Assembly: GCF_001620265.1 (NCBI RefSeq)
Contig: NZ_CP012661.1
Location: 3,764,501-3,828,500, forward strand
Direction of reading: 5' to 3'
From: Frigidibacter mobilis
GTDB lineage: Bacteria > Pseudomonadota > Alphaproteobacteria > Rhodobacterales > Rhodobacteraceae
DNA: 64,000 nt
The translations under genes and the position numbers were made by a program. The notes under the pieces were generated by a model. That model ran no database searches and was not told the DNA's origin. It saw nothing but the letters and a program-made list of their open reading frames with translations. Positions 1 through 64,000 of this stretch are shown piece by piece (within the stretch, counting starts at the first letter, position 1; each line of letters begins with the position of its first letter).

Positions 1-572
1 AACCACTCGGGCTTGGTCAGGAAGTAGACCGGATCCATGCCTAGCCAGCCCAGAAGCGTGTTCACGATCCCGGCCGAGGGCGAAAAGGCGGTGATGACAA
101 TCCCCGCGATGATGACGGATGAGATGAAGTGCGGCAGGTAGACGATGGTCTGCGCGGCCTTCTTGAACTTCTGGTGCAGGACCTCGTTGAACATCACCGC
201 CAGGATGATCGGCACCGGAAAGCCGAAGATCAGCCCGTAGAAGCTGATGATGACGGTGTTGCGCAACGCCCGCAGGAACTGGTCGTTGTTGAACAGCGTG
301 TCGAAATGCTCCAGACCGATCCAGGGGCTGCCGGCCACGCCGCGGAACAGGCTGTAATCCTTGAACGCGATCTGCAGCCCGTACATCGGCTTGTAGAGGA
401 AGATGACCAACCAGATGATGGTGGGAAGCAGCATCAAGTATAGCTGCCATTCGCGCTTCAGGTGATCGCCGATCCGCTGCACACGACGTCCGCGGCGATC
501 CCGCTGCGCCTCGCGTGCCTCGATGACGATGGTTTCGGTGCGTTGGCCGGGGATGTCGGATGTCTCGCTCAT
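1..572 (-). CDS. Sugar ABC transporter permease (LplB/UgpA-like), partial
   Basis: This is the N-terminal part (about 190 residues) of a CUT1-type inner-membrane permease; the gene runs off the window at position 1. The start is the ATG at 572, which overlaps the stop of the upstream ATPase gene as ATGA, so the two are translationally coupled. A basic cytoplasmic N-terminus of about 45 residues is followed by a first membrane segment (LMLLPTIIWLVIFLY) and a stretch with the YLPHFISS motif typical of LplB-type permeases. It would form the membrane channel with a second permease and the neighbouring ATPase to import a sugar or sugar acid. The glucarate-dehydratase-like gene across the divergent promoter hints at a sugar-acid substrate, but this is inference. 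Confidence 0.85.
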   Translation of the reverse strand, partial: MSETSDIPGQRTETIVIEAREAQRDRRGRRVQRIGDHLKREWQLYLMLLPTIIWLVIFLYKPMYGLQIAFKDYSLFRGVAGSPWIGLEHFDTLFNNDQFLRALRNTVIISFYGLIFGFPVPIILAVMFNEVLHQKFKKAAQTIVYLPHFISSVIIAGIVITAFSPSAGIVNTLLGWLGMDPVYFLTKPEW

Positions 573-1672
573 GACCGGGTTCCCTGACCGGCCAGCGCCT
601 CGCCGGTCTGCGCGTCGAACACGCGGATCAGGTGCGGCGCGATGGTGAAGGCCGCGGCCTCTTCAAGCGCCTCGGCCCGCCCTACGGTGTTGGTGCGGAT
701 GACAAAGGGTGCGCCTGCCAGCGCCGCGTGCAGCAGCGCCTCGGACCCCAGCGTCTCCACCAGGTCGAGATCCACCGGAACCGCCCCCGGCGCATCCCTG
801 GCGGCAAGCTCCACAAATTCGGGCCGGATACCCAGAATGACCTCGCGGCTAGTGCCGTCCTGAAGCGCGGGCAACGGCGCCAGCGGAATCTGCGCACCAG
901 CCACCTCGGCCACCGGGCCGGTGATGCCTTCTACGATCCGCGCCCTGACCATGTTCATTGGCGGCGAGCCAAGGAAGCCTGCAACGAAGATGTTGGCGGG
1001 GTGCAGGAACAGGTCTGTCGGGGTTCCGATCTGCTCGATCCGCCCGTTGTTCATCACCACGATCCGGTCGGCCAGCGTCATCGCCTCGACTTGATCGTGG
1101 GTGACATAGATGCTGGTCGCACCAAGGCGTTTGTGCAGGCGCTTGATCTCGGCCCGCATCTGGGTGCGCAGCTTGGCATCGAGGTTCGAGAGCGGCTCGT
1201 CGAACAGGAACACCTTGGGCCGCCGCACGATGGCGCGGCCCATCGCAACGCGCTGGCGCTGGCCGCCCGACAGGTCGGCCGGGCGCCGCTCCAGATACTC
1301 CGTCAGCCCCAGGATGCCGCTGACTTCCTTTACCGCCGCGGCGATGTCGGCCTTGCTTTCCCTGCGGATGCGCAACCCGAAGGCAATGTTGTCGGCAACG
1401 TTCAGGTGCGGATAAAGAGCGTAGTTCTGGAACACCATTGCCACGTCGCGGTCCTTGGGGGCAACGCGGTTCATCCGGCGCCCGTCGATGGTCAGGTCCC
1501 CGTCCGAGATTTCCTCCAGTCCGGCAATCATCCGCAGCGTCGTCGACTTGCCACAGCCCGAGGGGCCGACGAGTACCACGAACTCCTTCTCCTGCACTTC
1601 AAGGTCGATGCCATGCACAACCCGCAACGCGCCATAGGCCTTGACGATGCCCTCAAGACGAACTCCCGCCAT
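569..1672 (-). CDS. Sugar ABC transporter ATP-binding protein, UgpC/MalK family
   Basis: Cytoplasmic ATPase of about 367 residues for a carbohydrate ABC importer. Visible motifs are Walker A GPSGCGKST (about 36-44), Q-loop Q82, signature LSGGQ (134-138) and Walker B VFLFDEP with catalytic E159, followed by a C-terminal TOBE/MOP-like domain, the length expected for UgpC/MalK. An upstream in-frame TTG/ATG extension to 1741 exists, but the start at 1672 has a GGGAGG ribosome site a few bases upstream and the usual family N-terminus. The stop overlaps the permease start by ATGA. It is transcribed away from the divergent promoter shared with the glucarate-dehydratase-like gene. The substrate is unknown from sequence; the family call is secure. 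Confidence 0.93.
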   Translation of the reverse strand: MAGVRLEGIVKAYGALRVVHGIDLEVQEKEFVVLVGPSGCGKSTTLRMIAGLEEISDGDLTIDGRRMNRVAPKDRDVAMVFQNYALYPHLNVADNIAFGLRIRRESKADIAAAVKEVSGILGLTEYLERRPADLSGGQRQRVAMGRAIVRRPKVFLFDEPLSNLDAKLRTQMRAEIKRLHKRLGATSIYVTHDQVEAMTLADRIVVMNNGRIEQIGTPTDLFLHPANIFVAGFLGSPPMNMVRARIVEGITGPVAEVAGAQIPLAPLPALQDGTSREVILGIRPEFVELAARDAPGAVPVDLDLVETLGSEALLHAALAGAPFVIRTNTVGRAEALEEAAAFTIAPHLIRVFDAQTGEALAGQGTRS

Positions 1673-1773
1673 CACGCCTCCCGTTCTCCGCGCGCCGTGT
1701 CGCTGGCGCGCCCTCCACCCCTCCCCTGCCCGAGTCAGCAACCGAAAATGCTTGCGATTCGTGCAAAGTTTAT

Positions 1774-1807
1774 ACTGGTATACTAGTCTTGCATCTGGGA
1801 TACTAGC
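1774..1807. promoter_or_regulatory. Candidate GntR operator in divergent promoter
   Basis: The near-perfect palindrome ACTGGTATACTAGT (1774-1787) is followed by a related half site GGATACTAGC (1798-1807). Both lie in the short AT-rich gap between the ABC ATPase gene and the glucarate-dehydratase-like gene. The central TGGTATACTA is identical to a site at 49354-49363 in front of another FCD GntR gene. The FCD regulator at 3173 is the obvious local candidate to bind it. The core resembles the TTGGTATACCAA-type operators known for hexuronate regulators UxuR/ExuR. Confidence 0.6.
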
Positions 1808-1842
1808 GTTAGTTTCAGGAGTCGCCGGGCCGGGGAGCCGAC

Positions 1843-3093
1843 ATGAAAGTCATCGAAATCACCGTCACACCAATCGCCGTTCCGGACGTGCCCCTGGCCA
1901 ACACCAAGGGCGTTCATCAATCGGTGTTCCTGCGCTCGATCATCGAAGTGAAGACTGATACCGGACTTGTCGGCCTGTCCGAAACCTATGGGGCCAAACG
2001 CACGTTGGCGGGTCTGCAAGCGGTTGCACCCCTGCTGGAAGGGCTAGACCCCTACGACCTGCGTGACCTTCGCGCCCGGATCGAGCGCGCCCTGCCGGAT
2101 GCGGGCGGCATCAACGCCCCCACCGCCCTTGCCGATCACCAGCTTGTCGATGTCGTCTACAGCGCCTTCGAGATCGCCCTTCTCGACATCCGCGGCAAGG
2201 AGGTGGGCCGCCCGCTTTATGACCTTCTCGGCGGGGCCACACGCAAGACGGTCTCGTTCGGCGCCTACCTGTTCTTCAAGTTCGACAAGCGCGACCTGAC
2301 CTTCGGCCCCGACATCATGGGCGAGGTAATGACGCCGGATGCCCTTGTCGAACAGGCCCGCGCCTTTGTCGGCGAGTATGGCTTCCGCTCGCTGAAGCTG
2401 AAGGGCGGCGTGCTGGAGCCGGACCTTGAGGTCGAGACGATGCTGAAACTGCGCGAGGCCTTCCCCCATCACCCCCTTCGCATAGACCCGATGGGCGCCT
2501 GGAGCGTGCAGACCGCCAAGCGCGTGGTCGATCAGCTGCATGGCGTGCTGGAATACCTCGAAGACCCCTGCCGCGGCATGGATGCAATGGCAGAGCTGTC
2601 AGCCCTGATCGACATGCCGCTGGCGACAAACCTTGTCGTGGTGGAGTTCGAGCAGATCATCGAGGCGGTTAAGACGGACGCCGTGCAGATCATCCTGTCG
2701 GATCACCACTACTGGCGCGGCGCAACCGGAGCGATCCACCTAGGCGAGATGTGCCGCGCGGCAGGGCTTGGCGTGTCGATGCACTCGAACTCGCACCTTG
2801 GCATTTCACTGGCGGCCATGTGCCATGTCGCGGCCGCCACCCCGAACCTCACCTATGACTGCGACACGCATTATCCCTGGTCCACCAAGGAAATCGTCAA
2901 GGGCGGCCGGCCGCAGTTCCGCGACGGGACACTTCAGGTGCCGGACGGACCGGGTCTCGGCGTGGAACTGGACCATGAGGCGGTTGTCGAATTGCACGAC
3001 CTCTACAACCGGGTGATGGTGGTGGATCGGGACGATACCGACGAGATGCTGAAATACGTCCCGGACTATGTACGCAAGGTGCCGAGATGGTAG
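1843..3093 (+). CDS. Enolase-superfamily dehydratase, glucarate dehydratase-like
   Basis: A 416-residue enolase-superfamily enzyme with the arrangement of the glucarate dehydratase group, which dehydrates sugar diacids to keto-deoxy acids. Visible are the KxK catalytic pair (K185/K187 in LKLKGG), metal ligands in RIDPMGAW and EDP, an Asp/Asn pair in ILSDHHYW, and the catalytic-His motif MHSNSHLGIS followed by DTHYPW. The N-terminus MKVIEITVTPIAVPD also matches that group. The protein is a little shorter than enterobacterial GudD (about 446), so the exact substrate may differ. A purine-rich GGGGAG stretch precedes the ATG. Next to a sugar ABC transporter and a GntR regulator it looks like part of a sugar-acid uptake and degradation unit. 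Confidence 0.88.
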   Translation: MKVIEITVTPIAVPDVPLANTKGVHQSVFLRSIIEVKTDTGLVGLSETYGAKRTLAGLQAVAPLLEGLDPYDLRDLRARIERALPDAGGINAPTALADHQLVDVVYSAFEIALLDIRGKEVGRPLYDLLGGATRKTVSFGAYLFFKFDKRDLTFGPDIMGEVMTPDALVEQARAFVGEYGFRSLKLKGGVLEPDLEVETMLKLREAFPHHPLRIDPMGAWSVQTAKRVVDQLHGVLEYLEDPCRGMDAMAELSALIDMPLATNLVVVEFEQIIEAVKTDAVQIILSDHHYWRGATGAIHLGEMCRAAGLGVSMHSNSHLGISLAAMCHVAAATPNLTYDCDTHYPWSTKEIVKGGRPQFRDGTLQVPDGPGLGVELDHEAVVELHDLYNRVMVVDRDDTDEMLKYVPDYVRKVPRW

Positions 3094-3172
3094 CCAGAGC
3101 GCCGCACGGGCGCGTGAAACTGGCATTGCGGGGGTTTGGGCGGTATTTGGCCGGATGGCGGAGGAATTTTGA

Positions 3173-3871
3173 ATGATGCAGATCCACACCTCTCGGGATC
3201 GACGGACCAGCGTCGAACAGATCTTCGACTACCTCTACGACGAAATTCATTCCCTGCGCCTCAAACCCGGCGACAAGATCTCGGAGGCTGACATCGCTGC
3301 ACAGTTCGGCGTGTCGCGCCAGCCGGTCCGCGATGCGTTCAGCCGGCTGGAAAACCTTGACCTGCTGGTGATCCGCCCGCAGCGCGCCACCGAGGTGAAG
3401 CGCTTCTCGGCCCGCGAGATCGAGAAATCGCGCTTCGTGCGCGCCTCGGTCGAAGCCGAGGTACTGCGCCGCGCTGCAAGGCGCTGCGACCCGCCGGGCG
3501 CCGCGCTGCTTGAAGCCTGCCTGACAGAGCAGCGCAGGGCCATCGCGGACAGCGACTACCGCGCCTTCAGCCGCCTCGACTACGAATTTCACGGCACATT
3601 GTGCCGGATCGCGGGCGTCCCTTTCGCATTCGAAGTGATCTCGGCAGAAAAGAGCAAGGTCGACAGGCTCTGCATTCTGAGCCTCAAGAAAGAAGACCGC
3701 ATGCCGCAACTGCTTGAGGATCACGAAGAGATCGTCCGCGCCGTAACGGCAGGTGACGCCGAGGCCGCCATCGCGGCGGGAATGCTGCATCTTTCCCGCC
3801 TGGATGCCACGATCAACGCCATCACCGAGAACAGCGCGCATTACTTCGAGCCCGATCCCGCCTCCGGTTGA
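3173..3871 (+). CDS. GntR/FCD-family transcriptional regulator
   Basis: A 232-residue regulator with an N-terminal winged helix (about residues 10-75, with the typical SEADIAAQFGVSRQPVRDAFSRLE helix-turn-helix split over two helices) and a C-terminal all-helical FCD ligand-binding domain. FCD metal/ligand residues appear as DYEFH and the late H in GMLHL. The start at 3173 has GGAGG eight bases upstream. It lies 80 bp behind the dehydratase gene in the same direction, so it probably controls that gene and the divergent ABC transporter through the palindrome at 1774-1787. The ligand is likely a sugar acid by context only. Confidence 0.9.
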   Translation: MMQIHTSRDRRTSVEQIFDYLYDEIHSLRLKPGDKISEADIAAQFGVSRQPVRDAFSRLENLDLLVIRPQRATEVKRFSAREIEKSRFVRASVEAEVLRRAARRCDPPGAALLEACLTEQRRAIADSDYRAFSRLDYEFHGTLCRIAGVPFAFEVISAEKSKVDRLCILSLKKEDRMPQLLEDHEEIVRAVTAGDAEAAIAAGMLHLSRLDATINAITENSAHYFEPDPASG

Positions 3872-3959
3872 GCCCCTTCGGCCCTGCCCGGCCATCTCTC
3901 CACCCCCGGTACTGCCACGGCGCGCTGACGGCGGGCCCAATTGAAATGTCCGCATCCGA

Positions 3960-5318
3960 ATGACCAGCGCCCGCCTCGACCTGCCCCCTCCGACCAACCG
4001 CACCGTGCTGCTGATGGCCTGGCCGATGACGATGATGGCGATCATGCTGCACGGCATCGTCGTAATAGATGCCTATGTGGTCGCAGGCCTCGGCGAGGCA
4101 TCGCTTGCGGCAATGGGATTGGCCGGATCGCTTGCGGGGCTCTTGCTTGGAATGCTCTCGGCCTTCGCAATGGCGACCCAGATCCGGCAGGCGCAGGCGT
4201 TCGGCTCTGGCAAGGCGGTCGGGATGAAGACCGGGGTCTGCTGCGGGCTTGTCATCAACTTGGCCGTCGCCCTTGTCGGTGCCGTGCTGGCCCTTGTCTT
4301 CGGGGGCACCATCCTCAGCGTCCTCGCCCACAGCCCCCTCATCGCGGCGGATGCGAAGAGCTATCTCGACATGTTTCTTCTCGTGGTCCTGATGGAAGCG
4401 GTGGCGCTTGTGCTCTCGAGCCACTTCAACGCCTGCGGCGCAACGCGGCTGCCATTCTACAGCTACCTTATCTCGCTCCCGGTAAACGTGGGAACCAGTA
4501 TCGCGCTGATCCACGGGCTTGGCGGTCTACCAGAAATGGGCGTCAGTGGCGCGGCTGCCGGCAGCGCGCTTGGCTCGGCGCTCAGAACCGCATTTCTGGC
4601 ACGGATGTTCCACAGGATGTTCCGCAGCTATCTTGATGTTGCAGGCTGGCTCGGCGGAGCGTTCTGGCCGGCATTCCGGGGCCACCTTCTGTTCGCCCTG
4701 CCCATCGCCGCAACCTTCATCAGCGCCACGCTGTCAACCAGCGTCTGCACGATGATCTTCGCCGGCCTGAACGTGAACCAGTTCGCGGCAATGGTGCTGA
4801 TAATGCCTTGGGTGATGATCGCCGGCACCATCGGCATGTCTTGGGCCCAGGCCACGGGCATCATCGTCGCACAACTGATCGGACAGGGGCAGCGGGGCGC
4901 CGCGCTTGACCGGTTCCTGAGCGGCGCCTGGCGTGCAGCCTTCGTGACGGCGGGGCTGGTCGCCCTGATCTATTTTTTGGTCTGGCTGGTCTCTCCGGTT
5001 CTCTACCCCAGGCTGCATCCCGAAACCCGCGCGACCCTGGCGCAATTCCTGCCGATCCTGTTGTTGTTGCCGTTTCCCAAGGAATCCAATGCGATCTGCG
5101 GCAACACCCTGCGGGCGGCGGGCGAGACCGTCTATGTCATGCATGTCTTCGTCTGGTCGCAATGGCTGTTCCGTGTACCTGCCACGGCCATCATGATCCT
5201 CTGGCTTGACCTGTCGGCAGTCTGGGTGTTCTCGCTGCTTCTGCTCGAGGAACTGGTGAAACTCCCAGCGTTCCACATCCGGCTCTTCAGGGGCACATGG
5301 AAGCAGGCCGAGAGCTGA
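3960..5318 (+). CDS. MATE-family multidrug/toxin extrusion transporter
   Basis: A 452-residue integral membrane protein with about twelve hydrophobic helices in two repeated halves, as in MATE cation-coupled exporters. The N-terminal half contains the family-like segment LLMAWPMTMMAIMLHGI and GxA-rich helices; the second half repeats this after about residue 235. No strong Shine-Dalgarno sequence is visible before the ATG at 3960. It follows the GntR gene by 88 bp and could be cotranscribed. Exporting an organic cation or acting as a relief valve for sugar-acid intermediates is possible, but the substrate cannot be read from sequence. Confidence 0.82.
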   Translation: MTSARLDLPPPTNRTVLLMAWPMTMMAIMLHGIVVIDAYVVAGLGEASLAAMGLAGSLAGLLLGMLSAFAMATQIRQAQAFGSGKAVGMKTGVCCGLVINLAVALVGAVLALVFGGTILSVLAHSPLIAADAKSYLDMFLLVVLMEAVALVLSSHFNACGATRLPFYSYLISLPVNVGTSIALIHGLGGLPEMGVSGAAAGSALGSALRTAFLARMFHRMFRSYLDVAGWLGGAFWPAFRGHLLFALPIAATFISATLSTSVCTMIFAGLNVNQFAAMVLIMPWVMIAGTIGMSWAQATGIIVAQLIGQGQRGAALDRFLSGAWRAAFVTAGLVALIYFLVWLVSPVLYPRLHPETRATLAQFLPILLLLPFPKESNAICGNTLRAAGETVYVMHVFVWSQWLFRVPATAIMILWLDLSAVWVFSLLLLEELVKLPAFHIRLFRGTWKQAES

Positions 5319-5599
5319 CCTGAAGCAAGGACAGATCGGCCCGCTCAACCTTCAAGCGCCGCGACTGCCTGCTTTCTGGCGTGTGACAGATCCTGCCCTG
5401 CCGGCACCAAGGCGCGGCGAAGCCCGACTGGCAGCAAACCATAGCGCGGATGCCGTGGAGGTTGTAGCCCGGGCGCGGGCGGAAAATGGTCCCCCGGCTT
5501 GACGCCGGCCGCCGGAACTGCGCGGTTTGTCGCAGATCTGTTCGCCGGCCGGGCGCCGACGATCGACCTTACCCCGGTTTCATCCCAAAAGGCGCTACC

Positions 5600-6601
5600 A
5601 TGACAACCCATACCTTCTCGTGCATCGACGGTCATACCTGCGGCAACCCGGTGCGGCTTGTCTCGGGCGGCGGGCCGCGGCTGGAGGGTGCGACCATGCT
5701 GGAGCGGCGCGCACATTTCCTGCGCGAGTTCGACTGGATCCGCACCGGCCTGATGTTCGAGCCGCGCGGCCACGACATGATGTCGGGCGCAATCCTCTAC
5801 CCGCCGACCCGCCCCGATTGTGAGGTCGCGGTTCTGTATATCGAAACCTCGGGCTGCCTGCCGATGTGCGGACATGGCACGATCGGCACAATTACAATGG
5901 GCATTGAGAATGGCCTGATCCAGCCGCGCGAGCCGGGCCGGCTGTCCATCGACACCCCCGCCGGCAAGGTCGACATCACCTATCGCCAGGAAGGCCGCTT
6001 TGTCGAAGAGGTGCGGCTGACGAATGTGCCGGGCTTCCTGTTCGCCGAAGGGCTGGTCGCCGAGGTCGAGGGGCTGGGAGAGATCGCGGTCGATGTGGCC
6101 TATGGCGGAAACTTCTATGCCATTGTCGAACCGCAGAAGAGTTTCCGCGACATTGCCGACCACAGCGCCGGCGATCTGATCGCATGGTCGCCGAAACTGC
6201 GCGCGGCGCTGAACGCCAAGTATGAGTTCGTCCATCCCGAGCACCCCCAGATCAGCGGCTTGTCGCATATCCTGTGGACCGGCGCCGCGACGGTTCAGGG
6301 TGCCCGTGCCCGCAACGCTGTGTTCTATGGCGACAAGGCCATCGACCGTTCGCCCTGCGGCACCGGCACCTCGGCCCGGATGGCGCAGCTGGCGGCCAAG
6401 GGACGGCTGAAGGTGGGCGACGAATTCTGGCATGAATCGATCATCGGCTCGATCTTCAAGGGCCGGGTCGAGGCGGAAGCCAGCGTCGCGGGCCGGCCCG
6501 CCATCATTCCCTCCATTGCGGGCTGGGCGCGGATGACCGGCTACAACACCATCTTCATCGATGACCGCGACCCCTTCGCACATGGTTTTGTCGTGAGATA
6601 G
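5600..6601 (+). CDS. 4-hydroxyproline 2-epimerase (proline racemase family)
   Basis: A 333-residue proline-racemase-family enzyme with both catalytic cysteines: C90 in MCGHGTIG and C253 in SPCGTGTSA. Having both thiols indicates racemase or epimerase activity rather than the dehydratase branch, which has Thr instead of the second Cys. The length matches 4-hydroxyproline epimerases, which convert trans-4-hydroxy-L-proline to cis-4-hydroxy-D-proline. The frame is open further upstream to 5486, but the ATG at 5600 begins with the conserved family N-terminus (MTTHTFSCIDGHTCGNPVR) and has AAAAGG upstream. The TRAP transporter, GntR regulator and DapA-type deaminase downstream support a hydroxyproline pathway. 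The roughly 280 bp upstream of this gene hold no other recognisable gene. Confidence 0.9.
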   Translation: MTTHTFSCIDGHTCGNPVRLVSGGGPRLEGATMLERRAHFLREFDWIRTGLMFEPRGHDMMSGAILYPPTRPDCEVAVLYIETSGCLPMCGHGTIGTITMGIENGLIQPREPGRLSIDTPAGKVDITYRQEGRFVEEVRLTNVPGFLFAEGLVAEVEGLGEIAVDVAYGGNFYAIVEPQKSFRDIADHSAGDLIAWSPKLRAALNAKYEFVHPEHPQISGLSHILWTGAATVQGARARNAVFYGDKAIDRSPCGTGTSARMAQLAAKGRLKVGDEFWHESIIGSIFKGRVEAEASVAGRPAIIPSIAGWARMTGYNTIFIDDRDPFAHGFVVR

Positions 6602-6649
6602 TGCTGGCCCCGGCCTTTCCCTAACCTTTGTCTGGACGGCGCCGATGCT

Positions 6650-6683
6650 CCCTCCGCCTGCAAATACGCCTGCAGGCGGAGGG
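6650..6683 (+). terminator. Perfect 13-bp stem-loop after epimerase gene
   Basis: CCCTCCGCCTGCA (6650-6662) and its exact reverse complement (6671-6683) are separated by an 8-nt loop, 48 bases behind the epimerase stop. No T-run follows, so it may be a rho-assisted or weak terminator, or an RNA-stabilising structure at the end of the epimerase message. Confidence 0.55.
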
Positions 6684-6723
6684 CGGAGCCTGTGACAGTT
6701 TAGCGCAAGACGGCTCAGATTTT

Positions 6724-6771
6724 TGTCGACAGCAAGAATATTCTTAGTATTCTTTATGAACAGAAAAGAAT
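6724..6771. promoter_or_regulatory. TGTCGACA operator and AT-rich dyads before TRAP operon
   Basis: The palindrome TGTCGACA (6724-6731) is one of three copies in this module (others at 9762 and 10554). It is followed directly by a perfect 12-bp palindrome AAGAATATTCTT (6734-6745) and by ATTCTT (6749-6754) paired with AAGAAT (6766-6771), just before the ribosome site of the TRAP binding-protein gene. The first element is probably the GntR operator; the AT-rich dyads may overlap the -10 region. Confidence 0.6.
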
Positions 6772-6787
6772 CTTCAGGGAAAATGCC

Positions 6788-7849
6788 ATGACAAATCTGT
6801 TGATGAAAGCCGCGCTTGCCGCCGGCTTTTCAGCCCTAGCCCTTGGCGCGGCGGCGCAGGACGTCACCTGGAGGGTGCCGACTTCGGTTCCCGAGGGATC
6901 GCCTTATTACGTGAACTTCCTTGTCCGCTTCGCCGAAAACGTCGACCTGCTGACCGACAGCCGGGTCGAGATCCAGCCCTTTGGCGCGGGCGTCCTCGTG
7001 CCGGCGCTGCAGGTCTATGACGGCGTACGCGACGGCATCGTTGAGGCCGGTCACTCCACCCCCAGCTATCTGGTCAACCAGAACCCGGAAAATGCCATCT
7101 ACGCCGGCTTCCCCGGCGGCATGGGCCCCGAGGCCTATACGACCTGGATCTACGAAGGCGGCGGCAAGGAAGCGCTGGAAAAGCTGCGCGCCAGCGAAGG
7201 CATGAAATCGCTGGTCGTCGGCATAGGCTCTTCCGAGATCATGGCCCACTCCAACAAGCCCATCCGTACCGCCGAAGACCTGAAGGGCCTGAAATACCGC
7301 ACCTCCGGCCCCTGGGCCGCGGTAATGAAGGACTATTTCGGCGCGGTGCCGACCGTTGTGCCGCCGGGTGAGATCTACACCCTGCTGGAGCGCAAGGGCG
7401 TGGATGCCATCGAATGGGGCCCGCCCTCGGGCAACCTGCCTGAAGGCTTCCATGAAGCCGCGCCCTATATCGTCGTGCCGGGCGTGCACCAGCCGACCTT
7501 CCTTTGGGAAGTCGTGATGAAGCAGGAAACCTGGGATGCGCTGCCCGAAGATCTGAAGCCGAAGCTGGAAGCGGCTGCCGAACTGACCACCCTGCAGGCC
7601 CTGACCCATATGTATGACCAGGACATCAAGGCGATGGAGCAGTTCCGCACGACCAATGTCGAGATCATCAACCTGGATCCCGCCTTCATCGAGGAAATGT
7701 CGGACGCCGGGCGCGACTGGATTGCGAAGACTGCAGAAGCCGAAGCTGCAGCCGGCCGCGGCACGATGAAGGAGGTCCTCGCCGACTACACCGACTACCG
7801 GACCCGCTGGTCGGCCGAGAGCGGCTATCTGATCCGCAACGAGGACTGA
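6788..7849 (+). CDS. TRAP transporter substrate-binding protein (DctP family)
   Basis: A 353-residue periplasmic binding protein of the DctP/TRAP family with an N-terminal signal peptide (hydrophobic core about residues 5-20, cleavage after AAAQ-like residues). It delivers its ligand to the DctQ/DctM membrane proteins encoded immediately downstream. Family features include a GLKYRTSG-type segment and the conserved arginine region that binds a carboxylate. An AGGGA site lies upstream of the ATG. Context with epimerase and deaminase suggests hydroxyproline or a proline/hydroxyproline betaine as substrate; this is inference. Confidence 0.9.
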   Translation: MTNLLMKAALAAGFSALALGAAAQDVTWRVPTSVPEGSPYYVNFLVRFAENVDLLTDSRVEIQPFGAGVLVPALQVYDGVRDGIVEAGHSTPSYLVNQNPENAIYAGFPGGMGPEAYTTWIYEGGGKEALEKLRASEGMKSLVVGIGSSEIMAHSNKPIRTAEDLKGLKYRTSGPWAAVMKDYFGAVPTVVPPGEIYTLLERKGVDAIEWGPPSGNLPEGFHEAAPYIVVPGVHQPTFLWEVVMKQETWDALPEDLKPKLEAAAELTTLQALTHMYDQDIKAMEQFRTTNVEIINLDPAFIEEMSDAGRDWIAKTAEAEAAAGRGTMKEVLADYTDYRTRWSAESGYLIRNED

Positions 7850-7850
7850 C

Positions 7851-8369
7851 ATGAAGACCCTTCTCTCGGCGATCGACCGGACCTCTGCAGGCCTTGGCCG
7901 CATCGCCGAGGTCGTGGTCCTGATCCTGATCGTGGCGATGCTCTACGAAGTGGCGGCGCGCTATATCTTCGGCGCCCCGACTCTCTGGGCTTTCGACATC
8001 GCCTACATGAGCACGGGTGTGCTCTTCGTTCTTGGCGCGGCGCAGGCGCTGCGCCAGGACGCCCATGTGCGGATCGACGTGCTGTCGTCGCGCTTCTCGC
8101 ATCGGGTGCGAGGCTGGATCGACGGGATAGCCTTCCTGTTCGTCCTAGCCCCGATCTTCTGCAAGCTGGCCTGGATCGGCGGTCAACGTACCTGGCGCGC
8201 CTATACCCTTGGCGAGGTGGAGCATGTCAGCCCCTGGGCGCCGCTGATGTGGCCCTTCTACGCCTTGCTGACCATCGGCCTTGCCGCGCTGACGCTTCAG
8301 CTTGCCGCGCAGGGCATCCGCGCGCTGGCCGGGCGCGGCCGCCCCGCCGACCTCACGCTGGAGAGCTGA
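7851..8369 (+). CDS. TRAP transporter small permease (DctQ family)
   Basis: A 172-residue membrane protein with about four hydrophobic helices, the small DctQ subunit of a TRAP transporter. It starts one base after the stop of the binding-protein gene and ends one base before the large permease, so the three are one transcription unit. The WAFDIAYMSTGVLFVLGAAQALR region with the following HVRID is characteristic of DctQ. It pairs with the DctM protein to form the sodium-coupled carrier. Confidence 0.9.
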   Translation: MKTLLSAIDRTSAGLGRIAEVVVLILIVAMLYEVAARYIFGAPTLWAFDIAYMSTGVLFVLGAAQALRQDAHVRIDVLSSRFSHRVRGWIDGIAFLFVLAPIFCKLAWIGGQRTWRAYTLGEVEHVSPWAPLMWPFYALLTIGLAALTLQLAAQGIRALAGRGRPADLTLES

Positions 8370-8370
8370 C

Positions 8371-9681
8371 ATGCTGACCGCCTCGCTGATGTTCCCGGCG
8401 CTGTTCGCGCTGATCCTGCTCGGGCTGCCGATTGCCTTCTCGCTGACTATCGTTTCGGTGGGGGCAGGGCTCGTTGCCTTCGGGACCGCCGGCTTCAACC
8501 AGCTTTACGGCTCGTTCTACTCTGCCGTCACCAATTTCATCCTGTCGGCAATCCCGATGTTCATCCTGATGGGCGCGCTGCTGGAGCGTTCTGGCGTGGC
8601 GGAGCGGCTGTTCCGGGTGATGAGCCTGTGGCTGGGCAAACTGCCGGGTGGCATCGCGCTGGCCACCATCGCTATGGGCGGTGTCTTTGCCGCCGCGGCC
8701 GGCGTCGTCGGCGCGGTCGAGGTGATGATCGGCATGATGGCAATCCCGGCGATGCAGCGGCTTGGCTATGACAACAAGTTGATTGCCGGCACGATCTGCG
8801 CGGGCGGCTCGCTGGGAACGATGATTCCGCCCTCGGTCATTGCCGTGATGTATGCCTCGCTGGCACAGGTGTCGGTCGGCAAGCTGCTGGCGGGGATGAT
8901 CCTGCCGGGGCTGCTGATGGTCGGGCTGTTCCTGGCCTATATCGTCATTCAGGGAATGGTCAGGCCGGTGCCGGTGCCCCGGGGGCCGGTCGAGGATGAC
9001 GTGCCGCTGCGCGAAAAACTGTGGCTGACGGTCACGACGCTGCTGCCGGTCTTCGCCTTGATCCTTGCCGTGCTTGGCTCGATCCTTGGCGGTATCGCCT
9101 CGCCGACCGAAGCGGCGGCCGTCGGGGCCGCCGGGGCGCTGCTGCTGTGCATCGGCTATGGCCGCTTCAGCATCAGGGTGCTGAAGGAGTCGCTGTCGAT
9201 CACAGTACGGATCTCGGCAATGATCCTGCTGATCGTCGCGGCCGGAACGATGTTCATGGGCGTCTTCGCCGCCAATGGCGGGGCGACGCTGATCCGCGGC
9301 GGGATCGAGGGCGCGGGCCTGGGAACCACGGGCATGATCGTGTTCTTCCTGCTGATCGTCTTCCTTCTGGGTTTCGTGCTGGACTGGACAGCGAACGTTC
9401 TGATCTGCGTGCCGCTGTTCACGCCCTTCATCCGCTCTGCCGGGATTGATCCGATCTGGTTCGCCACAATGGTCATCATCGTGATCCAGACCAGCTATCT
9501 GACCCCGCCTATGGCCTCGGCGATCTTCTACCTCAAATCCATCGCCCCTAAGGATATGACCTATGGCCAGATGTGCCGCGGGGTGGTGCCCTTCGTCGGC
9601 CTGCAGATCCTGACGCTTGCCATCGTCGCGGCATTTCCGGTGCTGGTGACATGGTTGCCGGGCCACATTGTCGGGTTCTGA
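8371..9681 (+). CDS. TRAP transporter large permease (DctM family)
   Basis: A 436-residue inner-membrane protein with about twelve hydrophobic helices, the DctM carrier subunit. Characteristic segments are AIPMFILMGALLERSG near the start, the GTMIPPSV loop, and WTANVLICVPLFTPF toward the end. The start at 8371 follows the dctQ stop by one base; a longer in-frame reading from 8302 would overlap dctQ and lacks family similarity. It completes the P-Q-M set of the putative hydroxyproline transporter. Confidence 0.92.
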   Translation: MLTASLMFPALFALILLGLPIAFSLTIVSVGAGLVAFGTAGFNQLYGSFYSAVTNFILSAIPMFILMGALLERSGVAERLFRVMSLWLGKLPGGIALATIAMGGVFAAAAGVVGAVEVMIGMMAIPAMQRLGYDNKLIAGTICAGGSLGTMIPPSVIAVMYASLAQVSVGKLLAGMILPGLLMVGLFLAYIVIQGMVRPVPVPRGPVEDDVPLREKLWLTVTTLLPVFALILAVLGSILGGIASPTEAAAVGAAGALLLCIGYGRFSIRVLKESLSITVRISAMILLIVAAGTMFMGVFAANGGATLIRGGIEGAGLGTTGMIVFFLLIVFLLGFVLDWTANVLICVPLFTPFIRSAGIDPIWFATMVIIVIQTSYLTPPMASAIFYLKSIAPKDMTYGQMCRGVVPFVGLQILTLAIVAAFPVLVTWLPGHIVGF

Positions 9682-9761
9682 AGCCTTGCGCGGGCCGCGG
9701 CCAACCAGGCCCGGCTCGCGCGAGAGTTGTTGAACCGCCAGCATCGCTGTCATATTCGTTT

Positions 9762-9769
9762 TGTCGACA
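9762..9769. promoter_or_regulatory. TGTCGACA operator at the GntR gene
   Basis: The palindrome TGTCGACA sits 14 bases before the GntR start, directly upstream of its AGGAAGG ribosome site, consistent with autorepression. The same 8-mer occurs before the TRAP operon (6724) and before the deaminase gene (10554). Confidence 0.6.
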
Positions 9770-9783
9770 GGAAGGTGCCCGAA

Positions 9784-10500
9784 ATGACCAAACAGCCCAC
9801 AGCGACAGCCCCCGCCCCGGCACCCGAACGCAAACGCGGCGAAGGCGTGAAACTTGTCTACGAGATCCTGCGCGACGATATCCTTGATCTTGTCATGCCC
9901 CCGGGCAGTCCCATCGACGAAATCCAGCTTGCCGATCGCCTGTCGATGTCTCGCACCCCGATCCGCGAAGCGCTGGTGCGGCTCGCCGGTGAAGGGCTGG
10001 TCACGACGCTGCCGAACCGCTCCACCGTGGTGGCGAATATCGACTTTCTGAACCTGCACACCTTCTTTGATGCCCTGTCGCTGATGTACCGGGTCACGAC
10101 CCGCCTTGCCGCCGAATACCGCACCGAGGAAGACCTGCAGATCATCCGCGGCCTGCAGGGCGGTTTTGCCAAGGCCGTCGAGGACCGGGACGCATTGGCG
10201 ATGATCGCCACCAACCGCGCCTTCCACGCCGCCATCGCCGAGGCGGGGCGGAACCCCTACTATACCGCGCTGTTCTGCCGGCTGCTGGACGAAGGGCGAC
10301 GGATCCTGAGGCTCTATTACAAGTCCTTCGACGACCGGCTTCCGGAGCAATATGTGACCGAGCACGACCAGATGATCGCCGCGATAGAGGCCCGCGACAT
10401 CGCGGCGGCCGACAGGCTGGCCAGCCAGCATGCCGATCAGATTGTCAAGCAGATCCAGCAGATGATCGCCCGGGACCGACGCCGACCGCTCGAGCTGTAG
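9784..10500 (+). CDS. GntR/FCD-family regulator of the hydroxyproline module
   Basis: A 238-residue FCD-type GntR regulator. The winged helix covers roughly residues 20-90 (IQLADRLSMSRTPIREALVRLAGEG as the recognition region, split by turn) and the FCD helical domain follows with the ligand-site residues in NRAFH and the late SQHADQ. The start is the ATG at 9784 with AGGAAGG upstream; an alternative TTG at 9727 would place the operator palindrome inside the coding region and is less likely. It lies between the TRAP genes and the deaminase and probably represses both through the TGTCGACA sites. Confidence 0.9.
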   Translation: MTKQPTATAPAPAPERKRGEGVKLVYEILRDDILDLVMPPGSPIDEIQLADRLSMSRTPIREALVRLAGEGLVTTLPNRSTVVANIDFLNLHTFFDALSLMYRVTTRLAAEYRTEEDLQIIRGLQGGFAKAVEDRDALAMIATNRAFHAAIAEAGRNPYYTALFCRLLDEGRRILRLYYKSFDDRLPEQYVTEHDQMIAAIEARDIAAADRLASQHADQIVKQIQQMIARDRRRPLEL

Positions 10501-10553
10501 GCAGGGGCGCTCTCAGCAGGCCTGAGCCTTCCCTCCTCCCCTTGTCGGATTTG

Positions 10554-10561
10554 TGTCGACA
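10554..10561. promoter_or_regulatory. TGTCGACA operator before deaminase gene
   Basis: Third copy of TGTCGACA in this module, in the gap between the GntR gene and the DapA-family deaminase. An AT-rich dyad (AATAAAATA ... TATTTATT) follows immediately, resembling the arrangement in front of the TRAP operon, and likely contains the promoter. Confidence 0.6.
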
Positions 10562-10641
10562 AATAAAATACAAATGATATTTATTAGCCGATCAACAAGA
10601 TTCGGCATCAGGCCGACCCATGCCAGCCCAGGAGGCCCTCA

Positions 10642-11592
10642 ATGAACTCCCAGATCTTCTCCGGTTGCGTGCCGGCCCTGATGACGCCCTGCAAGGAGGA
10701 TCGCACCCCCGATTTCGACGCATTGGTGCGCAAGGCCAAGGAACTGATCGCCACAGGCATGTCGGCCGTGGTCTATTGCGGCTCGATGGGCGACTGGCCG
10801 CTAATCTCGGATGAAGAGCGGATGGAGGGGGTCGAACGCCTCGTGAAGGCTGGCGTGCCAGTCATCGTCGGTACCGGCGCGGTGAACACCGCCAAGGCCG
10901 TTGCCCATGCCGCGCACGCGGCCAAGGTCGGCGCCCAGGGGCTGATGGTAATCCCGCGCGTGCTGTCGCGTGGCCCCTCGATCACCGCGCAGCGCCAGCA
11001 CTTCAAGGCAATCCTCGCCGCGGCACCCGATCTGCCGGCAGTGATCTACAACAGCCCCTATTACGGCTTTGCCACCCGCGCCGACCTGTTCTTTGCGCTG
11101 CGCGCCGAGCATCCGAACCTTGTCGGCTTCAAAGAGTTCGGTGGCAAGGAGGACATGCGCTATGCGGCCGAGTTCATCACCAGCCGCGACGAGGCGGTCA
11201 CGCTGATGGTCGGCGTCGATACCGGCGTGTTCCACGGCTTCGTCAACTGCGGCGCCACGGGCGCGATCACCGGCATTGGCTGCGTGCTGCCCAAGGAAGT
11301 TCTGCACCTCGTCGCATTGTCGAAGGCTGCGGCCAGGGGCGATGTCACCGCCCGCACCCGCGCGTTGGAACTGGAGGCCGCGCTTGGCGTGCTCTCCTCC
11401 TTCGACGAAGGCCCGGATCTGGTACTCTACTTCAAGCACATGATGGTGCTGAAGGGGAACGCGGAATACACACTGCACTTCAACGAGACCGATGCTCTGA
11501 CCGACAGCCAGCGCGGCTATGTCGAGGCACAGCTGGCACTCTTCGACAGCTGGTATGCCGGCTGGTCAGAACAGCATGGCGCAACCGCCTGA
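10642..11592 (+). CDS. DapA-family deaminase, likely pyrroline-4-hydroxy-2-carboxylate deaminase
   Basis: A 316-residue TIM-barrel enzyme of the DapA/NAL class I aldolase family. The Schiff-base lysine is K164 (GFKEFGG) and the catalytic tyrosine Y136 (VIYNSPYYG). In bacterial trans-4-hydroxy-L-proline degradation a DapA homologue of this size (HypD/LhpC) deaminates 1-pyrroline-4-hydroxy-2-carboxylate to alpha-ketoglutarate semialdehyde. The epimerase and TRAP genes nearby support this role over lysine biosynthesis. A GGAGG site precedes the ATG. The D-hydroxyproline dehydrogenase and the semialdehyde dehydrogenase that would complete the pathway are not in the window. Confidence 0.8.
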   Translation: MNSQIFSGCVPALMTPCKEDRTPDFDALVRKAKELIATGMSAVVYCGSMGDWPLISDEERMEGVERLVKAGVPVIVGTGAVNTAKAVAHAAHAAKVGAQGLMVIPRVLSRGPSITAQRQHFKAILAAAPDLPAVIYNSPYYGFATRADLFFALRAEHPNLVGFKEFGGKEDMRYAAEFITSRDEAVTLMVGVDTGVFHGFVNCGATGAITGIGCVLPKEVLHLVALSKAAARGDVTARTRALELEAALGVLSSFDEGPDLVLYFKHMMVLKGNAEYTLHFNETDALTDSQRGYVEAQLALFDSWYAGWSEQHGATA

Positions 11593-11867
11593 CGGGCCCC
11601 ACCCAGCATGGTCCCAGCCCCGTCGCCCGGCGCTATCCGCGGGCGTCGGGGCTGAACAGCCCGTCGTGATGACAGGCCGAGCCCAGGGCCCGATGACATG
11701 TCGATCACACATCAACCCGAAGCGCAGAGCACGCCCCGCGCAACCCGCAGGCATCCTTGGACAAGCCCCGCGTCAGGGCATCAGCTGCCCTGTCGCCGGA
11801 AAATCACGACGCTGGAAACCGAAGCTCACCTCGCGCTGCTCCCGGGCCCGGAACTGCGCAGGTGTTC

Positions 11868-12197
11868 CGCACGACTGGCTATCCAAAGACGATCCGCGTC
11901 GATCAAGGCACCGAGTTCGTCTCGCGCGACATGGACCTTTGGGCGTATCAGCGCGGCGTTGTTCTCGACTTTTCACGCCCGGGCAAGCCGACCGACAACG
12001 CCTTCATCGAAGCGTTCAATGGCAGGTTCCGGGCCGAATGCCTGAACCAGCACTGGTTCCTGACGCTTGCGGATGCAGCGGAAAAGTTGGAGGCTTGGCG
12101 TAGATACTACAACGAGGAACGGCCACACGGCGCGATCGGCAACAAGGTTCCGATCATGCTGACGAAATCAGGGGGCGCCACCAGCCCGCCACCCTGA
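11868..12197 (+). pseudogene. IS3-family transposase OrfB remnant (C-terminal part)
   Basis: About 110 residues matching the C-terminal integrase core of IS3-family (IS407-like group) transposases: TGYPKTIRVDQGTEF, FSRPGKPTDNAFIEAFN with the last catalytic Glu region, YNEERPHGAIG. The first catalytic Asp and OrfA are absent. The in-frame sequence upstream (11757-11867) does not resemble the family, so the element is 5'-truncated around 11868. Not functional. Confidence 0.85.
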
Positions 12198-12249
12198 GCG
12201 GAAGCCGGAAAATCTGCCTTCAAACGGTCCAAGGTTGGGGGGCGGATCA
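11868..12249 (+). mobile_element. Truncated IS3-family insertion sequence
   Basis: The transposase remnant is followed by about 50 bases ending in TTGGGGGGCGGATCA (12235-12249). That would read TGATCCGCCCCCC from outside, like an IS3-family terminal repeat starting with TGA. No left end or matching repeat is found; the 275 bp before it (11593-11867) hold nothing I can identify. The remnant separates the hydroxyproline module from the phosphonate genes. Confidence 0.6.
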
Positions 12250-12478
12250 ATGACCACCGGGCTCCGGTTGCGGCTGGATGAAAGACCAGTGGCAGGTCAG
12301 CGCAGATGCGGATGGCATCAGTCATCGGAAGATCCTTAGGCGGCGCGCGAGGCCGCAAGTTGCGGCGCGACAGTCGGGCGGGACCCCAGCATCGCGCCGT
12401 TTCGCCGACAGCGGCGCGTGAAACGGTTGGGGCTTTCAGCCTTCCATTTCGAGCCATGCACAAAACATGGAGAGTCAT

Positions 12479-13282
12479 TCAGATGAGCGCGCCTCGGACC
12501 TTCGCAGAAACCCATTCCGAGAGTATGACAGTCGCCAGGATCACCAGCAGGATCATCGTCACCTGCGGCCAGGCCAACGTGTTCAGCGAGCTCTGAAGCT
12601 TCAGCCCCAGCCCGCCGGCGCCGACCAGGCCCAGGATCGCGCTTTCGCGGATGTTGATGTCCCAGCGGAACACGGTGATGCCCCAGAACGCCGGCAGGAT
12701 CTGCGGCACGATGGCATAGTGCAGTATCTGTGCCTGGCTGGCGCCGGTGGCGGTGATCGCCTCGACCTGCCGGATGTCGGTTTCCTCGATGGCCTCGTAG
12801 AGCAGCTTGCCGATGAACCCGATCGAGCGCAAGCCGATGGCGATGATCCCCGCCAGCAGGCCCGGGCCGAGGATGGCGACCAGCAGCAGCGCCCAGATCA
12901 GCGAGTTGATCGAGCGCGAGGCGACGATGACGAACAGCGCCGCGGGGCGCAGCAACAGCGGGAAGGGCGAGGTGTTGCGCGCCGCCATGAAAGCCACGGG
13001 CACGGCCAGGATTACCCCCAGCAGCGTGCCAAGCGTCGCCATGTTGAGCGTGTCCCACAGCGGCACCATCAGCTCGCCCAGATAGGACCAGCGCGGCGGC
13101 CACATCCGCCCGCCGATATCGGCGGCCTGCCTGGGCGCGTCCTGCACAAACATCCAGATCGTGTTCTCGTTCATTACCTGCCAGCACCAGACGAACAGCG
13201 CGACAAGGCACAGCCATCCGAACCAGAGCGCCAGCCGCGTCCTGGGGCTGCGGAACTGCCAGCTTGCGGGGAAATCGCTCAT
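12479..13282 (-). CDS. phnE: Phosphonate ABC transporter permease PhnE (second copy)
   Basis: A 267-residue inner-membrane permease of the PhnE family with about six hydrophobic helices. The EAA-like cytoplasmic loop is seen as EAITATGASQAQILHYAIVP, followed by FRWDINIRESAILGLVGAGG, which is diagnostic of PhnE. It is the last gene of a phnD-phnC-phnE-phnE order and overlaps the preceding permease by ATGA. The two permeases probably form a heterodimer in one phosphonate importer. The 230 bp between its stop and the IS remnant hold no recognisable gene. Confidence 0.93.
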   Translation of the reverse strand: MSDFPASWQFRSPRTRLALWFGWLCLVALFVWCWQVMNENTIWMFVQDAPRQAADIGGRMWPPRWSYLGELMVPLWDTLNMATLGTLLGVILAVPVAFMAARNTSPFPLLLRPAALFVIVASRSINSLIWALLLVAILGPGLLAGIIAIGLRSIGFIGKLLYEAIEETDIRQVEAITATGASQAQILHYAIVPQILPAFWGITVFRWDINIRESAILGLVGAGGLGLKLQSSLNTLAWPQVTMILLVILATVILSEWVSAKVRGALI

Positions 13283-14076
13283 TGCAGAAATTTCCTCAGA
13301 TAGCTGGAGCTGTATTCGGCCACCATCACCAGCGCGATGATTATCAGCAGGATCGCCCCCGCGCTGTCATACTCATAGCGGTCGATGGCGGTGTTCAGCG
13401 TGGCGCCGATGCCGCCGGCGCCGACGATGCCGATCACCGCGCTTTCGCGGAAGTTGATGTCGAGCCGGTAGAGCGACAGGCCGATCAGCCGCGGCATCAC
13501 CTGGGGCTGGATCGCGTAGTTTATCAGCTGCCCCCAGGAGGCGCCGGTGGCGCGGATCGCCTCGGCCTGCGCCTCGTCGATATCCTCGATATCCTCGGCC
13601 AGCAGTTTCGAGATGAAACCGATGGTGGCAAAGGACAGGGTCAGGAAGCCGGCAAAGGGGCCAAAGCCGAACATCGCCACGAAGAAGATGGCGACGATGA
13701 TCTCCTGCAACGCGCGGCTGATGGCGATGATGCTGCGGCAGATCGCATATATCCAGGCCGGGGCGACATTGCGCGCTGCCCCGATGCCGATGGGGATGGA
13801 GATGGCGACGCCAACGACAGTCGAGGTCAGCGTCATCGTCAGGCTTTCGATCAGCCCCTGGCTGATATCGCGCCAGCGGCTGCTGAAATCGGGCGACAGG
13901 AACCCCCAGATGAAGCGCAGTCCGCGTTCGCCGCCCTCGGCGATGCGGGTCCAGTTCACGTCGAGCGTGCCGAGCGCGAAGACCAGATAGGCGAGCGCGG
14001 CGAGTTGCAGCCCGATGCGCCAGCCGCGATGGGTGAAGATCTGCGGCGGACGCCGCCATGTGGTCGGGTAGGTCAT
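13279..14076 (-). CDS. phnE: Phosphonate ABC transporter permease PhnE (first copy)
   Basis: A 265-residue inner-membrane permease homologous to the neighbouring phnE. It has the [20 protein letters not shown] loop and [20 protein letters not shown] signature, with about six membrane helices and a charged N-terminus. It overlaps phnC upstream and the second phnE downstream by ATGA on each side, indicating translational coupling. Paired PhnE proteins are common in alphaproteobacterial phosphonate transporters. Confidence 0.93.
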
Positions 14077-14894
14077 GCCGGAAGCGCCGACAGCCGGCGC
14101 AGCGCGTCCGCCTCGGCCTCCTGGTCGTCCTCATGGTCCTTGCGCATCGCCGTCCAGTCCTCGGACCCGTAGATCTCGGTCAGGGCGCTTTCGGTCAGTT
14201 GGGCGGGGGTGCCGTCGAACACCACCCGGCCCGCGCGCAGCCCGATGATGCGCTGCATGAACTGCTGGGCCAGCGGCACGTCATGGATGTTGACGATGGC
14301 GGGCAGGCCGGATTCGGTGCAGATCTCGACCAGAAGCCGCATGATCTGCCGGCTGGTCTTCGGATCGAGGCTGGCGGTGGGTTCGTCGACCAGCAGCAGG
14401 TCGGGCTCCTGGGCCAGCGCCCGCGCGATCCCGACCCGCTGGCGCTGGCCGCCCGATAGCGCATCGGCGCGCTTGTCGGCGTGTTCGATGAGTCCGACGC
14501 GGTCCAGCAGGCGATAGGCACGCTGGATGTCGGCGGGTGGGAAGCGGCGGGCGAAGCTGGTCCAGAAGCCCACATAGCCCAGCCGGCCTGAAAGTACGTT
14601 TTCCATCACGCTCAGCCGTTCAACCAGCGCGTATTCCTGAAAGATCATCCCGATCCGGCGCCGCTGTGCCCGCAACTCGCGCAGGCCAAGCCCGGTCAGG
14701 TCGTGCCCGCCCAGGCTGATGCGCCCCGCGGTCGGTTCCACCAGCCGGTTGATACAGCGGATCAACGTCGACTTGCCGGCGCCCGAAGGCCCGATCAGCC
14801 CGACGATCTGGCCCTTTGGGACAGTGAAACTGACGCCGCCCAGGGCGGTGTCGCCGGTCTTGTAGGTCTTGGTCAGATCGTGAAGTTCAAGCAT
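14073..14894 (-). CDS. phnC: Phosphonate ABC transporter ATP-binding protein PhnC
   Basis: A 273-residue ATPase with Walker [10 protein letters not shown] (35-43), signature [15 protein letters not shown], Walker [13 protein letters not shown] and a switch His in NIHDV. The [12 protein letters not shown] segment is typical of PhnC. It energises the two PhnE permeases. It follows phnD after a 66-bp gap that contains a strong stem-loop, and overlaps phnE by ATGA. No phn lyase genes are present here, so phosphonate would have to be processed elsewhere. Confidence 0.94.
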
Positions 14895-14918
14895 CGCTCA
14901 TCCTGTCTGCCGGACATG

Positions 14919-14944
14919 AAAATGCGGGCATGGGCCCGCATTTT
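14919..14944. terminator. Stem-loop between phnD and phnC (attenuator)
   Basis: AAAATGCGGGC (14919-14929) pairs perfectly with GCCCGCATTTT (14934-14944) across a 4-nt loop, inside the phnD-phnC gap. On the minus strand the stem ends in a U-rich stretch, so it resembles an intrinsic terminator. It probably ends most transcripts after phnD, giving more binding protein than transporter, and would protect the phnD message. Confidence 0.75.
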
Positions 14945-14960
14945 CCTCTGCTGATCGTGC

Positions 14961-15911
14961 TTACTGGCAGGCGTAGGACACGCCCATCGCCGCGTCGATC
15001 TCGCGCACGACGGTCCAGTTGTCCTTGAAGGTGATCGGAATGAACTTCTCTTCGCCCGATTTCGAGAATTCCTTGGCCAGCGACGAGCCCTCCCACGGGA
15101 AGCTGAAGAAACCTTCCTTGATCTTCTCCTGCAACTCCGGCGTCAGGTTGTGCGCCACGCCATAGCCGGTGGTCGGGAAGGTTTCCGACTTGTAGATGCT
15201 GACGATCTGGTCAGTGTTCACCGCGCCGCGGTCGATCATGCGGATCATCACCGAGTTTGCCACCGCGGCAGCATCGTAGTCCTTGTTGGCAACGCCAAGC
15301 ACCGAGTTGTCATGCTTGCCCGAGAAGGCGGCCGTATAGTCGGTGCCCGCTTCCATGCCGTAATTCGCCTTCAGCAGCGCCGACGGAGCCTTGTAGCCCG
15401 AGTTCGAGGTTTCGGACGAGAAGGCCAGCGTGCGGCCCTTGATGTCCTCGATCTTCTCGATCCCCGAGCCGGGATAGGTGATGATTTCCATCTCGTAGCC
15501 ATAGCTGCCGTCGGCGGCGGCCATCATGGCAAAGGGACGGAAACCGGCGCAGGCGATGGCGAGCGGGTTCGACCCGGTGTTGAAGCCCGAGATGTGCAGG
15601 CGTCCGGCGCGCATCGCCTCGATCTGGGCAGCGTTGCTGTCGATCGGGAAGAACTGCACCTTCTTGCCGGTGACGTTTTCCATATGGGTGATGAAGTCGG
15701 CCCAGGCCTCGGCATAGACGGCCGGATCTTCGACCGGGGTATAGGCGAAGATCAGCGTCGCCGGATCGACGAGTTGCGAAGGATCGGTCGGGATATCGGC
15801 AACCATGTCGCCATCGGCGTCGGTGTAGCGCGAGTCGAGAGCGAATTCGGCAACGGCCGGGAAGGCCGCAAGCGAAAGGGCAGTGGCTGCGAGAAGGGCG
15901 CGAATGGTCAT
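14961..15911 (-). CDS. phnD: Phosphonate ABC transporter substrate-binding protein PhnD
   Basis: A 316-residue periplasmic binding protein of the PhnD/SsuA2 type with a clear signal peptide (MTIRALLAATALSLAAFPAVA). Family features include DWADFITHMENVTGKKVQFFP-like sequence near residue 80, the MRAGRLHISGFNTG pocket segment and the SSETSNSGYKAP motif that holds the phosphonate oxyanion. It is the first gene of the operon, behind a tandem Pho box. The ligand may be a phosphonate, phosphite or phosphate ester. Confidence 0.94.
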   Translation of the reverse strand: MTIRALLAATALSLAAFPAVAEFALDSRYTDADGDMVADIPTDPSQLVDPATLIFAYTPVEDPAVYAEAWADFITHMENVTGKKVQFFPIDSNAAQIEAMRAGRLHISGFNTGSNPLAIACAGFRPFAMMAAADGSYGYEMEIITYPGSGIEKIEDIKGRTLAFSSETSNSGYKAPSALLKANYGMEAGTDYTAAFSGKHDNSVLGVANKDYDAAAVANSVMIRMIDRGAVNTDQIVSIYKSETFPTTGYGVAHNLTPELQEKIKEGFFSFPWEGSSLAKEFSKSGEEKFIPITFKDNWTVVREIDAAMGVSYACQ

Positions 15912-15960
15912 CGTGTTCTCCTGTTCCGATAGGGGGTCAGGGCGTCAGTAGGTGAGGCAT

Positions 15961-16000
15961 GTGACACAAGGCCAACAGGAAGGTAACGCAGGGATGACAA
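15961..16000 (-). promoter_or_regulatory. Tandem Pho box upstream of phnD
   Basis: Read on the minus strand, four 7-mers stand at exact 11-bp spacing: TTGTCAT, GCGTTAC, CTGTTGG and GTGTCAC, each separated by four bases. This matches the PhoB recognition layout (CTGTCAT-type repeats every 11 bp) and lies 50-90 bp before the phnD start, as expected for an activator site. It predicts induction of the phn genes by phosphate starvation. The rest of the 382-bp gap to the next gene holds the repeat at 16076-16107 and no gene. Confidence 0.72.
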
Positions 16001-16075
16001 TGCCGGAGAGGCGGCCTTCGCGCCGCCGCCCTGCGCAAGCAAGCTGGCGATCCGGGGGGAGGCCGAGGTGAGCAA

Positions 16076-16107
16076 AAATGTATTTACAAAACTGGAAATG
16101 TAGTTAC
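16076..16107. repeat. Direct repeat AAATGTAKTTAC, possible operator
   Basis: AAATGTATTTAC (16076-16087) and AAATGTAGTTAC (16096-16107) differ by one base and start exactly 20 bp apart, about two helical turns. The first also contains the palindrome TGTATTTACA. It lies between phnD and the ArsP-like permease gene, in an AT-rich patch of a GC-rich region, and looks like a binding site for an unidentified regulator. Confidence 0.5.
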
Positions 16108-16293
16108 TTTTTCCGCATGACACGGACCGGCCCCCGCCCGCGCACTTGCTGCCCTCTGACCTGACGACTGCTATCCATCTTCCCCTGCTGGTGAGGGCAC
16201 GGGGTGCGAGGTGTTCCACCGGGTTGATTTCGCGGTAATGCGCCGGGCCGAATATTCTTGCCTTGAAACAACTGAAAATCCGGAGATACGGTG

Positions 16294-17343
16294 ATGACTG
16301 ACGCGACCCTTTCCGCCCCCGGCCCCCGGTCCGCGCTGAGGCAGCTCTGCCGGGATCAGCGCGTGTGGCTCACTTCGGCGCTGATCCTTGCGGTGCTGGC
16401 AGCCTACGATCTGGGGCAGGCTGCAGACTCTGCGCTGTTCGCTGGCCGCGCCCTCCTGAACACGGCGCCGTTTCTTGTGCTGTCTATCGCCATCGCTGCA
16501 GGGGCGGGCGCGACCGGGGCGGACAATCTGATCGCCAGGGCCTTTACCGGAGCGCCGTTTCTGATGATCGCTCTGGGAGCTCTGGCGGGCGGCATCTCCC
16601 CCTTCTGCTCCTGCGGGGTGATCCCGCTGATCGCGGCGCTGCTGGCGATGGGGGTGCCGCTGTCCGCCGTCATGGCTTTCTGGCTGGCCTCACCGATCAT
16701 GGACCCCTCGATGTTCGTGCTGACGGCGGGCGTCCTCGGCCTTGACTTCGCGGTCGCCAAGACGCTGGCAGCGATCGGGCTTGGCCTATTGGGCGGGCTT
16801 GTGGTGCTTTTGCTCTCGCGCAGTGGTGCGCTGGCCAATCCGCTGCGCGAAGGCATCGGCAATGGCGGGTGCGGCGGGGCGCGGGTGCGCGCGCCCAAGC
16901 CCGTTGTCTGGCGTTTCTGGGAAGAGCCCGAGCGCCGCGCGAAGTTTGCGAAGACCGCGCTGACCACCGCTCTGTTCCTTGCCAAATGGCTGACACTGGC
17001 CTTCATCCTCGAAAGCCTGATGCTGGCATGGATTCCGGCAGAAACCGTGACTGCTGCACTGGGCGGCGAGGGGCTTGTGCCGATCGTGACCGCGACACTG
17101 GTAGGCGTGCCGGCCTATTTGAACGGCTATGCCGCGCTGCCGCTGGTGGGCGGGTTGATTGATCGGGGCATGGCCCCGGGTGCGGGCATGGCGTTCCTTG
17201 TCGCAGGGGGCGTCACTTCCATTCCGGCGGCAATGGCGGTCTGGGCCCTGGCCAAACCGCAGGTCTTCGCGCTTTATATCGGCTTGTCGCTTGTGGGGGC
17301 CTTCGCCTCGGGGCTCTTGTTCCAGCTCTGGACGATGGCATGA
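16294..17343 (+). CDS. Permease of the ArsP/DUF318 family
   Basis: A 349-residue integral membrane protein with about eight to ten helices. It carries the FCSCGVIP motif (C105, C107) near the end of the first half and a second-half repeat including GVPAYLNGYAALPL. This is the pattern of ArsP/DUF318 permeases, some of which export trivalent organoarsenicals. The ATG at 16294 is preferred over the adjacent GTG at 16291 because GGAG lies eight bases upstream. It is followed 50 bp later by an MFS gene. No arsR or other ars gene is nearby, so the substrate is open. Confidence 0.8.
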   Translation: MTDATLSAPGPRSALRQLCRDQRVWLTSALILAVLAAYDLGQAADSALFAGRALLNTAPFLVLSIAIAAGAGATGADNLIARAFTGAPFLMIALGALAGGISPFCSCGVIPLIAALLAMGVPLSAVMAFWLASPIMDPSMFVLTAGVLGLDFAVAKTLAAIGLGLLGGLVVLLLSRSGALANPLREGIGNGGCGGARVRAPKPVVWRFWEEPERRAKFAKTALTTALFLAKWLTLAFILESLMLAWIPAETVTAALGGEGLVPIVTATLVGVPAYLNGYAALPLVGGLIDRGMAPGAGMAFLVAGGVTSIPAAMAVWALAKPQVFALYIGLSLVGAFASGLLFQLWTMA

Positions 17344-17392
17344 AGCGCTTCGGCGAGTTGACCGACCCCACGGCACTGCGCACGAGAACAGT

Positions 17393-18553
17393 ATGATCCC
17401 ACGGCTTGCTCCGGGGCGGCGCGGCGTGATTGTCGCCGCGCTTGGCACCTCGCTCACCGTCAGTTGGGCGTCAAGCTATTACATCCCCGCCGTTCTGGCG
17501 GGGCCGATGGCGGCAAGTTTCAGTCTCTCCCCGGTCTGGGTCTTCGGCGCCTTTTCGATGGCGATGATCGTGTCAGCGGGGATCGGTCCCGTGGCCGGAG
17601 CGCGGATTGATGGCTTTGGCGGTCGAGGCATCCTGATGCTGTCAAACCTTGTGTTTGCGGCTGGCCTGGTATTGCTCGCCGTGGCCGGGTCGCCGCTCAT
17701 CCTATTCGCAGGCTGGGCGGTCATCGGGATCGGCATGGGGATCGGCCTCTATGAGGCAGGGTTTGCCACACTGGCAGGAATCTACGGAAAGGAGGCCCGC
17801 GGACCGATTACCGGCATAACCCTGATAGCCGGGTTTGCAAGTACTGTCGGGTGGCCCCTGTCAGGGCTTATGCTGGCAAGCTGGGGATGGCGCGAAGCAT
17901 GCCTTGGCTGGGCGCTGATACATCTGTGCCTCGCGCTTCCGCTCAATGCCTGCCTGCCGAAAGGCACCGAGGCGATCACTCGGGCCGAAACCCCGGCAGA
18001 GAATGGCCCACCGCCATCTCGGATGGCGCTGGCGCTTCTGGCCTTCGTCTTCGCGGCGACCTGGTTCAACTCGACCGCTATGGCCGCGCATCTGCCCGGC
18101 CTGCTGCAAGAGGCCGGGGCAAGTACCGCCGTGGCCATCGCCGCTGGTGCCCTGATCGGTCCGGCTCAGGTAGCGGCGCGGATGCTGGAGTTCGGCCTGC
18201 TGCGCCGGTTTCACCCGCTGACCTCGACCCGCCTTGCGGCTGCGGCCCATCCGGTGGCCGCCGTGATACTGGTGGCGGTCGGCGGGCCCGCCGCCTATGT
18301 CTTTGCGGTCCTGCACGGCGCCGGAAATGGCATCCTGACCATAGCCAAGGGCACCCTTCCGCTGGCTCTGTTCGGTGCGGCAGGCTATGGGCGGCGGCTC
18401 GGGTGGCTCAACGCCCCAGCCCGTATCCTGCAGGCAGGGGCACCTTTGATCTTTGGGACCGCGCTTACGGAATGGGGGCTTTCCGCCATCTGGCTGACGG
18501 CGGGCGTGGGACTTGCGGCAATGGCTGCGCTGCTCTTGCTCAAACGTCAGTAA
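17393..18553 (+). CDS. MFS transporter
   Basis: A 386-residue major facilitator with about twelve membrane helices in two halves separated by a short hydrophilic loop around residues 190-205. The N-terminal half contains a GxxLxGARIDxxGxRxxL-like cytoplasmic loop (PVAGARIDGFGGRGI) corresponding to the MFS A-motif. The start is the ATG at 17393; the frame is open upstream but overlaps the preceding permease. It appears cotranscribed with that permease. The 167 bp after its stop hold nothing recognisable. Confidence 0.85.
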   Translation: MIPRLAPGRRGVIVAALGTSLTVSWASSYYIPAVLAGPMAASFSLSPVWVFGAFSMAMIVSAGIGPVAGARIDGFGGRGILMLSNLVFAAGLVLLAVAGSPLILFAGWAVIGIGMGIGLYEAGFATLAGIYGKEARGPITGITLIAGFASTVGWPLSGLMLASWGWREACLGWALIHLCLALPLNACLPKGTEAITRAETPAENGPPPSRMALALLAFVFAATWFNSTAMAAHLPGLLQEAGASTAVAIAAGALIGPAQVAARMLEFGLLRRFHPLTSTRLAAAAHPVAAVILVAVGGPAAYVFAVLHGAGNGILTIAKGTLPLALFGAAGYGRRLGWLNAPARILQAGAPLIFGTALTEWGLSAIWLTAGVGLAAMAALLLLKRQ

Positions 18554-18720
18554 GCGGCGCGCGGGAATTGCCGCGGGTTGCCCTTGGACCGGGCGCTTGC
18601 AGCCGGAGATCAGGAAAGCAGAGACCAGGCTGGCTGCTGTCATTCATGCGCTCCCGGCGAGCACTACGAAAGATGCGTGTCTCGCATCAAGGCCCACGAT
18701 GACGTGCAGGTTCCCGCAAG

Positions 18721-19485
18721 CTAGCCACGGAACACGGGTTTGCGCTTTTCGCGGAAGGCAGCCATCGCCTCGGCCGTGTCTTCCGAAGATGCCAGGGCCT
18801 TGGTCTGCGACTGCTCGAACCTGTAGCCTTCGTAGATCGACAGGTTTTCAGTCATCGCAAAAGACTTCTTGGCGGCGATAACGGCAGAGGGGCTGGCCTT
18901 GGCGATGTCCTGTGCAATCGACAGGGCCGTCGCCATCAGCTCTTCGGGCGACGTGCAGGCGGAGACCGCGTTCATCCGCAACAGTTCCGGCCCGTAGATC
19001 CGGCGCCCCGTCAGGATCATCAGGCGGGCGTCGGATTCGCCGAAGTGGCGCCGGACATGTGCGACGCCGCCTGCGAGACCGACCATCACCTCTGTCATCG
19101 ACAAGAAGGCGTTGTCGGAAGCGACGAGGATATCGCAGCACAGCGCCGTCACGCATCCCGCCCCGATCGCGGCACCGTTCACGGCGGCAATCACCGGCTT
19201 GGGGCATTCAAGGATGCAATCGAAGCTGGCCCGGACACGCCGGTTATGGGCCGTGTAATGCCCCGGCTCTTGGCTGGGGCGCTCGGCCAGGTCTGCACCG
19301 GCGGAAAAGGCCTTGCCCTCTCCGGTCAGGATAATTGAACGGACATCGGCCCGATCTCCCAGGGCGTCAAAGACAGTCTGGATATCTGCGCGCATCATGT
19401 TGTTCTGCGCGTTGACGGGCGGTCGGGAGATGGTGACCACAGCGATATGGTCCGCGATTCCCACCTTAAGGGTTTCCAGTTCCAT
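18721..19485 (-). CDS. Enoyl-CoA hydratase/isomerase family protein
   Basis: A 254-residue crotonase-fold protein. Oxyanion-hole regions are visible as GEGKAFSAGADL (about residues 60-70) and NGAAIGAGCVTALCCDI, with the subsequent EVMVGLAGG loop. The position of the usual catalytic Glu in the GAGC loop is not the standard GGG, so hydratase, isomerase and hydrolase activities are all possible. The start at 19485 is chosen because GGAG lies six bases upstream of this ATG; a TTG at 19497 gives a four-residue longer form. It is divergent from the CoA-linked operon starting at 19673. Confidence 0.85.
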   Translation of the reverse strand: MELETLKVGIADHIAVVTISRPPVNAQNNMMRADIQTVFDALGDRADVRSIILTGEGKAFSAGADLAERPSQEPGHYTAHNRRVRASFDCILECPKPVIAAVNGAAIGAGCVTALCCDILVASDNAFLSMTEVMVGLAGGVAHVRRHFGESDARLMILTGRRIYGPELLRMNAVSACTSPEELMATALSIAQDIAKASPSAVIAAKKSFAMTENLSIYEGYRFEQSQTKALASSEDTAEAMAAFREKRKPVFRG

Positions 19486-19672
19486 GCAGATCTCCAAGCG
19501 GCAGCGGCCCCGTATCGGGTGATGATCTGTGCGTCTTTCGGGCCGCTCCGATCAACGCGACAAGCACCTTTCCAAGCGTCTTTGGCCGAGCGATACCTCG
19601 GCGTCAAGCATATAAAGTGATAAACCTATTCTTTAGGTCTAGCCAGCCCCAAAGCCGTGATGTAAGGAGGAA

Positions 19673-20566
19673 ATGAAGAAACAGCCAGACAATGGCAGCC
19701 GACGGGTTCCGGGGAGAGGACGCATGAAAACCGAAGCGACGCTCGATGCCGCGCCCTCGCAGGGCGGGGAGCATGGCACCCTGGTGAAGGGCGCGCGCAG
19801 CATCGCGTTTCAGCGGATCCCTCCGACAAGGGCATCTGCGCCCTGGCTCTTGTTCTCCAACTCCCTACTGACATCGAGTGCTGTCTGGGCCGCGCAGGTT
19901 GCCGACCTGCGCGGGCGTGCTGGCCTCGTGCTGTACGACCAGGCCGGGCATGGCAGGTCTTCAACCCCGACCGGGACCGTAGGCTTTGATCTGCTGTCCG
20001 ATGATCTGCTGTCGGTCCTGGATGCGGCGGGGGTCGAAACCTGCTGCGGCGTCGGCCTGTCTATGGGTGTGCCTACGGTCCTTGGCGCCTATGCCAAGGC
20101 GCCGAAACGCTTTGCCGCCCTTGTGCTGATGGATGGTCAGGCGAAGACCGCAGCGGGCGGCGCAGCGGCCTGGGCAGAGCGGATGGCCGCCGCGCAGGCC
20201 CAGGGACTGCGGCCGTTCTGCGAGGCGCTGGTGGGCCGGTGGATGCCGCACTGCGCGGATGCAGCGTTGCGGGCCCGGCTGGTCGAGATGATGGCAGCGA
20301 CGCCAATGGAAGGTTTTCTGGCCTGCGCCTCGGCGCTGCAGGACTACGATGTCTCGGCAGTTCTTGGCGAGATTTCCTGCCCGGTCCAGCTTGTCGCCGG
20401 GGCGCTTGACGGCACCATTCCCGACAGCATGGCGCGCGTCCTGCTGCCCGCGATCCCCGGCGCACGGCTTGATGTCATCGAGGGCGCCGGCCACATCCCC
20501 TGTTTCGAGCAGCCCGAGGCGGTGAACGTCCTGCTTGCGCGAGTCCTACAGGAGCTTGGCACATGA
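19673..20566 (+). CDS. Alpha/beta hydrolase, 3-oxoadipate enol-lactonase-like
   Basis: A 297-residue alpha/beta-hydrolase with nucleophile elbow GLSMG, acid in DGTIPD and catalytic His in GAGHIP, resembling PcaD-type enol-lactone hydrolases (LLFSNSL, YDQAGHGRS). Two starts are possible: the ATG at 19673 has AAGGAGG only two bases away, which is rather close, while the ATG at 19724 has GGGGAGAGG at better spacing and gives about 280 residues, nearer the family length. It is the first gene of a tightly overlapping operon with GST, CoA transferase and CMD genes. Confidence 0.85.
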   Translation: MKKQPDNGSRRVPGRGRMKTEATLDAAPSQGGEHGTLVKGARSIAFQRIPPTRASAPWLLFSNSLLTSSAVWAAQVADLRGRAGLVLYDQAGHGRSSTPTGTVGFDLLSDDLLSVLDAAGVETCCGVGLSMGVPTVLGAYAKAPKRFAALVLMDGQAKTAAGGAAAWAERMAAAQAQGLRPFCEALVGRWMPHCADAALRARLVEMMAATPMEGFLACASALQDYDVSAVLGEISCPVQLVAGALDGTIPDSMARVLLPAIPGARLDVIEGAGHIPCFEQPEAVNVLLARVLQELGT

Positions 20567-21225
20567 TGCGCCTGCACTGGTCCCCAAGATCGCCCTTCGT
20601 GCGCAAGGTGATGATCGTTCTGCACGAATGCGGATTGCAGGGCCAGGTCGAGCTTGTGCGCTCGGTCGCGGTTTTCCACGCCGCGCCAAATCCCGCGATA
20701 CTGGCCGACAATCCCCTGGGCAAGATCCCCGCTCTGATAACCGAGGACGGCCGCAAGCTGTTCGACAGCCGGGTGATCTGCGAGTACCTGATCGAGAGAT
20801 CGGGCTGCCCCGCCCTGTTGCCCGGCGCAGGCGCCGGGCGCGTGCAGATGCAGACTTGGCAGGCCCTGGGCGACGGGTTGACCGACATCCTTCTGCTCTG
20901 GCGCAACGAGCGGCTCCGGGGTGATGCTGCGTCGCCGGTCCTGCTGGATGCGTTCAGGACCAAGACCCTGGCCACGCTCAAGGCGCTTGATGCCGGGGCG
21001 GGAGATCTGCTGGCAACCCCCTTCGGGCTTGGTCACGCGGCAATCCTCTGCGCCTTGGGCCAGCTTGATTTTCGGTTTGCGGGATGTGGTTGGCGTGCGG
21101 CCTTTCCGGCGCTGGCACATTGGTGTGACGCGCTTGCCGCCCGGCCCTCCATCGCCGCTACCGCGATTGAAAACGATGACGCCGACAGCGCCGAACCGCC
21201 GGCCTTTAGCTGCGAGACGAAGTGA
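20563..21225 (+). CDS. Glutathione S-transferase family protein
   Basis: A 220-residue cytosolic GST with an N-terminal thioredoxin-like domain (SPRSPFVRKVMIVLHE, then NPLGKIPAL with the cis-proline, and the DSRVICEYL glutathione-binding Ser region) and a helical C-terminal domain. It overlaps the hydrolase upstream and the CoA transferase downstream by ATGA. GSTs in such clusters often act as isomerases or dehalogenases on ring-cleavage or CoA intermediates; the reaction here is unknown. Confidence 0.88.
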   Translation: MMRLHWSPRSPFVRKVMIVLHECGLQGQVELVRSVAVFHAAPNPAILADNPLGKIPALITEDGRKLFDSRVICEYLIERSGCPALLPGAGAGRVQMQTWQALGDGLTDILLLWRNERLRGDAASPVLLDAFRTKTLATLKALDAGAGDLLATPFGLGHAAILCALGQLDFRFAGCGWRAAFPALAHWCDALAARPSIAATAIENDDADSAEPPAFSCETK

Positions 21226-22421
21226 TGACCGGACCCCTCAGACATATTCGCGTACTCGACCTTTCCCGCATCATGGCAGGGCCCTGGGCGGGACAGATAC
21301 TGGCGGATCTCGGGGCCGAGGTCATCAAGGTGGAACGGGCCGGCGACGGGGATGATACCCGCCGCTGGGGCCCCCCCTACCTTAAGGACCGCGACGGAGC
21401 CCTGACCGGCGAAAGCGGGTATTACCTGTCGGTGAACCGGGGCAAGAAATCGATCGAGATCGACCTGTCGAGCGCGAAGGGTCAGGCGGTGGTAAAGGCA
21501 CTGGCGGCCGAATGCGACATCGTGCTGGAGAATTTCAAGCTGGGCACCCTGGCGCGCTATGGGCTGGGCCCCGATGCGCTGAGTGCCGTGAACCCGCGGC
21601 TGATCTACTGCTCCATTACCGGGTTCGGCCAGGATGGCCCGCGCGCCCCCGAAGCCGCCTATGATTTCATGATCCAGGCAATGGGTGGGTTGATGAGCGT
21701 GACGGGTGCCCCGGATGGCACGCCCGGCGGCGGCCCGCAGAAGGTGGGCGTGCCGATCATCGACCTGATGACAGGCATGTATGCCGCCGTGGCCGTGCTG
21801 GCGGCCCTGGCTGAGCGCAGCGAGAGCGGCAAGGGCGACCATGTGGATATCGCCATGCTCGATGTCGCAACGGCGATGCTTGGCAATCAGGCGATGAACC
21901 ATCTGGTATCGGGCGAGGTGCCGGTGCGCCGGGGCAACAAGCATCCGAACATCCAGCCGCAAGACGTGTTTGCGGTGCGCGACGGGCATATGGTGCTGGC
22001 CGTCGGCAATGACGGGCAGTTCGCGCGCTTTGCCGAAGCAATGGGGCGGCCCGAACTGGCGAGCGACCCGCGCTTTGCCACCAATGACGCCCGTGTCGAA
22101 CATCTCGGCAGCCTGCATCCGTTGATCTGCGAGGAGCTGCTCAAGCGCGACCTGTCGCACTGGCTTGCCGTACTCGGCGCTGCGAAGGTTCCCTGCGGCC
22201 CGATCAACACGGTGCCGATGGTGTTTGACGATCCACAGGTCCGCCACCGCCAGATGCTGCGCCATCTGCCGCACCCGCTGGCCGGCACCGTGCCGCAGGT
22301 CGTCAGCCCGATGCGCTTTGGCCGCAGTGGCCTTACCTTCGACCGCCCACCGCCGCTGTTGGGGCAGCACACGGCGGAAGTGCTGGCCATGCTTGACCTT
22401 GCCCAGGACGCCTGTTCATGA
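21222..22421 (+). CDS. CaiB/BaiF family (class III) CoA transferase
   Basis: A 399-residue class III CoA transferase. Family landmarks are IRVLDLSRIMAGPWA at the start, GAEVIKVER, YYLSVNRGKKSIEIDL and PRLIYCSITGFGQDGP, followed by the region that carries the catalytic Asp. It transfers CoA between organic acids, for example activating an acid substrate at the expense of succinyl-CoA. It overlaps its neighbours by ATGA, so it belongs to one operon with hydrolase, GST and CMD genes. Confidence 0.93.
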   Translation: MMTGPLRHIRVLDLSRIMAGPWAGQILADLGAEVIKVERAGDGDDTRRWGPPYLKDRDGALTGESGYYLSVNRGKKSIEIDLSSAKGQAVVKALAAECDIVLENFKLGTLARYGLGPDALSAVNPRLIYCSITGFGQDGPRAPEAAYDFMIQAMGGLMSVTGAPDGTPGGGPQKVGVPIIDLMTGMYAAVAVLAALAERSESGKGDHVDIAMLDVATAMLGNQAMNHLVSGEVPVRRGNKHPNIQPQDVFAVRDGHMVLAVGNDGQFARFAEAMGRPELASDPRFATNDARVEHLGSLHPLICEELLKRDLSHWLAVLGAAKVPCGPINTVPMVFDDPQVRHRQMLRHLPHPLAGTVPQVVSPMRFGRSGLTFDRPPPLLGQHTAEVLAMLDLAQDACS

Positions 22422-23029
22422 GCAGCCCGCGCATTCCCTTTCCCACGCCCGAGGCGATGACCCCCGAGCAACGCAAGGTTTATGACCGGATCGTCAGCGG
22501 GCGGCGAGGTACGCTTGTCGGTCCGCTCCGCGCGGCCTTGCACAATGCCGATCTTGCAGACCGATGGCAGGCCCTGGGCGAGGTCCTGCGCTATGACACC
22601 TGCTTGCCGGGCCTTTTGAGCGAATTGGCGATCCTGATTGTTGCCCGCCATTGGACCAGCGAACTGGAATGGACGATTCATGCGGCCGAGGCGCGGCGCG
22701 CGGGCCTGGATGAAGCCGCGATCGAGGCCATCCGGCGCAGAAAGCCGCCCGGGTTCAAAAGCCGGGCAGAGGTTGAAATCTATGACTATTGTAGGGAATT
22801 GCTGATCGACGGCCATGTGTCTGACACGGTCTATGCTTCCGTCCTTGGCCGATGGGGCATTCTGGGCGTTGTCGAACTGACGGCGCTTGCCGGATATTAT
22901 TCGATGGTGGCCTTCACACTGAACGCGCATCGCATCCCGCTTCCGGACCGGATCGCAGCAGAGCTGTGCGACGACCGCCAGCAGATCGCGCCATTGCCTC
23001 CCGGCGCCATCTGCATCGCTTCCGAATAG
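22418..23029 (+). CDS. Carboxymuconolactone decarboxylase family protein
   Basis: A 203-residue all-helical protein of the CMD/AhpD family, longer than PcaC (about 130) and lacking the AhpD CxxC pair: the corresponding segment is EWTIHAAEARRAG. The HAAEA-R pattern is the usual family signature. It overlaps the CoA transferase by ATGA. A role as a decarboxylase or hydratase-like step in aromatic degradation is plausible by context, but no reaction can be assigned. Confidence 0.82.
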   Translation: MSSPRIPFPTPEAMTPEQRKVYDRIVSGRRGTLVGPLRAALHNADLADRWQALGEVLRYDTCLPGLLSELAILIVARHWTSELEWTIHAAEARRAGLDEAAIEAIRRRKPPGFKSRAEVEIYDYCRELLIDGHVSDTVYASVLGRWGILGVVELTALAGYYSMVAFTLNAHRIPLPDRIAAELCDDRQQIAPLPPGAICIASE

Positions 23030-23166
23030 GGCGCGTCGATGAATTCGTCCAGAAGGCTGCAGGGCATCCAGCTTTCCGCACCAAGCCGCCTCGGCGGTTC
23101 GCGGTGTCGCCGGCAAGAGGAAGGCCCTTGCCGCGGGTCTGCCTGCCACGAAGAGGAGTTTCAGGA

Positions 23167-25247
23167 ATGATGCGCGACCAGATGCCCAAGCAAAGCGGCC
23201 CGGTCTCGATGCGGGCCGAGGACGGGCTGGCGATCATCACCATTGACAACCCGCCCGTCAACGCGGGCTCGACAGCGGTGCGTGCCGGCATTCTGGCGGG
23301 CCTGGCTGTCGCAGGCGCAGATCCCGAGCTGGTGGGCGTTGTCATCATCGGGGCGGGACGGAGCTTTATCGCCGGCTCGGACATCCGCGAATTCGGCGCG
23401 CCGCTTGAGGCACCGGAGCTGCCAGAGGTCATCGCCGCGATCGAGGCGCTGCCGATACCCGTCGTAGCGGCGATTCACGGTGCCGCACTGGGCGGGGGGT
23501 TCGAGCTGGCGCTGGCCTGCGACCTGCGGGTCGCCGCACCCGAGGCGATCATGGGCCTTCCCGAAGTCTCGCTTGGCATGGTGCCGGGGGCGGGGGCACC
23601 CAGCGGCTGCCACGTCTGACGGGCGTTGCGCTGGCGATCGACCTTGTGTGCAATTCGCACCGCATCGCCGCGCCCGAAGCGTTGGCATCCGGGATAATCG
23701 ACGCGGTCGCAAGACCTGCGGCGGCAGAGGACCTGATCGCAGCCGCGCGCGCGGGGATTGCAACGCATCCGGGCAAGCGCCGCCTGCGCGAGGGAGCGGT
23801 TCCGGCCGATCCGCCGGGGGCCATCGAGGCGGCAGAGGCGGCGGTTCTGCGCAAGCGGGGGGCCCGACCCAATGTCAAGGAGGCCATGCGCCTGGTGAAG
23901 CTCGCCGCCAGCGCCCCAATTGACAGCGCGTTAGCCGAGGAGCGCGCGGTGTTCCAGAACCTGCGCATTGCCGAAGACGCCTTCGCCCTGCGCCACCTGT
24001 TCTTTGCCGAGCGAGCTGCCTCCCGTGTCGAGGGGCTAGCGGCGGCGCCCCGACCCCTTGCCCGGGTCGGGCTGGTCGGCGGCGGCACGATGGGGCAAGG
24101 GATCGCCCGCGCCCTGCTTGGGGCTGGCCTTGAGGTGTTGCTGGCGGAACGCGACGCTGCTGCGGCCGATGCGGCGTGCCGGGCCATTCGCGCAGCGTTT
24201 GAGGCGGCGGCACAGAAGGGCCGGATCACGCCCGAGCAGGCAAGGATACGCGCCGCATTGCTGCACGGCACCGGCGCGCTGTCCGACCTTGCGGGATGCG
24301 ATCTGGTGATCGAGGCGGCTTTCGAAGACATGGCAGTCAAGCTGGCGATCTTTCGAGAGCTGGATGCGGTCATGCAACCCGGCGCGATCCTGGCGACCAA
24401 CACCTCCTATCTCGACATAGACGAGATTGCCGCAGCGACCGGGCGGCCCGCCGATGTACTGGGGCTGCACTTCTTCGGTCCTGCCGATGTCATGAAACTG
24501 CTGGAGATCGTGCGCGCGCGCAGCACCTCGGACACCGCGATGGCCACCGGGTTGGCCCTTGCCAGGCGGCTTGGCAAACAGCCGGTCGTGGCGCGGGTGG
24601 CCGAGGGGTTCATCGGCAACCGGATCTATGCCGCCTATCGTCGCCATGCCGAATTCCTGGTAGCGGATGGTGCGAGCCCTGAAGAGGTCGATGCCGCCAT
24701 CGAGGACTTCGGCTTTGCTATGGGGCCATTCAAGGTTGCCGATCTTTCGGGGCTCGATATCGCCTGGCGGATGCGTCAGCGGCTGGCGGGCAGCCGCGAC
24801 CCGGCCGCTCGCCATGTCGCCATTGCCGACCGGCTGTGCGAGGCGGGACGCTTTGGGCGCAAGACCGGGGCTGGCTGGTATGGCTATGGCTCTGGCCAAC
24901 CCACGCCAGACCCTTTCGTGGCCGATCTGATCGAAGCGACGCGGCGCGAAGCCGCGATCACCCCGCAGCATTTCTCTCCCGCGGCAATTATCGACCGCCT
25001 GATGGCAGCCATCGTGAACGAGGCGGCCTGTGTTCTGCACGAAGGCACTGCACAGCGGCCGGGTGATGTGGATGTGACGCTGGTGAATGGCTATGGCTTC
25101 CCACGTTGGCGCGGAGGGCCGTTCTGGTGGGCCGCGCAGCAAAGCCGTAACAGCTTGGCCGCAGCCCTCGCCGGACTTGCCGCAGCCCAAGGCGCGGATT
25201 TCAAGGCTGGCCCTGTAAAGGCGGCTCTCGCAGCGCTGCGGGGCTGA
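23167..25247 (+). pseudogene. FadB-like bifunctional enoyl-CoA hydratase/3-hydroxyacyl-CoA dehydrogenase, frameshifted
   Basis: The first part (23167-23619) encodes a crotonase domain (INPPVNA-like start, AGRSFIAGSDIREFG, HGAALGGGFELALACD) that hits a stop right after GMVPGAG. The rest continues in the next frame with the linker, the NAD-binding motif GLVGGGTMGQGIA and the 3-hydroxyacyl-CoA dehydrogenase C-terminal domains to 25247. Adding one G to the run at 23592-23596 restores GAGGTQRLPRLTG and a continuous protein of about 693 residues, the normal length. The start at 23167 has GAGGAG upstream. It likely performs hydration and oxidation of a CoA intermediate made by the CoA transferase cluster. 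Either a sequencing deletion or a recent mutation. Confidence 0.85.
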
Positions 25248-25311
25248 ACGGCGGTGGGTACGCGCAGCGCTCCCCCGCGCCCGGCCTATCTGGGCCCTTG
25301 CAGCCAGGCCA

Positions 25312-26070
25312 TCACTTCAGCTTCATGCTGATGCTGACCATGTCACCACGATAGATACCATTAGCGAGGATGATGGTACTGCCATCCTTGCGCTTGGCAT
25401 AGCGTTTCACATTCGCAATCGGGTCGCTGATCGGCAGGTTCAGCAGGCTTGAGGTTTCCAGGTCTGCCGAGCCGATCGTCAGGATCTGCCGGGCATCGGC
25501 AATCTCGGCGCCGGCAATGTCAAAGACCAGCCGCATGGCTGTCTTGGTGGTAAGATCCTCATCCGTGATCTTGTCGCAAATGGACTCGTCGATATAGATG
25601 TCGGCCAGCAGAAATGCTTGGCCGTCGCGCGTGTGCCGGCGCCGCAGGTGCCTGTAGGCCGCTACCGGAATCCCGCAATCATCGTTGCTTTTGGGCAGCG
25701 GCACATTGCGCTCGTCGCTCAGCACCTCGATCAACGCTCCCGACCGCGCGATCAGCATCCCGGACAGGTCGGTATGAACCTCGCACCAGAGATCGCGTTT
25801 CGGCACGTTCTTGACAAAGGTGCCTTTCGCGCGAAACCGGTCGATAAGGTCTTCACGCTCCAGGATCGACAGGGCTTGGCGGATCGTCATGTTGGCGACG
25901 CCGCATTCCTTCGCCAGGGTCTCGACGGTCGGAATCTGCATCCCGATGGCCCAATCGCCAGTCTCGATGCGACGACGGAACAGGCCTGCAAGCTGGATAT
26001 AGCGGGCAACGCCGCTGCGGTCGAGCGCAAGGGCCGTATCTGTTGCGGTTTTCGTGCCTTGCGCGGTCAT
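25312..26070 (-). CDS. GntR/HutC-family regulator (UTRA domain)
   Basis: A 252-residue GntR regulator of the HutC subfamily. An N-terminal winged helix (LAGLFRRRIETGDW, IPTVETLAKECGVANMTIRQAL split over two helices) is followed by a UTRA ligand-binding domain ending in an RYAKRKDG-type strand. The start at 26070 follows AGGAGG; a TTG at 26091 would include the operator and ribosome site in the coding sequence. The perfect inverted repeat at 26086-26099 just upstream suggests autorepression. By position it probably controls the aromatic-degradation genes around it. Confidence 0.9.
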   Translation of the reverse strand: MTAQGTKTATDTALALDRSGVARYIQLAGLFRRRIETGDWAIGMQIPTVETLAKECGVANMTIRQALSILEREDLIDRFRAKGTFVKNVPKRDLWCEVHTDLSGMLIARSGALIEVLSDERNVPLPKSNDDCGIPVAAYRHLRRRHTRDGQAFLLADIYIDESICDKITDEDLTTKTAMRLVFDIAGAEIADARQILTIGSADLETSSLLNLPISDPIANVKRYAKRKDGSTIILANGIYRGDMVSISMKLK

Positions 26071-26085
26071 CAAGCCCGTCCTCCT

Positions 26086-26140
26086 GTTCAATGTTGAACG
26101 GCTAAAGGTAGTTAGAGTAGCCTATTGCCTGTTCAATATA
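26086..26140. promoter_or_regulatory. GTTCAA-N2-TTGAAC operator of the HutC-type regulator
   Basis: GTTCAATGTTGAAC (26086-26099) is a perfect inverted repeat of GTTCAA with a 2-bp centre, immediately upstream of the regulator's ribosome site at 26080-26085. A further half site GTTCAATATA lies at 26131-26140. The position predicts negative autoregulation. Confidence 0.65.
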
Positions 26141-26268
26141 TCCCTGCGGAACGTCAATACAACCGCCAACTCGGCCCGAAGCAGGGCACGGGCCTGATCG
26201 CAGATGGTGAGACGGTGCGCGTTCACACCAGCCGCGATCCGGTGGCAAGGGCCTTGCCAGCCATTGCG

Positions 26269-27048
26269 TCAAACCAGACCTTCGTAGGAGCCCCCATCCA
26301 CCTGCAGGTTCTGGCCGGAAATGAAGCTGGCCTGTACGCTGCACAAGAAGGCGCAGGCGTCGCCGAATTCGTGGGGCAGGCCAAACCGCTTGGCAGCGAT
26401 GGTGTCGGAAATTTCGGTCCGCGCAGTGTCGCGGTCGACGCCTTTTTCCCGCATAATCTTCTGCGCAAGGAATTCCTGGCGCGGCGTGTCGATCCGCTCG
26501 GGCAGAAGGTTGTTGATGGTGACATTGTCGATCACCACCTCGCGCGAGATTGCCTTGCTTACCGCGGTCAGGCCGGCACGGGCGGCGCAGGACAGGCCCA
26601 TGAATAATCTGGGCGATTTGACCATTGCCGAGGTGATGTTGACGATTCGGCCGAACCGGCGGGCCTGCATGCCCGGAATGAAGGCACGCATCATCTGCAC
26701 GGCGGGGATCAGGTTCATCTCGACCGCGCCGATCAGGGCGTCATGGTCCCAGTCGACAAGGGCACCCGGAGCCGGCCCGGCATTGTTGTTGACGAGAATG
26801 TCGATATCGCCCGCTCCGGCGATCAGCCGCGCCCTACCCTTCTCGTCGGACTGGTCCGCTGCGATGAACAGGACCTCGCCGCCGGTTTCGGCATGCAGCC
26901 GCGCCGCCGCGGCCTCGAGCTTTGCCTCGTCACGCCCGTTGAGAATAACGATTGCACCTTCGCGCGACAACGATTGCGCGCAGGCATAGCCGAGCCCTTG
27001 CGAGGATCCGCAGATCAATGCTCTGCGCTTGCTTAACCCAAGGTCCAC
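26269..27048 (-). CDS. Short-chain dehydrogenase family protein lacking the canonical Tyr
   Basis: A 259-residue SDR-fold protein with the cofactor motif CGSSQGLGYACA near the start, NNNAGP, and a catalytic-Ser region ITSAMVK. The usual Tyr-x-x-x-Lys is absent: the aligned segment reads GLSCAARAGLTAVSKAIS. An atypical SDR subgroup with such an LSxxxRAG segment is known; its reaction is not clear. The start is a GTG at 27048 with AAGGGGG upstream. It lies behind the divergent promoter shared with the extradiol dioxygenase gene. Confidence 0.83.
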   Translation of the reverse strand: MDLGLSKRRALICGSSQGLGYACAQSLSREGAIVILNGRDEAKLEAAAARLHAETGGEVLFIAADQSDEKGRARLIAGAGDIDILVNNNAGPAPGALVDWDHDALIGAVEMNLIPAVQMMRAFIPGMQARRFGRIVNITSAMVKSPRLFMGLSCAARAGLTAVSKAISREVVIDNVTINNLLPERIDTPRQEFLAQKIMREKGVDRDTARTEISDTIAAKRFGLPHEFGDACAFLCSVQASFISGQNLQVDGGSYEGLV

Positions 27049-27118
27049 GATAGCCCCCTTCCCTCTGGAAATCTGTTCGCTCCTACCGGGCTCCTCACCC
27101 GTACAGCTTGTAAAAGCC

Positions 27119-27134
27119 TATAAAGTAGTTTATA
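27119..27134. promoter_or_regulatory. AT-rich inverted repeat in SDR/extradiol dioxygenase promoter
   Basis: TATAAA-GTAG-TTTATA is an inverted repeat in the 145-bp divergent gap between the SDR and dioxygenase genes. Its core AAAGTAGTTT recurs, on the opposite strand, at 38620-38629 in front of the FAH-family gene. Possible operator or promoter element. Confidence 0.4.
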
Positions 27135-27193
27135 TATTTTTCAATGCCAAAGTTGAGCCATGTCTATCGTCCTGAACCCGGAAGAGATCCGTC

Positions 27194-28117
27194 ATGCCCT
27201 TGCCAGCTACCATCTTCAAACCGCCCTTCTCGATCACCCGTATGAGCCACGCCGTGTTTCAGGTGGGCGATCTGGCGGCCAGCCGTGATTTCTATCTCGA
27301 GGTTCTCGGCATGGCGATCAGCGACGAGAGCGCAGACACGATCTGGTTGCGGGGGCTGGAAGAAGGCTGCCACCACAGCCTCGTGCTGAAACGCGGCGCA
27401 CCGGGGTGCCAGCGGGTCGGTTTCCGGGTGCTGATGGAGGAGGACCTCGACTTGGTCGCGGCGCATTTCAGCGCCGCGGGCCTGCCCACGCAATGGGTGG
27501 AAGTGCCATACCAGAGCCGGACATTGCACACGGTGGACCCCGTCGGCACCCCGCTCGAATTCTGTGTGAGCATGGAGGTCCGACCGCGGCTTTTTCATCA
27601 TGTCGAGCGGTATCGCGGGGCCAGCGTCCAGCGCGCGGATCATGTGCAGGTGCTGACGCCCGGTGTGGCCCTGGCCCTGCAGTTCTACATGGGCATGGGC
27701 TTTCGGCTGTCGGAATATGTGCAGCCCGACGATGCCCCCGACCCGGTCTTCGTGTTCCTGCAACGCAAGGGAAACCCGCATGACGTGGTTTTCGCAAACC
27801 GAGGTACGCTTCAGCTTCACCATATCGCCTATACTGTGCCCGACAGTGCCGCATTGATCCATACGGCGGAACTGATGGTTCGGCGGGGCGAGGGTGACAG
27901 GGTGGAGTTTGGCCCGGCCCGGCATTTCAGTCCCGGGCTGGCGCGGTTTCTCTACATCCGAGACCCTGACGGCCACCGGATCGAGCTGTTCCCCTCGCAC
28001 TATCAGACGATGGATGTCGAGGATGCGCCGGTGCGCTGGTCACCCGAGGAATTCCGCATCGGCGGCTGGCAGGAGCCGCCGCAACGCTGGCTCGACGAGG
28101 CCATGTCTTTTGTCTGA
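27194..28117 (+). CDS. Extradiol ring-cleavage dioxygenase (type I, VOC fold)
   Basis: A 307-residue two-domain vicinal-oxygen-chelate protein. The metal ligands are in the second domain: H150 (ADHVQV), H209 (QLHHIAY) and E264 (RIELF). Their spacing closely follows that of homoprotocatechuate 2,3-dioxygenase (His-His-Glu), so it should open a catechol-type ring next to the hydroxyls using Fe(II) or Mn(II). The first domain repeats the fold at about residues 15-125. It begins the plus-strand side of a divergent promoter with the SDR gene. The exact catechol substrate is not determined by sequence. Confidence 0.87.
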   Translation: MPLPATIFKPPFSITRMSHAVFQVGDLAASRDFYLEVLGMAISDESADTIWLRGLEEGCHHSLVLKRGAPGCQRVGFRVLMEEDLDLVAAHFSAAGLPTQWVEVPYQSRTLHTVDPVGTPLEFCVSMEVRPRLFHHVERYRGASVQRADHVQVLTPGVALALQFYMGMGFRLSEYVQPDDAPDPVFVFLQRKGNPHDVVFANRGTLQLHHIAYTVPDSAALIHTAELMVRRGEGDRVEFGPARHFSPGLARFLYIRDPDGHRIELFPSHYQTMDVEDAPVRWSPEEFRIGGWQEPPQRWLDEAMSFV

Positions 28118-28212
28118 ACCGGCCCGTGGCGCCGTGCAGCGGCAAGGAGCGGCGGCACAGTCCGGGAACGGATCGGTGAATTTCTAGACTTGCACAGTGG
28201 GAGGAAATCCAG

Positions 28213-29031
28213 ATGACTGATACCCAAGACGACGGGTCCGAAGAGGCCCCGAACGAGTTCCGGATGACGCGCCGAAGCGCGATTGCGGCCTTGGCGGCGG
28301 GCACGATATTACCGATTTCCGGGCTGGTGCGCCCCGCCTTGGCCTTCGACGCGCAACAGGCTCTGCAGACCGAGGCCTTTCTGGATGAAACCTTTGGTGG
28401 CCGCTGCATGGTGGCGGCCGAGGCGGTCGAAGGGCCCTACTACATCGATGAGAGGATCGTGCGCTCGGACATCCGCGACGATCAGCCCGGCCTGCGGCTC
28501 GAACTCGACTTCCAGATCGTCAACGCCAATGCCTATTGCAGGCCCGTTCCCGGAGCGGTGGTCTCGATATGGCATTGCAACGCCTTGGGCGAATACAGCG
28601 GCTATCTGTATCAGCTTCCGGATGCCCCGCCGGACTTCACGCTGATGGACCCCGCGACCGGGCATTTTCCGCCTAGGGGTGCCGAGCGTTTTCTGCGCGG
28701 CGTCCAGACGGCCGATGCAGAGGGCCGGGTCAGGTTCACCACGATTTTTCCCGGCTGGTATCGGCCGCGTGTAACGCATCTCCACATGCGTGTCTATCTG
28801 AGCGACACCGCATCGCTGACGACGCAGCTCTATTTCCCCGATTCACTGTCGACCGCGGTCTATTCCAGCTCGGAGGCCTACGTGAAGCGCGGCCCTTCGC
28901 CGTTCAACATCGGGAATGATCCGATCCGCGCCCAAAGCGGGCTGGTTGGCGGAAGCGACATCATGTCTCTCACGATGGGGGAAGATGGTGTTCTGCGCGG
29001 TCAGCAGATCATCGGCGCCTCTCACATCTGA
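28213..29031 (+). CDS. Tat-exported intradiol dioxygenase-like protein
   Basis: A 272-residue protein with a twin-arginine signal (MTRRSAIAALAAG) after a short acidic leader, followed by an intradiol dioxygenase domain. Fe(III) ligands are visible as Tyr in GPYYID, Tyr in GWYRPR, and two His in THLHMRV, as in protocatechuate 3,4-dioxygenase beta subunits. A Tat signal implies folding with its metal in the cytoplasm and export to the periplasm. GGGAGG precedes the ATG. It is 95 bp behind the extradiol dioxygenase gene and followed by a strong terminator. Substrate unknown. Confidence 0.88.
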   Translation: MTDTQDDGSEEAPNEFRMTRRSAIAALAAGTILPISGLVRPALAFDAQQALQTEAFLDETFGGRCMVAAEAVEGPYYIDERIVRSDIRDDQPGLRLELDFQIVNANAYCRPVPGAVVSIWHCNALGEYSGYLYQLPDAPPDFTLMDPATGHFPPRGAERFLRGVQTADAEGRVRFTTIFPGWYRPRVTHLHMRVYLSDTASLTTQLYFPDSLSTAVYSSSEAYVKRGPSPFNIGNDPIRAQSGLVGGSDIMSLTMGEDGVLRGQQIIGASHI

Positions 29032-29051
29032 GCAACAGCTCAAGCGGCCAT

Positions 29052-29088
29052 GAGCAGGGCGGTCCGTCAGGATCGCCCTGCTCCTTTT
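29052..29088 (+). terminator. Rho-independent terminator after intradiol dioxygenase gene
   Basis: GAGCAGGGCG (29052-29061) pairs perfectly with CGCCCTGCTC (29074-29083), followed by CTTTTG. It lies about 20 bases behind the dioxygenase stop. The rest of the gap to the convergent TRAP gene contains GC-rich palindromic sequence (around 29183-29205) that may terminate the opposite transcript. Confidence 0.8.
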
Positions 29089-29216
29089 GGGTGGCCCAAC
29101 TCCTCGCGCCACCCCGGCGATGGAGGTTCGGCCCGGCACAATGGCAAACGACGGCACCGGGGTGCCGCCGCAGCTTCTGCTCTGCCAGCCGGCCGGCCGG
29201 CAGGGCCGCAGACGCG

Positions 29217-31178
29217 TCACATCGTGGAAGGCAACCATGTGACCAGGGCAGGGAAGGCCAGCAGCAACCCGATCTTGAACAAGGTCGAGGCGAAGAAGGG
29301 CCAGCAGCCACGATAGACAGTGCCAATCGGAATCCGGTTGTCGAGCGAGGCTATTACGAACATGTTGAGCCCGAATGGCGGCGAAATCATCCCCGCCTCC
29401 ATGCACATGATGGTCATGATGCCCCACCAGACCGGATCGAACCCCAGACCTGTCACCAGCGGTGCGAAGAACGGGATGGTCACCACCATCATGGCGAAGG
29501 GGTCCATGACGGTTCCAAGCACCAGATAGCAGGCGACAAGTGCCAGCACGATCCCGAAGGGGCTAAGACCCAGTCCCGTGATGAATCTGGTGAAAGCCGC
29601 GGGAACACCGCTGATCCCGAAGAAGAAGGACAGCACGACAACGCCGAAGATCAGCGAATAGATCATCGCCAGGGAGCCGGTCGAGTCGGCCATTGTCGCC
29701 CAGAACCGAGAGGGCGTGAGCTTGCCCCGGAACAGGGCAACCAGGAAGGCACCCCCCGCACCAACCGAGCCGGCCTCCAGTTCGGTGAAAAAGCCGAGGT
29801 AGATCCCGCCCAGCACAACCCCAAGCAAAAGGATCACCGACCAGGATCCGCGGGCCGCCCTGGCGATCTCCTGAAACGAGGCTGCGGCGCCTTTCACCGC
29901 GTCGCCCGGCCTCAGCCAGAGCCAGACCGCGACTGTGAACATGTAGAACAATGTCGCCAGAATGCCCGGAATGACGGCACCCACAAACAGCTGGCCAACG
30001 GATTGTTCGGTCAGTATGGCGTAAAGGATCAGCGCCGAGGACGGCGGAATGAGCTGGCCGAGTGTACCACCGGCGGCGATGGTTCCCGTTGCAAGGGAAG
30101 GTTGGTAGTTGCGCTGCTGCATCTCGGTTAGAGCGATCTTGCCGACGGTGAGTTGCGTGGCGATGGACGAGCCGGTGAGTGTGCCGAACAGGGCACATGC
30201 GAGGATCGAGGCATGTGCCAGCCCATCACGCACATGGCCCAGCAACGCATTGCACAGCGCAAACAGGTCCTTGCCGATCCCCGCCACGCCGGCGAAGGCC
30301 CCCATGAGCAGGAACAATGGCATCACTGACAGACTGTCCCGGGTAACGAATTGCGAAGGTTCCGAGCCGAGAATCTCCAGCGTACTACGAGAGCCCAGGA
30401 TATTGGCGACGCCGATGATCCCGATCACCCCCATCGTCACGCCGATCGGCAGGCCGAGCATGATGGCGACCCAAAGCAGAACAAAGGCGACGACTGCCAG
30501 AGTGGTGCTGTTGGCGGGCAGGACGGCCTGGTAAATCGCGCCATCGGCAAGTCCGAACAGGACGAGAATGGAATGAAACGCGATGCCTGCAGCAATCAGG
30601 GCAATCAAGCGCGCGACTGGGCCTGTGACAGCCACCGCAACAATCACCAGCCGCAACGCCATCACCGCCTGAAGCAGAGCAACCACAAGACAAGAGCTGG
30701 CCATGATGTAGAAAAAGGGAGCCTTGGGAGTCAGCGTAATCATCGTTGTTTCGCGCGTGGCCTGCATTGCCTCGGCGGACATCCATGTCCGCATCCCGAC
30801 CAGTGCGAAGAACACCGCGATCAGTATTGGCGTCACAGCGGTCAGCCATGCTTTCACCGAGCCCGGCAGAAACGAGGAGAGGAGATCGACACTGAGCGCT
30901 GACCCCTTGCTCAGCCCATAAGGCAGGGCCGTCGAGGCCGCCACGGCGACCAGCAGCGCCAGCAACTCGTTCAGGCCGTAGATTGCCGTTCGGAAGAAAG
31001 TGCGCAGGATGATGTCAACGATCGTCGAAAAGGACATCAGCAGGATCGCGGCAACCGCAAGGATTGCGATCCGCTGCGTGATCGCCCTGAGAACTCCTTC
31101 CAACATCTCGATGCGCCCGCCCCAGTTTTGCGCCGGTACTGGGTCGCTGGCGCCTTCCATAGGGTCTGTGTGGTCCAT
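29217..31178 (-). CDS. TRAP transporter fused permease (DctQ-DctM)
   Basis: A 653-residue membrane protein combining a DctQ-like small-subunit domain (about residues 25-195) with a DctM large subunit (about 220-650: LPIGVTMGVIGI, MPLFLLMGAFAG, GTLGQLIPPSSALILYAI, ISPPFGLNMFV). A linker rich in hydrophobic helices joins them. GGGAGGAA precedes the ATG at 31178. A binding protein is needed for function; the nearest is the DctP-like gene at 36871. It lies downstream of the quinone oxidoreductase gene on the same strand, so it may be the last gene of that operon and would import an aromatic or ring-cleavage acid. Confidence 0.92.
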   Translation of the reverse strand: MDHTDPMEGASDPVPAQNWGGRIEMLEGVLRAITQRIAILAVAAILLMSFSTIVDIILRTFFRTAIYGLNELLALLVAVAASTALPYGLSKGSALSVDLLSSFLPGSVKAWLTAVTPILIAVFFALVGMRTWMSAEAMQATRETTMITLTPKAPFFYIMASSCLVVALLQAVMALRLVIVAVAVTGPVARLIALIAAGIAFHSILVLFGLADGAIYQAVLPANSTTLAVVAFVLLWVAIMLGLPIGVTMGVIGIIGVANILGSRSTLEILGSEPSQFVTRDSLSVMPLFLLMGAFAGVAGIGKDLFALCNALLGHVRDGLAHASILACALFGTLTGSSIATQLTVGKIALTEMQQRNYQPSLATGTIAAGGTLGQLIPPSSALILYAILTEQSVGQLFVGAVIPGILATLFYMFTVAVWLWLRPGDAVKGAAASFQEIARAARGSWSVILLLGVVLGGIYLGFFTELEAGSVGAGGAFLVALFRGKLTPSRFWATMADSTGSLAMIYSLIFGVVVLSFFFGISGVPAAFTRFITGLGLSPFGIVLALVACYLVLGTVMDPFAMMVVTIPFFAPLVTGLGFDPVWWGIMTIMCMEAGMISPPFGLNMFVIASLDNRIPIGTVYRGCWPFFASTLFKIGLLLAFPALVTWLPSTM

Positions 31179-31289
31179 CCAAGTTCCTCCCGAAATCCGT
31201 TATGTCGCAGCCCATGTCCGTGACCTGGTTCCGCTGTTTCTGTCCGATTGATCTAGGGGCTGTGCCGTGTGCGACCGGCCCGGCCCGCA

Positions 31290-32297
31290 TCACGAAAACA
31301 GGGCGTCAGGCACCAGTATGAGCTTGCCCATCGAGGCGCGGGTCTCAAGCGCCTGATGGGCCGAGACGGCATCCGACAGGCGAAAGCGCCCGCCAATCTG
31401 GATCTTGAGCGCACCGCTGGCCACCAACCTCGCCAGTTCGTCCAACTCGGCCAAGATCAGCGGCTTGTCGTCCAGATATTGCCTGAGCCAGAAGCCGGAG
31501 ACGAAGGCACATTTGGGGCACAGGTTCTGGGTGTCGATCTGCCAGCGATCCTCGCTGGTCAGACCGTAGGCACAGACCCGGCCAAATGTCTTGAGCAACG
31601 CGAACGATGTCGCGGCCACCTCCCCGCCGGTGACCTCCATCACCACATCGACGCCTTTTCCGCCTGTCAGCGTGCGCACCTCTTCGCCCCAGCCGGCGCG
31701 GCTGTAATCGACGGCGGCATCCGCGCCAAGCGAAAGGACCAGGGCGCGCTTTTCTTCGCTGCTTGCGCATCCGATCACCTTTGCGGCGCCGTAATGGCGC
31801 GCAAGCTGGATGGCAATCGAACCCACGCCGCCAGCCGCGGCCTGCACCAGCACGGTGTCGCTCTTGTCCATGCGCACATGCTTCTTCAGGATCAGCGCAG
31901 CTGTAAGGCCCTGGACAAACAGCGCCAGCGCCTCGGCGTCGGGCAACGTATCGGGCAGTGGGTAGACGCGGATTTCAGGGGCCGCCACGAACTCGGCATA
32001 GCTGCCCTGACCCGGGAAAACGAGCACCCGGCGCCCCACAAGGCCGGGATCCGCACCCTCACCGACCGCCTCGACGATGCCCACGGCCTCACCGCCAAGC
32101 AGATAGGGCAGCGGGGTCGGCACGGCGTAAGTGCCGCCGCGCCGGCGGATGGTGTCGGCAAAATTCACGCCGGTGGCCCGGGTACGGATCACCACCTCGC
32201 CCGCGGCAGGTTGCGGCACGGGAACGCTCTCGTAAGTCAGTACTTCAGGGCCGCCGTGGCCATGCAGCCGAATCGCCTTCATCATCGCGCCGGTCAT
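31290..32297 (-). CDS. Quinone oxidoreductase-type zinc-independent MDR dehydrogenase
   Basis: A 335-residue medium-chain reductase of the QOR family: GEAVGIVEAVG, the NADPH-binding AAAGGVGSIAIQLAR, and no zinc-ligand cysteines at the catalytic site. It reduces quinones or enones with NADPH. It overlaps the dienelactone-hydrolase gene upstream by ATGA. Reduction of an unsaturated ring-cleavage product such as a maleylacetate-like compound is possible in this context but is inference. Confidence 0.88.
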   Translation of the reverse strand: MTGAMMKAIRLHGHGGPEVLTYESVPVPQPAAGEVVIRTRATGVNFADTIRRRGGTYAVPTPLPYLLGGEAVGIVEAVGEGADPGLVGRRVLVFPGQGSYAEFVAAPEIRVYPLPDTLPDAEALALFVQGLTAALILKKHVRMDKSDTVLVQAAAGGVGSIAIQLARHYGAAKVIGCASSEEKRALVLSLGADAAVDYSRAGWGEEVRTLTGGKGVDVVMEVTGGEVAATSFALLKTFGRVCAYGLTSEDRWQIDTQNLCPKCAFVSGFWLRQYLDDKPLILAELDELARLVASGALKIQIGGRFRLSDAVSAHQALETRASMGKLILVPDALFS

Positions 32298-33082
32298 CGG
32301 GCCACCCTCGGTTGAAGCGGGTTCTCGCGCGCCCCAAGGTGCGTATCGAGGAACCCGAGTGTCTGCCTCCAGCTTTGCTGGGAGGCCGCGTATTCCGGCT
32401 CTGCCGGGTCGAACGTCAGGAAGGCATGCCCTTGACCGGGCAAAACCACAATGTCATGCGGCTGGCCCGAGCGCGCGATGCCATCGCGCGCCGCGTCGAT
32501 CACTTCTGCCGGAACGAACTCATCGCTGTCACCCCAGAAGGCCAGCAGCGGCGTGCCGCAGCCGGCAAGGTCATCAAGCGGCACAAAGGGCGACAGCTCG
32601 GTGGCCGGCCTGGGGGAGAGCGTCGCATAGAACAGCACCGTAGCCTCGAAAGCCGCGCGGGACGCCAGGGACACAGCCAGCGCGCCGCCGATGCAAAAGC
32701 CCATCACGGCAAGCCCCCGTTCGGGGTGTTGCAGCCGAATATGGGCAATCATGGCCTGAAGGTCGCGCATCGCCACCCGGCGGTCGAAGGCCATGATGCG
32801 GGCGATTCCGGCCTTGTCGTCACCATCCGCGACGGGCCAGAGCCGAGAGAACAGTTCCGGCACCAGGGCAACATACCCCTCTGCCGCCAGGCGCTTGCCC
32901 AGCATACGATAGAAAGGGCTGCGCCCGAACATGTCGCTTGCCACCAACACACAGCCACGCGGCGCGCCCTGCGGCATGAACAGCGAGGCCTGCAACGGGC
33001 CGTCGAGCGTATCGATGGAAAGAAACGTCTCGGTGATCGAGGCGTGTCCCGGAAATCCGGGATCAGATTTATCGTGGCACAT
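32294..33082 (-). CDS. Dienelactone hydrolase family protein
   Basis: A 262-residue alpha/beta-hydrolase of the DLH family with the catalytic triad Cys (GFCIGG), Asp (WGDSDEF) and His (GQGHAF). Dienelactone hydrolases open dienelactones to maleylacetate in aromatic degradation. It is the first gene of the minus-strand operon with the quinone oxidoreductase (ATGA overlap) and possibly the fused TRAP permease. The 110 bp before it contain the inverted repeat GACTTTAAGTC and the divergent promoter shared with the hydrolase at 33193. Confidence 0.9.
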   Translation of the reverse strand: MCHDKSDPGFPGHASITETFLSIDTLDGPLQASLFMPQGAPRGCVLVASDMFGRSPFYRMLGKRLAAEGYVALVPELFSRLWPVADGDDKAGIARIMAFDRRVAMRDLQAMIAHIRLQHPERGLAVMGFCIGGALAVSLASRAAFEATVLFYATLSPRPATELSPFVPLDDLAGCGTPLLAFWGDSDEFVPAEVIDAARDGIARSGQPHDIVVLPGQGHAFLTFDPAEPEYAASQQSWRQTLGFLDTHLGARENPLQPRVAR

Positions 33083-33192
33083 GAGGTCCCCCCGTTTGTA
33101 ACCTTGTCTTAGTGCAGGAAAGACTTTAAGTCAAAACCTAGATGTATGATTGTTTAGCTTGACACGAGTCGAGCGGCACTTCGGATGCAAGG

Positions 33193-34032
33193 ATGGCGGC
33201 AATGATGGGACCAACCGACCTAGGCTACCCCGACGGGACAGAGCGGACAGTCGAAATCGTGCCCGGGGCCGCGCTGCGCTGCTGGGACTCGGGCGGGCGC
33301 GGCGCCGCCGTGATATTCGCCCATCCGCATACTGGAAACCATCTTTCGTGGGGGGCGCAAGCCGCGGCCTTTGCGGCGCACGGGTTTCGGGTCATCGCCT
33401 TTTCGCGGCGGGGCTATCTCGGCTCTACGCCACTGCTCGACGCAGGCGAGGCGACGCAGGCCGACGATGTTGCCGCACTCCTTGACCGCCTGGACATCGC
33501 CGCCGCCCATTTCGTCGGCGTTGCGGCGGGTGGCGCGACCGTGCTCGATGTCGCGTTGAGTCATCCGGGCAGAACGCTGTCTGTTGCTGCGGCGTCCAGT
33601 CTGATGGGCTTTGACGACCCCGATTTCCGCTCGCGCCTGACGGTGCTGAAGGAAAGCTGGTTTCGGGCCCTGCCGCATGAGGCCCGCGAGCTTGGCGCCT
33701 CGTTCCGGGCCTTCTGCCCGCAGGAGGTGGAAAGGTGGCGCGGCATTTTCGCAATGAACCCGCCGCTGGCCGCGCCAAAGGAAGGGAGGATGCTGCAACA
33801 GCCGCTCCGGTCCGAGATAGATTATGAGGGGCTCAACCGCTATGGCGGGCCGATCCTGCTGGCGACAGGTGCGGCCGATCCCTACATGCCGCCGCGATTG
33901 CTGCGTCATGTCGCCGAACGCGTGCCAGACGCGCAGGTCCATGTTTTCGAGCAAGCCGCCCATGCGCCGCATGTCGAGACGTCCGATGAGTTCAACCGCG
34001 TGATCGGCGGTTTCATCGCCCGGATACCCTGA
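33193..34032 (+). CDS. Alpha/beta hydrolase-fold protein with Ala at the nucleophile position
   Basis: A 279-residue alpha/beta-hydrolase-fold protein. The oxyanion region FAHPHTGNHLSWG, an acid candidate in GAADPYMP and a histidine in QAAHAPH are present. However, the nucleophile elbow reads G-V-A-A-G, with Ala about residue 111 where Ser, Cys or Asp is expected. It may be catalytically inactive, or act by a different mechanism. The start could also be the ATG pair at 33202/33205, which is better spaced from AAGG. It is divergent from the dienelactone-hydrolase operon. Confidence 0.8.
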   Translation: MAAMMGPTDLGYPDGTERTVEIVPGAALRCWDSGGRGAAVIFAHPHTGNHLSWGAQAAAFAAHGFRVIAFSRRGYLGSTPLLDAGEATQADDVAALLDRLDIAAAHFVGVAAGGATVLDVALSHPGRTLSVAAASSLMGFDDPDFRSRLTVLKESWFRALPHEARELGASFRAFCPQEVERWRGIFAMNPPLAAPKEGRMLQQPLRSEIDYEGLNRYGGPILLATGAADPYMPPRLLRHVAERVPDAQVHVFEQAAHAPHVETSDEFNRVIGGFIARIP

Positions 34033-34048
34033 GCCGCCTTCGGGACCG

Positions 34049-34954
34049 CTATCTGACCAGACGGTCCGCGCGCGCCAGCACCTCCTCGGGCACGGTCAGG
34101 CCAAGCAGGCGGCAGGTGCGCAGGTTCAGAACCAGCCTCGGCGGGATTGACAGATCGACCGGGATCATCGCGGGGGGTGTCCCGGCAAGCAGGCACGCCG
34201 CCTGGGCGGCGCCGCGCCGCCAGATCGCCGGAAAATCGGGTGCAAACCCCGCAACCCCATCGGCCAGAGCCAGAGATTCCAGCCCGATGGCCGGCAATCC
34301 TTGCGCCAGTGCTGCGGCAGAAATCGCAGCGCCGTTGGCGTTGAACATCTCGTGGGGCCCGACCGTGACCGCCTGCCTGCCCTCGGCCGCCATTCTGGCG
34401 AGCGTGGCCACCAGATCCTCCGCCGAGGTGCAGGTATAGGCGCGCAGGTCGATGCCAAGCACCTTGGCGGCCTCCGTCATCCGCTCAAGCGCCGGTTGGG
34501 CGATGGCATAGCCGGGGTTGTGCAGGTGCCCGACCCGCGCCAGATCCGGCTTCAGCCCGCGCAGCAGGCGAAGCTGGTCTTGCTGGAACGTCGGGGAAAA
34601 CGAGATGCCGGTCAGGTTGGGCGGCAGCACTCCGCCACCGCCCGGGCCACCCGCCATGTCCATCGACCATGTCACGATTGGGCAAGCGGCGCCCGCCTCC
34701 AGCAGGGCAAGCGTCGCATTGGTCATGAAGGACAGCAGCACATCGGGCTGCTCGGCGACGATGGCAGCCGCCAGAGCGGCCGTCTGCCGGTAGTCCCGAT
34801 TGCCGAAGGCCCGGTGGATCTGCAGCCCCGGCCCCTCGGCCCAGCCAAGCTCGGCCAGCGCCGATTGGGCCAGATCCATCATATCGGTGTGAAAGGCTTC
34901 GACCGCCGCATAGGTGAACAGCCACAGATGCCGGGGCGCTTCGGAGCCGCTCAT
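34049..34954 (-). CDS. ABC-type substrate-binding protein-like (ABC_sub_bind family), no signal peptide
   Basis: A 301-residue protein resembling the TrpX-like ABC transporter substrate-binding family: an alternating alpha/beta two-lobe fold with segments such as PDVLLSFMTNATLALLE, GISFSPTFQQDQLRLLR and the late GAAQAACLLAG. No signal peptide is visible: the start overlaps the preceding monooxygenase stop by ATGA and runs directly into the mature-like fold. No cognate permease is nearby. It may work in the cytoplasm as a sensor or chaperone, or be misannotated by homology. Confidence 0.72.
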   Translation of the reverse strand: MSGSEAPRHLWLFTYAAVEAFHTDMMDLAQSALAELGWAEGPGLQIHRAFGNRDYRQTAALAAAIVAEQPDVLLSFMTNATLALLEAGAACPIVTWSMDMAGGPGGGGVLPPNLTGISFSPTFQQDQLRLLRGLKPDLARVGHLHNPGYAIAQPALERMTEAAKVLGIDLRAYTCTSAEDLVATLARMAAEGRQAVTVGPHEMFNANGAAISAAALAQGLPAIGLESLALADGVAGFAPDFPAIWRRGAAQAACLLAGTPPAMIPVDLSIPPRLVLNLRTCRLLGLTVPEEVLARADRLVR

Positions 34955-36161
34955 GCGGTTATGGGCATGTTGAGCCGCTTGCCCGTTATCAGCGATGGCG
35001 TCTCGAGATTGGCGGCGAAGGCGGAGTACCGCAGCCGGGCGGTCTCGTCGGAAGCGATCAGGCGGAACCGTTCCATCCCCTCTTCCAGACCCTCTCCCGC
35101 AAAGATGAGCTTCATCAGCCGTGTCGCCTGCGGCGAGGTATGGTCGAGAAACACCTTCCGACGCTCATGCGCGTAGCCATCCAGAACATCCTGTGCAGCG
35201 CTGCCCTTGATGACCGCCGCCAGGGCTTCGTAGAGCACGAAGATATCCATGAAACCCGTGGTCAGGCCGAACCCGCCCGCGGGGTTGGTCGCGTGGGCAG
35301 CATCCCCAGCCAGCAGGACGCGGCCCTTGCGAAACTCCGACGCTGCCCGCTGGTGAACCCGGTACACGGAATGATGCTCCAGTTCATAACCATCGGCCAC
35401 CTCTGGAAGGATGCGGGGCAAGGTCTCGGCGATGCCTTGCAGCACGCTCTCGGATGGCGCGGAAGCTGGGGCAGAGAATGCACAGCGCCACAGCTTTTCG
35501 TTGTCAATCATCGCCACGACAGCGCCATAGCGGTCATCTGCCAGAAGCAGCGACCGGGCATAGCCATAGGATTCTAGGTCGATACGGATATTGGTGGCGA
35601 TGATCTGCTGGTCCCAGGTGAAGCCCTCGAACTCCAGGCCAGCCAGTTTGCGCACCGTACTGCGGGCGCCATCCGTGCCGATCAGCCAATCCACCCGCAG
35701 CTCCGAGACGCCGGCATCCGGGCTTTCCAGCTGCAGCGTCACGCCATCATCGTCCTGCTTCATCCCGGTCAGGTCGGTTTTCCAGAGAATCTCTACATTC
35801 GGATGCTCGGCCAGCGCTTCGAGGATCACCTGCCCAAGCGTGTGCTGGGCAGATAGAGATTGTACGGAAACTTCGCCCGGCCGTTCAGCACGTCAAGCGT
35901 CCAGCGTATTTCTTCGCCGGTCTTGTAAGACTTCACCGCGAAATCATTCTTCCTGAAACCACGGTCAAAGCAGGTATCAAGAACACCCAGGGCATCCAGC
36001 CCGGGCAGGGTCGACCAATGGTGTGCGATGGCACGCGGACTGTCCGCGACGCCGGACTCGCGCTCGATAAGGACGCATTCGACGCCGCTTCGGGCAAGCC
36101 CGAGCGCGCACAGCAACCCAACCGGTCCTGCCCCCACGATCCCCACAGGACTTTTCTTCAT
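34951..36161 (-). pseudogene. FAD-dependent aromatic monooxygenase, frameshifted
   Basis: The 5' part (36161 down to about 35830) encodes the FAD-binding GAGPVGLLCALGLARSG, a glutamate-ended strand and the DxPRA-like region. It stops after LPSTRLG. The remainder (from 35829 down) continues in the next frame with IGTDGARS and GDAAHATNPAGGFG. Adding one base to the CCC run at 35833-35835 (GGG on the coding strand) restores LGQVILEALAEH and a protein of about 403 residues, typical of PHBH/UbiH-type flavin hydroxylases acting on aromatic acids. The stop overlaps the next gene by ATGA. Likely supplies the dihydroxy ring for the dioxygenases. Confidence 0.85.
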
Positions 36162-36243
36162 CTCGTCTTCCTTCGCGCCATCGTCCGCCGCTGCGGACCG
36201 TGATCTTCCTTGCCTGCCCTTCTCCTCGCAGGCGCTAACCTGC

Positions 36244-36273
36244 TTGACGGTAGCACCATAATAGCCATAATAC
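36244..36273 (+). promoter_or_regulatory. Sigma70-type promoter upstream of YciI-like gene
   Basis: TTGACG (36244-36249) and TAATAC (36268-36273) are separated by 18 bp in the divergent gap between the monooxygenase and the YciI-like gene, a good match to a housekeeping promoter. A GTTCAA half site of the HutC-type regulator motif follows at about 36283. Confidence 0.55.
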
Positions 36274-36336
36274 TAGCACATAGTTCAAATGAGCGGGCAG
36301 CCGAGCCTTCACGTATCGAAGGAGGGAGGGAGGGAA

Positions 36337-36723
36337 TTGCATCAGTGGGACGACTACAAGCTCGCGTCAAGAAATCGCGGGCTGCTTGGCCTCGAGCTCT
36401 ATGCGATCGAGTCGACGCCGCTTGTGCCGCGGGAGGAGTGGCGCAGATGGCAGGCCGACCATATGGCCTATCAGGAGGATCTGGAGCGCAAGGGCGTGCT
36501 TGCTTTTGCCGGACCGCTCTCGGATGACACGGGCGAGGTTGTCGACGGCGTGACGCTGAGCATCTATCGCGCCGCCTCTATGGAGGATGCGCGCAGGCTG
36601 GCGGTCGAGGATCCGTTTCATGCGAACGGGGGCAAGTCGTGGCGGCTACGGCGATGGCTGGTGAATGGCGGCCATGTCACCGTCAGTGTCGGCCTGCTCT
36701 CCAAGCTGGCGCGGGTCGAGTGA
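36337..36723 (+). CDS. YciI-like family protein
   Basis: A small protein of about 128 residues with a ferredoxin-like YciI/muconolactone-isomerase type domain (LELYAIESTPL, HMAYQEDLERKGVLAFAGPL, DPFHANGG with the typical His/Asp). The TTG at 36337 is chosen as start because it follows the strong purine run GGAGGGAGGGAGGGA at five to six bases; an upstream ATG at 36289 (144 residues) reads through that run and has no own ribosome site. Context suggests a small enzyme or accessory step in aromatic degradation, for example isomerisation or dehalogenation; unproven. Confidence 0.75.
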   Translation: MHQWDDYKLASRNRGLLGLELYAIESTPLVPREEWRRWQADHMAYQEDLERKGVLAFAGPLSDDTGEVVDGVTLSIYRAASMEDARRLAVEDPFHANGGKSWRLRRWLVNGGHVTVSVGLLSKLARVE

Positions 36724-36870
36724 GCATGGCGGGGGAGAGGCCTGCAGGCCAACCGCGCGAGGCGGCTGCGCGTCGCGGGGGGAAACTATCCGAATGACCC
36801 CGACCCGGCGCTCTGAACCTGACTTCAGGGCACAGAGGTGGCGGACAAGATATCAAAGGGAGGAGACCAG

Positions 36871-37870
36871 ATGAAGACCATGAAGATCGCGTTGGCTGCC
36901 GGTTTGGCGCTGACGGTATTTGGGCATGGCGTGCGCGCCCAGGAATACACCATGAAAATGTCCATCCCCTCGACCTCTACCGGGGTTATCTGTGCCTTGG
37001 TGGCCCAGAATTGGGCTGACAAGATCGAGGAGCGGTCGGGCGGCCGGATCAAGCCGGAGCTCTATTGCGATTCCACGCTGAGCCGTGTGGGTGATACGGT
37101 CACCCGGGTTGCCGCCGGTGTCGCGGATGCCGGATGGGACCTGCCAAACGTCTATGGTGCGCGGTTTGCGCATTACTCCGTGGTTGGGGTACCGGGGATT
37201 GTCACCGATGTCGAGGCCGCGGCCCGAACCCTGTCGCAGATGGATGAGCAAGGCGTGTTTCCGCCCATCGACGGGATCAAGATCGGCAGCTTCCAGATTC
37301 AGAACAGCGTCGCGATCTGGACGCACGAACCGCTGGCAGACGTGACAAAGCTTGATGGCCTGAAGATCATCTCAGGCTCGGCGCAGCGCGGCGAGATCAC
37401 GGCGGCGATGGGAGGCGTGCCGCTTTCACTTAAGGTTCCGGAGTATTATCAAGCCCTTGTGAAGGGGGCTGGCGATGGGTTGATGACCAACCTTGGCCCG
37501 ATATTCGACTACAAGTTCTACGAAATCGCGCCGAACGGCTATAAGGCCCGTGGGGGGCCGGCGTTTCATTCACGTTTGTCAACGAGAGGTGGTTCAACGC
37601 TCTGCCGGAAGATCTGCAGGCCGTGGTCGCCTCAACGATGGGCGAGGGCGCTTCCGCCGAAAGCTCTCTCGCTTTCGATGCCCATGAACAAGGTGAGCTG
37701 AACAAGGTGCTCGATGCCAGGCTTGTCACCATCACGACACTGTCTGACGCGGATCTCGCCAAACTGCGGCCCGCATTCGAGGCTGTGAGCGCAAGCTGGG
37801 CAAAATCCACCAGAACGGTCAGACCTATCTCGACGAGTTCAAGAAGACGTATAGCGCACTAAGCAAATAG
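36871..37870 (+). pseudogene. TRAP transporter substrate-binding protein (DctP-like), two frameshifts
   Basis: The signal peptide and first two lobes are intact (MKTMKIALAAGLALTVFG start, AAMGGVPLSL, NLGPIFDYKFYE), then the frame breaks after GGPAF. Adding one T at 37564-37566 restores SFTFVNERWFNALPEDLQ. A second break near the end is repaired by one A at 37802-37805, giving IHQNGQTYLDEFKKTYSALSK and a stop at 37868-37870. The repaired protein of about 333 residues is a normal DctP length. AAGGGAGGAG precedes the ATG. It is the likely binding protein of the fused TRAP permease at 29217. Confidence 0.85.
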
Positions 37871-37953
37871 CATGTCCAGCGGAGCCGGATCGGCCGGCTC
37901 CGCGCGGGTTTCTGGCGCACACGCGCAGCAAGCAGGAAAAGGGCCTCCCCAAG

Positions 37954-38564
37954 ATGATGACATTGTTCCACACGCCGGGGAGTTGTTCCGACGGCATCCT
38001 CTTGTTGCTGGAGGAAGCCGGCCTCCCTACACTATCACCCCGGTGAATCTGAAGGCGCAGGATCACAAGAAGCCCGAATTCCTGAGGATCAACCCCAAGG
38101 GCAAGGTTCCGGCGCTGGTGACAGAGCGGGGTGACGTGCTGACCGAATTTCCGGCGATCTGCTATTGGCTTGCCAATATGGCCCCTGCCGAACGCAAGCT
38201 ATGGCCCGACACTTTGATCGAGCAGACACACACGCTCTCGACGCTCGACCTGATTGTGGCGACTTTGCACATGCGAGGCTTCACACTGGTCCGGGTGCCG
38301 CAGAGATTCCACAGCGATCCGGGCGCCCAGGAGGCGCTCAGCGCATTTGGCCGGTCCGAGGTCACAGCTGGCCTCGATGTGCTGGACAGGATTCTGGGCG
38401 AGCAAGACTATCTAGCCGGCAACTTCGGCATCGCGGATTGCGCTGCCTTCTATTGCCTCGCCTGGGCCGAGCCAACGGGAATCGCGCTGTCCCCGCGCCT
38501 TGCGGCCTATTTGCACCGCCTGCGGGCGCGCCCCGCGGCCCAGCGGATCCGCGCTTCGGCCTGA
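37954..38564 (+). pseudogene. Glutathione S-transferase, frameshifted near N-terminus
   Basis: The N-terminus MMTLFHTPGSCSDGILLLLEEAGLP (split by the break) is read from 37954, and the rest (ITPVNLKAQDHKKPEFL, NPKGKVPALV, C-terminal helical domain) lies in the next frame to 38564. One additional C in the run at 38025-38027 joins them into a roughly 203-residue GST with the Ser/Cys-type active-site segment GSCSDG. An alternative open reading from 37872 gives an N-terminus unlike any GST. It sits between the TRAP binding protein and the FAH-family gene; a maleylpyruvate or maleylacetoacetate isomerase-like role is possible but unproven. Confidence 0.82.
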
Positions 38565-38619
38565 CATGCCTGTCTGGCCGAGGATGCAGAACGCTACGGC
38601 AGCCCGGATATTAAACTTA

Positions 38620-38629
38620 AAACTACTTT
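38620..38629. repeat. AAAGTAGTTT copy (reverse strand) before FAH gene
   Basis: The minus strand reads AAAGTAGTTT here, within an AT-rich patch, identical to the core of the inverted repeat at 27119-27134. It lies about 100 bp before the FAH-family start and may be a shared regulatory site of the aromatic island. Confidence 0.35.
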
Positions 38630-38732
38630 TATGATTTTTATATTGACGACCATCGCCAGCTTGTGGAACTAGGGCTGCGACGCCGCCCAAGTTCCGCGCG
38701 GCCTCCATGACATCAGCAAGGGGAATACCAGC

Positions 38733-39590
38733 GTGAAGTTTGCGACGTTTTCAAAGCAGGGACGGTTTGGCATTGGCGTCGTTGATGGCGGCTCGATCCA
38801 CGGATGGCTCGAAGACCACCCTGCCTATCCTGGCCCCCTTGAAACGCTTGTCGCTTCTGGGGCGGATGCCCTGCGTGCAGCCGGGAGCGAGATGGCCCGC
38901 CAGGGCGAGCTGTTTGCGCTGGACAGTGTCCATATCGAGCCGCCGCTGCGCCGGGCGCCCAAGATCATCTGCGTCGGGCTGAACTATGTCGATCACACCT
39001 CCGAAACAGGTTTCGTGCAGCCCGAATACCCCACCCTCTTCGCGCGCTTTTCCTCCAGTCTGACGGGCCCCTATGACCGCCTGGCGCTGAGCCCGCTGTC
39101 GGCGGAGTTCGATTTCGAGGGCGAACTTGCCGTGGTGATCGGGCGGGGCGGCCGTCACATCCCCAAGGCCGATGCCCTGAACCACGTAATTGGCTATTCG
39201 GTCTTCAACGATGCGTCGTACCGGGACTATCAGTTCAAATCCCCGCAATGGACCGCCGGCAAGAACTTCGACGAAACGGGGGTATTCGGCCCCTATCTCG
39301 TGACTGCAGACGAACTGCCCGCCGGCTGCAAGGGCCTGGTCCTTGAAACGTGGCTCAACGGCCAGTCGGTCCAGCACGCCCTGATCGATGACATGGTCTT
39401 CGACGTCGCCACCCTGATTCATATCCTGAGCGAATTCATGACGCTTGAGGCCAATGACATCATCGTTTCGGGAACGCCTTCCGGTGTCGGGATGGCCCGA
39501 AGCCCCAAACTCTGGATGAAGCATGGCGATGTGGTCGAGGTCGAGATCAGCAATGTCGGGCGGATCAGGAACACGGTCGTGGCGGTCTGA
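38733..39590 (+). CDS. Fumarylacetoacetate hydrolase family protein
   Basis: A 285-residue FAH-family enzyme. Metal-binding residues are visible in FDFEGELAVVIGRGG (two Glu) and FNDASYRDYQ (Asp), with the later SGTPSGVGMA segment. Members hydrolyse or isomerise ring-cleavage products (fumarylpyruvate, acylpyruvate, HpaG-type decarboxylation/isomerisation). The start is a GTG at 38733 with AAGGGGA upstream. Together with the extradiol dioxygenase it could take a ring-cleavage product further; which reaction is uncertain. Confidence 0.9.
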   Translation: MKFATFSKQGRFGIGVVDGGSIHGWLEDHPAYPGPLETLVASGADALRAAGSEMARQGELFALDSVHIEPPLRRAPKIICVGLNYVDHTSETGFVQPEYPTLFARFSSSLTGPYDRLALSPLSAEFDFEGELAVVIGRGGRHIPKADALNHVIGYSVFNDASYRDYQFKSPQWTAGKNFDETGVFGPYLVTADELPAGCKGLVLETWLNGQSVQHALIDDMVFDVATLIHILSEFMTLEANDIIVSGTPSGVGMARSPKLWMKHGDVVEVEISNVGRIRNTVVAV

Positions 39591-39618
39591 AAGTCCAGAC
39601 CGACCATCGCGGCGTCGA

Positions 39619-39640
39619 GCGGGTGCGCTCCCGCCCGTTT
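39619..39640 (+). terminator. Possible terminator after FAH gene
   Basis: A short GCGGG/CCCGC stem (39619-39623 with 39630-39634) followed by CCGTTTTG lies between the convergent FAH and DapA-family genes. The stem is short, so the call is weak. Confidence 0.35.
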
Positions 39641-39710
39641 TGACGATGACCGCCAAAAACCTCGCGCGGCTGGCGAGATGCGGGGCAGCAACACCGCAAG
39701 CTAGGTAGCG

Positions 39711-40634
39711 TCACCCCAACTCGGCCAGTCGGCGTTCCAACCGGGCGATCATGCGCTCGACTTCCGCCTGGGCGTCGGGCGGCAGGGAGGCGCCGGGGTT
39801 GCGCTGCGCCTCGGACGCGATTGCGCCTCGTTTCGCCAGTACATACTTGCGCACCGCCAACCCCGCGCCCGGCTGCTGCTCATAGCGCACCAGCGGCAGA
39901 TAGGCGTCGAATATGTCCTGCGCCCGCTCGGGCTGGTCAGCCTGACACAGCGCCACGACCTGCGTCAGCATTTCGGGATAGGCAAAGCCAGTCATCGCGC
40001 CATCGGCGCCTCGGCCGAGTTCCTCGGGCAGAAACAGCCCCCCATTGCCGCACAGTATGGAAATGCGGCGGCCGCCGGCGGCTTCGGCCTTGCGCAAGGC
40101 GGTAATCTTGGCCAGACCCGGCCAATCTTCGTGTTTCAACATGACGATCTGCGGCAAGGCGTCAACGATGCAGCGGATCGTCCCCGGATCGATCTGAACC
40201 CCGGTCGCAAGCGGATAGTCCTGCAGCACTACTGGCACCCCATCGCCCACAGCCTGCACCGCTTGGGAAAAATAGGTGCTGATCTGCGCATCCGTTCGCA
40301 CCCCCCCGGGCGGAGCGATCATCACGCCGGCTGCGCCCATATCCATAACGGCTGCCGACAACTCGGTTATCGCCGCCAGCCCCGGCGCCGACACGCCGAC
40401 GACCACCGGCACACCGGCGCGGGCGATGACCCGCGCCGCCACGTCCCGCGATTCTGTTTGGGTCAGCTTCGGCGCCTCGCCCATCATGCCCAGAATGGTC
40501 AGCCCGGTGGCGCCCTTCGATAGGTAGAACTCCGTCACCCGGTCCAGACTGTCAAAATCGACCCGGCCGTCGGGGTGGAACGGCGTCACGGAGATCGGAT
40601 AGACGCCTTTGGCGTCGGCGGTCAAAAGCGGCAT
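39711..40634 (-). CDS. DapA/NAL-family lyase or aldolase
   Basis: A 307-residue class I aldolase-fold protein with Tyr in VLQDYPLATG and the Schiff-base lysine in MLKHEDWPG. It differs from the hydroxyproline deaminase at 10642 in length and active-site surroundings. The start at 40634 has GAGGAGGAA upstream. It is the last gene of the minus-strand operon that begins at 49289, 30 bp behind an M24 hydrolase, so it probably acts late in that pathway, cleaving or dehydrating a 2-keto acid. Substrate unknown. Confidence 0.87.
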   Translation of the reverse strand: MPLLTADAKGVYPISVTPFHPDGRVDFDSLDRVTEFYLSKGATGLTILGMMGEAPKLTQTESRDVAARVIARAGVPVVVGVSAPGLAAITELSAAVMDMGAAGVMIAPPGGVRTDAQISTYFSQAVQAVGDGVPVVLQDYPLATGVQIDPGTIRCIVDALPQIVMLKHEDWPGLAKITALRKAEAAGGRRISILCGNGGLFLPEELGRGADGAMTGFAYPEMLTQVVALCQADQPERAQDIFDAYLPLVRYEQQPGAGLAVRKYVLAKRGAIASEAQRNPGASLPPDAQAEVERMIARLERRLAELG

Positions 40635-40664
40635 CGCAATTCCTCCTCGGGGATGCACGTCGGG

Positions 40665-41882
40665 TCAGGCCCGCCACAGGTGCAGTGGCAGGGCAGAGAA
40701 GGTCTCCGGGCCCTGCCCGTCGCCCCCGATCGCAAAGGTCTGGCCCACCCCGGCGACGAGGCCGGTCGCGGTATCGGGGATCATGATGTGGACAAAGAAC
40801 ACCATGCCGGGTTCCAGCACCAAAGGGTTGCCAGAGTAGATCATCGGCGGCACATCCATCCAGGTGGGCTTGAAAGTGCAGCCCAGCGCATAGCCGCAGG
40901 CGGCATAGCGGGCATCGGCGAAGCCTGCGCCGTCGAGCGTGGCACGATGGATGTCGTCCAGCGTGCCCAGGCGCGCCCCGGGGCGTGCAGCTTCTTTGAT
41001 CTTCTCCAATGCCTCAATGGCAACGGCCATCTGGCGCTCTTGTCGTGGGTCCACGGCGCCGACGGCCGCGGTATGCTCCACAACCACATGATAGCGGCAG
41101 GCTGAAGCCGCAAGCTCGATCAGCACCTGATCCTGCACCTCAATCCGCCGCGCCCCGCCGATGCCGCGCCCGAACAGTGCACGCGGGCCGACATTGACCA
41201 GTGGTCCACCCGATGGCAGATCGCCCCCACCCGCAAGCATCGCCGTCACGGCCGCCCCGGACAGGGCCGTGTCGAAGACCCCGGGCCTTGCAATTTCGAT
41301 GGCAGCCATTGTTGCGGCATCGGCCAGCCTGCCGGCAGCGCGTACCAGGTTCAACTCGGATGGAGATTTCACCAGCCGCTGGCTGCGCACGATGTCCGAC
41401 GCATCCTCCAGCGTGCAGAATCCGGTCAGCGCCGCCTCGACCATCCGGCCGTTTGCAGCGGTCAGGCCATAGGTTGCGAATTCCACACCAACCTTGCCGC
41501 CCTGCAGTCCTCTTTCGGCCAGCAGGGCGCGCAGATCCATCGCAGGATTGGCATCCTCGGCGTTCAGCCAGATGCGCACCTCGTCATACAGCGAGTTGGT
41601 TTCGGCCTGTCGCCTGTCGGGGGTGCGCGTCAGAAGCGACGTGGCACCCTCTTCATCCGCGGTCACGATGCCGACCTGAAAGAATACATAGCCCGCCGTG
41701 TCGAACCCGGTCAGGTAGAAGTGGCTTTCCTGCGCAAAGATCAGGATCGCATCGAGCCCGCGTGCGCGCAACGCCGCGCGTGTGCAGGCCTGACGAGCGC
41801 GATATTCGGCCTCGGTGAAGCGAAGCGCGACGTTGCGGCCCGACCGGGTGGTGCCGGGAAATTCCTGTGCAAGGTCGATCAT
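40665..41882 (-). CDS. M24-family hydrolase, creatinase/ectoine-hydrolase-like (1)
   Basis: A 405-residue pita-bread-fold protein with the N-terminal creatinase domain (about 25-165: FAQESHFYLTGFDTAGYVFF) and C-terminal M24 domain. The usual aminopeptidase metal ligands are not conserved: the Asp-Asp region reads VLIELAASACRYHVVVEHT and the metal His region GCTFKPTW. It therefore resembles creatinase or DoeA-type ectoine hydrolase, which cut C-N bonds without the dimetal site. It overlaps the M20 gene upstream by ATGA. Two paralogues lie at 48111 and 55105 in the same gene cluster. Confidence 0.86.
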   Translation of the reverse strand: MIDLAQEFPGTTRSGRNVALRFTEAEYRARQACTRAALRARGLDAILIFAQESHFYLTGFDTAGYVFFQVGIVTADEEGATSLLTRTPDRRQAETNSLYDEVRIWLNAEDANPAMDLRALLAERGLQGGKVGVEFATYGLTAANGRMVEAALTGFCTLEDASDIVRSQRLVKSPSELNLVRAAGRLADAATMAAIEIARPGVFDTALSGAAVTAMLAGGGDLPSGGPLVNVGPRALFGRGIGGARRIEVQDQVLIELAASACRYHVVVEHTAAVGAVDPRQERQMAVAIEALEKIKEAARPGARLGTLDDIHRATLDGAGFADARYAACGYALGCTFKPTWMDVPPMIYSGNPLVLEPGMVFFVHIMIPDTATGLVAGVGQTFAIGGDGQGPETFSALPLHLWRA

Positions 41883-43099
41883 TGCAGCTCGCAGATGTCG
41901 CAGATGGTCAGGATGTAGATGCGGATCATATCCAGATAGTCGGGGATATCCACCCGCTCATCGGGCATGGTATTGTAGCGTCCGCCGGGACCACAGACCA
42001 CGCCCTCCATCCCGCCGTGCTTGTAAAGATGCCCGGCATCGGTGCCGTAATAGCCGGTAGGGGTAATCGCACCGGTTGGTTGCGCTTCACCCCGGATGGC
42101 CAGGTAGGCCGCATTGATCGAGGTGACGATGCGACTGTCGCGGGCGACCTGAAACGCCGGCATGATCGGCCGGCCGGCGGATTTCTGGGTGTGGACCGTC
42201 GCTTGCAACCCCGGCCAGCGGGCCATCAGACCCTCCAGTAACTTGCGGATATCGGACAGGGCGTTCTCTTCGGTCTGGCCTGGACCATAGCGGCCCGACC
42301 CGGTCAGCCGCGCAAAATCGGCCACCTGCGGCGGGCGCCATTCGTGGAATTCGCGGCCAAGCGCGCCACGGATCGTGCCGACATGCACGCGGTTGATAGA
42401 CCGATGCTCCTCGGTCGGCGCGTCGGAAAAGGTCAGGTCAGTCAGCTCCGGGATCAGGTCGCAGGCGGCACGGATGGCATCCACCGCGTGTTCGCGTTTC
42501 GACAGGTGTCGGGTGATGCCCTGCAGCTCGATGACAAAGGTGAACGCCTCAGCATGCATCGTCACCGCCATCAGGTCCGACGGTTCGGAGTTGATGAAGT
42601 AATCTGCACGCAGCCCGGCATTGACCGCCGCCAGCGTGCCGACGCCGCCCTGCAGTTCGCCGATGACGAAGGTCAGGATCACATCCCCCTTCAGCCGCAC
42701 CCCGTTCTCGATCAGCGTGCGCACGGCGCAAAGATAGGACGCATCGCCGGCCTTCATGTTCGACACGCCAATGCCATAGATGAACTTGTCATCGACCAGC
42801 CCGCCCCAGGGATCGACCGTCCAGCCCTCGGTCACCGGGTTGGTGTCGAGGTGGCCGTTGAACAGGATGCTCTTGCCGCCGCCCGTGCCACGCCAGATGC
42901 CGATGGCGTTCACCCGCTTGGCCTCGACCGGCATCAGGTAGGCCTCCATCCCGAGACCCAGCATGATCTCGACCATGCGCTCGGCCAGCACCCGCTCGCC
43001 GGGGGTTTCGGAATAGCTCTTCTGGCGCACCATCTCGGCCAACGTGTCGAGGCTGGCCTGTTCGTCGACGGCGCGTGCGATGTCGATGGCACGAGTCAT
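41879..43099 (-). CDS. M20-family metallohydrolase-like protein with altered metal ligands
   Basis: A 406-residue M20 (ArgE/DapE-like) protein. The first His and catalytic Asp remain (NGHLDTNP) and a later Glu (NSEPSD). The bridging Asp is Asn (GVSNMKAG instead of DMK), the Glu-Glu pair is Glu-Leu (GELQGG), and the final metal His is not seen in YNTMPDE. A subfamily with these changes is familiar, so this is probably a stable variant rather than decay. It may deacylate with a single metal or have another role. ATGA overlaps on both sides couple it to the transporter ATPase and the M24 gene. Confidence 0.85.
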   Translation of the reverse strand: MTRAIDIARAVDEQASLDTLAEMVRQKSYSETPGERVLAERMVEIMLGLGMEAYLMPVEAKRVNAIGIWRGTGGGKSILFNGHLDTNPVTEGWTVDPWGGLVDDKFIYGIGVSNMKAGDASYLCAVRTLIENGVRLKGDVILTFVIGELQGGVGTLAAVNAGLRADYFINSEPSDLMAVTMHAEAFTFVIELQGITRHLSKREHAVDAIRAACDLIPELTDLTFSDAPTEEHRSINRVHVGTIRGALGREFHEWRPPQVADFARLTGSGRYGPGQTEENALSDIRKLLEGLMARWPGLQATVHTQKSAGRPIMPAFQVARDSRIVTSINAAYLAIRGEAQPTGAITPTGYYGTDAGHLYKHGGMEGVVCGPGGRYNTMPDERVDIPDYLDMIRIYILTICDICELQ

Positions 43100-44739
43100 G
43101 CGGCGGTTACTCCCTTAAGTTCGGTAGGCACGGGCACCGCATTCAGCAGGGCGCGGGTATAGCTGTGGCGGGCGGGACTTTCCGCGTCTGCCACATCGAA
43201 GGTGTCAACCACCCGGCCGCCTTGCATCACCGTAATGCGGTGGGCCAGTTGGCGGATCAGGTTCAGATCATGGGTGATGAACAGGCACGCCGCCCCCGAT
43301 TGGCGCTGCAGATCAGCCAGCAACCGCGCCACGGCGGCCTGCACCGACACATCCAGCGCTGCCGTCACCTCATCGCAGATCACCAGCCTCGGCTCGGCGG
43401 CAAAGGCGCGGGCAATGGCAATCCGCTGTTTCTGCCCACCTGACAGTTGATGCGGATAGCGATGGGCGAAGTCGGCAGGTAACAGCACCATGTCCAGCAG
43501 GTCGCGGACCCGCGATGCCACCTGATCGCCGGGGCACAGGTCATACAGGCGCAACGGCCGCGACAGGATCGTGCCGATGGTCTGGCGTGGGTTCAGGCTG
43601 GCATCCGGGTGCTGGAACACGATCTGCACGTCCCGGCGATAGGCCCGGTCAAAGGCCCGCCGGCCCTCAAACGCCCGGCCGCCGAACTGCACGCTGCCTT
43701 GAAAATCACGCAAGCCCGACAGCACCTGCGCCATCGTTGATTTGCCAGACCCGCTGGCCCCGACAAGGCCAAGAAGCTCGCCCGGCCGAAGATCGAACGA
43801 CACATCCTGCGCGCCATAGAACGCGGCTGGCGCGCGGCCCATGACCCGGGTGAGCCACCCGGTATCGCCATAGCGGACTGACACGCCCTGCGCCTGCATC
43901 AGGGCAGGGCCGCGTGCCGGATCAGCCACCGCGATGCGGTTCTCGGGACGCGGCACCGCTGCCATCAGTTTGCGCGTGTAGGCGTCTTGCGGGTCACGGA
44001 ACACTTCATGCACCAGGCCGTTTTCAACGATGCGGCCCTGATGGATAACGGAAACCCTGTCGGCGATCCGCGCCACCAGCCCCAGATCATGCGAGATATA
44101 AAGGGCGGCGACCCCGGTCTCCTCGCGCAGCCGAACGAACAGATCCAGGATCTGCTGAGCAGTCAGGATGTCGAGCGCGGTCGTCGGTTCGTCAAAGATG
44201 ATGAGTTCGGGGTTGCAGGCAAAGGCGGTGGCGATGCCGACACGCTGCTTTTCGCCGCCCGACGCCTCGTGCGGGTATTTGCGCAGCATCTCGGCGGGCC
44301 GCGCGATGCCGGTACGGGCCAAGGCCGCCTCGGCCTCGGCCATCGCCTGTTCATGGGTCATGCCGCGGTGGCGGATCAGCACCTCGGCAATCTGCTCGCC
44401 CATGCGCATCGCGGGATTGAGCGAGGCGCTGGGATCTTGAAACACCATAGCGATGCGCCGGCCGCGCACCGCCTCCATCTGCGCGGGCGACTTGTCGAGA
44501 AGATGCTCTCCCGACAGCTTGATCGCCCCGCCGGTGTCGCGGGCATTGGGTGGCAGATAGCGCATGATCGCCCAGGCCAGCGTCGATTTGCCAGACCCGC
44601 TTTCGCCGACCAGCGCGTGGGTCTCGCCCGGCGCGATGGACAGCGATACCGATTGCAGTGCCTCGATGGCGCCCTGCGGCGTATCATAGGTCAGGCCATA
44701 GTCCTGAACCTCCAGCACCGGGCGTTCGGATGTGTTCAC
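43096..44739 (-). CDS. Oligopeptide ABC transporter ATPase, fused DppD-DppF
   Basis: A 547-residue protein with two complete ABC domains. The first has GESGSGKST and a degenerate signature ASGGEKQRVGIA; the second has GASGSGKST and LSGGQKQRIAIA. Fusion of the two Dpp/Opp ATPases in one chain is common in this group. It powers the DppB/DppC permeases encoded just upstream in the operon (ATGA overlaps on both sides). The likely substrate is a peptide or modified amino acid that the M20/M24 enzymes process. Confidence 0.93.
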   Translation of the reverse strand: MNTSERPVLEVQDYGLTYDTPQGAIEALQSVSLSIAPGETHALVGESGSGKSTLAWAIMRYLPPNARDTGGAIKLSGEHLLDKSPAQMEAVRGRRIAMVFQDPSASLNPAMRMGEQIAEVLIRHRGMTHEQAMAEAEAALARTGIARPAEMLRKYPHEASGGEKQRVGIATAFACNPELIIFDEPTTALDILTAQQILDLFVRLREETGVAALYISHDLGLVARIADRVSVIHQGRIVENGLVHEVFRDPQDAYTRKLMAAVPRPENRIAVADPARGPALMQAQGVSVRYGDTGWLTRVMGRAPAAFYGAQDVSFDLRPGELLGLVGASGSGKSTMAQVLSGLRDFQGSVQFGGRAFEGRRAFDRAYRRDVQIVFQHPDASLNPRQTIGTILSRPLRLYDLCPGDQVASRVRDLLDMVLLPADFAHRYPHQLSGGQKQRIAIARAFAAEPRLVICDEVTAALDVSVQAAVARLLADLQRQSGAACLFITHDLNLIRQLAHRITVMQGGRVVDTFDVADAESPARHSYTRALLNAVPVPTELKGVTAA

Positions 44740-45557
44740 GACCGGCTCCTTTTCGGATCAAAGGCATCGCGCAGCGCGTCACCGAACAGGTTGAACCCCA
44801 TCGCAGTGATTGCGATGGCCACCCCCGGCACAACCACGCACCACGGGTTGCGGAACATGAACTGCCGCGCCTCGGACACCATCAGCCCCCACTCGGTCGA
44901 GGGTGGCTGCGCGCCCAGGCCCAGAAACCCCAGCGTGGCGCCGATCATGATAGCAAAGCTGACCCGGATGGTCGCCTCGACGATGATGGGACCAAGGGCA
45001 TTGGGCAGTACTTCACGCCCGACGATCCACATCCGGGATTCCCCGCGCGCGATGGCCGCCAGCACATATTCGCGTGTGCGCACCGACAGCACGGCGCTGC
45101 GGGCGATCCGGGCCATGCCCGGTGCAAAGGTCACCGCCACTGCCAGCATCGCCTGCGTCATCCCGCCGCCCAGAAAGGTGACGATCAGCAGGGTGAACAG
45201 CAGCTCCGGCATCGCCAGGAACCCGTCGAGTACCCGCATGATGATGCTGTCGACCTTGCCCCCGGCGACACCTGCGACCACGCCGATCACTGAACCGGCG
45301 CCAACCCCCAGCGCCGTAGCGCCAAGGCCGAAGAACACGGTTGACGGCGCCCCATGCAAGATGCGCGACAGCAGATCCCGGCCATATTGGTCGGTGCCCA
45401 GCCAGAATTCGGCGCTGGGTCCCTGCAGCCGGGACGGCGCATGGAACAGTTGCGGGTCATAGGGCGCCAGCCAGGGGCCGAACAGCGCCACCACCAGCAC
45501 GATCATCAACAGGACAAGGCCAACCACGCCCACCGGATTTCTAAGGAAATCACGCAT
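44736..45557 (-). CDS. Oligopeptide ABC transporter permease, DppC-like
   Basis: A 273-residue inner-membrane permease with a typical DppC N-terminus (helix VGLVLLMIVLVVALFGPWLAPYDP and the WLGTDQYGRDLLSRI motif) and an EAA loop AAIARGESRMWIVGREVLPNALGP in the second half. It pairs with the DppB-like protein; the genes overlap by eight bases. Confidence 0.93.
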   Translation of the reverse strand: MRDFLRNPVGVVGLVLLMIVLVVALFGPWLAPYDPQLFHAPSRLQGPSAEFWLGTDQYGRDLLSRILHGAPSTVFFGLGATALGVGAGSVIGVVAGVAGGKVDSIIMRVLDGFLAMPELLFTLLIVTFLGGGMTQAMLAVAVTFAPGMARIARSAVLSVRTREYVLAAIARGESRMWIVGREVLPNALGPIIVEATIRVSFAIMIGATLGFLGLGAQPPSTEWGLMVSEARQFMFRNPWCVVVPGVAIAITAMGFNLFGDALRDAFDPKRSRS

Positions 45558-46500
45558 GGCGCACCCGTGGGTCCAGCCAGGCGATCACGATATCCGACAG
45601 CAGGTTCGACAGCGCATAGACCACGGCCAGCGTCAGCGTGATGGCCTGGATCACCGGCAGGTCGCGGTTCTGCAGCGCATAAATCAGCGTGCGGCCCATC
45701 CCCGGCCAGGCGAAAATCTCTTCTACCACGATGATGCCGCCCAGCAGATACCCGATATCCAGCGAGATCACCGCCACCGCCGGTGCCATTGCATTGGGCA
45801 GTGCGTGGCGCCAGATCACCCGGCGTGCGCGCAGCCCCTTCAACCGGGCAGCGCGCACATGGTCCGAAGCCAGCACCTCAGACATTTCCGACCGCACCTG
45901 GCGAGAGATATGCGCCATCAGGATCAGCCCCAATGTAGCAGCCGGCAACGTGACATGGCGCAGAAACCCTGCCAAGCTTTCAGAGGGTGCAACGAAGCCG
46001 CCTGCCGGGAACAGCGGCCATTCTGGGCTTGCCAGCAGGATCAGCAGCAAGGTCGCCGTAACGAATTCAGGCATCGCCGTGCCGACATAAGACAGCAGGC
46101 CAATGCCCAGATCCCAGGCCGATCCGCGTTTCAGGGCAGCCAGCACCCCAAGCGGGATTGCGATGATCGTTACCCCGGCCAGCGCGATCAGCGCCAGCCA
46201 GGCAGAGTTCCAGAACGCGTCGCCCACCACCTGCGCCACCGGCAACGACAGGCGCAGCGACATGCCAAAATCACCATGCAGCACGCCCCAGACCCAGGCG
46301 CCATACTGCACCCAGACGGGCCGATCCAAGCCCAGCTGTCGTTCCATCGCGGCCAGCGAGTCGGCCGTTGCATGTTCGCCAAGGATCATCAGCGCGGCAT
46401 TGCCGGGCAGGACCATCGTGATGGAAAACACGGCCAAGGTGACGATCGCCAACACGATGGCGATCGCTCCGAGCCTGCGCAGGAGGTAGGCAAGGGTCAT
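45550..46500 (-). CDS. Oligopeptide ABC transporter permease, DppB-like
   Basis: A 316-residue inner-membrane permease of the DppB family: N-terminal helix followed by the periplasmic domain containing LGLDRPVWVQYGAWVWG, then six or so helices, the EAA loop AARLKGLRARRVIWRHALPNAMAP, and EEIFAWPGMGR near the C-terminus. It follows the binding-protein gene by nine bases. Confidence 0.93.
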   Translation of the reverse strand: MTLAYLLRRLGAIAIVLAIVTLAVFSITMVLPGNAALMILGEHATADSLAAMERQLGLDRPVWVQYGAWVWGVLHGDFGMSLRLSLPVAQVVGDAFWNSAWLALIALAGVTIIAIPLGVLAALKRGSAWDLGIGLLSYVGTAMPEFVTATLLLILLASPEWPLFPAGGFVAPSESLAGFLRHVTLPAATLGLILMAHISRQVRSEMSEVLASDHVRAARLKGLRARRVIWRHALPNAMAPAVAVISLDIGYLLGGIIVVEEIFAWPGMGRTLIYALQNRDLPVIQAITLTLAVVYALSNLLSDIVIAWLDPRVRHA

Positions 46501-46509
46501 GCGCCGTCC

Positions 46510-48060
46510 TCAGGCCTTGTCCAGCCAGACATCCTCGACATAGAAATAACGCGAGATTGGCGCCACTCCCCAGCTTTCGGCCTTGTCGCTGCTGGCCGTC
46601 AGCACATCTTCGAAGAAGGGCACGATATAGGGAACGTCCTCCAGTTCCATTGCCTGTGCCTTCGCATAGATCTCGGCACGCTTGGCGGGGTCGATGGTGG
46701 CGCGGCCCTCGTCGATCAGCGCATCGAACTCTGCATTCTTCCACTCGGTATCTTGATAGGAGGCATCCGAGGTCAGCAGCAGGCGGTAGGTCGCGTCGAT
46801 GGTGGGCTGCATGCCCCAGTAGCCTATGTAGAACGCGTTCTTCATCCAGACGTTGGCCAGATAGGTGTCATGCGGCATCGTCTCGATGGTCAGGTCGAAC
46901 CCGCCGGCCGCGGCCGACTGCTTCAGGGCGATGGCAGTCTGCACCCGGATGCCGGGGCGATCCGATGCGACCAATGTCGCCGTGATGCCGTCAGGATAGC
47001 CCGCCTCGGCCAACAACGCCTTGGCCGCCTCGGGATCATAGGCAATCACGGGTTTTTCCGTGGCAAAGCCAAGTTCAGGGGGCACGATGCTGTCATAGGC
47101 TGGGCGACCCAGGCCCTCTAGGATAACCTCGACCAGTAATTCACGGTCGGTGGCCAGCGCCAGCGCCTTGCGAACGCGCACATCATCCCACGGCTTGGTA
47201 TCCTGGCGCATCACGACGCAGACATACCGACCAGAGGCCACCCGCTGTGCCTCGATCCCGGCGGCGGCGGCGATACGGGCGAATTCGGCCTGCTGCACGG
47301 TCAGCATCACATCCGTCGCGCCAGACAGGAAGTTGGCGGACTCGGCGGCAAGATCGGGGAACAGCATCATCTCGACTGCGTCCAGATAGGGCTTGCCCGG
47401 CTGATAATAGTCAGGGTTCTTGACCAGCCGGACCATCCGGGCGCTGTCATAGACATCCAGCTTGAACGGGCCGGTGCCATTGGCCTTGGTGTCCAATTCG
47501 GTCAGCGGCGCGGCCAGGGCCGCCTTGGAAATGATGCGGGCATTGGCATGGGCGGTCGAGGTCGGTAGATCGGCAAACGGCGTCTTCAACGTGAACTTCA
47601 CCGTCAGCGGGTCCAGCGCCTCGATCTTGTCGACCATCGTCAGCACGGAGCGGGCAGCGGCGGGCACATCGGGGTTCAGAATGGCGGTATAGGTGGCCAC
47701 CACATCATCGGCGGTAAAAGGCGTGCCATCATGGAACTTGACCCCTTCGCGCAGATGAAAGGTGAACTCGGTGGCGTCATCCGAAGCCTCCCAATGTGTT
47801 GCCAGATCCGGGTGGGCCTGGCTGTCCAGCCCCATGCGGGTCAGGCCGGAATAGATCATGTCGATGCACGGATATTCCGCCGGGCCCGAAAGCGACAGCA
47901 CGTTAAGCGTGGCGATGCGGGTGGAATGGCTGATGCGCAGGGTGCCGCCAGCTATGGGAGTCTGGGCCAGCGCGGCGTCTGGCAGGCCCAGCGTCGTCAA
48001 TGCGCCCAGCGCACCAAGGCCCATCAGCACATGGCGACGTTTGAGGGTAAGGTCGGTCAT
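46510..48060 (-). CDS. Peptide ABC transporter substrate-binding protein (SBP_bac_5)
   Basis: A 516-residue periplasmic binding protein of the DppA/OppA type. The signal peptide carries a KRRHVLMGLGAL segment that looks twin-arginine-like, ending around ALAQ. Family landmarks are the N-terminal RISHSTRIATLNVL, EFTFHLREGVKFHDGTPFTADDVV and GTGPFKL segments. It feeds the DppB/C permeases encoded immediately downstream. The ligand may be a dipeptide, an opine-like or cyclic amino acid derivative. Confidence 0.93.
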   Translation of the reverse strand: MTDLTLKRRHVLMGLGALGALTTLGLPDAALAQTPIAGGTLRISHSTRIATLNVLSLSGPAEYPCIDMIYSGLTRMGLDSQAHPDLATHWEASDDATEFTFHLREGVKFHDGTPFTADDVVATYTAILNPDVPAAARSVLTMVDKIEALDPLTVKFTLKTPFADLPTSTAHANARIISKAALAAPLTELDTKANGTGPFKLDVYDSARMVRLVKNPDYYQPGKPYLDAVEMMLFPDLAAESANFLSGATDVMLTVQQAEFARIAAAAGIEAQRVASGRYVCVVMRQDTKPWDDVRVRKALALATDRELLVEVILEGLGRPAYDSIVPPELGFATEKPVIAYDPEAAKALLAEAGYPDGITATLVASDRPGIRVQTAIALKQSAAAGGFDLTIETMPHDTYLANVWMKNAFYIGYWGMQPTIDATYRLLLTSDASYQDTEWKNAEFDALIDEGRATIDPAKRAEIYAKAQAMELEDVPYIVPFFEDVLTASSDKAESWGVAPISRYFYVEDVWLDKA

Positions 48061-48110
48061 CGGAAGCTCTCCTTGTTGGGGGGACGGCCTTTGCGGCCTT
48101 GTTATTCAGG

Positions 48111-49289
48111 TCAGGCGATCACGGTCAGGTCATCGGGCAGCCAGGTCAGAACCTCGGGGGCACCTTCTGTCACCAGCAGGGTATGACCGACCCCCATCGC
48201 ATAGCCGGTATCGGCATCGCCGCTCATGACATGGTAGAACAGCGTCATGCCGGGCTCGCACAGCGTGGCCGCGCCGGAATAGATCATCGGCGGCGTGTCC
48301 ATCGAGGTGGGCGCAAACGAAATACCCACCGAATAGCCCGTGGCGCCATAGCGCGCAGCGCGGTAGCCGCCCGCGTCTAGCCCGTCGGCATAGGCGTCGA
48401 AGATCTGGCCCAGCGGCGTGCCGGGGCGGGCAAGGTCGGTCATCTTTTCCAGGGTCTCGCGCGCCACGTCATACATGTGGCGCTGGCGGTCGGGCACCTT
48501 GCCGAACAGGATCATCCACTCGGTCTTGACGTTGTAGTGCCGGAAGGCCACCGGATACTCGACCAGGATCTGGTCCTGCGCCTGCAACCGCCGGGGGTTC
48601 GTCACCCCGCGCCCATAGACCGCGCGTTCGCCAGAGTTAAACAGCGGTGCGTTTGGCGGCATGTCGGCGCCATCCCCCAGGATCGAGGCCAGGTAGACGG
48701 CCTTGAGGTCGCTATCGAGCATGCCCGGACGCGCCGCCTCGATCACACGCTGCAACGAGCGGTCACAGATCTCGGCCGCCTGTCGCATGACGGCGATTTC
48801 GCTGGGCGACTTCACCACGCGCAGCTTTCGGATCAGATGGTTGTCATCCTCCAGCCGGCACCAGTCGCCGAACGTGGCCTGGCAACGCCACAGGTTCCAG
48901 CCGGTCAGGCCGTGGGTGTTCAACTCGATCAGAAGGCGGGCCCCTTGCAGGCCCAGTTCCCCGAGGATCTCCTTCAGATCGCGCGCCGGATTGGCGTCAT
49001 CGGCATCCCACCAGATGCGGATATCCTCGATGGTCGATGTCGTGCGCGCCTGCAACAGGTCGGGTCGCCGGGTTAGCAACACGATGGGCCGGTCATCCGC
49101 CGTCACCACCGCGCATTGGAAAAATACGAAGCCGCCGGTGTCATAGCCCGTCAGCCAGAACAGGCTTTCCTGAGAAAACACCAGCATCGCATCCACGCCC
49201 CGTTCGCGCAGCGTGGCGCGCAGTCGGGCCTGCCGTGACATATGTTCAGGCCGCGGGAAGGGCAGCATCGATCCGGGCTGAGGCGCCAT
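48111..49289 (-). CDS. M24-family hydrolase, creatinase/ectoine-hydrolase-like (2)
   Basis: A 392-residue paralogue of the protein at 40665, with creatinase N-domain (FSQESLFWLTGYDTGGFVFF) and M24 C-domain. Metal ligands are again absent (FRHYNVKTEWM; TGYSVGISFAPTS). The GYSVGI motif resembles DoeA ectoine hydrolases. It is the first gene of the eight-gene minus-strand operon, reading away from the GntR gene, with the TTGGTATACTAA operator upstream. An internal ATG at residue 8 or 17 could also serve as start. Confidence 0.87.
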   Translation of the reverse strand: MAPQPGSMLPFPRPEHMSRQARLRATLRERGVDAMLVFSQESLFWLTGYDTGGFVFFQCAVVTADDRPIVLLTRRPDLLQARTTSTIEDIRIWWDADDANPARDLKEILGELGLQGARLLIELNTHGLTGWNLWRCQATFGDWCRLEDDNHLIRKLRVVKSPSEIAVMRQAAEICDRSLQRVIEAARPGMLDSDLKAVYLASILGDGADMPPNAPLFNSGERAVYGRGVTNPRRLQAQDQILVEYPVAFRHYNVKTEWMILFGKVPDRQRHMYDVARETLEKMTDLARPGTPLGQIFDAYADGLDAGGYRAARYGATGYSVGISFAPTSMDTPPMIYSGAATLCEPGMTLFYHVMSGDADTGYAMGVGHTLLVTEGAPEVLTWLPDDLTVIA

Positions 49290-49352
49290 TCGTCGTCCTT
49301 TCGGTTAGGGCGGGCAAGGCCGCCACGACAAGGTTGCAGTTACCGTAGAACT

Positions 49353-49364
49353 TGGTATACTAAC
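49353..49364. promoter_or_regulatory. TTGGTATACTAA operator between M24 and GntR genes
   Basis: A near-perfect palindrome in the 196-bp divergent gap between the transporter operon and the GntR operon. Its core TGGTATACTA is identical to that at 1776-1785, and it differs by one base from the perfect palindrome at 56984. Probable binding site of the FCD regulator encoded at 49486. Confidence 0.72.
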
Positions 49365-49485
49365 AGTCAACCATCGGAATATGGACTGTGTGTCATTTTC
49401 ATTTTACCTTGTGCTTGCAGAGCCCCTAAGATGAAGATGCGCCCGGCCCCGAACCGCGCCACGCCGGTAAACCAGAGGAGACCGG

Positions 49486-50139
49486 ATGCTGAACGCCCCT
49501 GACAAACGCCTTGCCTTGCAAGCCTATGAACAGATCCTCGAACTGATATTGGGTGGCCGCGCCGCTCCGGGCGAACTCGTCAACGAGCGGCGCCTGGCCG
49601 AGACGCTGAACATGTCGCGCACCCCGGTGCGCGACGCGCTGCTGATGCTCGAAGGCGAAGGACTGCTGCTGCGGCAGGGCAGCCGAGGTCTCCAGGTCAA
49701 GCAGATGCGGATCGAGGATTACATGGATGCGCTGCAGGTGCGGCTGCTGCTGGAACCCGCCGTGGCGCGAATGGCGGCGGGCAAGCTGCCGGCGGAAACC
49801 ATTGCCACCCTGCGCGCCCAGATCGCCGAGGCCGAGGCCGAGGCGGTCGGACAGCCGGCCGATCGCGCCTTGGTACGCGATATCGACGAGGGGTTGCACG
49901 GGGCGATCTCCGATGCCGTCGACAACCAGCAACTGTCTTCGATCATCCGCACCATGCGGCGGCAGACCCAGATGTTCGACCTGCGCAGCATGCCTGAGCG
50001 GCTGGCCGATACCTGCCGCGAACATCTGGCCATCCTCGATGCAATGGAACAGGGCGATGGCGAGGCGGCAGCGCTGGCAATGGCCGCCCACCTGACACGG
50101 GTGCGCGACAGCATCATCAGCCGGTTGACCCGGCTATGA
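49486..50139 (+). CDS. GntR/FCD-family regulator of the peptide/oxoproline module
   Basis: A 217-residue FCD regulator: winged helix at about residues 10-75 (NERRLAETLNMSRTPVRDALLMLEGEG split across helices) and FCD domain with the ligand/metal positions DIDEGLHG and the later CREHLAI, MAAHL. GAGGAG lies upstream of the ATG. Its stop overlaps the next gene by ATGA. It probably binds the TTGGTATACYAA sites at 49353 and 56984 and so controls both operons and pxpA. Confidence 0.9.
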   Translation: MLNAPDKRLALQAYEQILELILGGRAAPGELVNERRLAETLNMSRTPVRDALLMLEGEGLLLRQGSRGLQVKQMRIEDYMDALQVRLLLEPAVARMAAGKLPAETIATLRAQIAEAEAEAVGQPADRALVRDIDEGLHGAISDAVDNQQLSSIIRTMRRQTQMFDLRSMPERLADTCREHLAILDAMEQGDGEAAALAMAAHLTRVRDSIISRLTRL

Positions 50140-51440
50140 CCCCTGCCATGTCGCTTGGCGCCCGGCCGTCAAGTGCCGATCCCAAACCAGATGTCGCCCT
50201 GGCCACCCGGCTTTTCGCCGAGCTGCGGATGCGCACCGGCGGGCCGCGCGGCATCACCCGCGCCTCCTACGGACTGGGCGAGCAGATCGCCCATGACATG
50301 GTCCGGCGCGAGGCCCGGCGGCTGGGCCTGGAAAGCCGCATCGACGCAGGCTGCAACCTCTACATGACGATGCGAGGCCAACGCCCGGGACCGGCGATTA
50401 TCATTGGCTCGCACCTGGATTCGGTGCCGCTGGGGGGCAATTACGACGGCGCGGCCGGGGTGCTCGCCGGGCTGGCCGTGCTGTCTGGCTATATTTCGGC
50501 CGGGGTGGTGCCGCCGCAGGACATCACCATCATGGCGATCCGGGCCGAGGAAAGCACCTGGTTCAGTGCCTCTTACATCGGCAGCCGCGCTGCCTTTGGC
50601 CAGTTGACCCGGTCCGAGCTGGACACGGTGCTGCGGGTGGGCGACCGAGTGGCCCTGGGGCGTGCAATCGACGCTGCCGGCGGCGACACGGCCGTGCTGC
50701 GCGCCGGCAAAACTCTGGACCCGGCGCAGGTGGCGGCCTTTATCGAGCCGCATATCGAGCAGGGCCCGGTTCTGGTCGCGCGCAATCGCCCCGTGGGCAT
50801 TGTCACCGGCATTCGCGGCAGTTTTCGCCATCGCCAGGCCGTCTGCACCGGCGCCTACGCCCACTCTGGCGCCACCCCGCGCGAGAATCGCCAGGATGCG
50901 GTCATGGCGGCGGCACGGCTGGCCGTGCGGCTGGACGATGCTTGGACCCGGCTGGCGGCACAGGGCTATGATCTGACCGTGACCTTTGGCCAACTGGCCA
51001 CCGATGCCTCGGAGGCGGCCTTCTCCAAGGTGGCAGGCCGGGTCGAATTTTCCGTCGACATCCGCAGCCAGAGCCACGCAACGCTGAATATGATGCGGGC
51101 AGAGCTGCATCAGGCCGTGACCGATATCGAGACGCTTCAGAAGGTGCGCTTTGACCTTGGCAAGGAGACGGGCAGCGAACCGGCGCTAATGGACCGTCAA
51201 GCCATCGCCGATCTGGCCGAAATCGCCGCCGCGCAAGGCATCGCGGCCGAGGTCATGCCCTGCGGCGCAGGCCATGACGCGGCGGTGTTTGCGCAGATGG
51301 GCGTGCCGACCGGCATGCTGTTCATCCGCAACCGCAACGGGAGCCATAACCCGGACGAAGCGATGGAGATTGAGGATTTTGCCGAGGCCGCCCGCATCCT
51401 GTCGGCGTTCTGCCTGATGGATACCAGGCGCCTGCGATGA
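50136..51440 (+). CDS. M20-family Zn amidohydrolase, N-carbamoyl-amino-acid hydrolase-like
   Basis: A 434-residue amidohydrolase of the allantoate amidohydrolase / beta-ureidopropionase / L-carbamoylase group. Metal residues are all present: HLDSVPLGGNYDGAAG (His, Asp), RAEESTWF (Glu-Glu), HIEQGPVL (His/Glu) and the late GHDAAVFA (His), with the GAYAHSGATP dimer-interface loop. It removes a carbamoyl or similar group from an amino acid amide nitrogen. ATGA overlaps on both sides make it part of the GntR-dehydrogenase-pxpBC operon. Confidence 0.92.
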   Translation: MTPAMSLGARPSSADPKPDVALATRLFAELRMRTGGPRGITRASYGLGEQIAHDMVRREARRLGLESRIDAGCNLYMTMRGQRPGPAIIIGSHLDSVPLGGNYDGAAGVLAGLAVLSGYISAGVVPPQDITIMAIRAEESTWFSASYIGSRAAFGQLTRSELDTVLRVGDRVALGRAIDAAGGDTAVLRAGKTLDPAQVAAFIEPHIEQGPVLVARNRPVGIVTGIRGSFRHRQAVCTGAYAHSGATPRENRQDAVMAAARLAVRLDDAWTRLAAQGYDLTVTFGQLATDASEAAFSKVAGRVEFSVDIRSQSHATLNMMRAELHQAVTDIETLQKVRFDLGKETGSEPALMDRQAIADLAEIAAAQGIAAEVMPCGAGHDAAVFAQMGVPTGMLFIRNRNGSHNPDEAMEIEDFAEAARILSAFCLMDTRRLR

Positions 51441-52359
51441 CGCTTTGCGTGCTGGCCCAGCCCATCGACCCCGCCGGGATCGCACTTTTGCAAGACGCGG
51501 GCCTGGATGTGGCGATTGCGCCCGATACCACTGCGCGCAGCCTTGTACCGCTGCTGGAGCGGGCCGAGGCGGTCATAACCCGCAACTGGGGGTTTCCGGC
51601 TGAGGCGATGGCCTTGGCACCGCATCTGCGCGTGATCGGAAGCCACGGCACCGGAGTGGACCGCATCGACATGGCCGCCGCGCGGCTGCGCGGAATCCGG
51701 GTGGTCAACACGCCGGGCGCCAATGCGCCAGATGTGGCAGAGCTTGCGCTGGGGCTGATGCTGGCAGCGGCGCGCCAGCTGCCCGAGGCCACCCATGCCC
51801 TGCTGGCAGGGGATGACGACTGGCGGCTCGGCAACCGCGGGCTCGCGCTTGGGGGAAAGTGCTTGGGACTCTGGGGCTGGGGCCATGTGGCACGGGCGCT
51901 GACCCCGATGGCACAGGGGCTGGGGATGCGGGTGGTGGTGCTGTCGTCCCATGCCGACAAGGCCGAGTTGGCCGCAGCCGGTATCGGCCGGGCAACCGAT
52001 GCGGCCGATCTGCTGGCGCAGGCCGATGTGCTGTCGCTGCACGGTGTGCCGGGGGCGCATCCGGTTCTGGGTGCGGCCGAGTTGGCGGCACTGCGCCCCG
52101 GGGCGCTGGTCATCAACACCGCGCGCGGCGCGCTGATCGACGAGATGGCGCTGGTGCAGGCCCTGCACGGGGGTCATCTGGGCGGCGCCGCGCTTGACGT
52201 GACGGTGACCGAGCCCTTGCCTTCTGACCATCCGCTGCGCGGCTGTCCCCGGCTGGTGCTGACCCCTCACATCGGCGCCAGCACTGATCGTGGCATGACC
52301 CGCACCGCGCAGGCAGTCGCGCGTGCCGTTCTGGAGCGCTGGCAGAGGGCCCACCATGA
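51437..52359 (+). CDS. D-2-hydroxyacid dehydrogenase, 3' end frameshifted
   Basis: NAD-dependent dehydrogenase of the phosphoglycerate/glycerate dehydrogenase family: NAD motif LWGWGHVARAL, catalytic Arg in NTARGALID, Glu region in TEPLPSDHPL and His in LTPHIGAST. It reduces a 2-keto acid or oxidises a 2-hydroxy acid. As written the frame stays open to 52681, adding about 100 residues that lie on top of pxpB and have no family similarity. One extra base at 52347-52352 (GGGCCC) would end the protein at TGA 52357-52359, overlapping the pxpB start as ATGA like the other junctions here, with a normal length of about 307 residues. Confidence 0.85.
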
Positions 52360-53081
52360 CGGCCGACGCGGCGCCTCGCCTGCTGGACTGCGGCGATACC
52401 GCGATCAGCGTCGATTACGGCAATGCGGTCGACCCGGCGCTGAACGCGCGCGTCACGGCGTTGGACCGCGCGCTGCAAGCCGAGCCGTTCCCCGGTCTTG
52501 TCGAATGCGTGCCGAGCTATCGCGCGCTGATGGTGCACTTCGACCCGCTGGCGACCGATGTCGCCGCCCTGCGGACACGGCTCCTCGCCTTGGCCGCCGC
52601 ACCGCCGGTTGTGGCGGGACCGCGCCGCCGCTGGCAGGTGCCGGTCGCCTATGGTGGGCCGCATGGCGCGGATCTCGATGACATCGCGGCTTACGCCAGC
52701 TTGTCGCCCGCCGACTTTGTCGAGGCGCACCTGGCGCCGGTCTATACCGTGATGATGATCGGGTTCCTGCCCGGGTTTTCGTATCTGGGCGGGTTGGATC
52801 CACGCCTTTCCCGCCCTCGGCGCAAGGTGCCGCGCCCTCTCATTCCGGCCTCCTCAATCAGTATCGGCGGCGACCAGACCGCAGTTGGCAGCGTCGCCGG
52901 TCCCAGTGGCTGGCACCTGATCGGCCGCACGCCCGCCCTGCCCTTCGCCCCCGGGCGTGAGCCGGTGTTCCTGTTCGACGCCGGAGATGAAATCGTGTTC
53001 ACCCCAATCTCGCCGCGCGAGTGGGACAACCTCAGCAGCCGCGCAGCGGCGGGCGCGAGCGTGGCAGTGCGGGTGGCGTGA
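52356..53081 (+). CDS. pxpB: 5-oxoprolinase subunit PxpB (KipI-like)
   Basis: A 241-residue PxpB/KipI-family protein: SYRALMVHFDPL, the GFLPGFSYLGGLD motif, and PAGS-type sequence SISIGGDQTAV with the late GWHLIGRTP. With PxpA and PxpC it hydrolyses 5-oxoproline to glutamate using ATP. The ATG at 52356 is preferred to the GTG at 52323 because it overlaps the dehydrogenase end. It overlaps pxpC as TGATG. It lacks no obvious family motif. Confidence 0.94.
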   Translation: MTADAAPRLLDCGDTAISVDYGNAVDPALNARVTALDRALQAEPFPGLVECVPSYRALMVHFDPLATDVAALRTRLLALAAAPPVVAGPRRRWQVPVAYGGPHGADLDDIAAYASLSPADFVEAHLAPVYTVMMIGFLPGFSYLGGLDPRLSRPRRKVPRPLIPASSISIGGDQTAVGSVAGPSGWHLIGRTPALPFAPGREPVFLFDAGDEIVFTPISPREWDNLSSRAAAGASVAVRVA

Positions 53082-54073
53082 TGTCGGTGCTGGTGGTCGA
53101 GCGCTGCGGGCCCGGAACCTCGATCCAGGATCTGGGGCGGCAGGGCTGGCGGCGGCAGGGCGTTTCAACGGCGGGTGCGGCAGACCGCCTGGCACTGGCG
53201 GCGGCGAATGCACTGGTGGGCAATTCGGCCGATGTGGCGGCGGTCGAAACCATATTGGCCGGTGCACGCTTCCGCATCGAGGGGGGCGCGGTCTTGCTGG
53301 CCGCCGCCGGACCTGGCGTGACGCTGGCCGTCGACGGACGCACCGTGGCGCCGGGCGTTTCGGTCCGGGCCGGGCCGGGCCAAGCGATCGATCTTGGACC
53401 GACGCGCGGTGGGGTCCACGGCTACCTGGCAGTGGCCGGCGGGTTCACATTGCGCCCCCAGATGGGCAGCCGGTCGGTTCATCTGCGCTCTGGCATCGGC
53501 GGCGACATGCTGATGCCCGGCACGCGGCTGGGTGTGACAGGGGGCGCCTCCGGCCCATTGGCACTGCCCCGGATGCCGGAGCATGAAACCGGCCCGATCC
53601 GCGTCATGGCTGGCCCGCAGGACGACTGGTTCCCGCCGGGCACGCTGGGCACGCTGACCGCTGCGACCTGGCGGGTCGATGCGCGGTCCGACCGGATGGG
53701 CCGATTTCTTGACGGGCCGCGCCTTCAGCACCATGCGGGCTCGATGGTGTCAGACGGGGTGCTGCCCGGCAGCATCCAGGTGCCACCCTCGGGCCAGCCC
53801 ATCGTGCTGATGCGCGATTGCCAGACCACCGGCGGCTACCCGAAGATCGCCACCGCGATCTCGGCCGATCTGGACAGGCTCGCGCAGATGCAGGCGGGGG
53901 CCGAGTTCCGGCTGCAGCTGGTGGACCGCATCACTGCCGTAGCGGCTGCGGCCCGATTGGCTGCCAAGATCGCCGGGCTGGCCCCGCAGCCCGCCGGAGG
54001 CCTGGACAGTGCGCGGCTGCTGGCAGAAAATCTGATTAGCGGGGTGGTCGACGCTCATCGCACCGACGGCTGA
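53081..54073 (+). CDS. pxpC: 5-oxoprolinase subunit PxpC (KipA-like)
   Basis: A 330-residue PxpC/KipA-family protein with GPGTSIQDLGRQGWRRQGVSTAG near the N-terminus (split by short gaps), GVHGYLAVAGG, and SDGVLPGSIQVPPSGQPIVLMRD, TTGGYPKIATA toward the end. It forms the carboxylase-like half of the PxpBC complex. It overlaps pxpB by TGATG and is the last gene before the IS481-type insertion. The partner pxpA lies 3 kb further on at 57045 behind a separate operator. Confidence 0.94.
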   Translation: MSVLVVERCGPGTSIQDLGRQGWRRQGVSTAGAADRLALAAANALVGNSADVAAVETILAGARFRIEGGAVLLAAAGPGVTLAVDGRTVAPGVSVRAGPGQAIDLGPTRGGVHGYLAVAGGFTLRPQMGSRSVHLRSGIGGDMLMPGTRLGVTGGASGPLALPRMPEHETGPIRVMAGPQDDWFPPGTLGTLTAATWRVDARSDRMGRFLDGPRLQHHAGSMVSDGVLPGSIQVPPSGQPIVLMRDCQTTGGYPKIATAISADLDRLAQMQAGAEFRLQLVDRITAVAAAARLAAKIAGLAPQPAGGLDSARLLAENLISGVVDAHRTDG

Positions 54074-55108
54074 CGCCCCCCCTAGGGTTGGGACACAATC
54101 CATGTTTGATCACGGAGTTTGATGGTGCGATCTTTTCCTTGGGGTGGAAGGAGGCACTATGGGACAGGTTCTACACGGCAGCGCCACCACGACAGGGGCA
54201 ATCCGTCGAGCAATACAGAATAGTGAAGAGAGCCTGAGGGCGCTTTCGGCGCGCTATGGGATCAATCAGAAGACCGTGGCCAAGTGGCGCAAGCGCACGT
54301 CGGTCACCGATCTTCCCACCGGGCCGAAGGAAGCAAGGTCCACGGTGCTGTCGCCGACGAAGAGGCGGTGATCGTCGCGTTCCGGCGGCACACACTGTTG
54401 CCGCTGGACGATTGTCTCTATGCACTTCAGCCGTCTATCCCGCATCTGACGCGATCCTCGCTGCATCGCTGCCTGCAACGCCATGACATCTCGCGTCTCC
54501 CCGAGGTCCAGGGCGACAAGCCTGCGAGGACGAAGTTCAAATCCTACCCGCTCGGCTACTTCCACGTTGATATTGCTGAGGTTCAGACGGCCGAAGGCAA
54601 GCTGTATCTCTTCGTTGCCATCGACCGGACCTCCAAGTTCGCTTTCGTGGAACTGCACCAAAAGGCGGGTAAGATGGCCGCCGCAGCCTTCCTGCGCAAC
54701 GTGATCGCCGCGGTGCCTTACAGGCTCCACATCGCGCTTACTGACAACGGCATTCAGTTCACCAATCATGAACGGCACATTCATGCTGGCGAGCACATCT
54801 TCGACCGCGTCTGCCGCGAACATAAGATCGACCACCGGCTCACCAAGATCAAACACCCATGGACGAATGGCCAGGTGGAACGCATGAACCGCACCATCAA
54901 GGAAGCGACCGTCAAGCGCTTCCACTACGATGACCACGACGAACTGCGAAATCACCTCGCCAACTTCATCAGTGCATATAACTTCGGGCGAAGACTGAAG
55001 ACCCTCAAAGGCCTCACGCCCTACGAGTTCATCTGCAAACAATGGACAATCGCGCCCGACAGGTTCACCCTAAACCCGATCCACCAAATGCCGGGACTGA
55101 ACAACTAG
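54074..55108 (+). mobile_element. IS481-like insertion between pxpC and M24 gene (limits approximate)
   Basis: The transposase gene and its leader lie in what would otherwise be a convergent gap between pxpC and the third M24 hydrolase. The left limit is somewhere after 54073; the right limit is close to 55108, where the transposase stop and the M24 stop share the bases CTAG. No target duplication could be identified. Confidence 0.55.
54144..55108 (+). pseudogene. IS481-family transposase, frameshifted
   Basis: The first part (54144-54371) encodes the N-terminal helix-turn-helix (SLRALSARYGINQKTVAKWRKRT) and the second part (next frame, to 55108) the DDE core: YFHVDIAEV, LTDNGIQF and NGQVERMNRTIKEAT. 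One added base around 54353-54355 joins them into a single IS481-type transposase of about 320 residues. GGAAGGAGG precedes the ATG. I could not find terminal inverted repeats; the right side abuts the M24 gene at 55105 directly, so the element may be truncated there. Confidence 0.85.
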
Positions 55109-56241
55109 CCCGTGGTCACGAACAGCTGGCGTGGGAAATTTGTCAGCCGCTCATACCCCGTCTCGGTTACGGCGATGGTTTCCGACATGCCAAAACCCTG
55201 CGCCAGAACATAGGTGTGAAACACCATCCCCGCCTGGAACGACCAGTCCGCCCCCGGATGCGCCTCAAGCGGCTCGCCCCCGTTGGGTTGCAACAACAGG
55301 CCGACGGAATAGAATGTCTTGTTGGTGTAGGTATCCCGCAGTCCCGCCGATAGCACGCCGTCCCGGTAGATCGCATCGGGCACGGTCGCAGCGACTCCAG
55401 GGGCGACCGTGGCGATGGCCGCATCCTGGATGGCGATCAGTTGCTCCGCCAGCCGATGGTCGGCATCGCTGGCCTCGGCAACCCGGATCGGACGCATGAA
55501 GCGGGCATGGTAGTGGCGGACATTCGGCGTCGTCTCGATCTGCACGATATCGCCGCGCTCCAGCACCCGGTCGGAATAGCCGCCATGCAGGTGGAGCGCG
55601 CGCTCGCCCGAGGACATTACCCCCGGACCCGGCAGGTCGGACCCGGCGCGGATCATCGCGGCACAGATCTCGGCGGCCATTTCACGCTCGGACACGCCGA
55701 TGCCGGCGCTGTCGATGGCCGCCTGCATGCCTGCCTCGGCAGCCCGGGCGGCGCCACGCTGATAGGCGATCTCGCCCGCCGACTTGATGAGGCGCATTGC
55801 CGGCACCAAGCCGGACTCATCGACCAGTCGCACGCCAGGAAGTTCGGCGCGAACGGCTTCCCAGCGCTGGGCGTTCAGCACCCAAGAGCCCATCTCGACA
55901 CCGATGGCGGCAGATCTTCCGACGCGTGCGGCAATGGTGCGGGCGGCCAGGGTCAGGCGGTCGTCGCTGTCGGTCCACATCACCCGGTCGGCAAACACGC
56001 ATGTGGCATCCAGATAATATTCCTCGACATCGCGGCAGAACAGCGTCGGCTCTCCTTCGGCCGGGATGATGGCGAACTGGAACGTGCCATAGCCCCGGGT
56101 AAAGAACCCCGTGATCCAGGTCACCGTTTCCGGCTGAAACGCCAGCAGCGCATCAAGGCCGCGCGTCTTCAGGTCCGCCTGAACCCTCGACAAGCGCGCG
56201 CGGTATTCTTCCGGATTGAACCAGTAGCTGGCTTGCACCAT
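55105..56241 (-). CDS. M24-family hydrolase, creatinase/ectoine-hydrolase-like (3)
   Basis: A 378-residue third paralogue with creatinase N-domain (FQPETVTWITGFFTRGYGTFQF) and M24 C-domain lacking the dimetal ligands (VRHYHARFMRP; TFYSVGLLLQPNGGE). Less similar to the other two than they are to each other, so it may act on another intermediate. Its stop codon overlaps the transposase stop, so its last few residues could have been altered by the insertion. It is the second gene of a two-gene operon with the glutamine amidotransferase. Confidence 0.86.
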   Translation of the reverse strand: MVQASYWFNPEEYRARLSRVQADLKTRGLDALLAFQPETVTWITGFFTRGYGTFQFAIIPAEGEPTLFCRDVEEYYLDATCVFADRVMWTDSDDRLTLAARTIAARVGRSAAIGVEMGSWVLNAQRWEAVRAELPGVRLVDESGLVPAMRLIKSAGEIAYQRGAARAAEAGMQAAIDSAGIGVSEREMAAEICAAMIRAGSDLPGPGVMSSGERALHLHGGYSDRVLERGDIVQIETTPNVRHYHARFMRPIRVAEASDADHRLAEQLIAIQDAAIATVAPGVAATVPDAIYRDGVLSAGLRDTYTNKTFYSVGLLLQPNGGEPLEAHPGADWSFQAGMVFHTYVLAQGFGMSETIAVTETGYERLTNFPRQLFVTTG

Positions 56242-56253
56242 CAGGTTATTCCT

Positions 56254-56952
56254 TCAATCTCGAGAGATCATCTCGGCAAAGCGGGTCAGCATGATCTTGG
56301 CGTCCAGCGCCTCATCCGCCTCGGCGATGAAACCATCGACATCGCCGCCATCTTGCACCATGCGGGCGCGGTTCTCTTCGAACCAGACGGGCGCCTGGGA
56401 GCGGGTGATCTCGGGGTGCCCCTGAATACCCCAGGCGGGCGCCGTGCGATGGCGCCAGACCTGGTTCGGGCAGTCGTCCGATGACGCCAGAATCACCATA
56501 TCCGGGTGATCCGCCCGCACTTCATCATTGTGCCACACGAACATGCGCACCGTATCGCCCCAATCCTGTGCCAGCGGGTCGGCGGCGGCGGCGGCGGTCA
56601 CGGGCAGATCCTTGTAGCCGATCTCGCAGCTGGTGCGGCGGAATACCTGGTCCTTGCCGCACAGCGCCGAGCCCAGGATCTGACTGCCAAAACAGATGCC
56701 CAGCATGGGGATCTTGCGGTCGGCGGCCTGCCGGATCAGGTCATGCTCGCGGTTGATGAAGGGCACATCCTCGTAGGCGCCATGCGGACTGCCTGACAGG
56801 AAGATGCCGTCATAACCATCCAGGCCGACAGGAAATTCGTCATTCCACGCCCAGAACCGGTCGACCTTGAGCCCCCAGCCTTCAAAGCGGTCATCCAGTC
56901 TGGCCACCGATTGCAGTTTGCGGCCATTGCCGAGGTAGAGCAGGCGCTTCAC
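56254..56952 (-). CDS. Type 1 glutamine amidotransferase-like protein
   Basis: A 232-residue class I GATase-fold protein with nucleophilic Cys in GICFGSQIL, His in QGHPEI and the following Glu, matching GMP-synthase-like or gamma-glutamyl hydrolase-like stand-alone members. Such proteins can hydrolyse gamma-glutamyl amides, as PuuD does. The gamma-glutamyl theme would fit with 5-oxoprolinase, but the substrate is unproven. It is divergent from pxpA across the perfect TTGGTATACCAA operator and is followed by the third M24 gene after 12 bp. Confidence 0.88.
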   Translation of the reverse strand: MKRLLYLGNGRKLQSVARLDDRFEGWGLKVDRFWAWNDEFPVGLDGYDGIFLSGSPHGAYEDVPFINREHDLIRQAADRKIPMLGICFGSQILGSALCGKDQVFRRTSCEIGYKDLPVTAAAAADPLAQDWGDTVRMFVWHNDEVRADHPDMVILASSDDCPNQVWRHRTAPAWGIQGHPEITRSQAPVWFEENRARMVQDGGDVDGFIAEADEALDAKIMLTRFAEMISRD

Positions 56953-56983
56953 GATGGACTCCGTTGGACAAGGCGTTCCCTAT

Positions 56984-57028
56984 TTGGTATACCAATGGAG
57001 TTCCGTATAGCAACCAATATCATACCAA
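56984..57028. promoter_or_regulatory. TTGGTATACCAA operator plus half site before pxpA
   Basis: TTGGTATACCAA (56984-56995) is a perfect 12-bp palindrome in the 92-bp gap between the amidotransferase and pxpA. A second half site ATACCAA lies at 57022-57028. It matches the site at 49353 except for one base and matches the known UxuR/ExuR-type GntR consensus. It should place both flanking genes under the FCD regulator. Confidence 0.75.
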
Positions 57029-57044
57029 CCTGCGCGAGGCTTAG

Positions 57045-57809
57045 ATGCGCATCGACCTGAACGCTGACCTTGGCGAAGGCTTCGGCCCTTGGGCGATGGG
57101 TGACGACACCGCCTTGCTGCAGATCGTGACGACGGCGAACGTGGCCTGCGGCTTTCACGCCGGCGACCCGGCAATCATGCGGGCAACCGTGAGGGAGGCG
57201 AAGGCGTGCGGCGTCGCGGTAGGGGCGCATCCGGGCTATGCCGATCTGGCCGGCTTTGGCCGGCGCGCGATGCCGGGCGTGACCGTGGCCGAGATAGAAA
57301 ACCTGATCGCCTATCAGGTCGGCGCGATGGCGGCGATCTGTGCGCTCGAAGGCCACCCGATGACGCATGTCAAGACTCACGGCGCGCTTGGCAATGCTTG
57401 CGCCGATGATGACGCATTGGCCCTGGCGGTGGGCCGAGCGATCCTGGCGGTGGATCCTTCGCTGAGGTTTATGGTGATGCCCGGAACCGCGACCGACCGC
57501 GCCGCCGACCACTTGGGACTGTGCCCCATCCGCGAGATCTATGCCGACCGCACCTATGCCGACAGCTTCAACCTGACGCCGCGCGGCCACGCCGGGGCCG
57601 CGCTGCACGACCCGACCGAAGCGCTGGCCCGGGTGTTGGACATGGTCACCAACGGCCACATCACCGCCACCAGCGGCAAGCGGCTGCCTGTGCAGATAGA
57701 TTCGGTCTGCGTACATGGCGACAGCCCCTACGCCGTGAGCATGGCGCGCCACCTGCGTGCCGGCTTGGTGGCTGCGGGCATGACAGTCTGCGCGGCGGGC
57801 GCCCCCTGA
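57045..57809 (+). CDS. pxpA: 5-oxoprolinase subunit PxpA (LamB/YcsF family)
   Basis: A 254-residue LamB/YcsF-family protein with the opening IDLNADLGEGFG, NVACGFHAGDP, AHPGYADLAGFGRR and HVKTHGALGN motifs that bind the metal and substrate. It completes the PxpABC 5-oxoprolinase whose other subunits are at 52356 and 53081. It has its own divergent promoter with the TTGGTATACCAA operator. The separation from pxpBC by an IS and two minus-strand genes is unusual. Confidence 0.95.
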   Translation: MRIDLNADLGEGFGPWAMGDDTALLQIVTTANVACGFHAGDPAIMRATVREAKACGVAVGAHPGYADLAGFGRRAMPGVTVAEIENLIAYQVGAMAAICALEGHPMTHVKTHGALGNACADDDALALAVGRAILAVDPSLRFMVMPGTATDRAADHLGLCPIREIYADRTYADSFNLTPRGHAGAALHDPTEALARVLDMVTNGHITATSGKRLPVQIDSVCVHGDSPYAVSMARHLRAGLVAAGMTVCAAGAP

Positions 57810-57830
57810 CAATGGGCAAGGCGGCAGCGG

Positions 57831-58739
57831 TCACCCCCGCTGTGACAGCCGCGCGGCTTGCTCCCGCACCATGCCAAGGAAAGCCGTGAATCCGGCCGAG
57901 GGGTTGCGACGACCGGGATAGTAGAGGCTGAAGCCGGGGCGGGGCGGGGTCCAGTCTTCCAGCAGGCGGATCAGCCGGCCGCGGGCGATATCCTCCGCCA
58001 CGTCCTGTTCGATGAAGAAGCCGATGCCGGCCCCGTCCAGCACCGCCGCGCGGGTGATGGCGGCCTCGTCCAGCGTCAGGCGACCCTTGGGGTCGAACTG
58101 CACAGGCTCGCCGCCACGCTCGAACTGCCAGCGCAGCAGCGCGCCATTGGGTAGGCGGCCGCGCAGGCACTCTTGCGCCGGAAGGTCGGCGGGGCTCAGC
58201 GGAGTTGAATGGGCCGCGAACCACGCAGGCGCGGCCACGACGGCGTAGCGCTGCAGCTTGCCCAAAGACAGTGCGATCATGTCGCGCGGCACCAGATCCG
58301 CAGGACGGATGCCCAGATCGAAGCCCTCCGCCACGATGTCGACCAGCCGCCCCTCGGTCACCAGATCGACCTGCATCTCGGGGTAACGGCGCAGGAACGC
58401 CAGCACCAGCGGCGCGATCTCGCGCCCCGCCTGAAACGAGGCATTGATCCGCAAGAGGCCCGAGGGCGTCTCGCGCTGCGAGCGGGCGCTTTCCATAGCC
58501 GCGCGGATCTCGGTCAGCGCCGGGGCGACCCGCTCCACAAACTCCCGCCCGGCATCCGTCAGCGAGACGCTGCGGGTGGTCCGGTTGAACAGCCGCACCC
58601 CAAGCGTGGCCTCCAGCCGCCCGACGGTATGCGACAGCGCAGTGGTGGACATGCCAAGCTCCAGCGCCGCCGCGCGGAACGATCCCCGGCGCGCCACGGC
58701 CAGCACCGCCTCCAGCCCTTTCAACCCGGCGTCCCTCAT
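57831..58739 (-). CDS. LysR-family transcriptional regulator
   Basis: A 302-residue LysR regulator: N-terminal winged helix ([29 protein letters not shown] split in two helices; [15 protein letters not shown]) and a substrate-binding domain with the [15 protein letters not shown] region. The start at 58739 is the family-consistent one; the open frame upstream to 59009 lies on the divergent gene. The start codon lies inside one copy of the ATTATCCCGATT repeat. It probably controls the NTF2-like/SDR pair. Confidence 0.92.
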
Positions 58740-58784
58740 TATCCCGATTCTGTCACCATCAGATGCCAGATTATCCCGATTATC
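58738..58784. promoter_or_regulatory. Repeated ATTATCCCGATT sites between LysR and NTF2-like genes
   Basis: ATTATCCCGATT occurs at 58738-58749 and 58770-58781, 32 bp apart (three helical turns). The second copy continues as GATTATCCCGATTATC, a 9-bp tandem. One copy covers the LysR start codon, which would allow autorepression, and the other sits where an activator site for the divergent genes is expected. Confidence 0.6.
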
Positions 58785-58835
58785 AGTAGCCGGGTCGAGC
58801 CCTATCTTCCCCTCATCAGCAGAAGGAACACCCCC

Positions 58836-59156
58836 ATGCACCTCCCCGCCCCGATCCACACCTATTTCACCGCCCACGCCCCGCAGGATGGCGAGGCGTT
58901 TGCCGCGGCCTTTGCCGCGGAGGCCGTCGTCCATGACGAAGGTCAGGACCATCACGGCCCCGAGCAGATCCGGGCGTGGTGGCTTGCCGCCAAGGCCAAG
59001 TATCGCCACAGCGCAGATCCGCTGGACATGGCCGAGGTCGCCGGCAAGACCGTGGTCCGCGCGACGGTCAGCGGCGATTTCCCCGGCAGCCCGGCAACCC
59101 TGATCTTCACCTTCGGTCTGGCGGGCGACCGGATCACCGATCTGAGGATCGGCTGA
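58836..59156 (+). CDS. NTF2-like/SnoaL-like small protein
   Basis: A 106-residue NTF2-fold protein: an N-terminal helix region [41 protein letters not shown], and C-terminal strands ending in DRITDLRIG, as in SnoaL-like isomerases and hydrolases. AGAAGGAA lies upstream of the ATG. It overlaps the SDR gene by TGATG, so the two are coupled. Function unknown; members with SDR partners often act on small keto compounds. Confidence 0.85.
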
Positions 59157-59935
59157 TGCCCGGGTTTCTGACGTTGCAGGGCAGGCGCGCCCTGATAACC
59201 GGCGGCACCCAGGGCGCCGGCGCGGCCACGGTCGCCCTGTTCCGCGAACTCGGGGCGCAGGTCCTGACGACCGCGCGCAGCCGCCCCGCAGAGATGGATG
59301 AAGCCATGTTCATCGCCGCCGACCTGACCACCGCTCAGGGCTGCGACACGGTGGCAGATGCCGTGCGGGGCCGCCTTGGCGGCGTGGACATCATCGTCCA
59401 CATGCTCGGCGGCTCCTCCGCGCCGGGCGGTGGCTTTGCCGCTCTGGGCGAGGCGGAATGGCAGGCGGAACTGAACCTCAACCTGCTGCCAGCGGTGCGG
59501 CTGGACCGGGCGCTGGTACCGGGGATGGCCCGACAGGGCACGGGCGTGGTGATCCATGTCACCTCGATCCAGCACCGGCTGCCGCTGCCCGAGGCGACCA
59601 CGGGCTATGCCGCCGCCAAGGCCGCGCTGTCGGTCTATAGCAAGAGCCTCTCCAAGGAGGTCTCGCCCAAGGGCGTGCGGGTGGTGCGCGTGGCACCGGG
59701 CTGGATCGAGACGGAAGCCTCTATCCGGCTGGCCGAACGGCTGGCGCAGGAGGCGGGCACCGATGTCGAGGGCGGCAAGCGGATGATTATGGACGCCCTC
59801 GGCGGCATCCCCATCGGCCGGCCCTCCACACCTGCCGAGGTCGCCAACTTGATTGCCTTCCTGGCGTCGGATCGCGCGGCAACCATCACCGGAGCGGAGT
59901 ATGTGATCGACGGCGGGACCGTGCCGACAGCGTGA
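59156..59935 (+). CDS. Short-chain dehydrogenase/reductase
   Basis: A 259-residue classical SDR with cofactor motif [15 protein letters not shown], Ser in HVTSIQH and the Tyr-x3-Lys motif as [10 protein letters not shown], unlike the atypical SDR at 26269. The late APGWIET and DGGTVPTA segments fit FabG-like enzymes. It overlaps the NTF2-like gene and is presumably controlled by the divergent LysR. Substrate unknown. Confidence 0.92.
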
Positions 59936-60033
59936 AGAGGCGCCGTTGCCTGCCCTCGGATTTCCGAGTGAACCACCTTGTGATCCCCATCGTGCGCCGC
60001 TAAGAGATTCAGACTCTTTTTGTCGGAAAATGG

Positions 60034-61053
60034 ATGAACGCCATGTGGAACAAGGGCCTTGGAGCGTTAAGCGCAGTCGTGGGAGCGTGGGCCTGCGCGG
60101 CGGCGCAGGCCGAGCCGACGACCTATCCCCTGACACTCGAGAATTGCGGTCAGCAGGTCACCTTCACAAAGGCGCCCGAGAGGGCGGTGCCGCTGGGACA
60201 GAACAGCGCCGAAATCCTGCTGCTTCTGGGGCTTGAGAGCCAGATGGCCGCCACTGCCTTCTGGCCGAACAAGGTTCTGCCGGAGTTGGAAGCCGCCAAC
60301 AGCAAGGTAGAGGTCCTGACCGTCGAGTTCCCGACCCTGGAAGCGGTACTGTCCAAGCAACCCGACTTCGTGCCGGCGATGCTGGTCACGCTGATGGGCC
60401 CGGACAGCAAGGTCGCCAAGCGCGAGGATTTCGAGGCGCTCGGCATCCCGACCTATCTGTCGCCCAGTGCCTGCTCCACCTCGCTGACCGCCAAAGATGC
60501 CTATGGCAGCCGCGACGACCTTTGGACGATGGACCTGCTCTACAAGGAAATCGAGGACCTCGCGCAGATCTTCGACGTGGCGGACCGTGGGCAGGCGCTT
60601 GTCGCGGATTTCAAGGCGCGCGAGGCGGCACTGCGGGCAGAGTTCGGCAAGACCGAAGACCTGACCTTCCTGTTCTGGTTCTCCAGCCCCTCGCCCGCCG
60701 ATGACGCCTATCTTGGTGGCGGCAACGGCCCGTCGGGCTATATCGCGGACATCCTCGGCGGGTCGAACGCGGTGAAGACCGAGGCAGAATGGCCCACCTT
60801 GGGCTGGGAAGGCATCATGGCCGCCAACCCGACAGTCTTCGTGGCCGCGCAGGTGGATCGCAACCGCTGGGATCTCGACAATGCCAAGGCCAAGATCGCC
60901 TACCTGACCTCGGACCCGACGGTCAGCCAGATGGAGGCGGTCAAGTCCGGCCGGATCGTGGAGATGAGCGGGGCGGCGATGAACCCCAGCATCCGCACGC
61001 TCTATGGCGCCGAGCAGATTGCAGCGCAACTGAAGGCGCTTGATCTTCCGTGA
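60034..61053 (+). CDS. Iron-siderophore/cobalamin-type ABC substrate-binding protein
   Basis: A 339-residue class III periplasmic binding protein (FecB/BtuF/FepB group) with a signal peptide ending around AQA. The helical backbone linker and segments such as APERAVPLGQNSAEILLLLGL, LEAVLSKQPDFVPA and YLGGGNGPSGYIADILGG are typical. The ribosome site before the ATG at 60034 is weak, and an ATG at 60043 is an alternative. It starts a three-gene importer operon. No TonB receptor or Fur box was identified, so iron-siderophore versus cobalamin cannot be decided. Confidence 0.9.
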   Translation: MNAMWNKGLGALSAVVGAWACAAAQAEPTTYPLTLENCGQQVTFTKAPERAVPLGQNSAEILLLLGLESQMAATAFWPNKVLPELEAANSKVEVLTVEFPTLEAVLSKQPDFVPAMLVTLMGPDSKVAKREDFEALGIPTYLSPSACSTSLTAKDAYGSRDDLWTMDLLYKEIEDLAQIFDVADRGQALVADFKAREAALRAEFGKTEDLTFLFWFSSPSPADDAYLGGGNGPSGYIADILGGSNAVKTEAEWPTLGWEGIMAANPTVFVAAQVDRNRWDLDNAKAKIAYLTSDPTVSQMEAVKSGRIVEMSGAAMNPSIRTLYGAEQIAAQLKALDLP

Positions 61054-62090
61054 CACGCGCTGATGATGCAGGGGGCGGGGCCGGCTGGCTCGCTCTCTTC
61101 CTTACCCTCGCCCTTGTCGTTCTTGCCTTCGCGGTCGCCCTTGCGACCGCGATTGGCGATTACAGGATCGGCCTCGGCACGGTGTTTCTGGCGGTAACCA
61201 ACGGGCTCGGCCTGACCGGGGCCGAGATCCCGCCCATCGAGGCCAGCATCGTCTGGGACCTGCGCCTGAGCCGGGCACTGGTCGCGGCGCTGGCCGGGGC
61301 TGGCCTTGCATTGTGCGGCGCCATCCTGCAGGCACTGTTGCGCAACGCGCTGGCCGAACCCTTCGTGCTTGGCGTGTCTGCGGGGGCATCAACCGGCGCA
61401 GTCTGCGTGATCGTGCTTGGCATCGGGGCGGGCGGGCTTTCCCTGTCGATGGGCGCCTTTGCGGGGGCCTTCGCGGCCTTCGCCCTTGTCGCGCTGCTGT
61501 CGAACGGGGCCACAAGCGGCCCGAACCACACGATCCTTGCCGGTGTCGCCGCCTCGCAACTGTTCAACGCGTTGACCTCCTACATCGTGACCACCTCGGG
61601 CAACGCCCAGCAGGCGCGCGACGTGATGTTCTGGCTGCTTGGCAGCTTTGGCGGTGTGCGCTGGCCCGATGTTTATCTTCTGGTCCTTGTCGTGGCACTG
61701 AGCCTTGCCATCTGCCTGTGGATGGCCCGCTCGCTTGATGCCTTCACCTTCGGGGATGAGGATGCGGCGGCGCTTGGGGTGCCCGTGGCGCGGGTCCGCC
61801 TGATCCTGTTCGGTGTGACGGCGCTGCTGACGGCGAGCATCGTCAGCATGGTCGGCGCCATCGGATTCGTCGGCCTCGTGGTTCCCCATGCGGCGCGCTA
61901 CGTCGTCGGCCCCATGCACATGCGCCTGCTTCCGGCCTGTACGGCGGTCGGGGCGGTGTTCATGGTTCTTGCCGATATCGTCTCGCGGGTCATCGTCTCG
62001 CAGCAGACCGTTCCCATCGGGGTGGTGACGGCCCTGGTCGGCGTGCCGTTCTTCGCCATCATCCTCTATCGCTCGAGGCCCCGCACATGA
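61050..62090 (+). CDS. FecCD-family ABC transporter permease
   Basis: A 346-residue permease with about ten membrane helices typical of BtuC/FecCD: LRLSRALVAALAGAGLALCGAILQALLRNALAEPFVLGVSAGAS (shown in part) in the first half and GFVGLVVPHAARYVVGP near the end. The GTG start at 61050 overlaps the binding-protein stop. The ATPase follows with an ATGA overlap. Confidence 0.93.
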   Translation: MTRADDAGGGAGWLALFLTLALVVLAFAVALATAIGDYRIGLGTVFLAVTNGLGLTGAEIPPIEASIVWDLRLSRALVAALAGAGLALCGAILQALLRNALAEPFVLGVSAGASTGAVCVIVLGIGAGGLSLSMGAFAGAFAAFALVALLSNGATSGPNHTILAGVAASQLFNALTSYIVTTSGNAQQARDVMFWLLGSFGGVRWPDVYLLVLVVALSLAICLWMARSLDAFTFGDEDAAALGVPVARVRLILFGVTALLTASIVSMVGAIGFVGLVVPHAARYVVGPMHMRLLPACTAVGAVFMVLADIVSRVIVSQQTVPIGVVTALVGVPFFAIILYRSRPRT

Positions 62091-62851
62091 CAGTCGTTGC
62101 CGGCAATCTGGTCTGGGGCGTGCGGAACAAGGCCATCCTGTCCGACGTCTCGCTGTCGGTGGCACAGGGAGAAACGCTCGGTCTGATCGGGCCGAATGGG
62201 TCCGGCAAGTCGTCGCTGTTGCGCCTGCTTGCCGGACTGAAGCGGCCGCAATCGGGTCGGGTCAAGATCAACGGGCAGGACATCGCCACCGTGCCGCGCC
62301 GGGCGCTGGCACGGCAGGTGGCCTTCGTTCAGCAGAACGCGGCGACCGATACCAATGTCTCTGTCCGCGATGTGGTGCGGCTGGGGCGCACACCGCACCG
62401 CTCTGCCCTGTCGGGTTGGTCTGCCGCCGACGAGGCCGCAGTGTCCGGCGCGCTCGCATCTGTGGGCATGGGGGACCACGTGGCGCAGGCGTGGCAGACG
62501 CTGTCGGGCGGTGAACGTCAGCGCGTCCATATCGCGCGGGCGCTGGCACAGGCCCCCCGCGTCATGTTTCTGGACGAACCCACCAACCACCTCGACATCC
62601 AGCATCAGATCGAAATCCTGCGCATGGTGCGGGATCTGGACCTGACCAGCATCGTAGCCCTCCATGACCTGAACCTCGCGGCGATGTTCTGCGACCGCAT
62701 CCTCGTGTTGCAAGCGGGCCGCGTCGTGGCATGCGGGGGCCCGGGCGATGTGCTGACCGAAGACCTGCTGCACCGCATTTTCCGGGTTCAGGCAGAGGTG
62801 AGCCCATCGGCGGATGGAGCCCGGCCCCATATCCGCTTCCGGGCGGGCTGA
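62087..62851 (+). CDS. FecE/BtuD-type ABC transporter ATP-binding protein
   Basis: A 254-residue ATPase with Walker A GPNGSGKSS, signature LSGGERQRVHIARAL and Walker B VMFLDEPTNHLD, the usual FecE/FhuC pattern, plus the switch His in ALHDLNLA. It completes the siderophore/cobalamin-type importer with the two genes upstream (ATGA overlap). Confidence 0.94.
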   Translation: MTVVAGNLVWGVRNKAILSDVSLSVAQGETLGLIGPNGSGKSSLLRLLAGLKRPQSGRVKINGQDIATVPRRALARQVAFVQQNAATDTNVSVRDVVRLGRTPHRSALSGWSAADEAAVSGALASVGMGDHVAQAWQTLSGGERQRVHIARALAQAPRVMFLDEPTNHLDIQHQIEILRMVRDLDLTSIVALHDLNLAAMFCDRILVLQAGRVVACGGPGDVLTEDLLHRIFRVQAEVSPSADGARPHIRFRAG

Positions 62852-63205
62852 CCGCTCACGCGGATCATCCTGCTGCCAAACGGCGGAGAGACCGTGGCCG
62901 AACTGCACGACGCGCCGGTGATGCTGGATGGCGAGGTCGAGCCTGCAACCCAGCTTGAGGGATGGCGGGGGCGGAACTGGAACACTGGCTGGGGCAGGTC
63001 GGATCGGCAGATGCGGCTGTGCAATGTGACGCAGGCAAGGGCGGCCAGGATAGCGGGGATAGCACAAGTCAGCCGATATGTCGGGCAAGATCGAGACATC
63101 TGCGATGCCATGCGTCGGAAAGGACTGTGGGGCCGCCCGCCGCCTTCGCCATGCCCTCACTCCGCAACGGGACCCAAAAGGCAAAACCAGAACCCGAAAT
63201 CTGGC
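62852..63205. other. Intergenic stretch without recognisable gene
   Basis: The 354 bp between the importer ATPase and the convergent DUF2235 gene contain no open frame with family resemblance on either strand, no clear terminator hairpin and no repeat. Codon-like periodicity is poor. It may hold degraded sequence. Confidence 0.5.
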
Positions 63206-64000
63206 TCAGACTGGATAAAGGGTGGGGGTAATGTCAGGCTGGCCCTCCACGCGGTGGTCACTGGGCAGGTTCGCGGGCAGCTGTCCCGTCGCATCGGCGC
63301 GGCGGATGACCGAGGCGTGAACGCGCGCGCCGGGCGGGACACCGCGCAGCCGGGCGCGGGTCCGTTTCAGCCCCTCACCCTTGGCCGGAAGCGGCAGGTA
63401 TTCGAGCAGCTGCCACCCCCGTGTCATCGAGTCGTTGATATCGGCAAAGGCGTCCGGCGCGACATAGGGCTGCCCCTCATGCGCGCCCTTCACCAGCCGG
63501 TTGACCGTCTGGGTAATGTAGTCGAGGCCAAGCGCCTTCGTCTCCTCGATCATCCACAGCAGCGGGATCTTGGCGAGGCCCGACACAGTTTCGGGCCAGC
63601 CGCCGCCGACATCGCCATGGGTGCCGGTGAACCAGACCTCGCGCGAATCCTGCGGCATGGCGCTGCCGGGCTGGAAGCGCTGCGGCAGATGCTCGCCGCC
63701 CTCGGGCCAAAGCACGGGTTTGAACATCCGCCGCCGCTCGTCCAGCGCGACGGCATGGCGCAGATGCGCGACCGAGGGGTTGCGCGAGGTGAAGGCGTGG
63801 TGGCGCAGCTGCGGCAGCAGCCCGCGCCCGGGCTCGATCACCGAGGAGACGGTATCGAACAGGCCGAGCAGATGGATCGGCGGGCGGTCGGGGTCCAGAA
63901 TGCGCTCGTAAAGCCGCACCTCGGCGAAGTCATGCGCCTGCTCCGCCTCGCCGATGCGCTTGTAGGCGCGCCAGGCGTGGTCCAGCAGGTTCAGGTTGCG
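63206..64000 (-). CDS. DUF2235 (alpha/beta-hydrolase, Tle1-like) protein, partial
   Basis: The C-terminal 264 residues of a DUF2235-domain protein; the 5' end lies beyond 64000, with the frame open to the edge. Recognisable are LLGLFDTVSSV, the RHAVALDERR region with following KPVLW, and WFTGTHGDVGGGWPE, the conserved His/Asp segment. DUF2235 occurs in type VI secretion phospholipase effectors (Tle1) and in stand-alone bacterial hydrolases. The nucleophile Ser motif is outside the window, and no secretion genes are visible, so the role is open. Confidence 0.85.
   Translation of the reverse strand, partial: RNLNLLDHAWRAYKRIGEAEQAHDFAEVRLYERILDPDRPPIHLLGLFDTVSSVIEPGRGLLPQLRHHAFTSRNPSVAHLRHAVALDERRRMFKPVLWPEGGEHLPQRFQPGSAMPQDSREVWFTGTHGDVGGGWPETVSGLAKIPLLWMIEETKALGLDYITQTVNRLVKGAHEGQPYVAPDAFADINDSMTRGWQLLEYLPLPAKGEGLKRTRARLRGVPPGARVHASVIRRADATGQLPANLPSDHRVEGQPDITPTLYPV

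Follow-up and report, generated by a model that had tools for sequence, protein, structure and literature searches.

Introduction

Hydrolysis by proteins of the M24 fold does not always depend on metal. DoeA, known from ectoine breakdown, hydrolyses without metal and without the usual M24 metal ligands, and creatinase is a metal-free M24 enzyme as well. Known ectoine importers are of the TRAP or SBP_bac_3 type. A stepwise route through cyclic intermediates is known for creatinine, which is converted to N-methylhydantoin and then to N-carbamoylsarcosine. Here we compare with these systems a gene cluster of Frigidibacter mobilis located in a window of 64,000 nucleotides, which is the whole stretch of DNA analysed. 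The cluster holds an importer and a set of metal-free M24 genes that are conserved and apparently jointly regulated, and therefore it probably encodes a yet undescribed breakdown pathway.

Gene content and organisation of the cluster

Every gene named for this cluster in the earlier note was found at 39.7-57.8 kb, as listed below.

39711..40658, minus strand: DapA-type (DHDPS family) protein (Pfam DHDPS, 1.7e-26)
40665..41882, minus strand: M24a, metal-free M24 protein of R-E-V-Y-H-G type (Pfam M24 and Creatinase_N, residues, tree)
41879..43099, minus strand: M20i, M20-family protein with Asn/Leu/Asn at the expected ligand positions (Pfam, alignment)
43096..44739, minus strand: importer ATPase with two fused ABC domains, Dpp/Gsi type
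44736..45557, minus strand: importer permease, DppC/OppC type
45550..46500, minus strand: importer permease, DppB type
46510..48060, minus strand: solute-binding protein of family 5, GsiB-like
48111..49289, minus strand: M24b, metal-free M24 protein of R-E-K-Y-H-G type, which opens the minus-strand operon
49353..49362, between M24b and GntR: predicted GntR operator-like palindrome, 1 mismatch to TGGTATACCA
49486..50139, plus strand: GntR/FCD regulator
50136..51440, plus strand: carbamoylase-type M20 hydrolase with canonical motifs (TIGR01879, 253.7 bits, cut-off 204)
51437..52345, plus strand: 2-hydroxyacid dehydrogenase (HADH), domain end approximate, frame open to 52681
52356..53081, plus strand: pxpB, start inferred, ORF from 52323 (Pfam CT_C_D, 3e-64)
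53081..54073, plus strand: pxpC, start inferred, ORF from 53021 (Pfam CT_A_B, 1e-73; TIGR00724 above cut-off)
54284..55108, plus strand: IS481-family transposase, outside the pathway (model matched from position 51 on)
55105..56241, minus strand: M24c, metal-free M24 protein of DoeA-like H-E-R-Y-Y-S type
56254..56952, minus strand: class-I glutamine-amidotransferase-like hydrolase
56985..56994, between the amidotransferase gene and pxpA: predicted GntR operator-like palindrome, exact TGGTATACCA
57045..57809, plus strand: pxpA (LamB/YcsF; NF003814, 339.6 bits, cut-off 226)

The genes form more than one transcript. Two divergent operons run from M24b to the DapA-type gene on the minus strand and from GntR to pxpC on the plus strand, and a third unit is made of pxpA (plus strand) paired with amidotransferase-M24c (minus strand). 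Compared to its relatives, the pxpA-amidotransferase-M24c segment is inverted and adjoins the N-truncated IS481 gene, which sits at one end of it; around the segment 25 short pairs of inverted repeats were found, the longest of 28 nt, with no obvious flanking pair. The DapA-type gene lies downstream of M24a with a gap of 6 bp. Its product, which scores 92 bits against the TIGR00674 dapA cut-off of 206 and is therefore not filed as DapA, would be an aldolase or lyase. The HADH frame has no stop and extends ~110 codons into pxpB; in most full-length relatives the corresponding frames are 304-321 aa long.

Predicted operator-like sites

The palindrome TGGTATACCA was found with at most one mismatch upstream of M24b/GntR in 37 of 40 genomes, i.e. 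in the intergenic regions from which it had been derived, and, as the independent part of the count, upstream of pxpA in 24 of 26 genomes, both sites being present in the window. As a control, it occurred in 5 of 936 other upstream regions, the ORFs of which were called mechanically. The loci are related, and p-values computed on them overstate independence. The predicted sites provide the common palindromic site at promoters that characterises a GntR/FCD regulon. Because this operator-like site is shared, the separate operons look like one regulon, and the single regulatory unit proposed in the earlier note is supported, though not as one transcript. We give about even chances to the cluster being a single catabolic regulon under GntR control that serves one imported compound. 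Among 37 other loci (L180-L216, comprising types II-IV and unrelated ones) the site with one mismatch is present in 3, and therefore the type II-IV clusters seem to use other sites.

Conservation across genomes and the PxpABC-HADH block

The cluster is conserved in patchily distributed alphaproteobacteria, among them the environmental species Gemmobacter nectariphilus. Among 40 named loci, M24a is found in 40, M24b, the carbamoylase and GntR in 39 each, the amidotransferase in 36, M24c in 35, pxpA and pxpB in 29 each, pxpC and the DapA-type gene in 28 each and M20i in 25, with each of the PxpABC-HADH genes in 27-29. These loci correspond to 46 table rows minus L166-L171, which were added later and partly read and of which two apparently repeat contigs of L016 and L036; the short contigs L010, L017, L038 and L039, carrying the M24a side only, stand outside the 40-locus table. 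In support of the earlier reading, the M24 genes stay with pxpABC and the carbamoylase across genera. In 6 of 37 cluster genomes (a set of 40 genomes without G030, G035 and G036, which have no type I cluster) M24c is on a different contig from the cluster, the contigs being large in G026 and G027. Furthermore, M24b is missing from one otherwise good cluster (L171), and M24a is found elsewhere without M24b (L044).

PxpABC and HADH form a separable block: at 7 of the 40 loci (L011, L012, L013, L018, L027, L028 and L086) the regions fetched contain none of the four genes, although for L028 and L086 the side concerned was covered in part or not at all. At L032 and L035 the block is represented by a diverged pxpA (47%) alone. 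Of nine genomes checked for pxpA at other sites, five carry the block within a further M24 cluster. The tendency of the block to go missing as a unit would fit two unrelated pathways that have a common regulator and travel together. However, the same block adjoins another M24 in type II clusters and pxpA retains the operator-like site of M24b in the 24 of 26 genomes given above, and such a pairing of pathways seems quite improbable. PxpABC might be no more than a 5-oxoprolinase, and a second pxpABC locus exists in the same genome. The three subunit genes are present; PxpC, at 199.6 bits, stays below the 500 bits set by the 5-oxoprolinase-specific equivalog model NF045499.

The M24 proteins

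Six columns taken as diagnostic (those of the shuttle His, two Asp, a His and two Glu) were compared using as reference L001, a canonical M24 of the same genome and the sole canonical row in the residue alignment and the tree; of five own-genome rows the other four, misframed or poorly aligned, were left out. They read H-D-D-H-E-E in L001, R-E-V-Y-H-G in M24a, R-E-K-Y-H-G in M24b and H-E-R-Y-Y-S in M24c, and are invariant in 44 M24a, 39 M24b and 35 M24c aligned rows (orthologues of at least 58% identity to the window proteins, these included), except for the second Asp column of M24a, which is Val or Cys. All five dimetal ligands, Asp-Asp-His-Glu-Glu, are replaced in the three proteins and their aligned orthologues, so the earlier view that they lack the aminopeptidase ligands holds and none has the ligand set of an active M24 metallopeptidase. 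The fold itself is recognised by Pfam PF00557 at 85.8-96.5 bits against a cut-off of 23. Among the 120 best-listed M24b homologues, M24b included, the six letters are identical in all 120 and the canonical letter is kept at none of the columns.

These replacements bear on peptide scavenging, in which a dipeptide importer would feed M24/M20 peptidases while a 5-oxoprolinase handles pyroglutamyl products. The importer is indeed of Dpp/Gsi type, type III clusters combine an importer, two M20 and an M24, and the public names of M24b relatives, where given, are Xaa-Pro dipeptidase, Xaa-Pro peptidase family, M24 family metallopeptidase and aminopeptidase P family. Nevertheless, we consider scavenging unlikely, given that the canonical dimetal letters are lost in all three M24 proteins with other residues fixed instead, and that scavenging leaves the carbamoylase, HADH, DapA-type and amidotransferase-like genes unexplained.

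In the tree, M24a and M24b fall into one clade with proteins of SAR11, rhizobia and actinobacteria, and they carry Arg at the shuttle His position, a replacement by which catalysis could have been lost. M24a, M24b and perhaps M20i might then be pseudo-enzymes serving as partners, sensors or scaffolds of active enzymes, which would agree with M24a and M24b having neither metal ligands nor shuttle His and with M20i lacking three expected ligand letters. Yet the replacement residues are invariant and largely common to distant SAR11, actinobacterial and rhizobial proteins, which suggests a kept active site, and DoeA is active without these ligands; a non-catalytic role is thus rather improbable. 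Next to M24 genes of the signature type, a creatininase-family gene is found in actinobacteria and pgeF in rhizobia. At the SAR11 locus L078 the M24 neighbours are a GMC oxidoreductase, TerC, SDR, M23, a methyltransferase and an alanine-dehydrogenase-like gene, and no substrate hint was found among them.

The structural model of M24b is closest to DoeA among solved structures. With the DoeA models, the M24 proteins score 107-129 bits for TIGR02993 (cut-off 613) and 149-175 bits for NF038259 (cut-off 575), and no doeB or eut gene was found among the cluster ORFs scanned, in contrast to the true doeA locus L217. An ectoine operon was ruled out by these scores and by the comparison with L217, and since the residues differ too, the M24 proteins are not ordinary ectoine hydrolases, the outcome that would have counted against the earlier note. 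A variant of ectoine or hydroxyectoine use could be proposed from DoeA being the nearest solved relative and from the TRAP or SBP_bac_3-type importers of related clusters, but the 107-129 bits against 613 and the missing doeB/eut genes make it highly improbable. Creatinase identity was likewise rejected from residues and scores (the tree contained no creatinase row): the three proteins do not have the His and Glu of two 1chm positions. Of the former description as creatinase/DoeA-like, the DoeA-like half stands, and the creatinase-like half is the weaker one, given the lower similarity and the different residues.

M20i, carbamoylase-type and amidotransferase-like proteins

M20i keeps GHLD and a catalytic-type Glu but, in 29 of 29 aligned rows, has Asn, Leu and Asn at the expected bridging Asp, metal Glu and last His. 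It does not have the full ligand set of an M20 metallohydrolase, which agrees with the altered ligands reported before. M20i is present in 35 of the 37 cluster genomes, whereas among 384 further genomes of the class it occurs in 8; it is also found on 61 plasmid records and is hence far from exclusive to the cluster, while of the 86 records that match M24a only 2 do so above 60%. Its predicted structure (mean pLDDT 65, active-site stretches mostly <50) was set aside.

The carbamoylase retains its His, Asp and Glu metal-binding motifs in 39 of 39 rows and, with its TIGR01879 score, belongs to the hydantoinase/carbamoylase family amidases, the canonical type first attributed to it. The amidotransferase-like protein shows Cys, His and Glu, presumably its catalytic triad, in 36 of 36 rows. 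An ergothioneine-type carbamoylglutamate route was discarded, the ErtE match reaching 262 bits (cut-off 520) and no further route gene being recognised in the cluster.

Discussion

The shared operator-like site, the conserved gene set, the residue patterns and the family memberships are directly supported. From these we infer the reactions, their order and the substrate class, a cyclic, nitrogen-rich, amino-acid-like or peptide-like compound, which the Dpp-type ABC importer would take up. The M24 proteins may then cleave C-N bonds, of an amidine, a cyclic amidine or a similar group, by metal-free hydrolysis as DoeA does. M24c most likely acts in the DoeA manner, and M24a and M24b, a related pair, may be partners or act on successive intermediates. 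PxpABC could use ATP to open a lactam or a cyclic ureide, the carbamoylase could remove a carbamoyl group, the amidotransferase-like enzyme could cleave a side-chain amide and M20i could make an additional C-N cut, and HADH and the DapA-type lyase would break down the carbon skeleton. Because PxpABC-HADH and M20i are missing from many clusters, not all steps would be obligatory in cis. A more specific version is possible but doubtful: a new metal-free M24 class (Arg-Glu-Tyr-His-Gly), seen also in SAR11, actinobacteria and rhizobia, would open a cyclic guanidine or amidine, PxpABC would be an ATP-dependent hydantoinase-like ring opener whose N-carbamoyl product goes to the neighbouring carbamoylase, and several paralogous clusters (types I-IV) would serve related environmental compounds.

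In searches of open-licence PMC papers, neither a pathway with this gene set nor a description of this M24 type was found, in line with the earlier note, which knew of no such pathway. The NGR234 names y4tL, y4tM, y4tO and y4tS gave matches plainly unrelated by title, bar one on Bradyrhizobium DOA9 (PMC13207237), in which y4tO occurs once. Should the regulon prove to be a pathway, proteins now named peptidases would gain a substrate, in a wider clade that includes SAR11 and rhizobia; M24 catalysis would reach beyond creatine and ectoine, and PxpABC would have a role other than 5-oxoproline recycling. Given the shared operator-like site, finding what a single GntR regulator binds as ligand should reveal the substrate.

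Among known systems, DoeA/EutD (PDB 6twj, 6twk, 6yo9) is the closest to the cluster M24 proteins in solved fold and sequence, and it has likewise lost the metal ligands, two of which are replaced by Glu and Tyr. However, it is ~25% identical to M24b, the cluster proteins remain far under the family cut-off, M24a and M24b differ from it in having Arg in the shuttle column and His/Gly in the fifth and sixth columns, and the cluster is without ectoine genes. Creatinase (PDB 1chm) has the M24 fold and Creatinase_N in common with them, but is less similar and keeps His and Glu where they have Tyr and His/Tyr. The cluster shares the three subunits of 5-oxoprolinase PxpABC, with PxpA above its cut-off and PxpC under the specific model, and differs in its linkage to carbamoylase and M24 genes. 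Similarly, its carbamoylase passes the cut-off of the TIGR01879 amidases but neighbours PxpABC and no cyclic amidohydrolase; at 32 loci of carbamoylase relatives outside the cluster (40-52% identity) no adjacent pxp genes were found, a weak M24 (25%) occurs at 1 and an HADH relative (34-37%) at 5. M20i shares with 5-nitroanthranilate aminohydrolase (PDB 5k8m) an N-x-K motif, which is D-M-K in other M20 proteins, and GE followed by Leu/Ile, though this likeness is confined to ~115 residues and the desuccinylase 7uoi scores higher as a solved relative. Finally, no creatinine-specific gene was found in the window cluster and the enzyme families differ from those of the creatinine pathway, yet the logic of the proposed route is the same, going from an amidine through ATP-dependent ring opening to carbamoyl removal.

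Gene arrangement in the window

The window forms part of a 4.99-Mb genome, and its cluster genes at 39.7-57.8 kb were identified from ORFs and profile scans. On the minus strand, M24b, the solute-binding protein (SBP) of the Dpp-type importer, two permeases, a fused ATPase, M20i (the M20 protein with altered ligands), M24a and a DapA-type protein follow in this order, neighbours overlapping by 4-8 bases or lying at most 50 bases apart. The closest M24a match among named genomes is from Gemmobacter nectariphilus (86%). Divergent from this M24b operon, the plus strand carries the GntR/FCD regulator (GntR), the carbamoylase, the 2-hydroxyacid dehydrogenase (HADH), pxpB and pxpC; beyond pxpC stand a truncated IS481 transposase, then M24c and the amidotransferase-like gene (minus strand) and then pxpA (plus strand). 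The usual order of this side in relatives is GntR-carbamoylase-HADH-pxpB-pxpC, a reversed pxpA and amidotransferase-M24c, compared with which the pxpA-amidotransferase-M24c segment (54284-57809) is inverted, with the N-truncated IS481 gene at the junction. More IS481 relatives (72% and 68%, plus fragments) are present in the same genome.

The HADH frame (51437-52681) has lost its stop, either by a recent frameshift or through a sequence error, and overlaps pxpB by ~ 325 bases. Among full-length relatives the frame mostly measures 304-321 aa, the few longer ones probably reflecting an upstream start. Downstream of the cluster, siderophore importer genes are observed at 60034-62851 (EitA-like binding protein, FecCD permease, ATPase), and near the window end an ORF (63206-63919) matches the C-terminal part of the T6SS Tle1-like phospholipase catalytic domain profile.

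Conservation of the gene set

The core gene set is held by 39 of the 79 loci from one scan of named genomes and by the plasmid locus L128. Over these 40 core loci, where counts refer to fetched stretches and are lowered by contig ends and unextended flanks, M24a is present in 40, M24b, GntR and the carbamoylase in 39 each, the amidotransferase in 36, M24c in 35, pxpA and pxpB in 29 each, pxpC and the DapA-type gene in 28 each, HADH in 27 and M20i in 25. The earlier note had placed the M24 genes in one unit with pxpABC, and comparison of the M24 neighbourhoods across genomes bears this out, all three pxp genes occurring together in 24 of the 40 (including L016 and L031, whose set is a diverged type II one). 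The divergent carbamoylase-GntR / M24b-SBP-permeases-ATPase-M24a order is kept in 39/40, the exception (L028) being without that side. Furthermore, a genome-wide search of 37 genomes with a type I (M24a/M24b) cluster found M24c at ≥65% in every one (two matches partial), and on a different contig from the cluster in six of them. The distribution is patchy: at the cut-off used, M24b is matched in 7 of 295 family genomes, its own counted, with G279 at 46% only.

M20i appears as a movable part. It is absent from the type I cluster in 12/37 genomes and lies elsewhere in the genome in 10 of those, within a type III cluster (M20 - SBP - permeases - ATPase - M20i - M24) in all eight loci read. Among other genomes of the class 8/384 have it, with a Dpp importer alongside in five of the eight loci and an M24 adjoining in one. 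Moreover, plasmids of rhizobia and Pantoea often carry it (61 records), and it is therefore not tied to type I alone.

pxpA was sought elsewhere in nine genomes, and its neighbourhood was read in all but G003, G015 and G040. It is found in a type II cluster (pxpA / pxpB-pxpC-(GntR)-HADH-carbamoylase-M24) in five (G002, G004, G008, G020 and G023) and inside the type I cluster in G006. Carbamoylase relatives at 40-52% identity, taken from 24 genomes of the class, served as a control: pxp genes adjoin them at none of the 32 loci read, whose neighbourhoods contain an M24 once, as a weak match (25%), and a HADH relative five times (34-37%). The Frigidibacter genome also has a second pxpABC locus (G000:C1:1314232-1315567, L191), its pxpA split over two frames.

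A shared palindrome

A comparison of the regions between M24b and GntR in 40 genomes, the window among them, yielded a palindrome, TGGTATACCA, that is common to most of these regions. Counted within 300 bases upstream and with at most one mismatch, a site precedes M24b/GntR in 37/40 genomes, pxpA in 24/26 and the amidotransferase gene in 26/37; the remaining ORFs of these loci have one in 5 of their 936 upstream regions. Fisher tests on these counts ignore the relatedness of loci. The amidotransferase sites are largely those of pxpA because the two genes are divergent. Sites are rare upstream of DapA (1/33), HADH (1/30) and pxpB (2/32), and none was found upstream of M24a (0/46), the carbamoylase (0/40), M24c (0/36) or SBP (0/34). 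No site precedes 11 of the amidotransferase genes; six of these (L011, L013, L015, L016, L027, L031) lie directly downstream of the carbamoylase and would therefore be served by the GntR promoter.

The window holds three such sites (49353, 56985 and 1776) against 0.27 expected. The one at 1776, a GntR-type palindrome with one mismatch, lies upstream of an MR_MLE gene that has an FCD regulator of its own adjacent. The 1776-11592 stretch, possibly a separate operon, continues from this gene with two FCD regulators, MatE, a TRAP importer and another DapA-family gene.

Neighbouring genes and putative chemistry

Among annotated type II relatives, L209, L210 and L214 each encode a D-amino-acid transaminase and a VOC protein, and L209 and L214 also a 'urea carboxylase-associated' protein. 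A DapA-family gene is present in L209 and L210 and an SDR in L210, with TRAP (L209, L210) or amino-acid ABC (L209, L214) importers. In Methylobacterium, carbamoylase-pxpA-pxpB-pxpC-VOC adjoins an ABC importer, GntR and M24, with a dihydroorotase, an Asp/Glu racemase and another carbamoylase near the same locus. Pantoea groups M20, MR_MLE, M24, DapA, a gamma-glutamyl-GABA hydrolase homologue and an aminotransferase. Agmatinase-family genes adjoin M24a or lie near DapA/SDR in L044 and L123, 'urea amidolyase associated protein' models match below cut-off in L044 and L031, and in Paenarthrobacter and Rhodococcus an M24 of the R-E-Y-H-G (metal-free) clade adjoins a creatininase-family gene. Together, these neighbours point to an amino-acid-like compound and to chemistry of the amidine, guanidine, ureide or lactam kind acting on it, with no single compound named.

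In two rhizobial records, an M24 protein of the metal-free clade immediately follows pgeF, and the same clade is present in SAR11 genomes:

L130, 12028-13179: M24 of the metal-free clade
L131, 12001-13152: M24 of the metal-free clade
L073 and L078, 10001-11155: M24 of the metal-free clade

The DapA-type protein (39711-40658) keeps the Lys motif and, in 31/31 aligned rows, shows Gln-Asp at the expected Tyr-Asn position and a small residue at the expected Arg position; in the DHDPS family we take these columns to be catalytic (Tyr-Asn) and substrate-contacting (Arg).

The gene set is real and conserved, apparently co-regulated, and well supported on genomic evidence as one pathway, of which we infer the substrate and every reaction. 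As far as searched it is undescribed, and two of its M24 proteins are members of a metal-free clade with its own signature.
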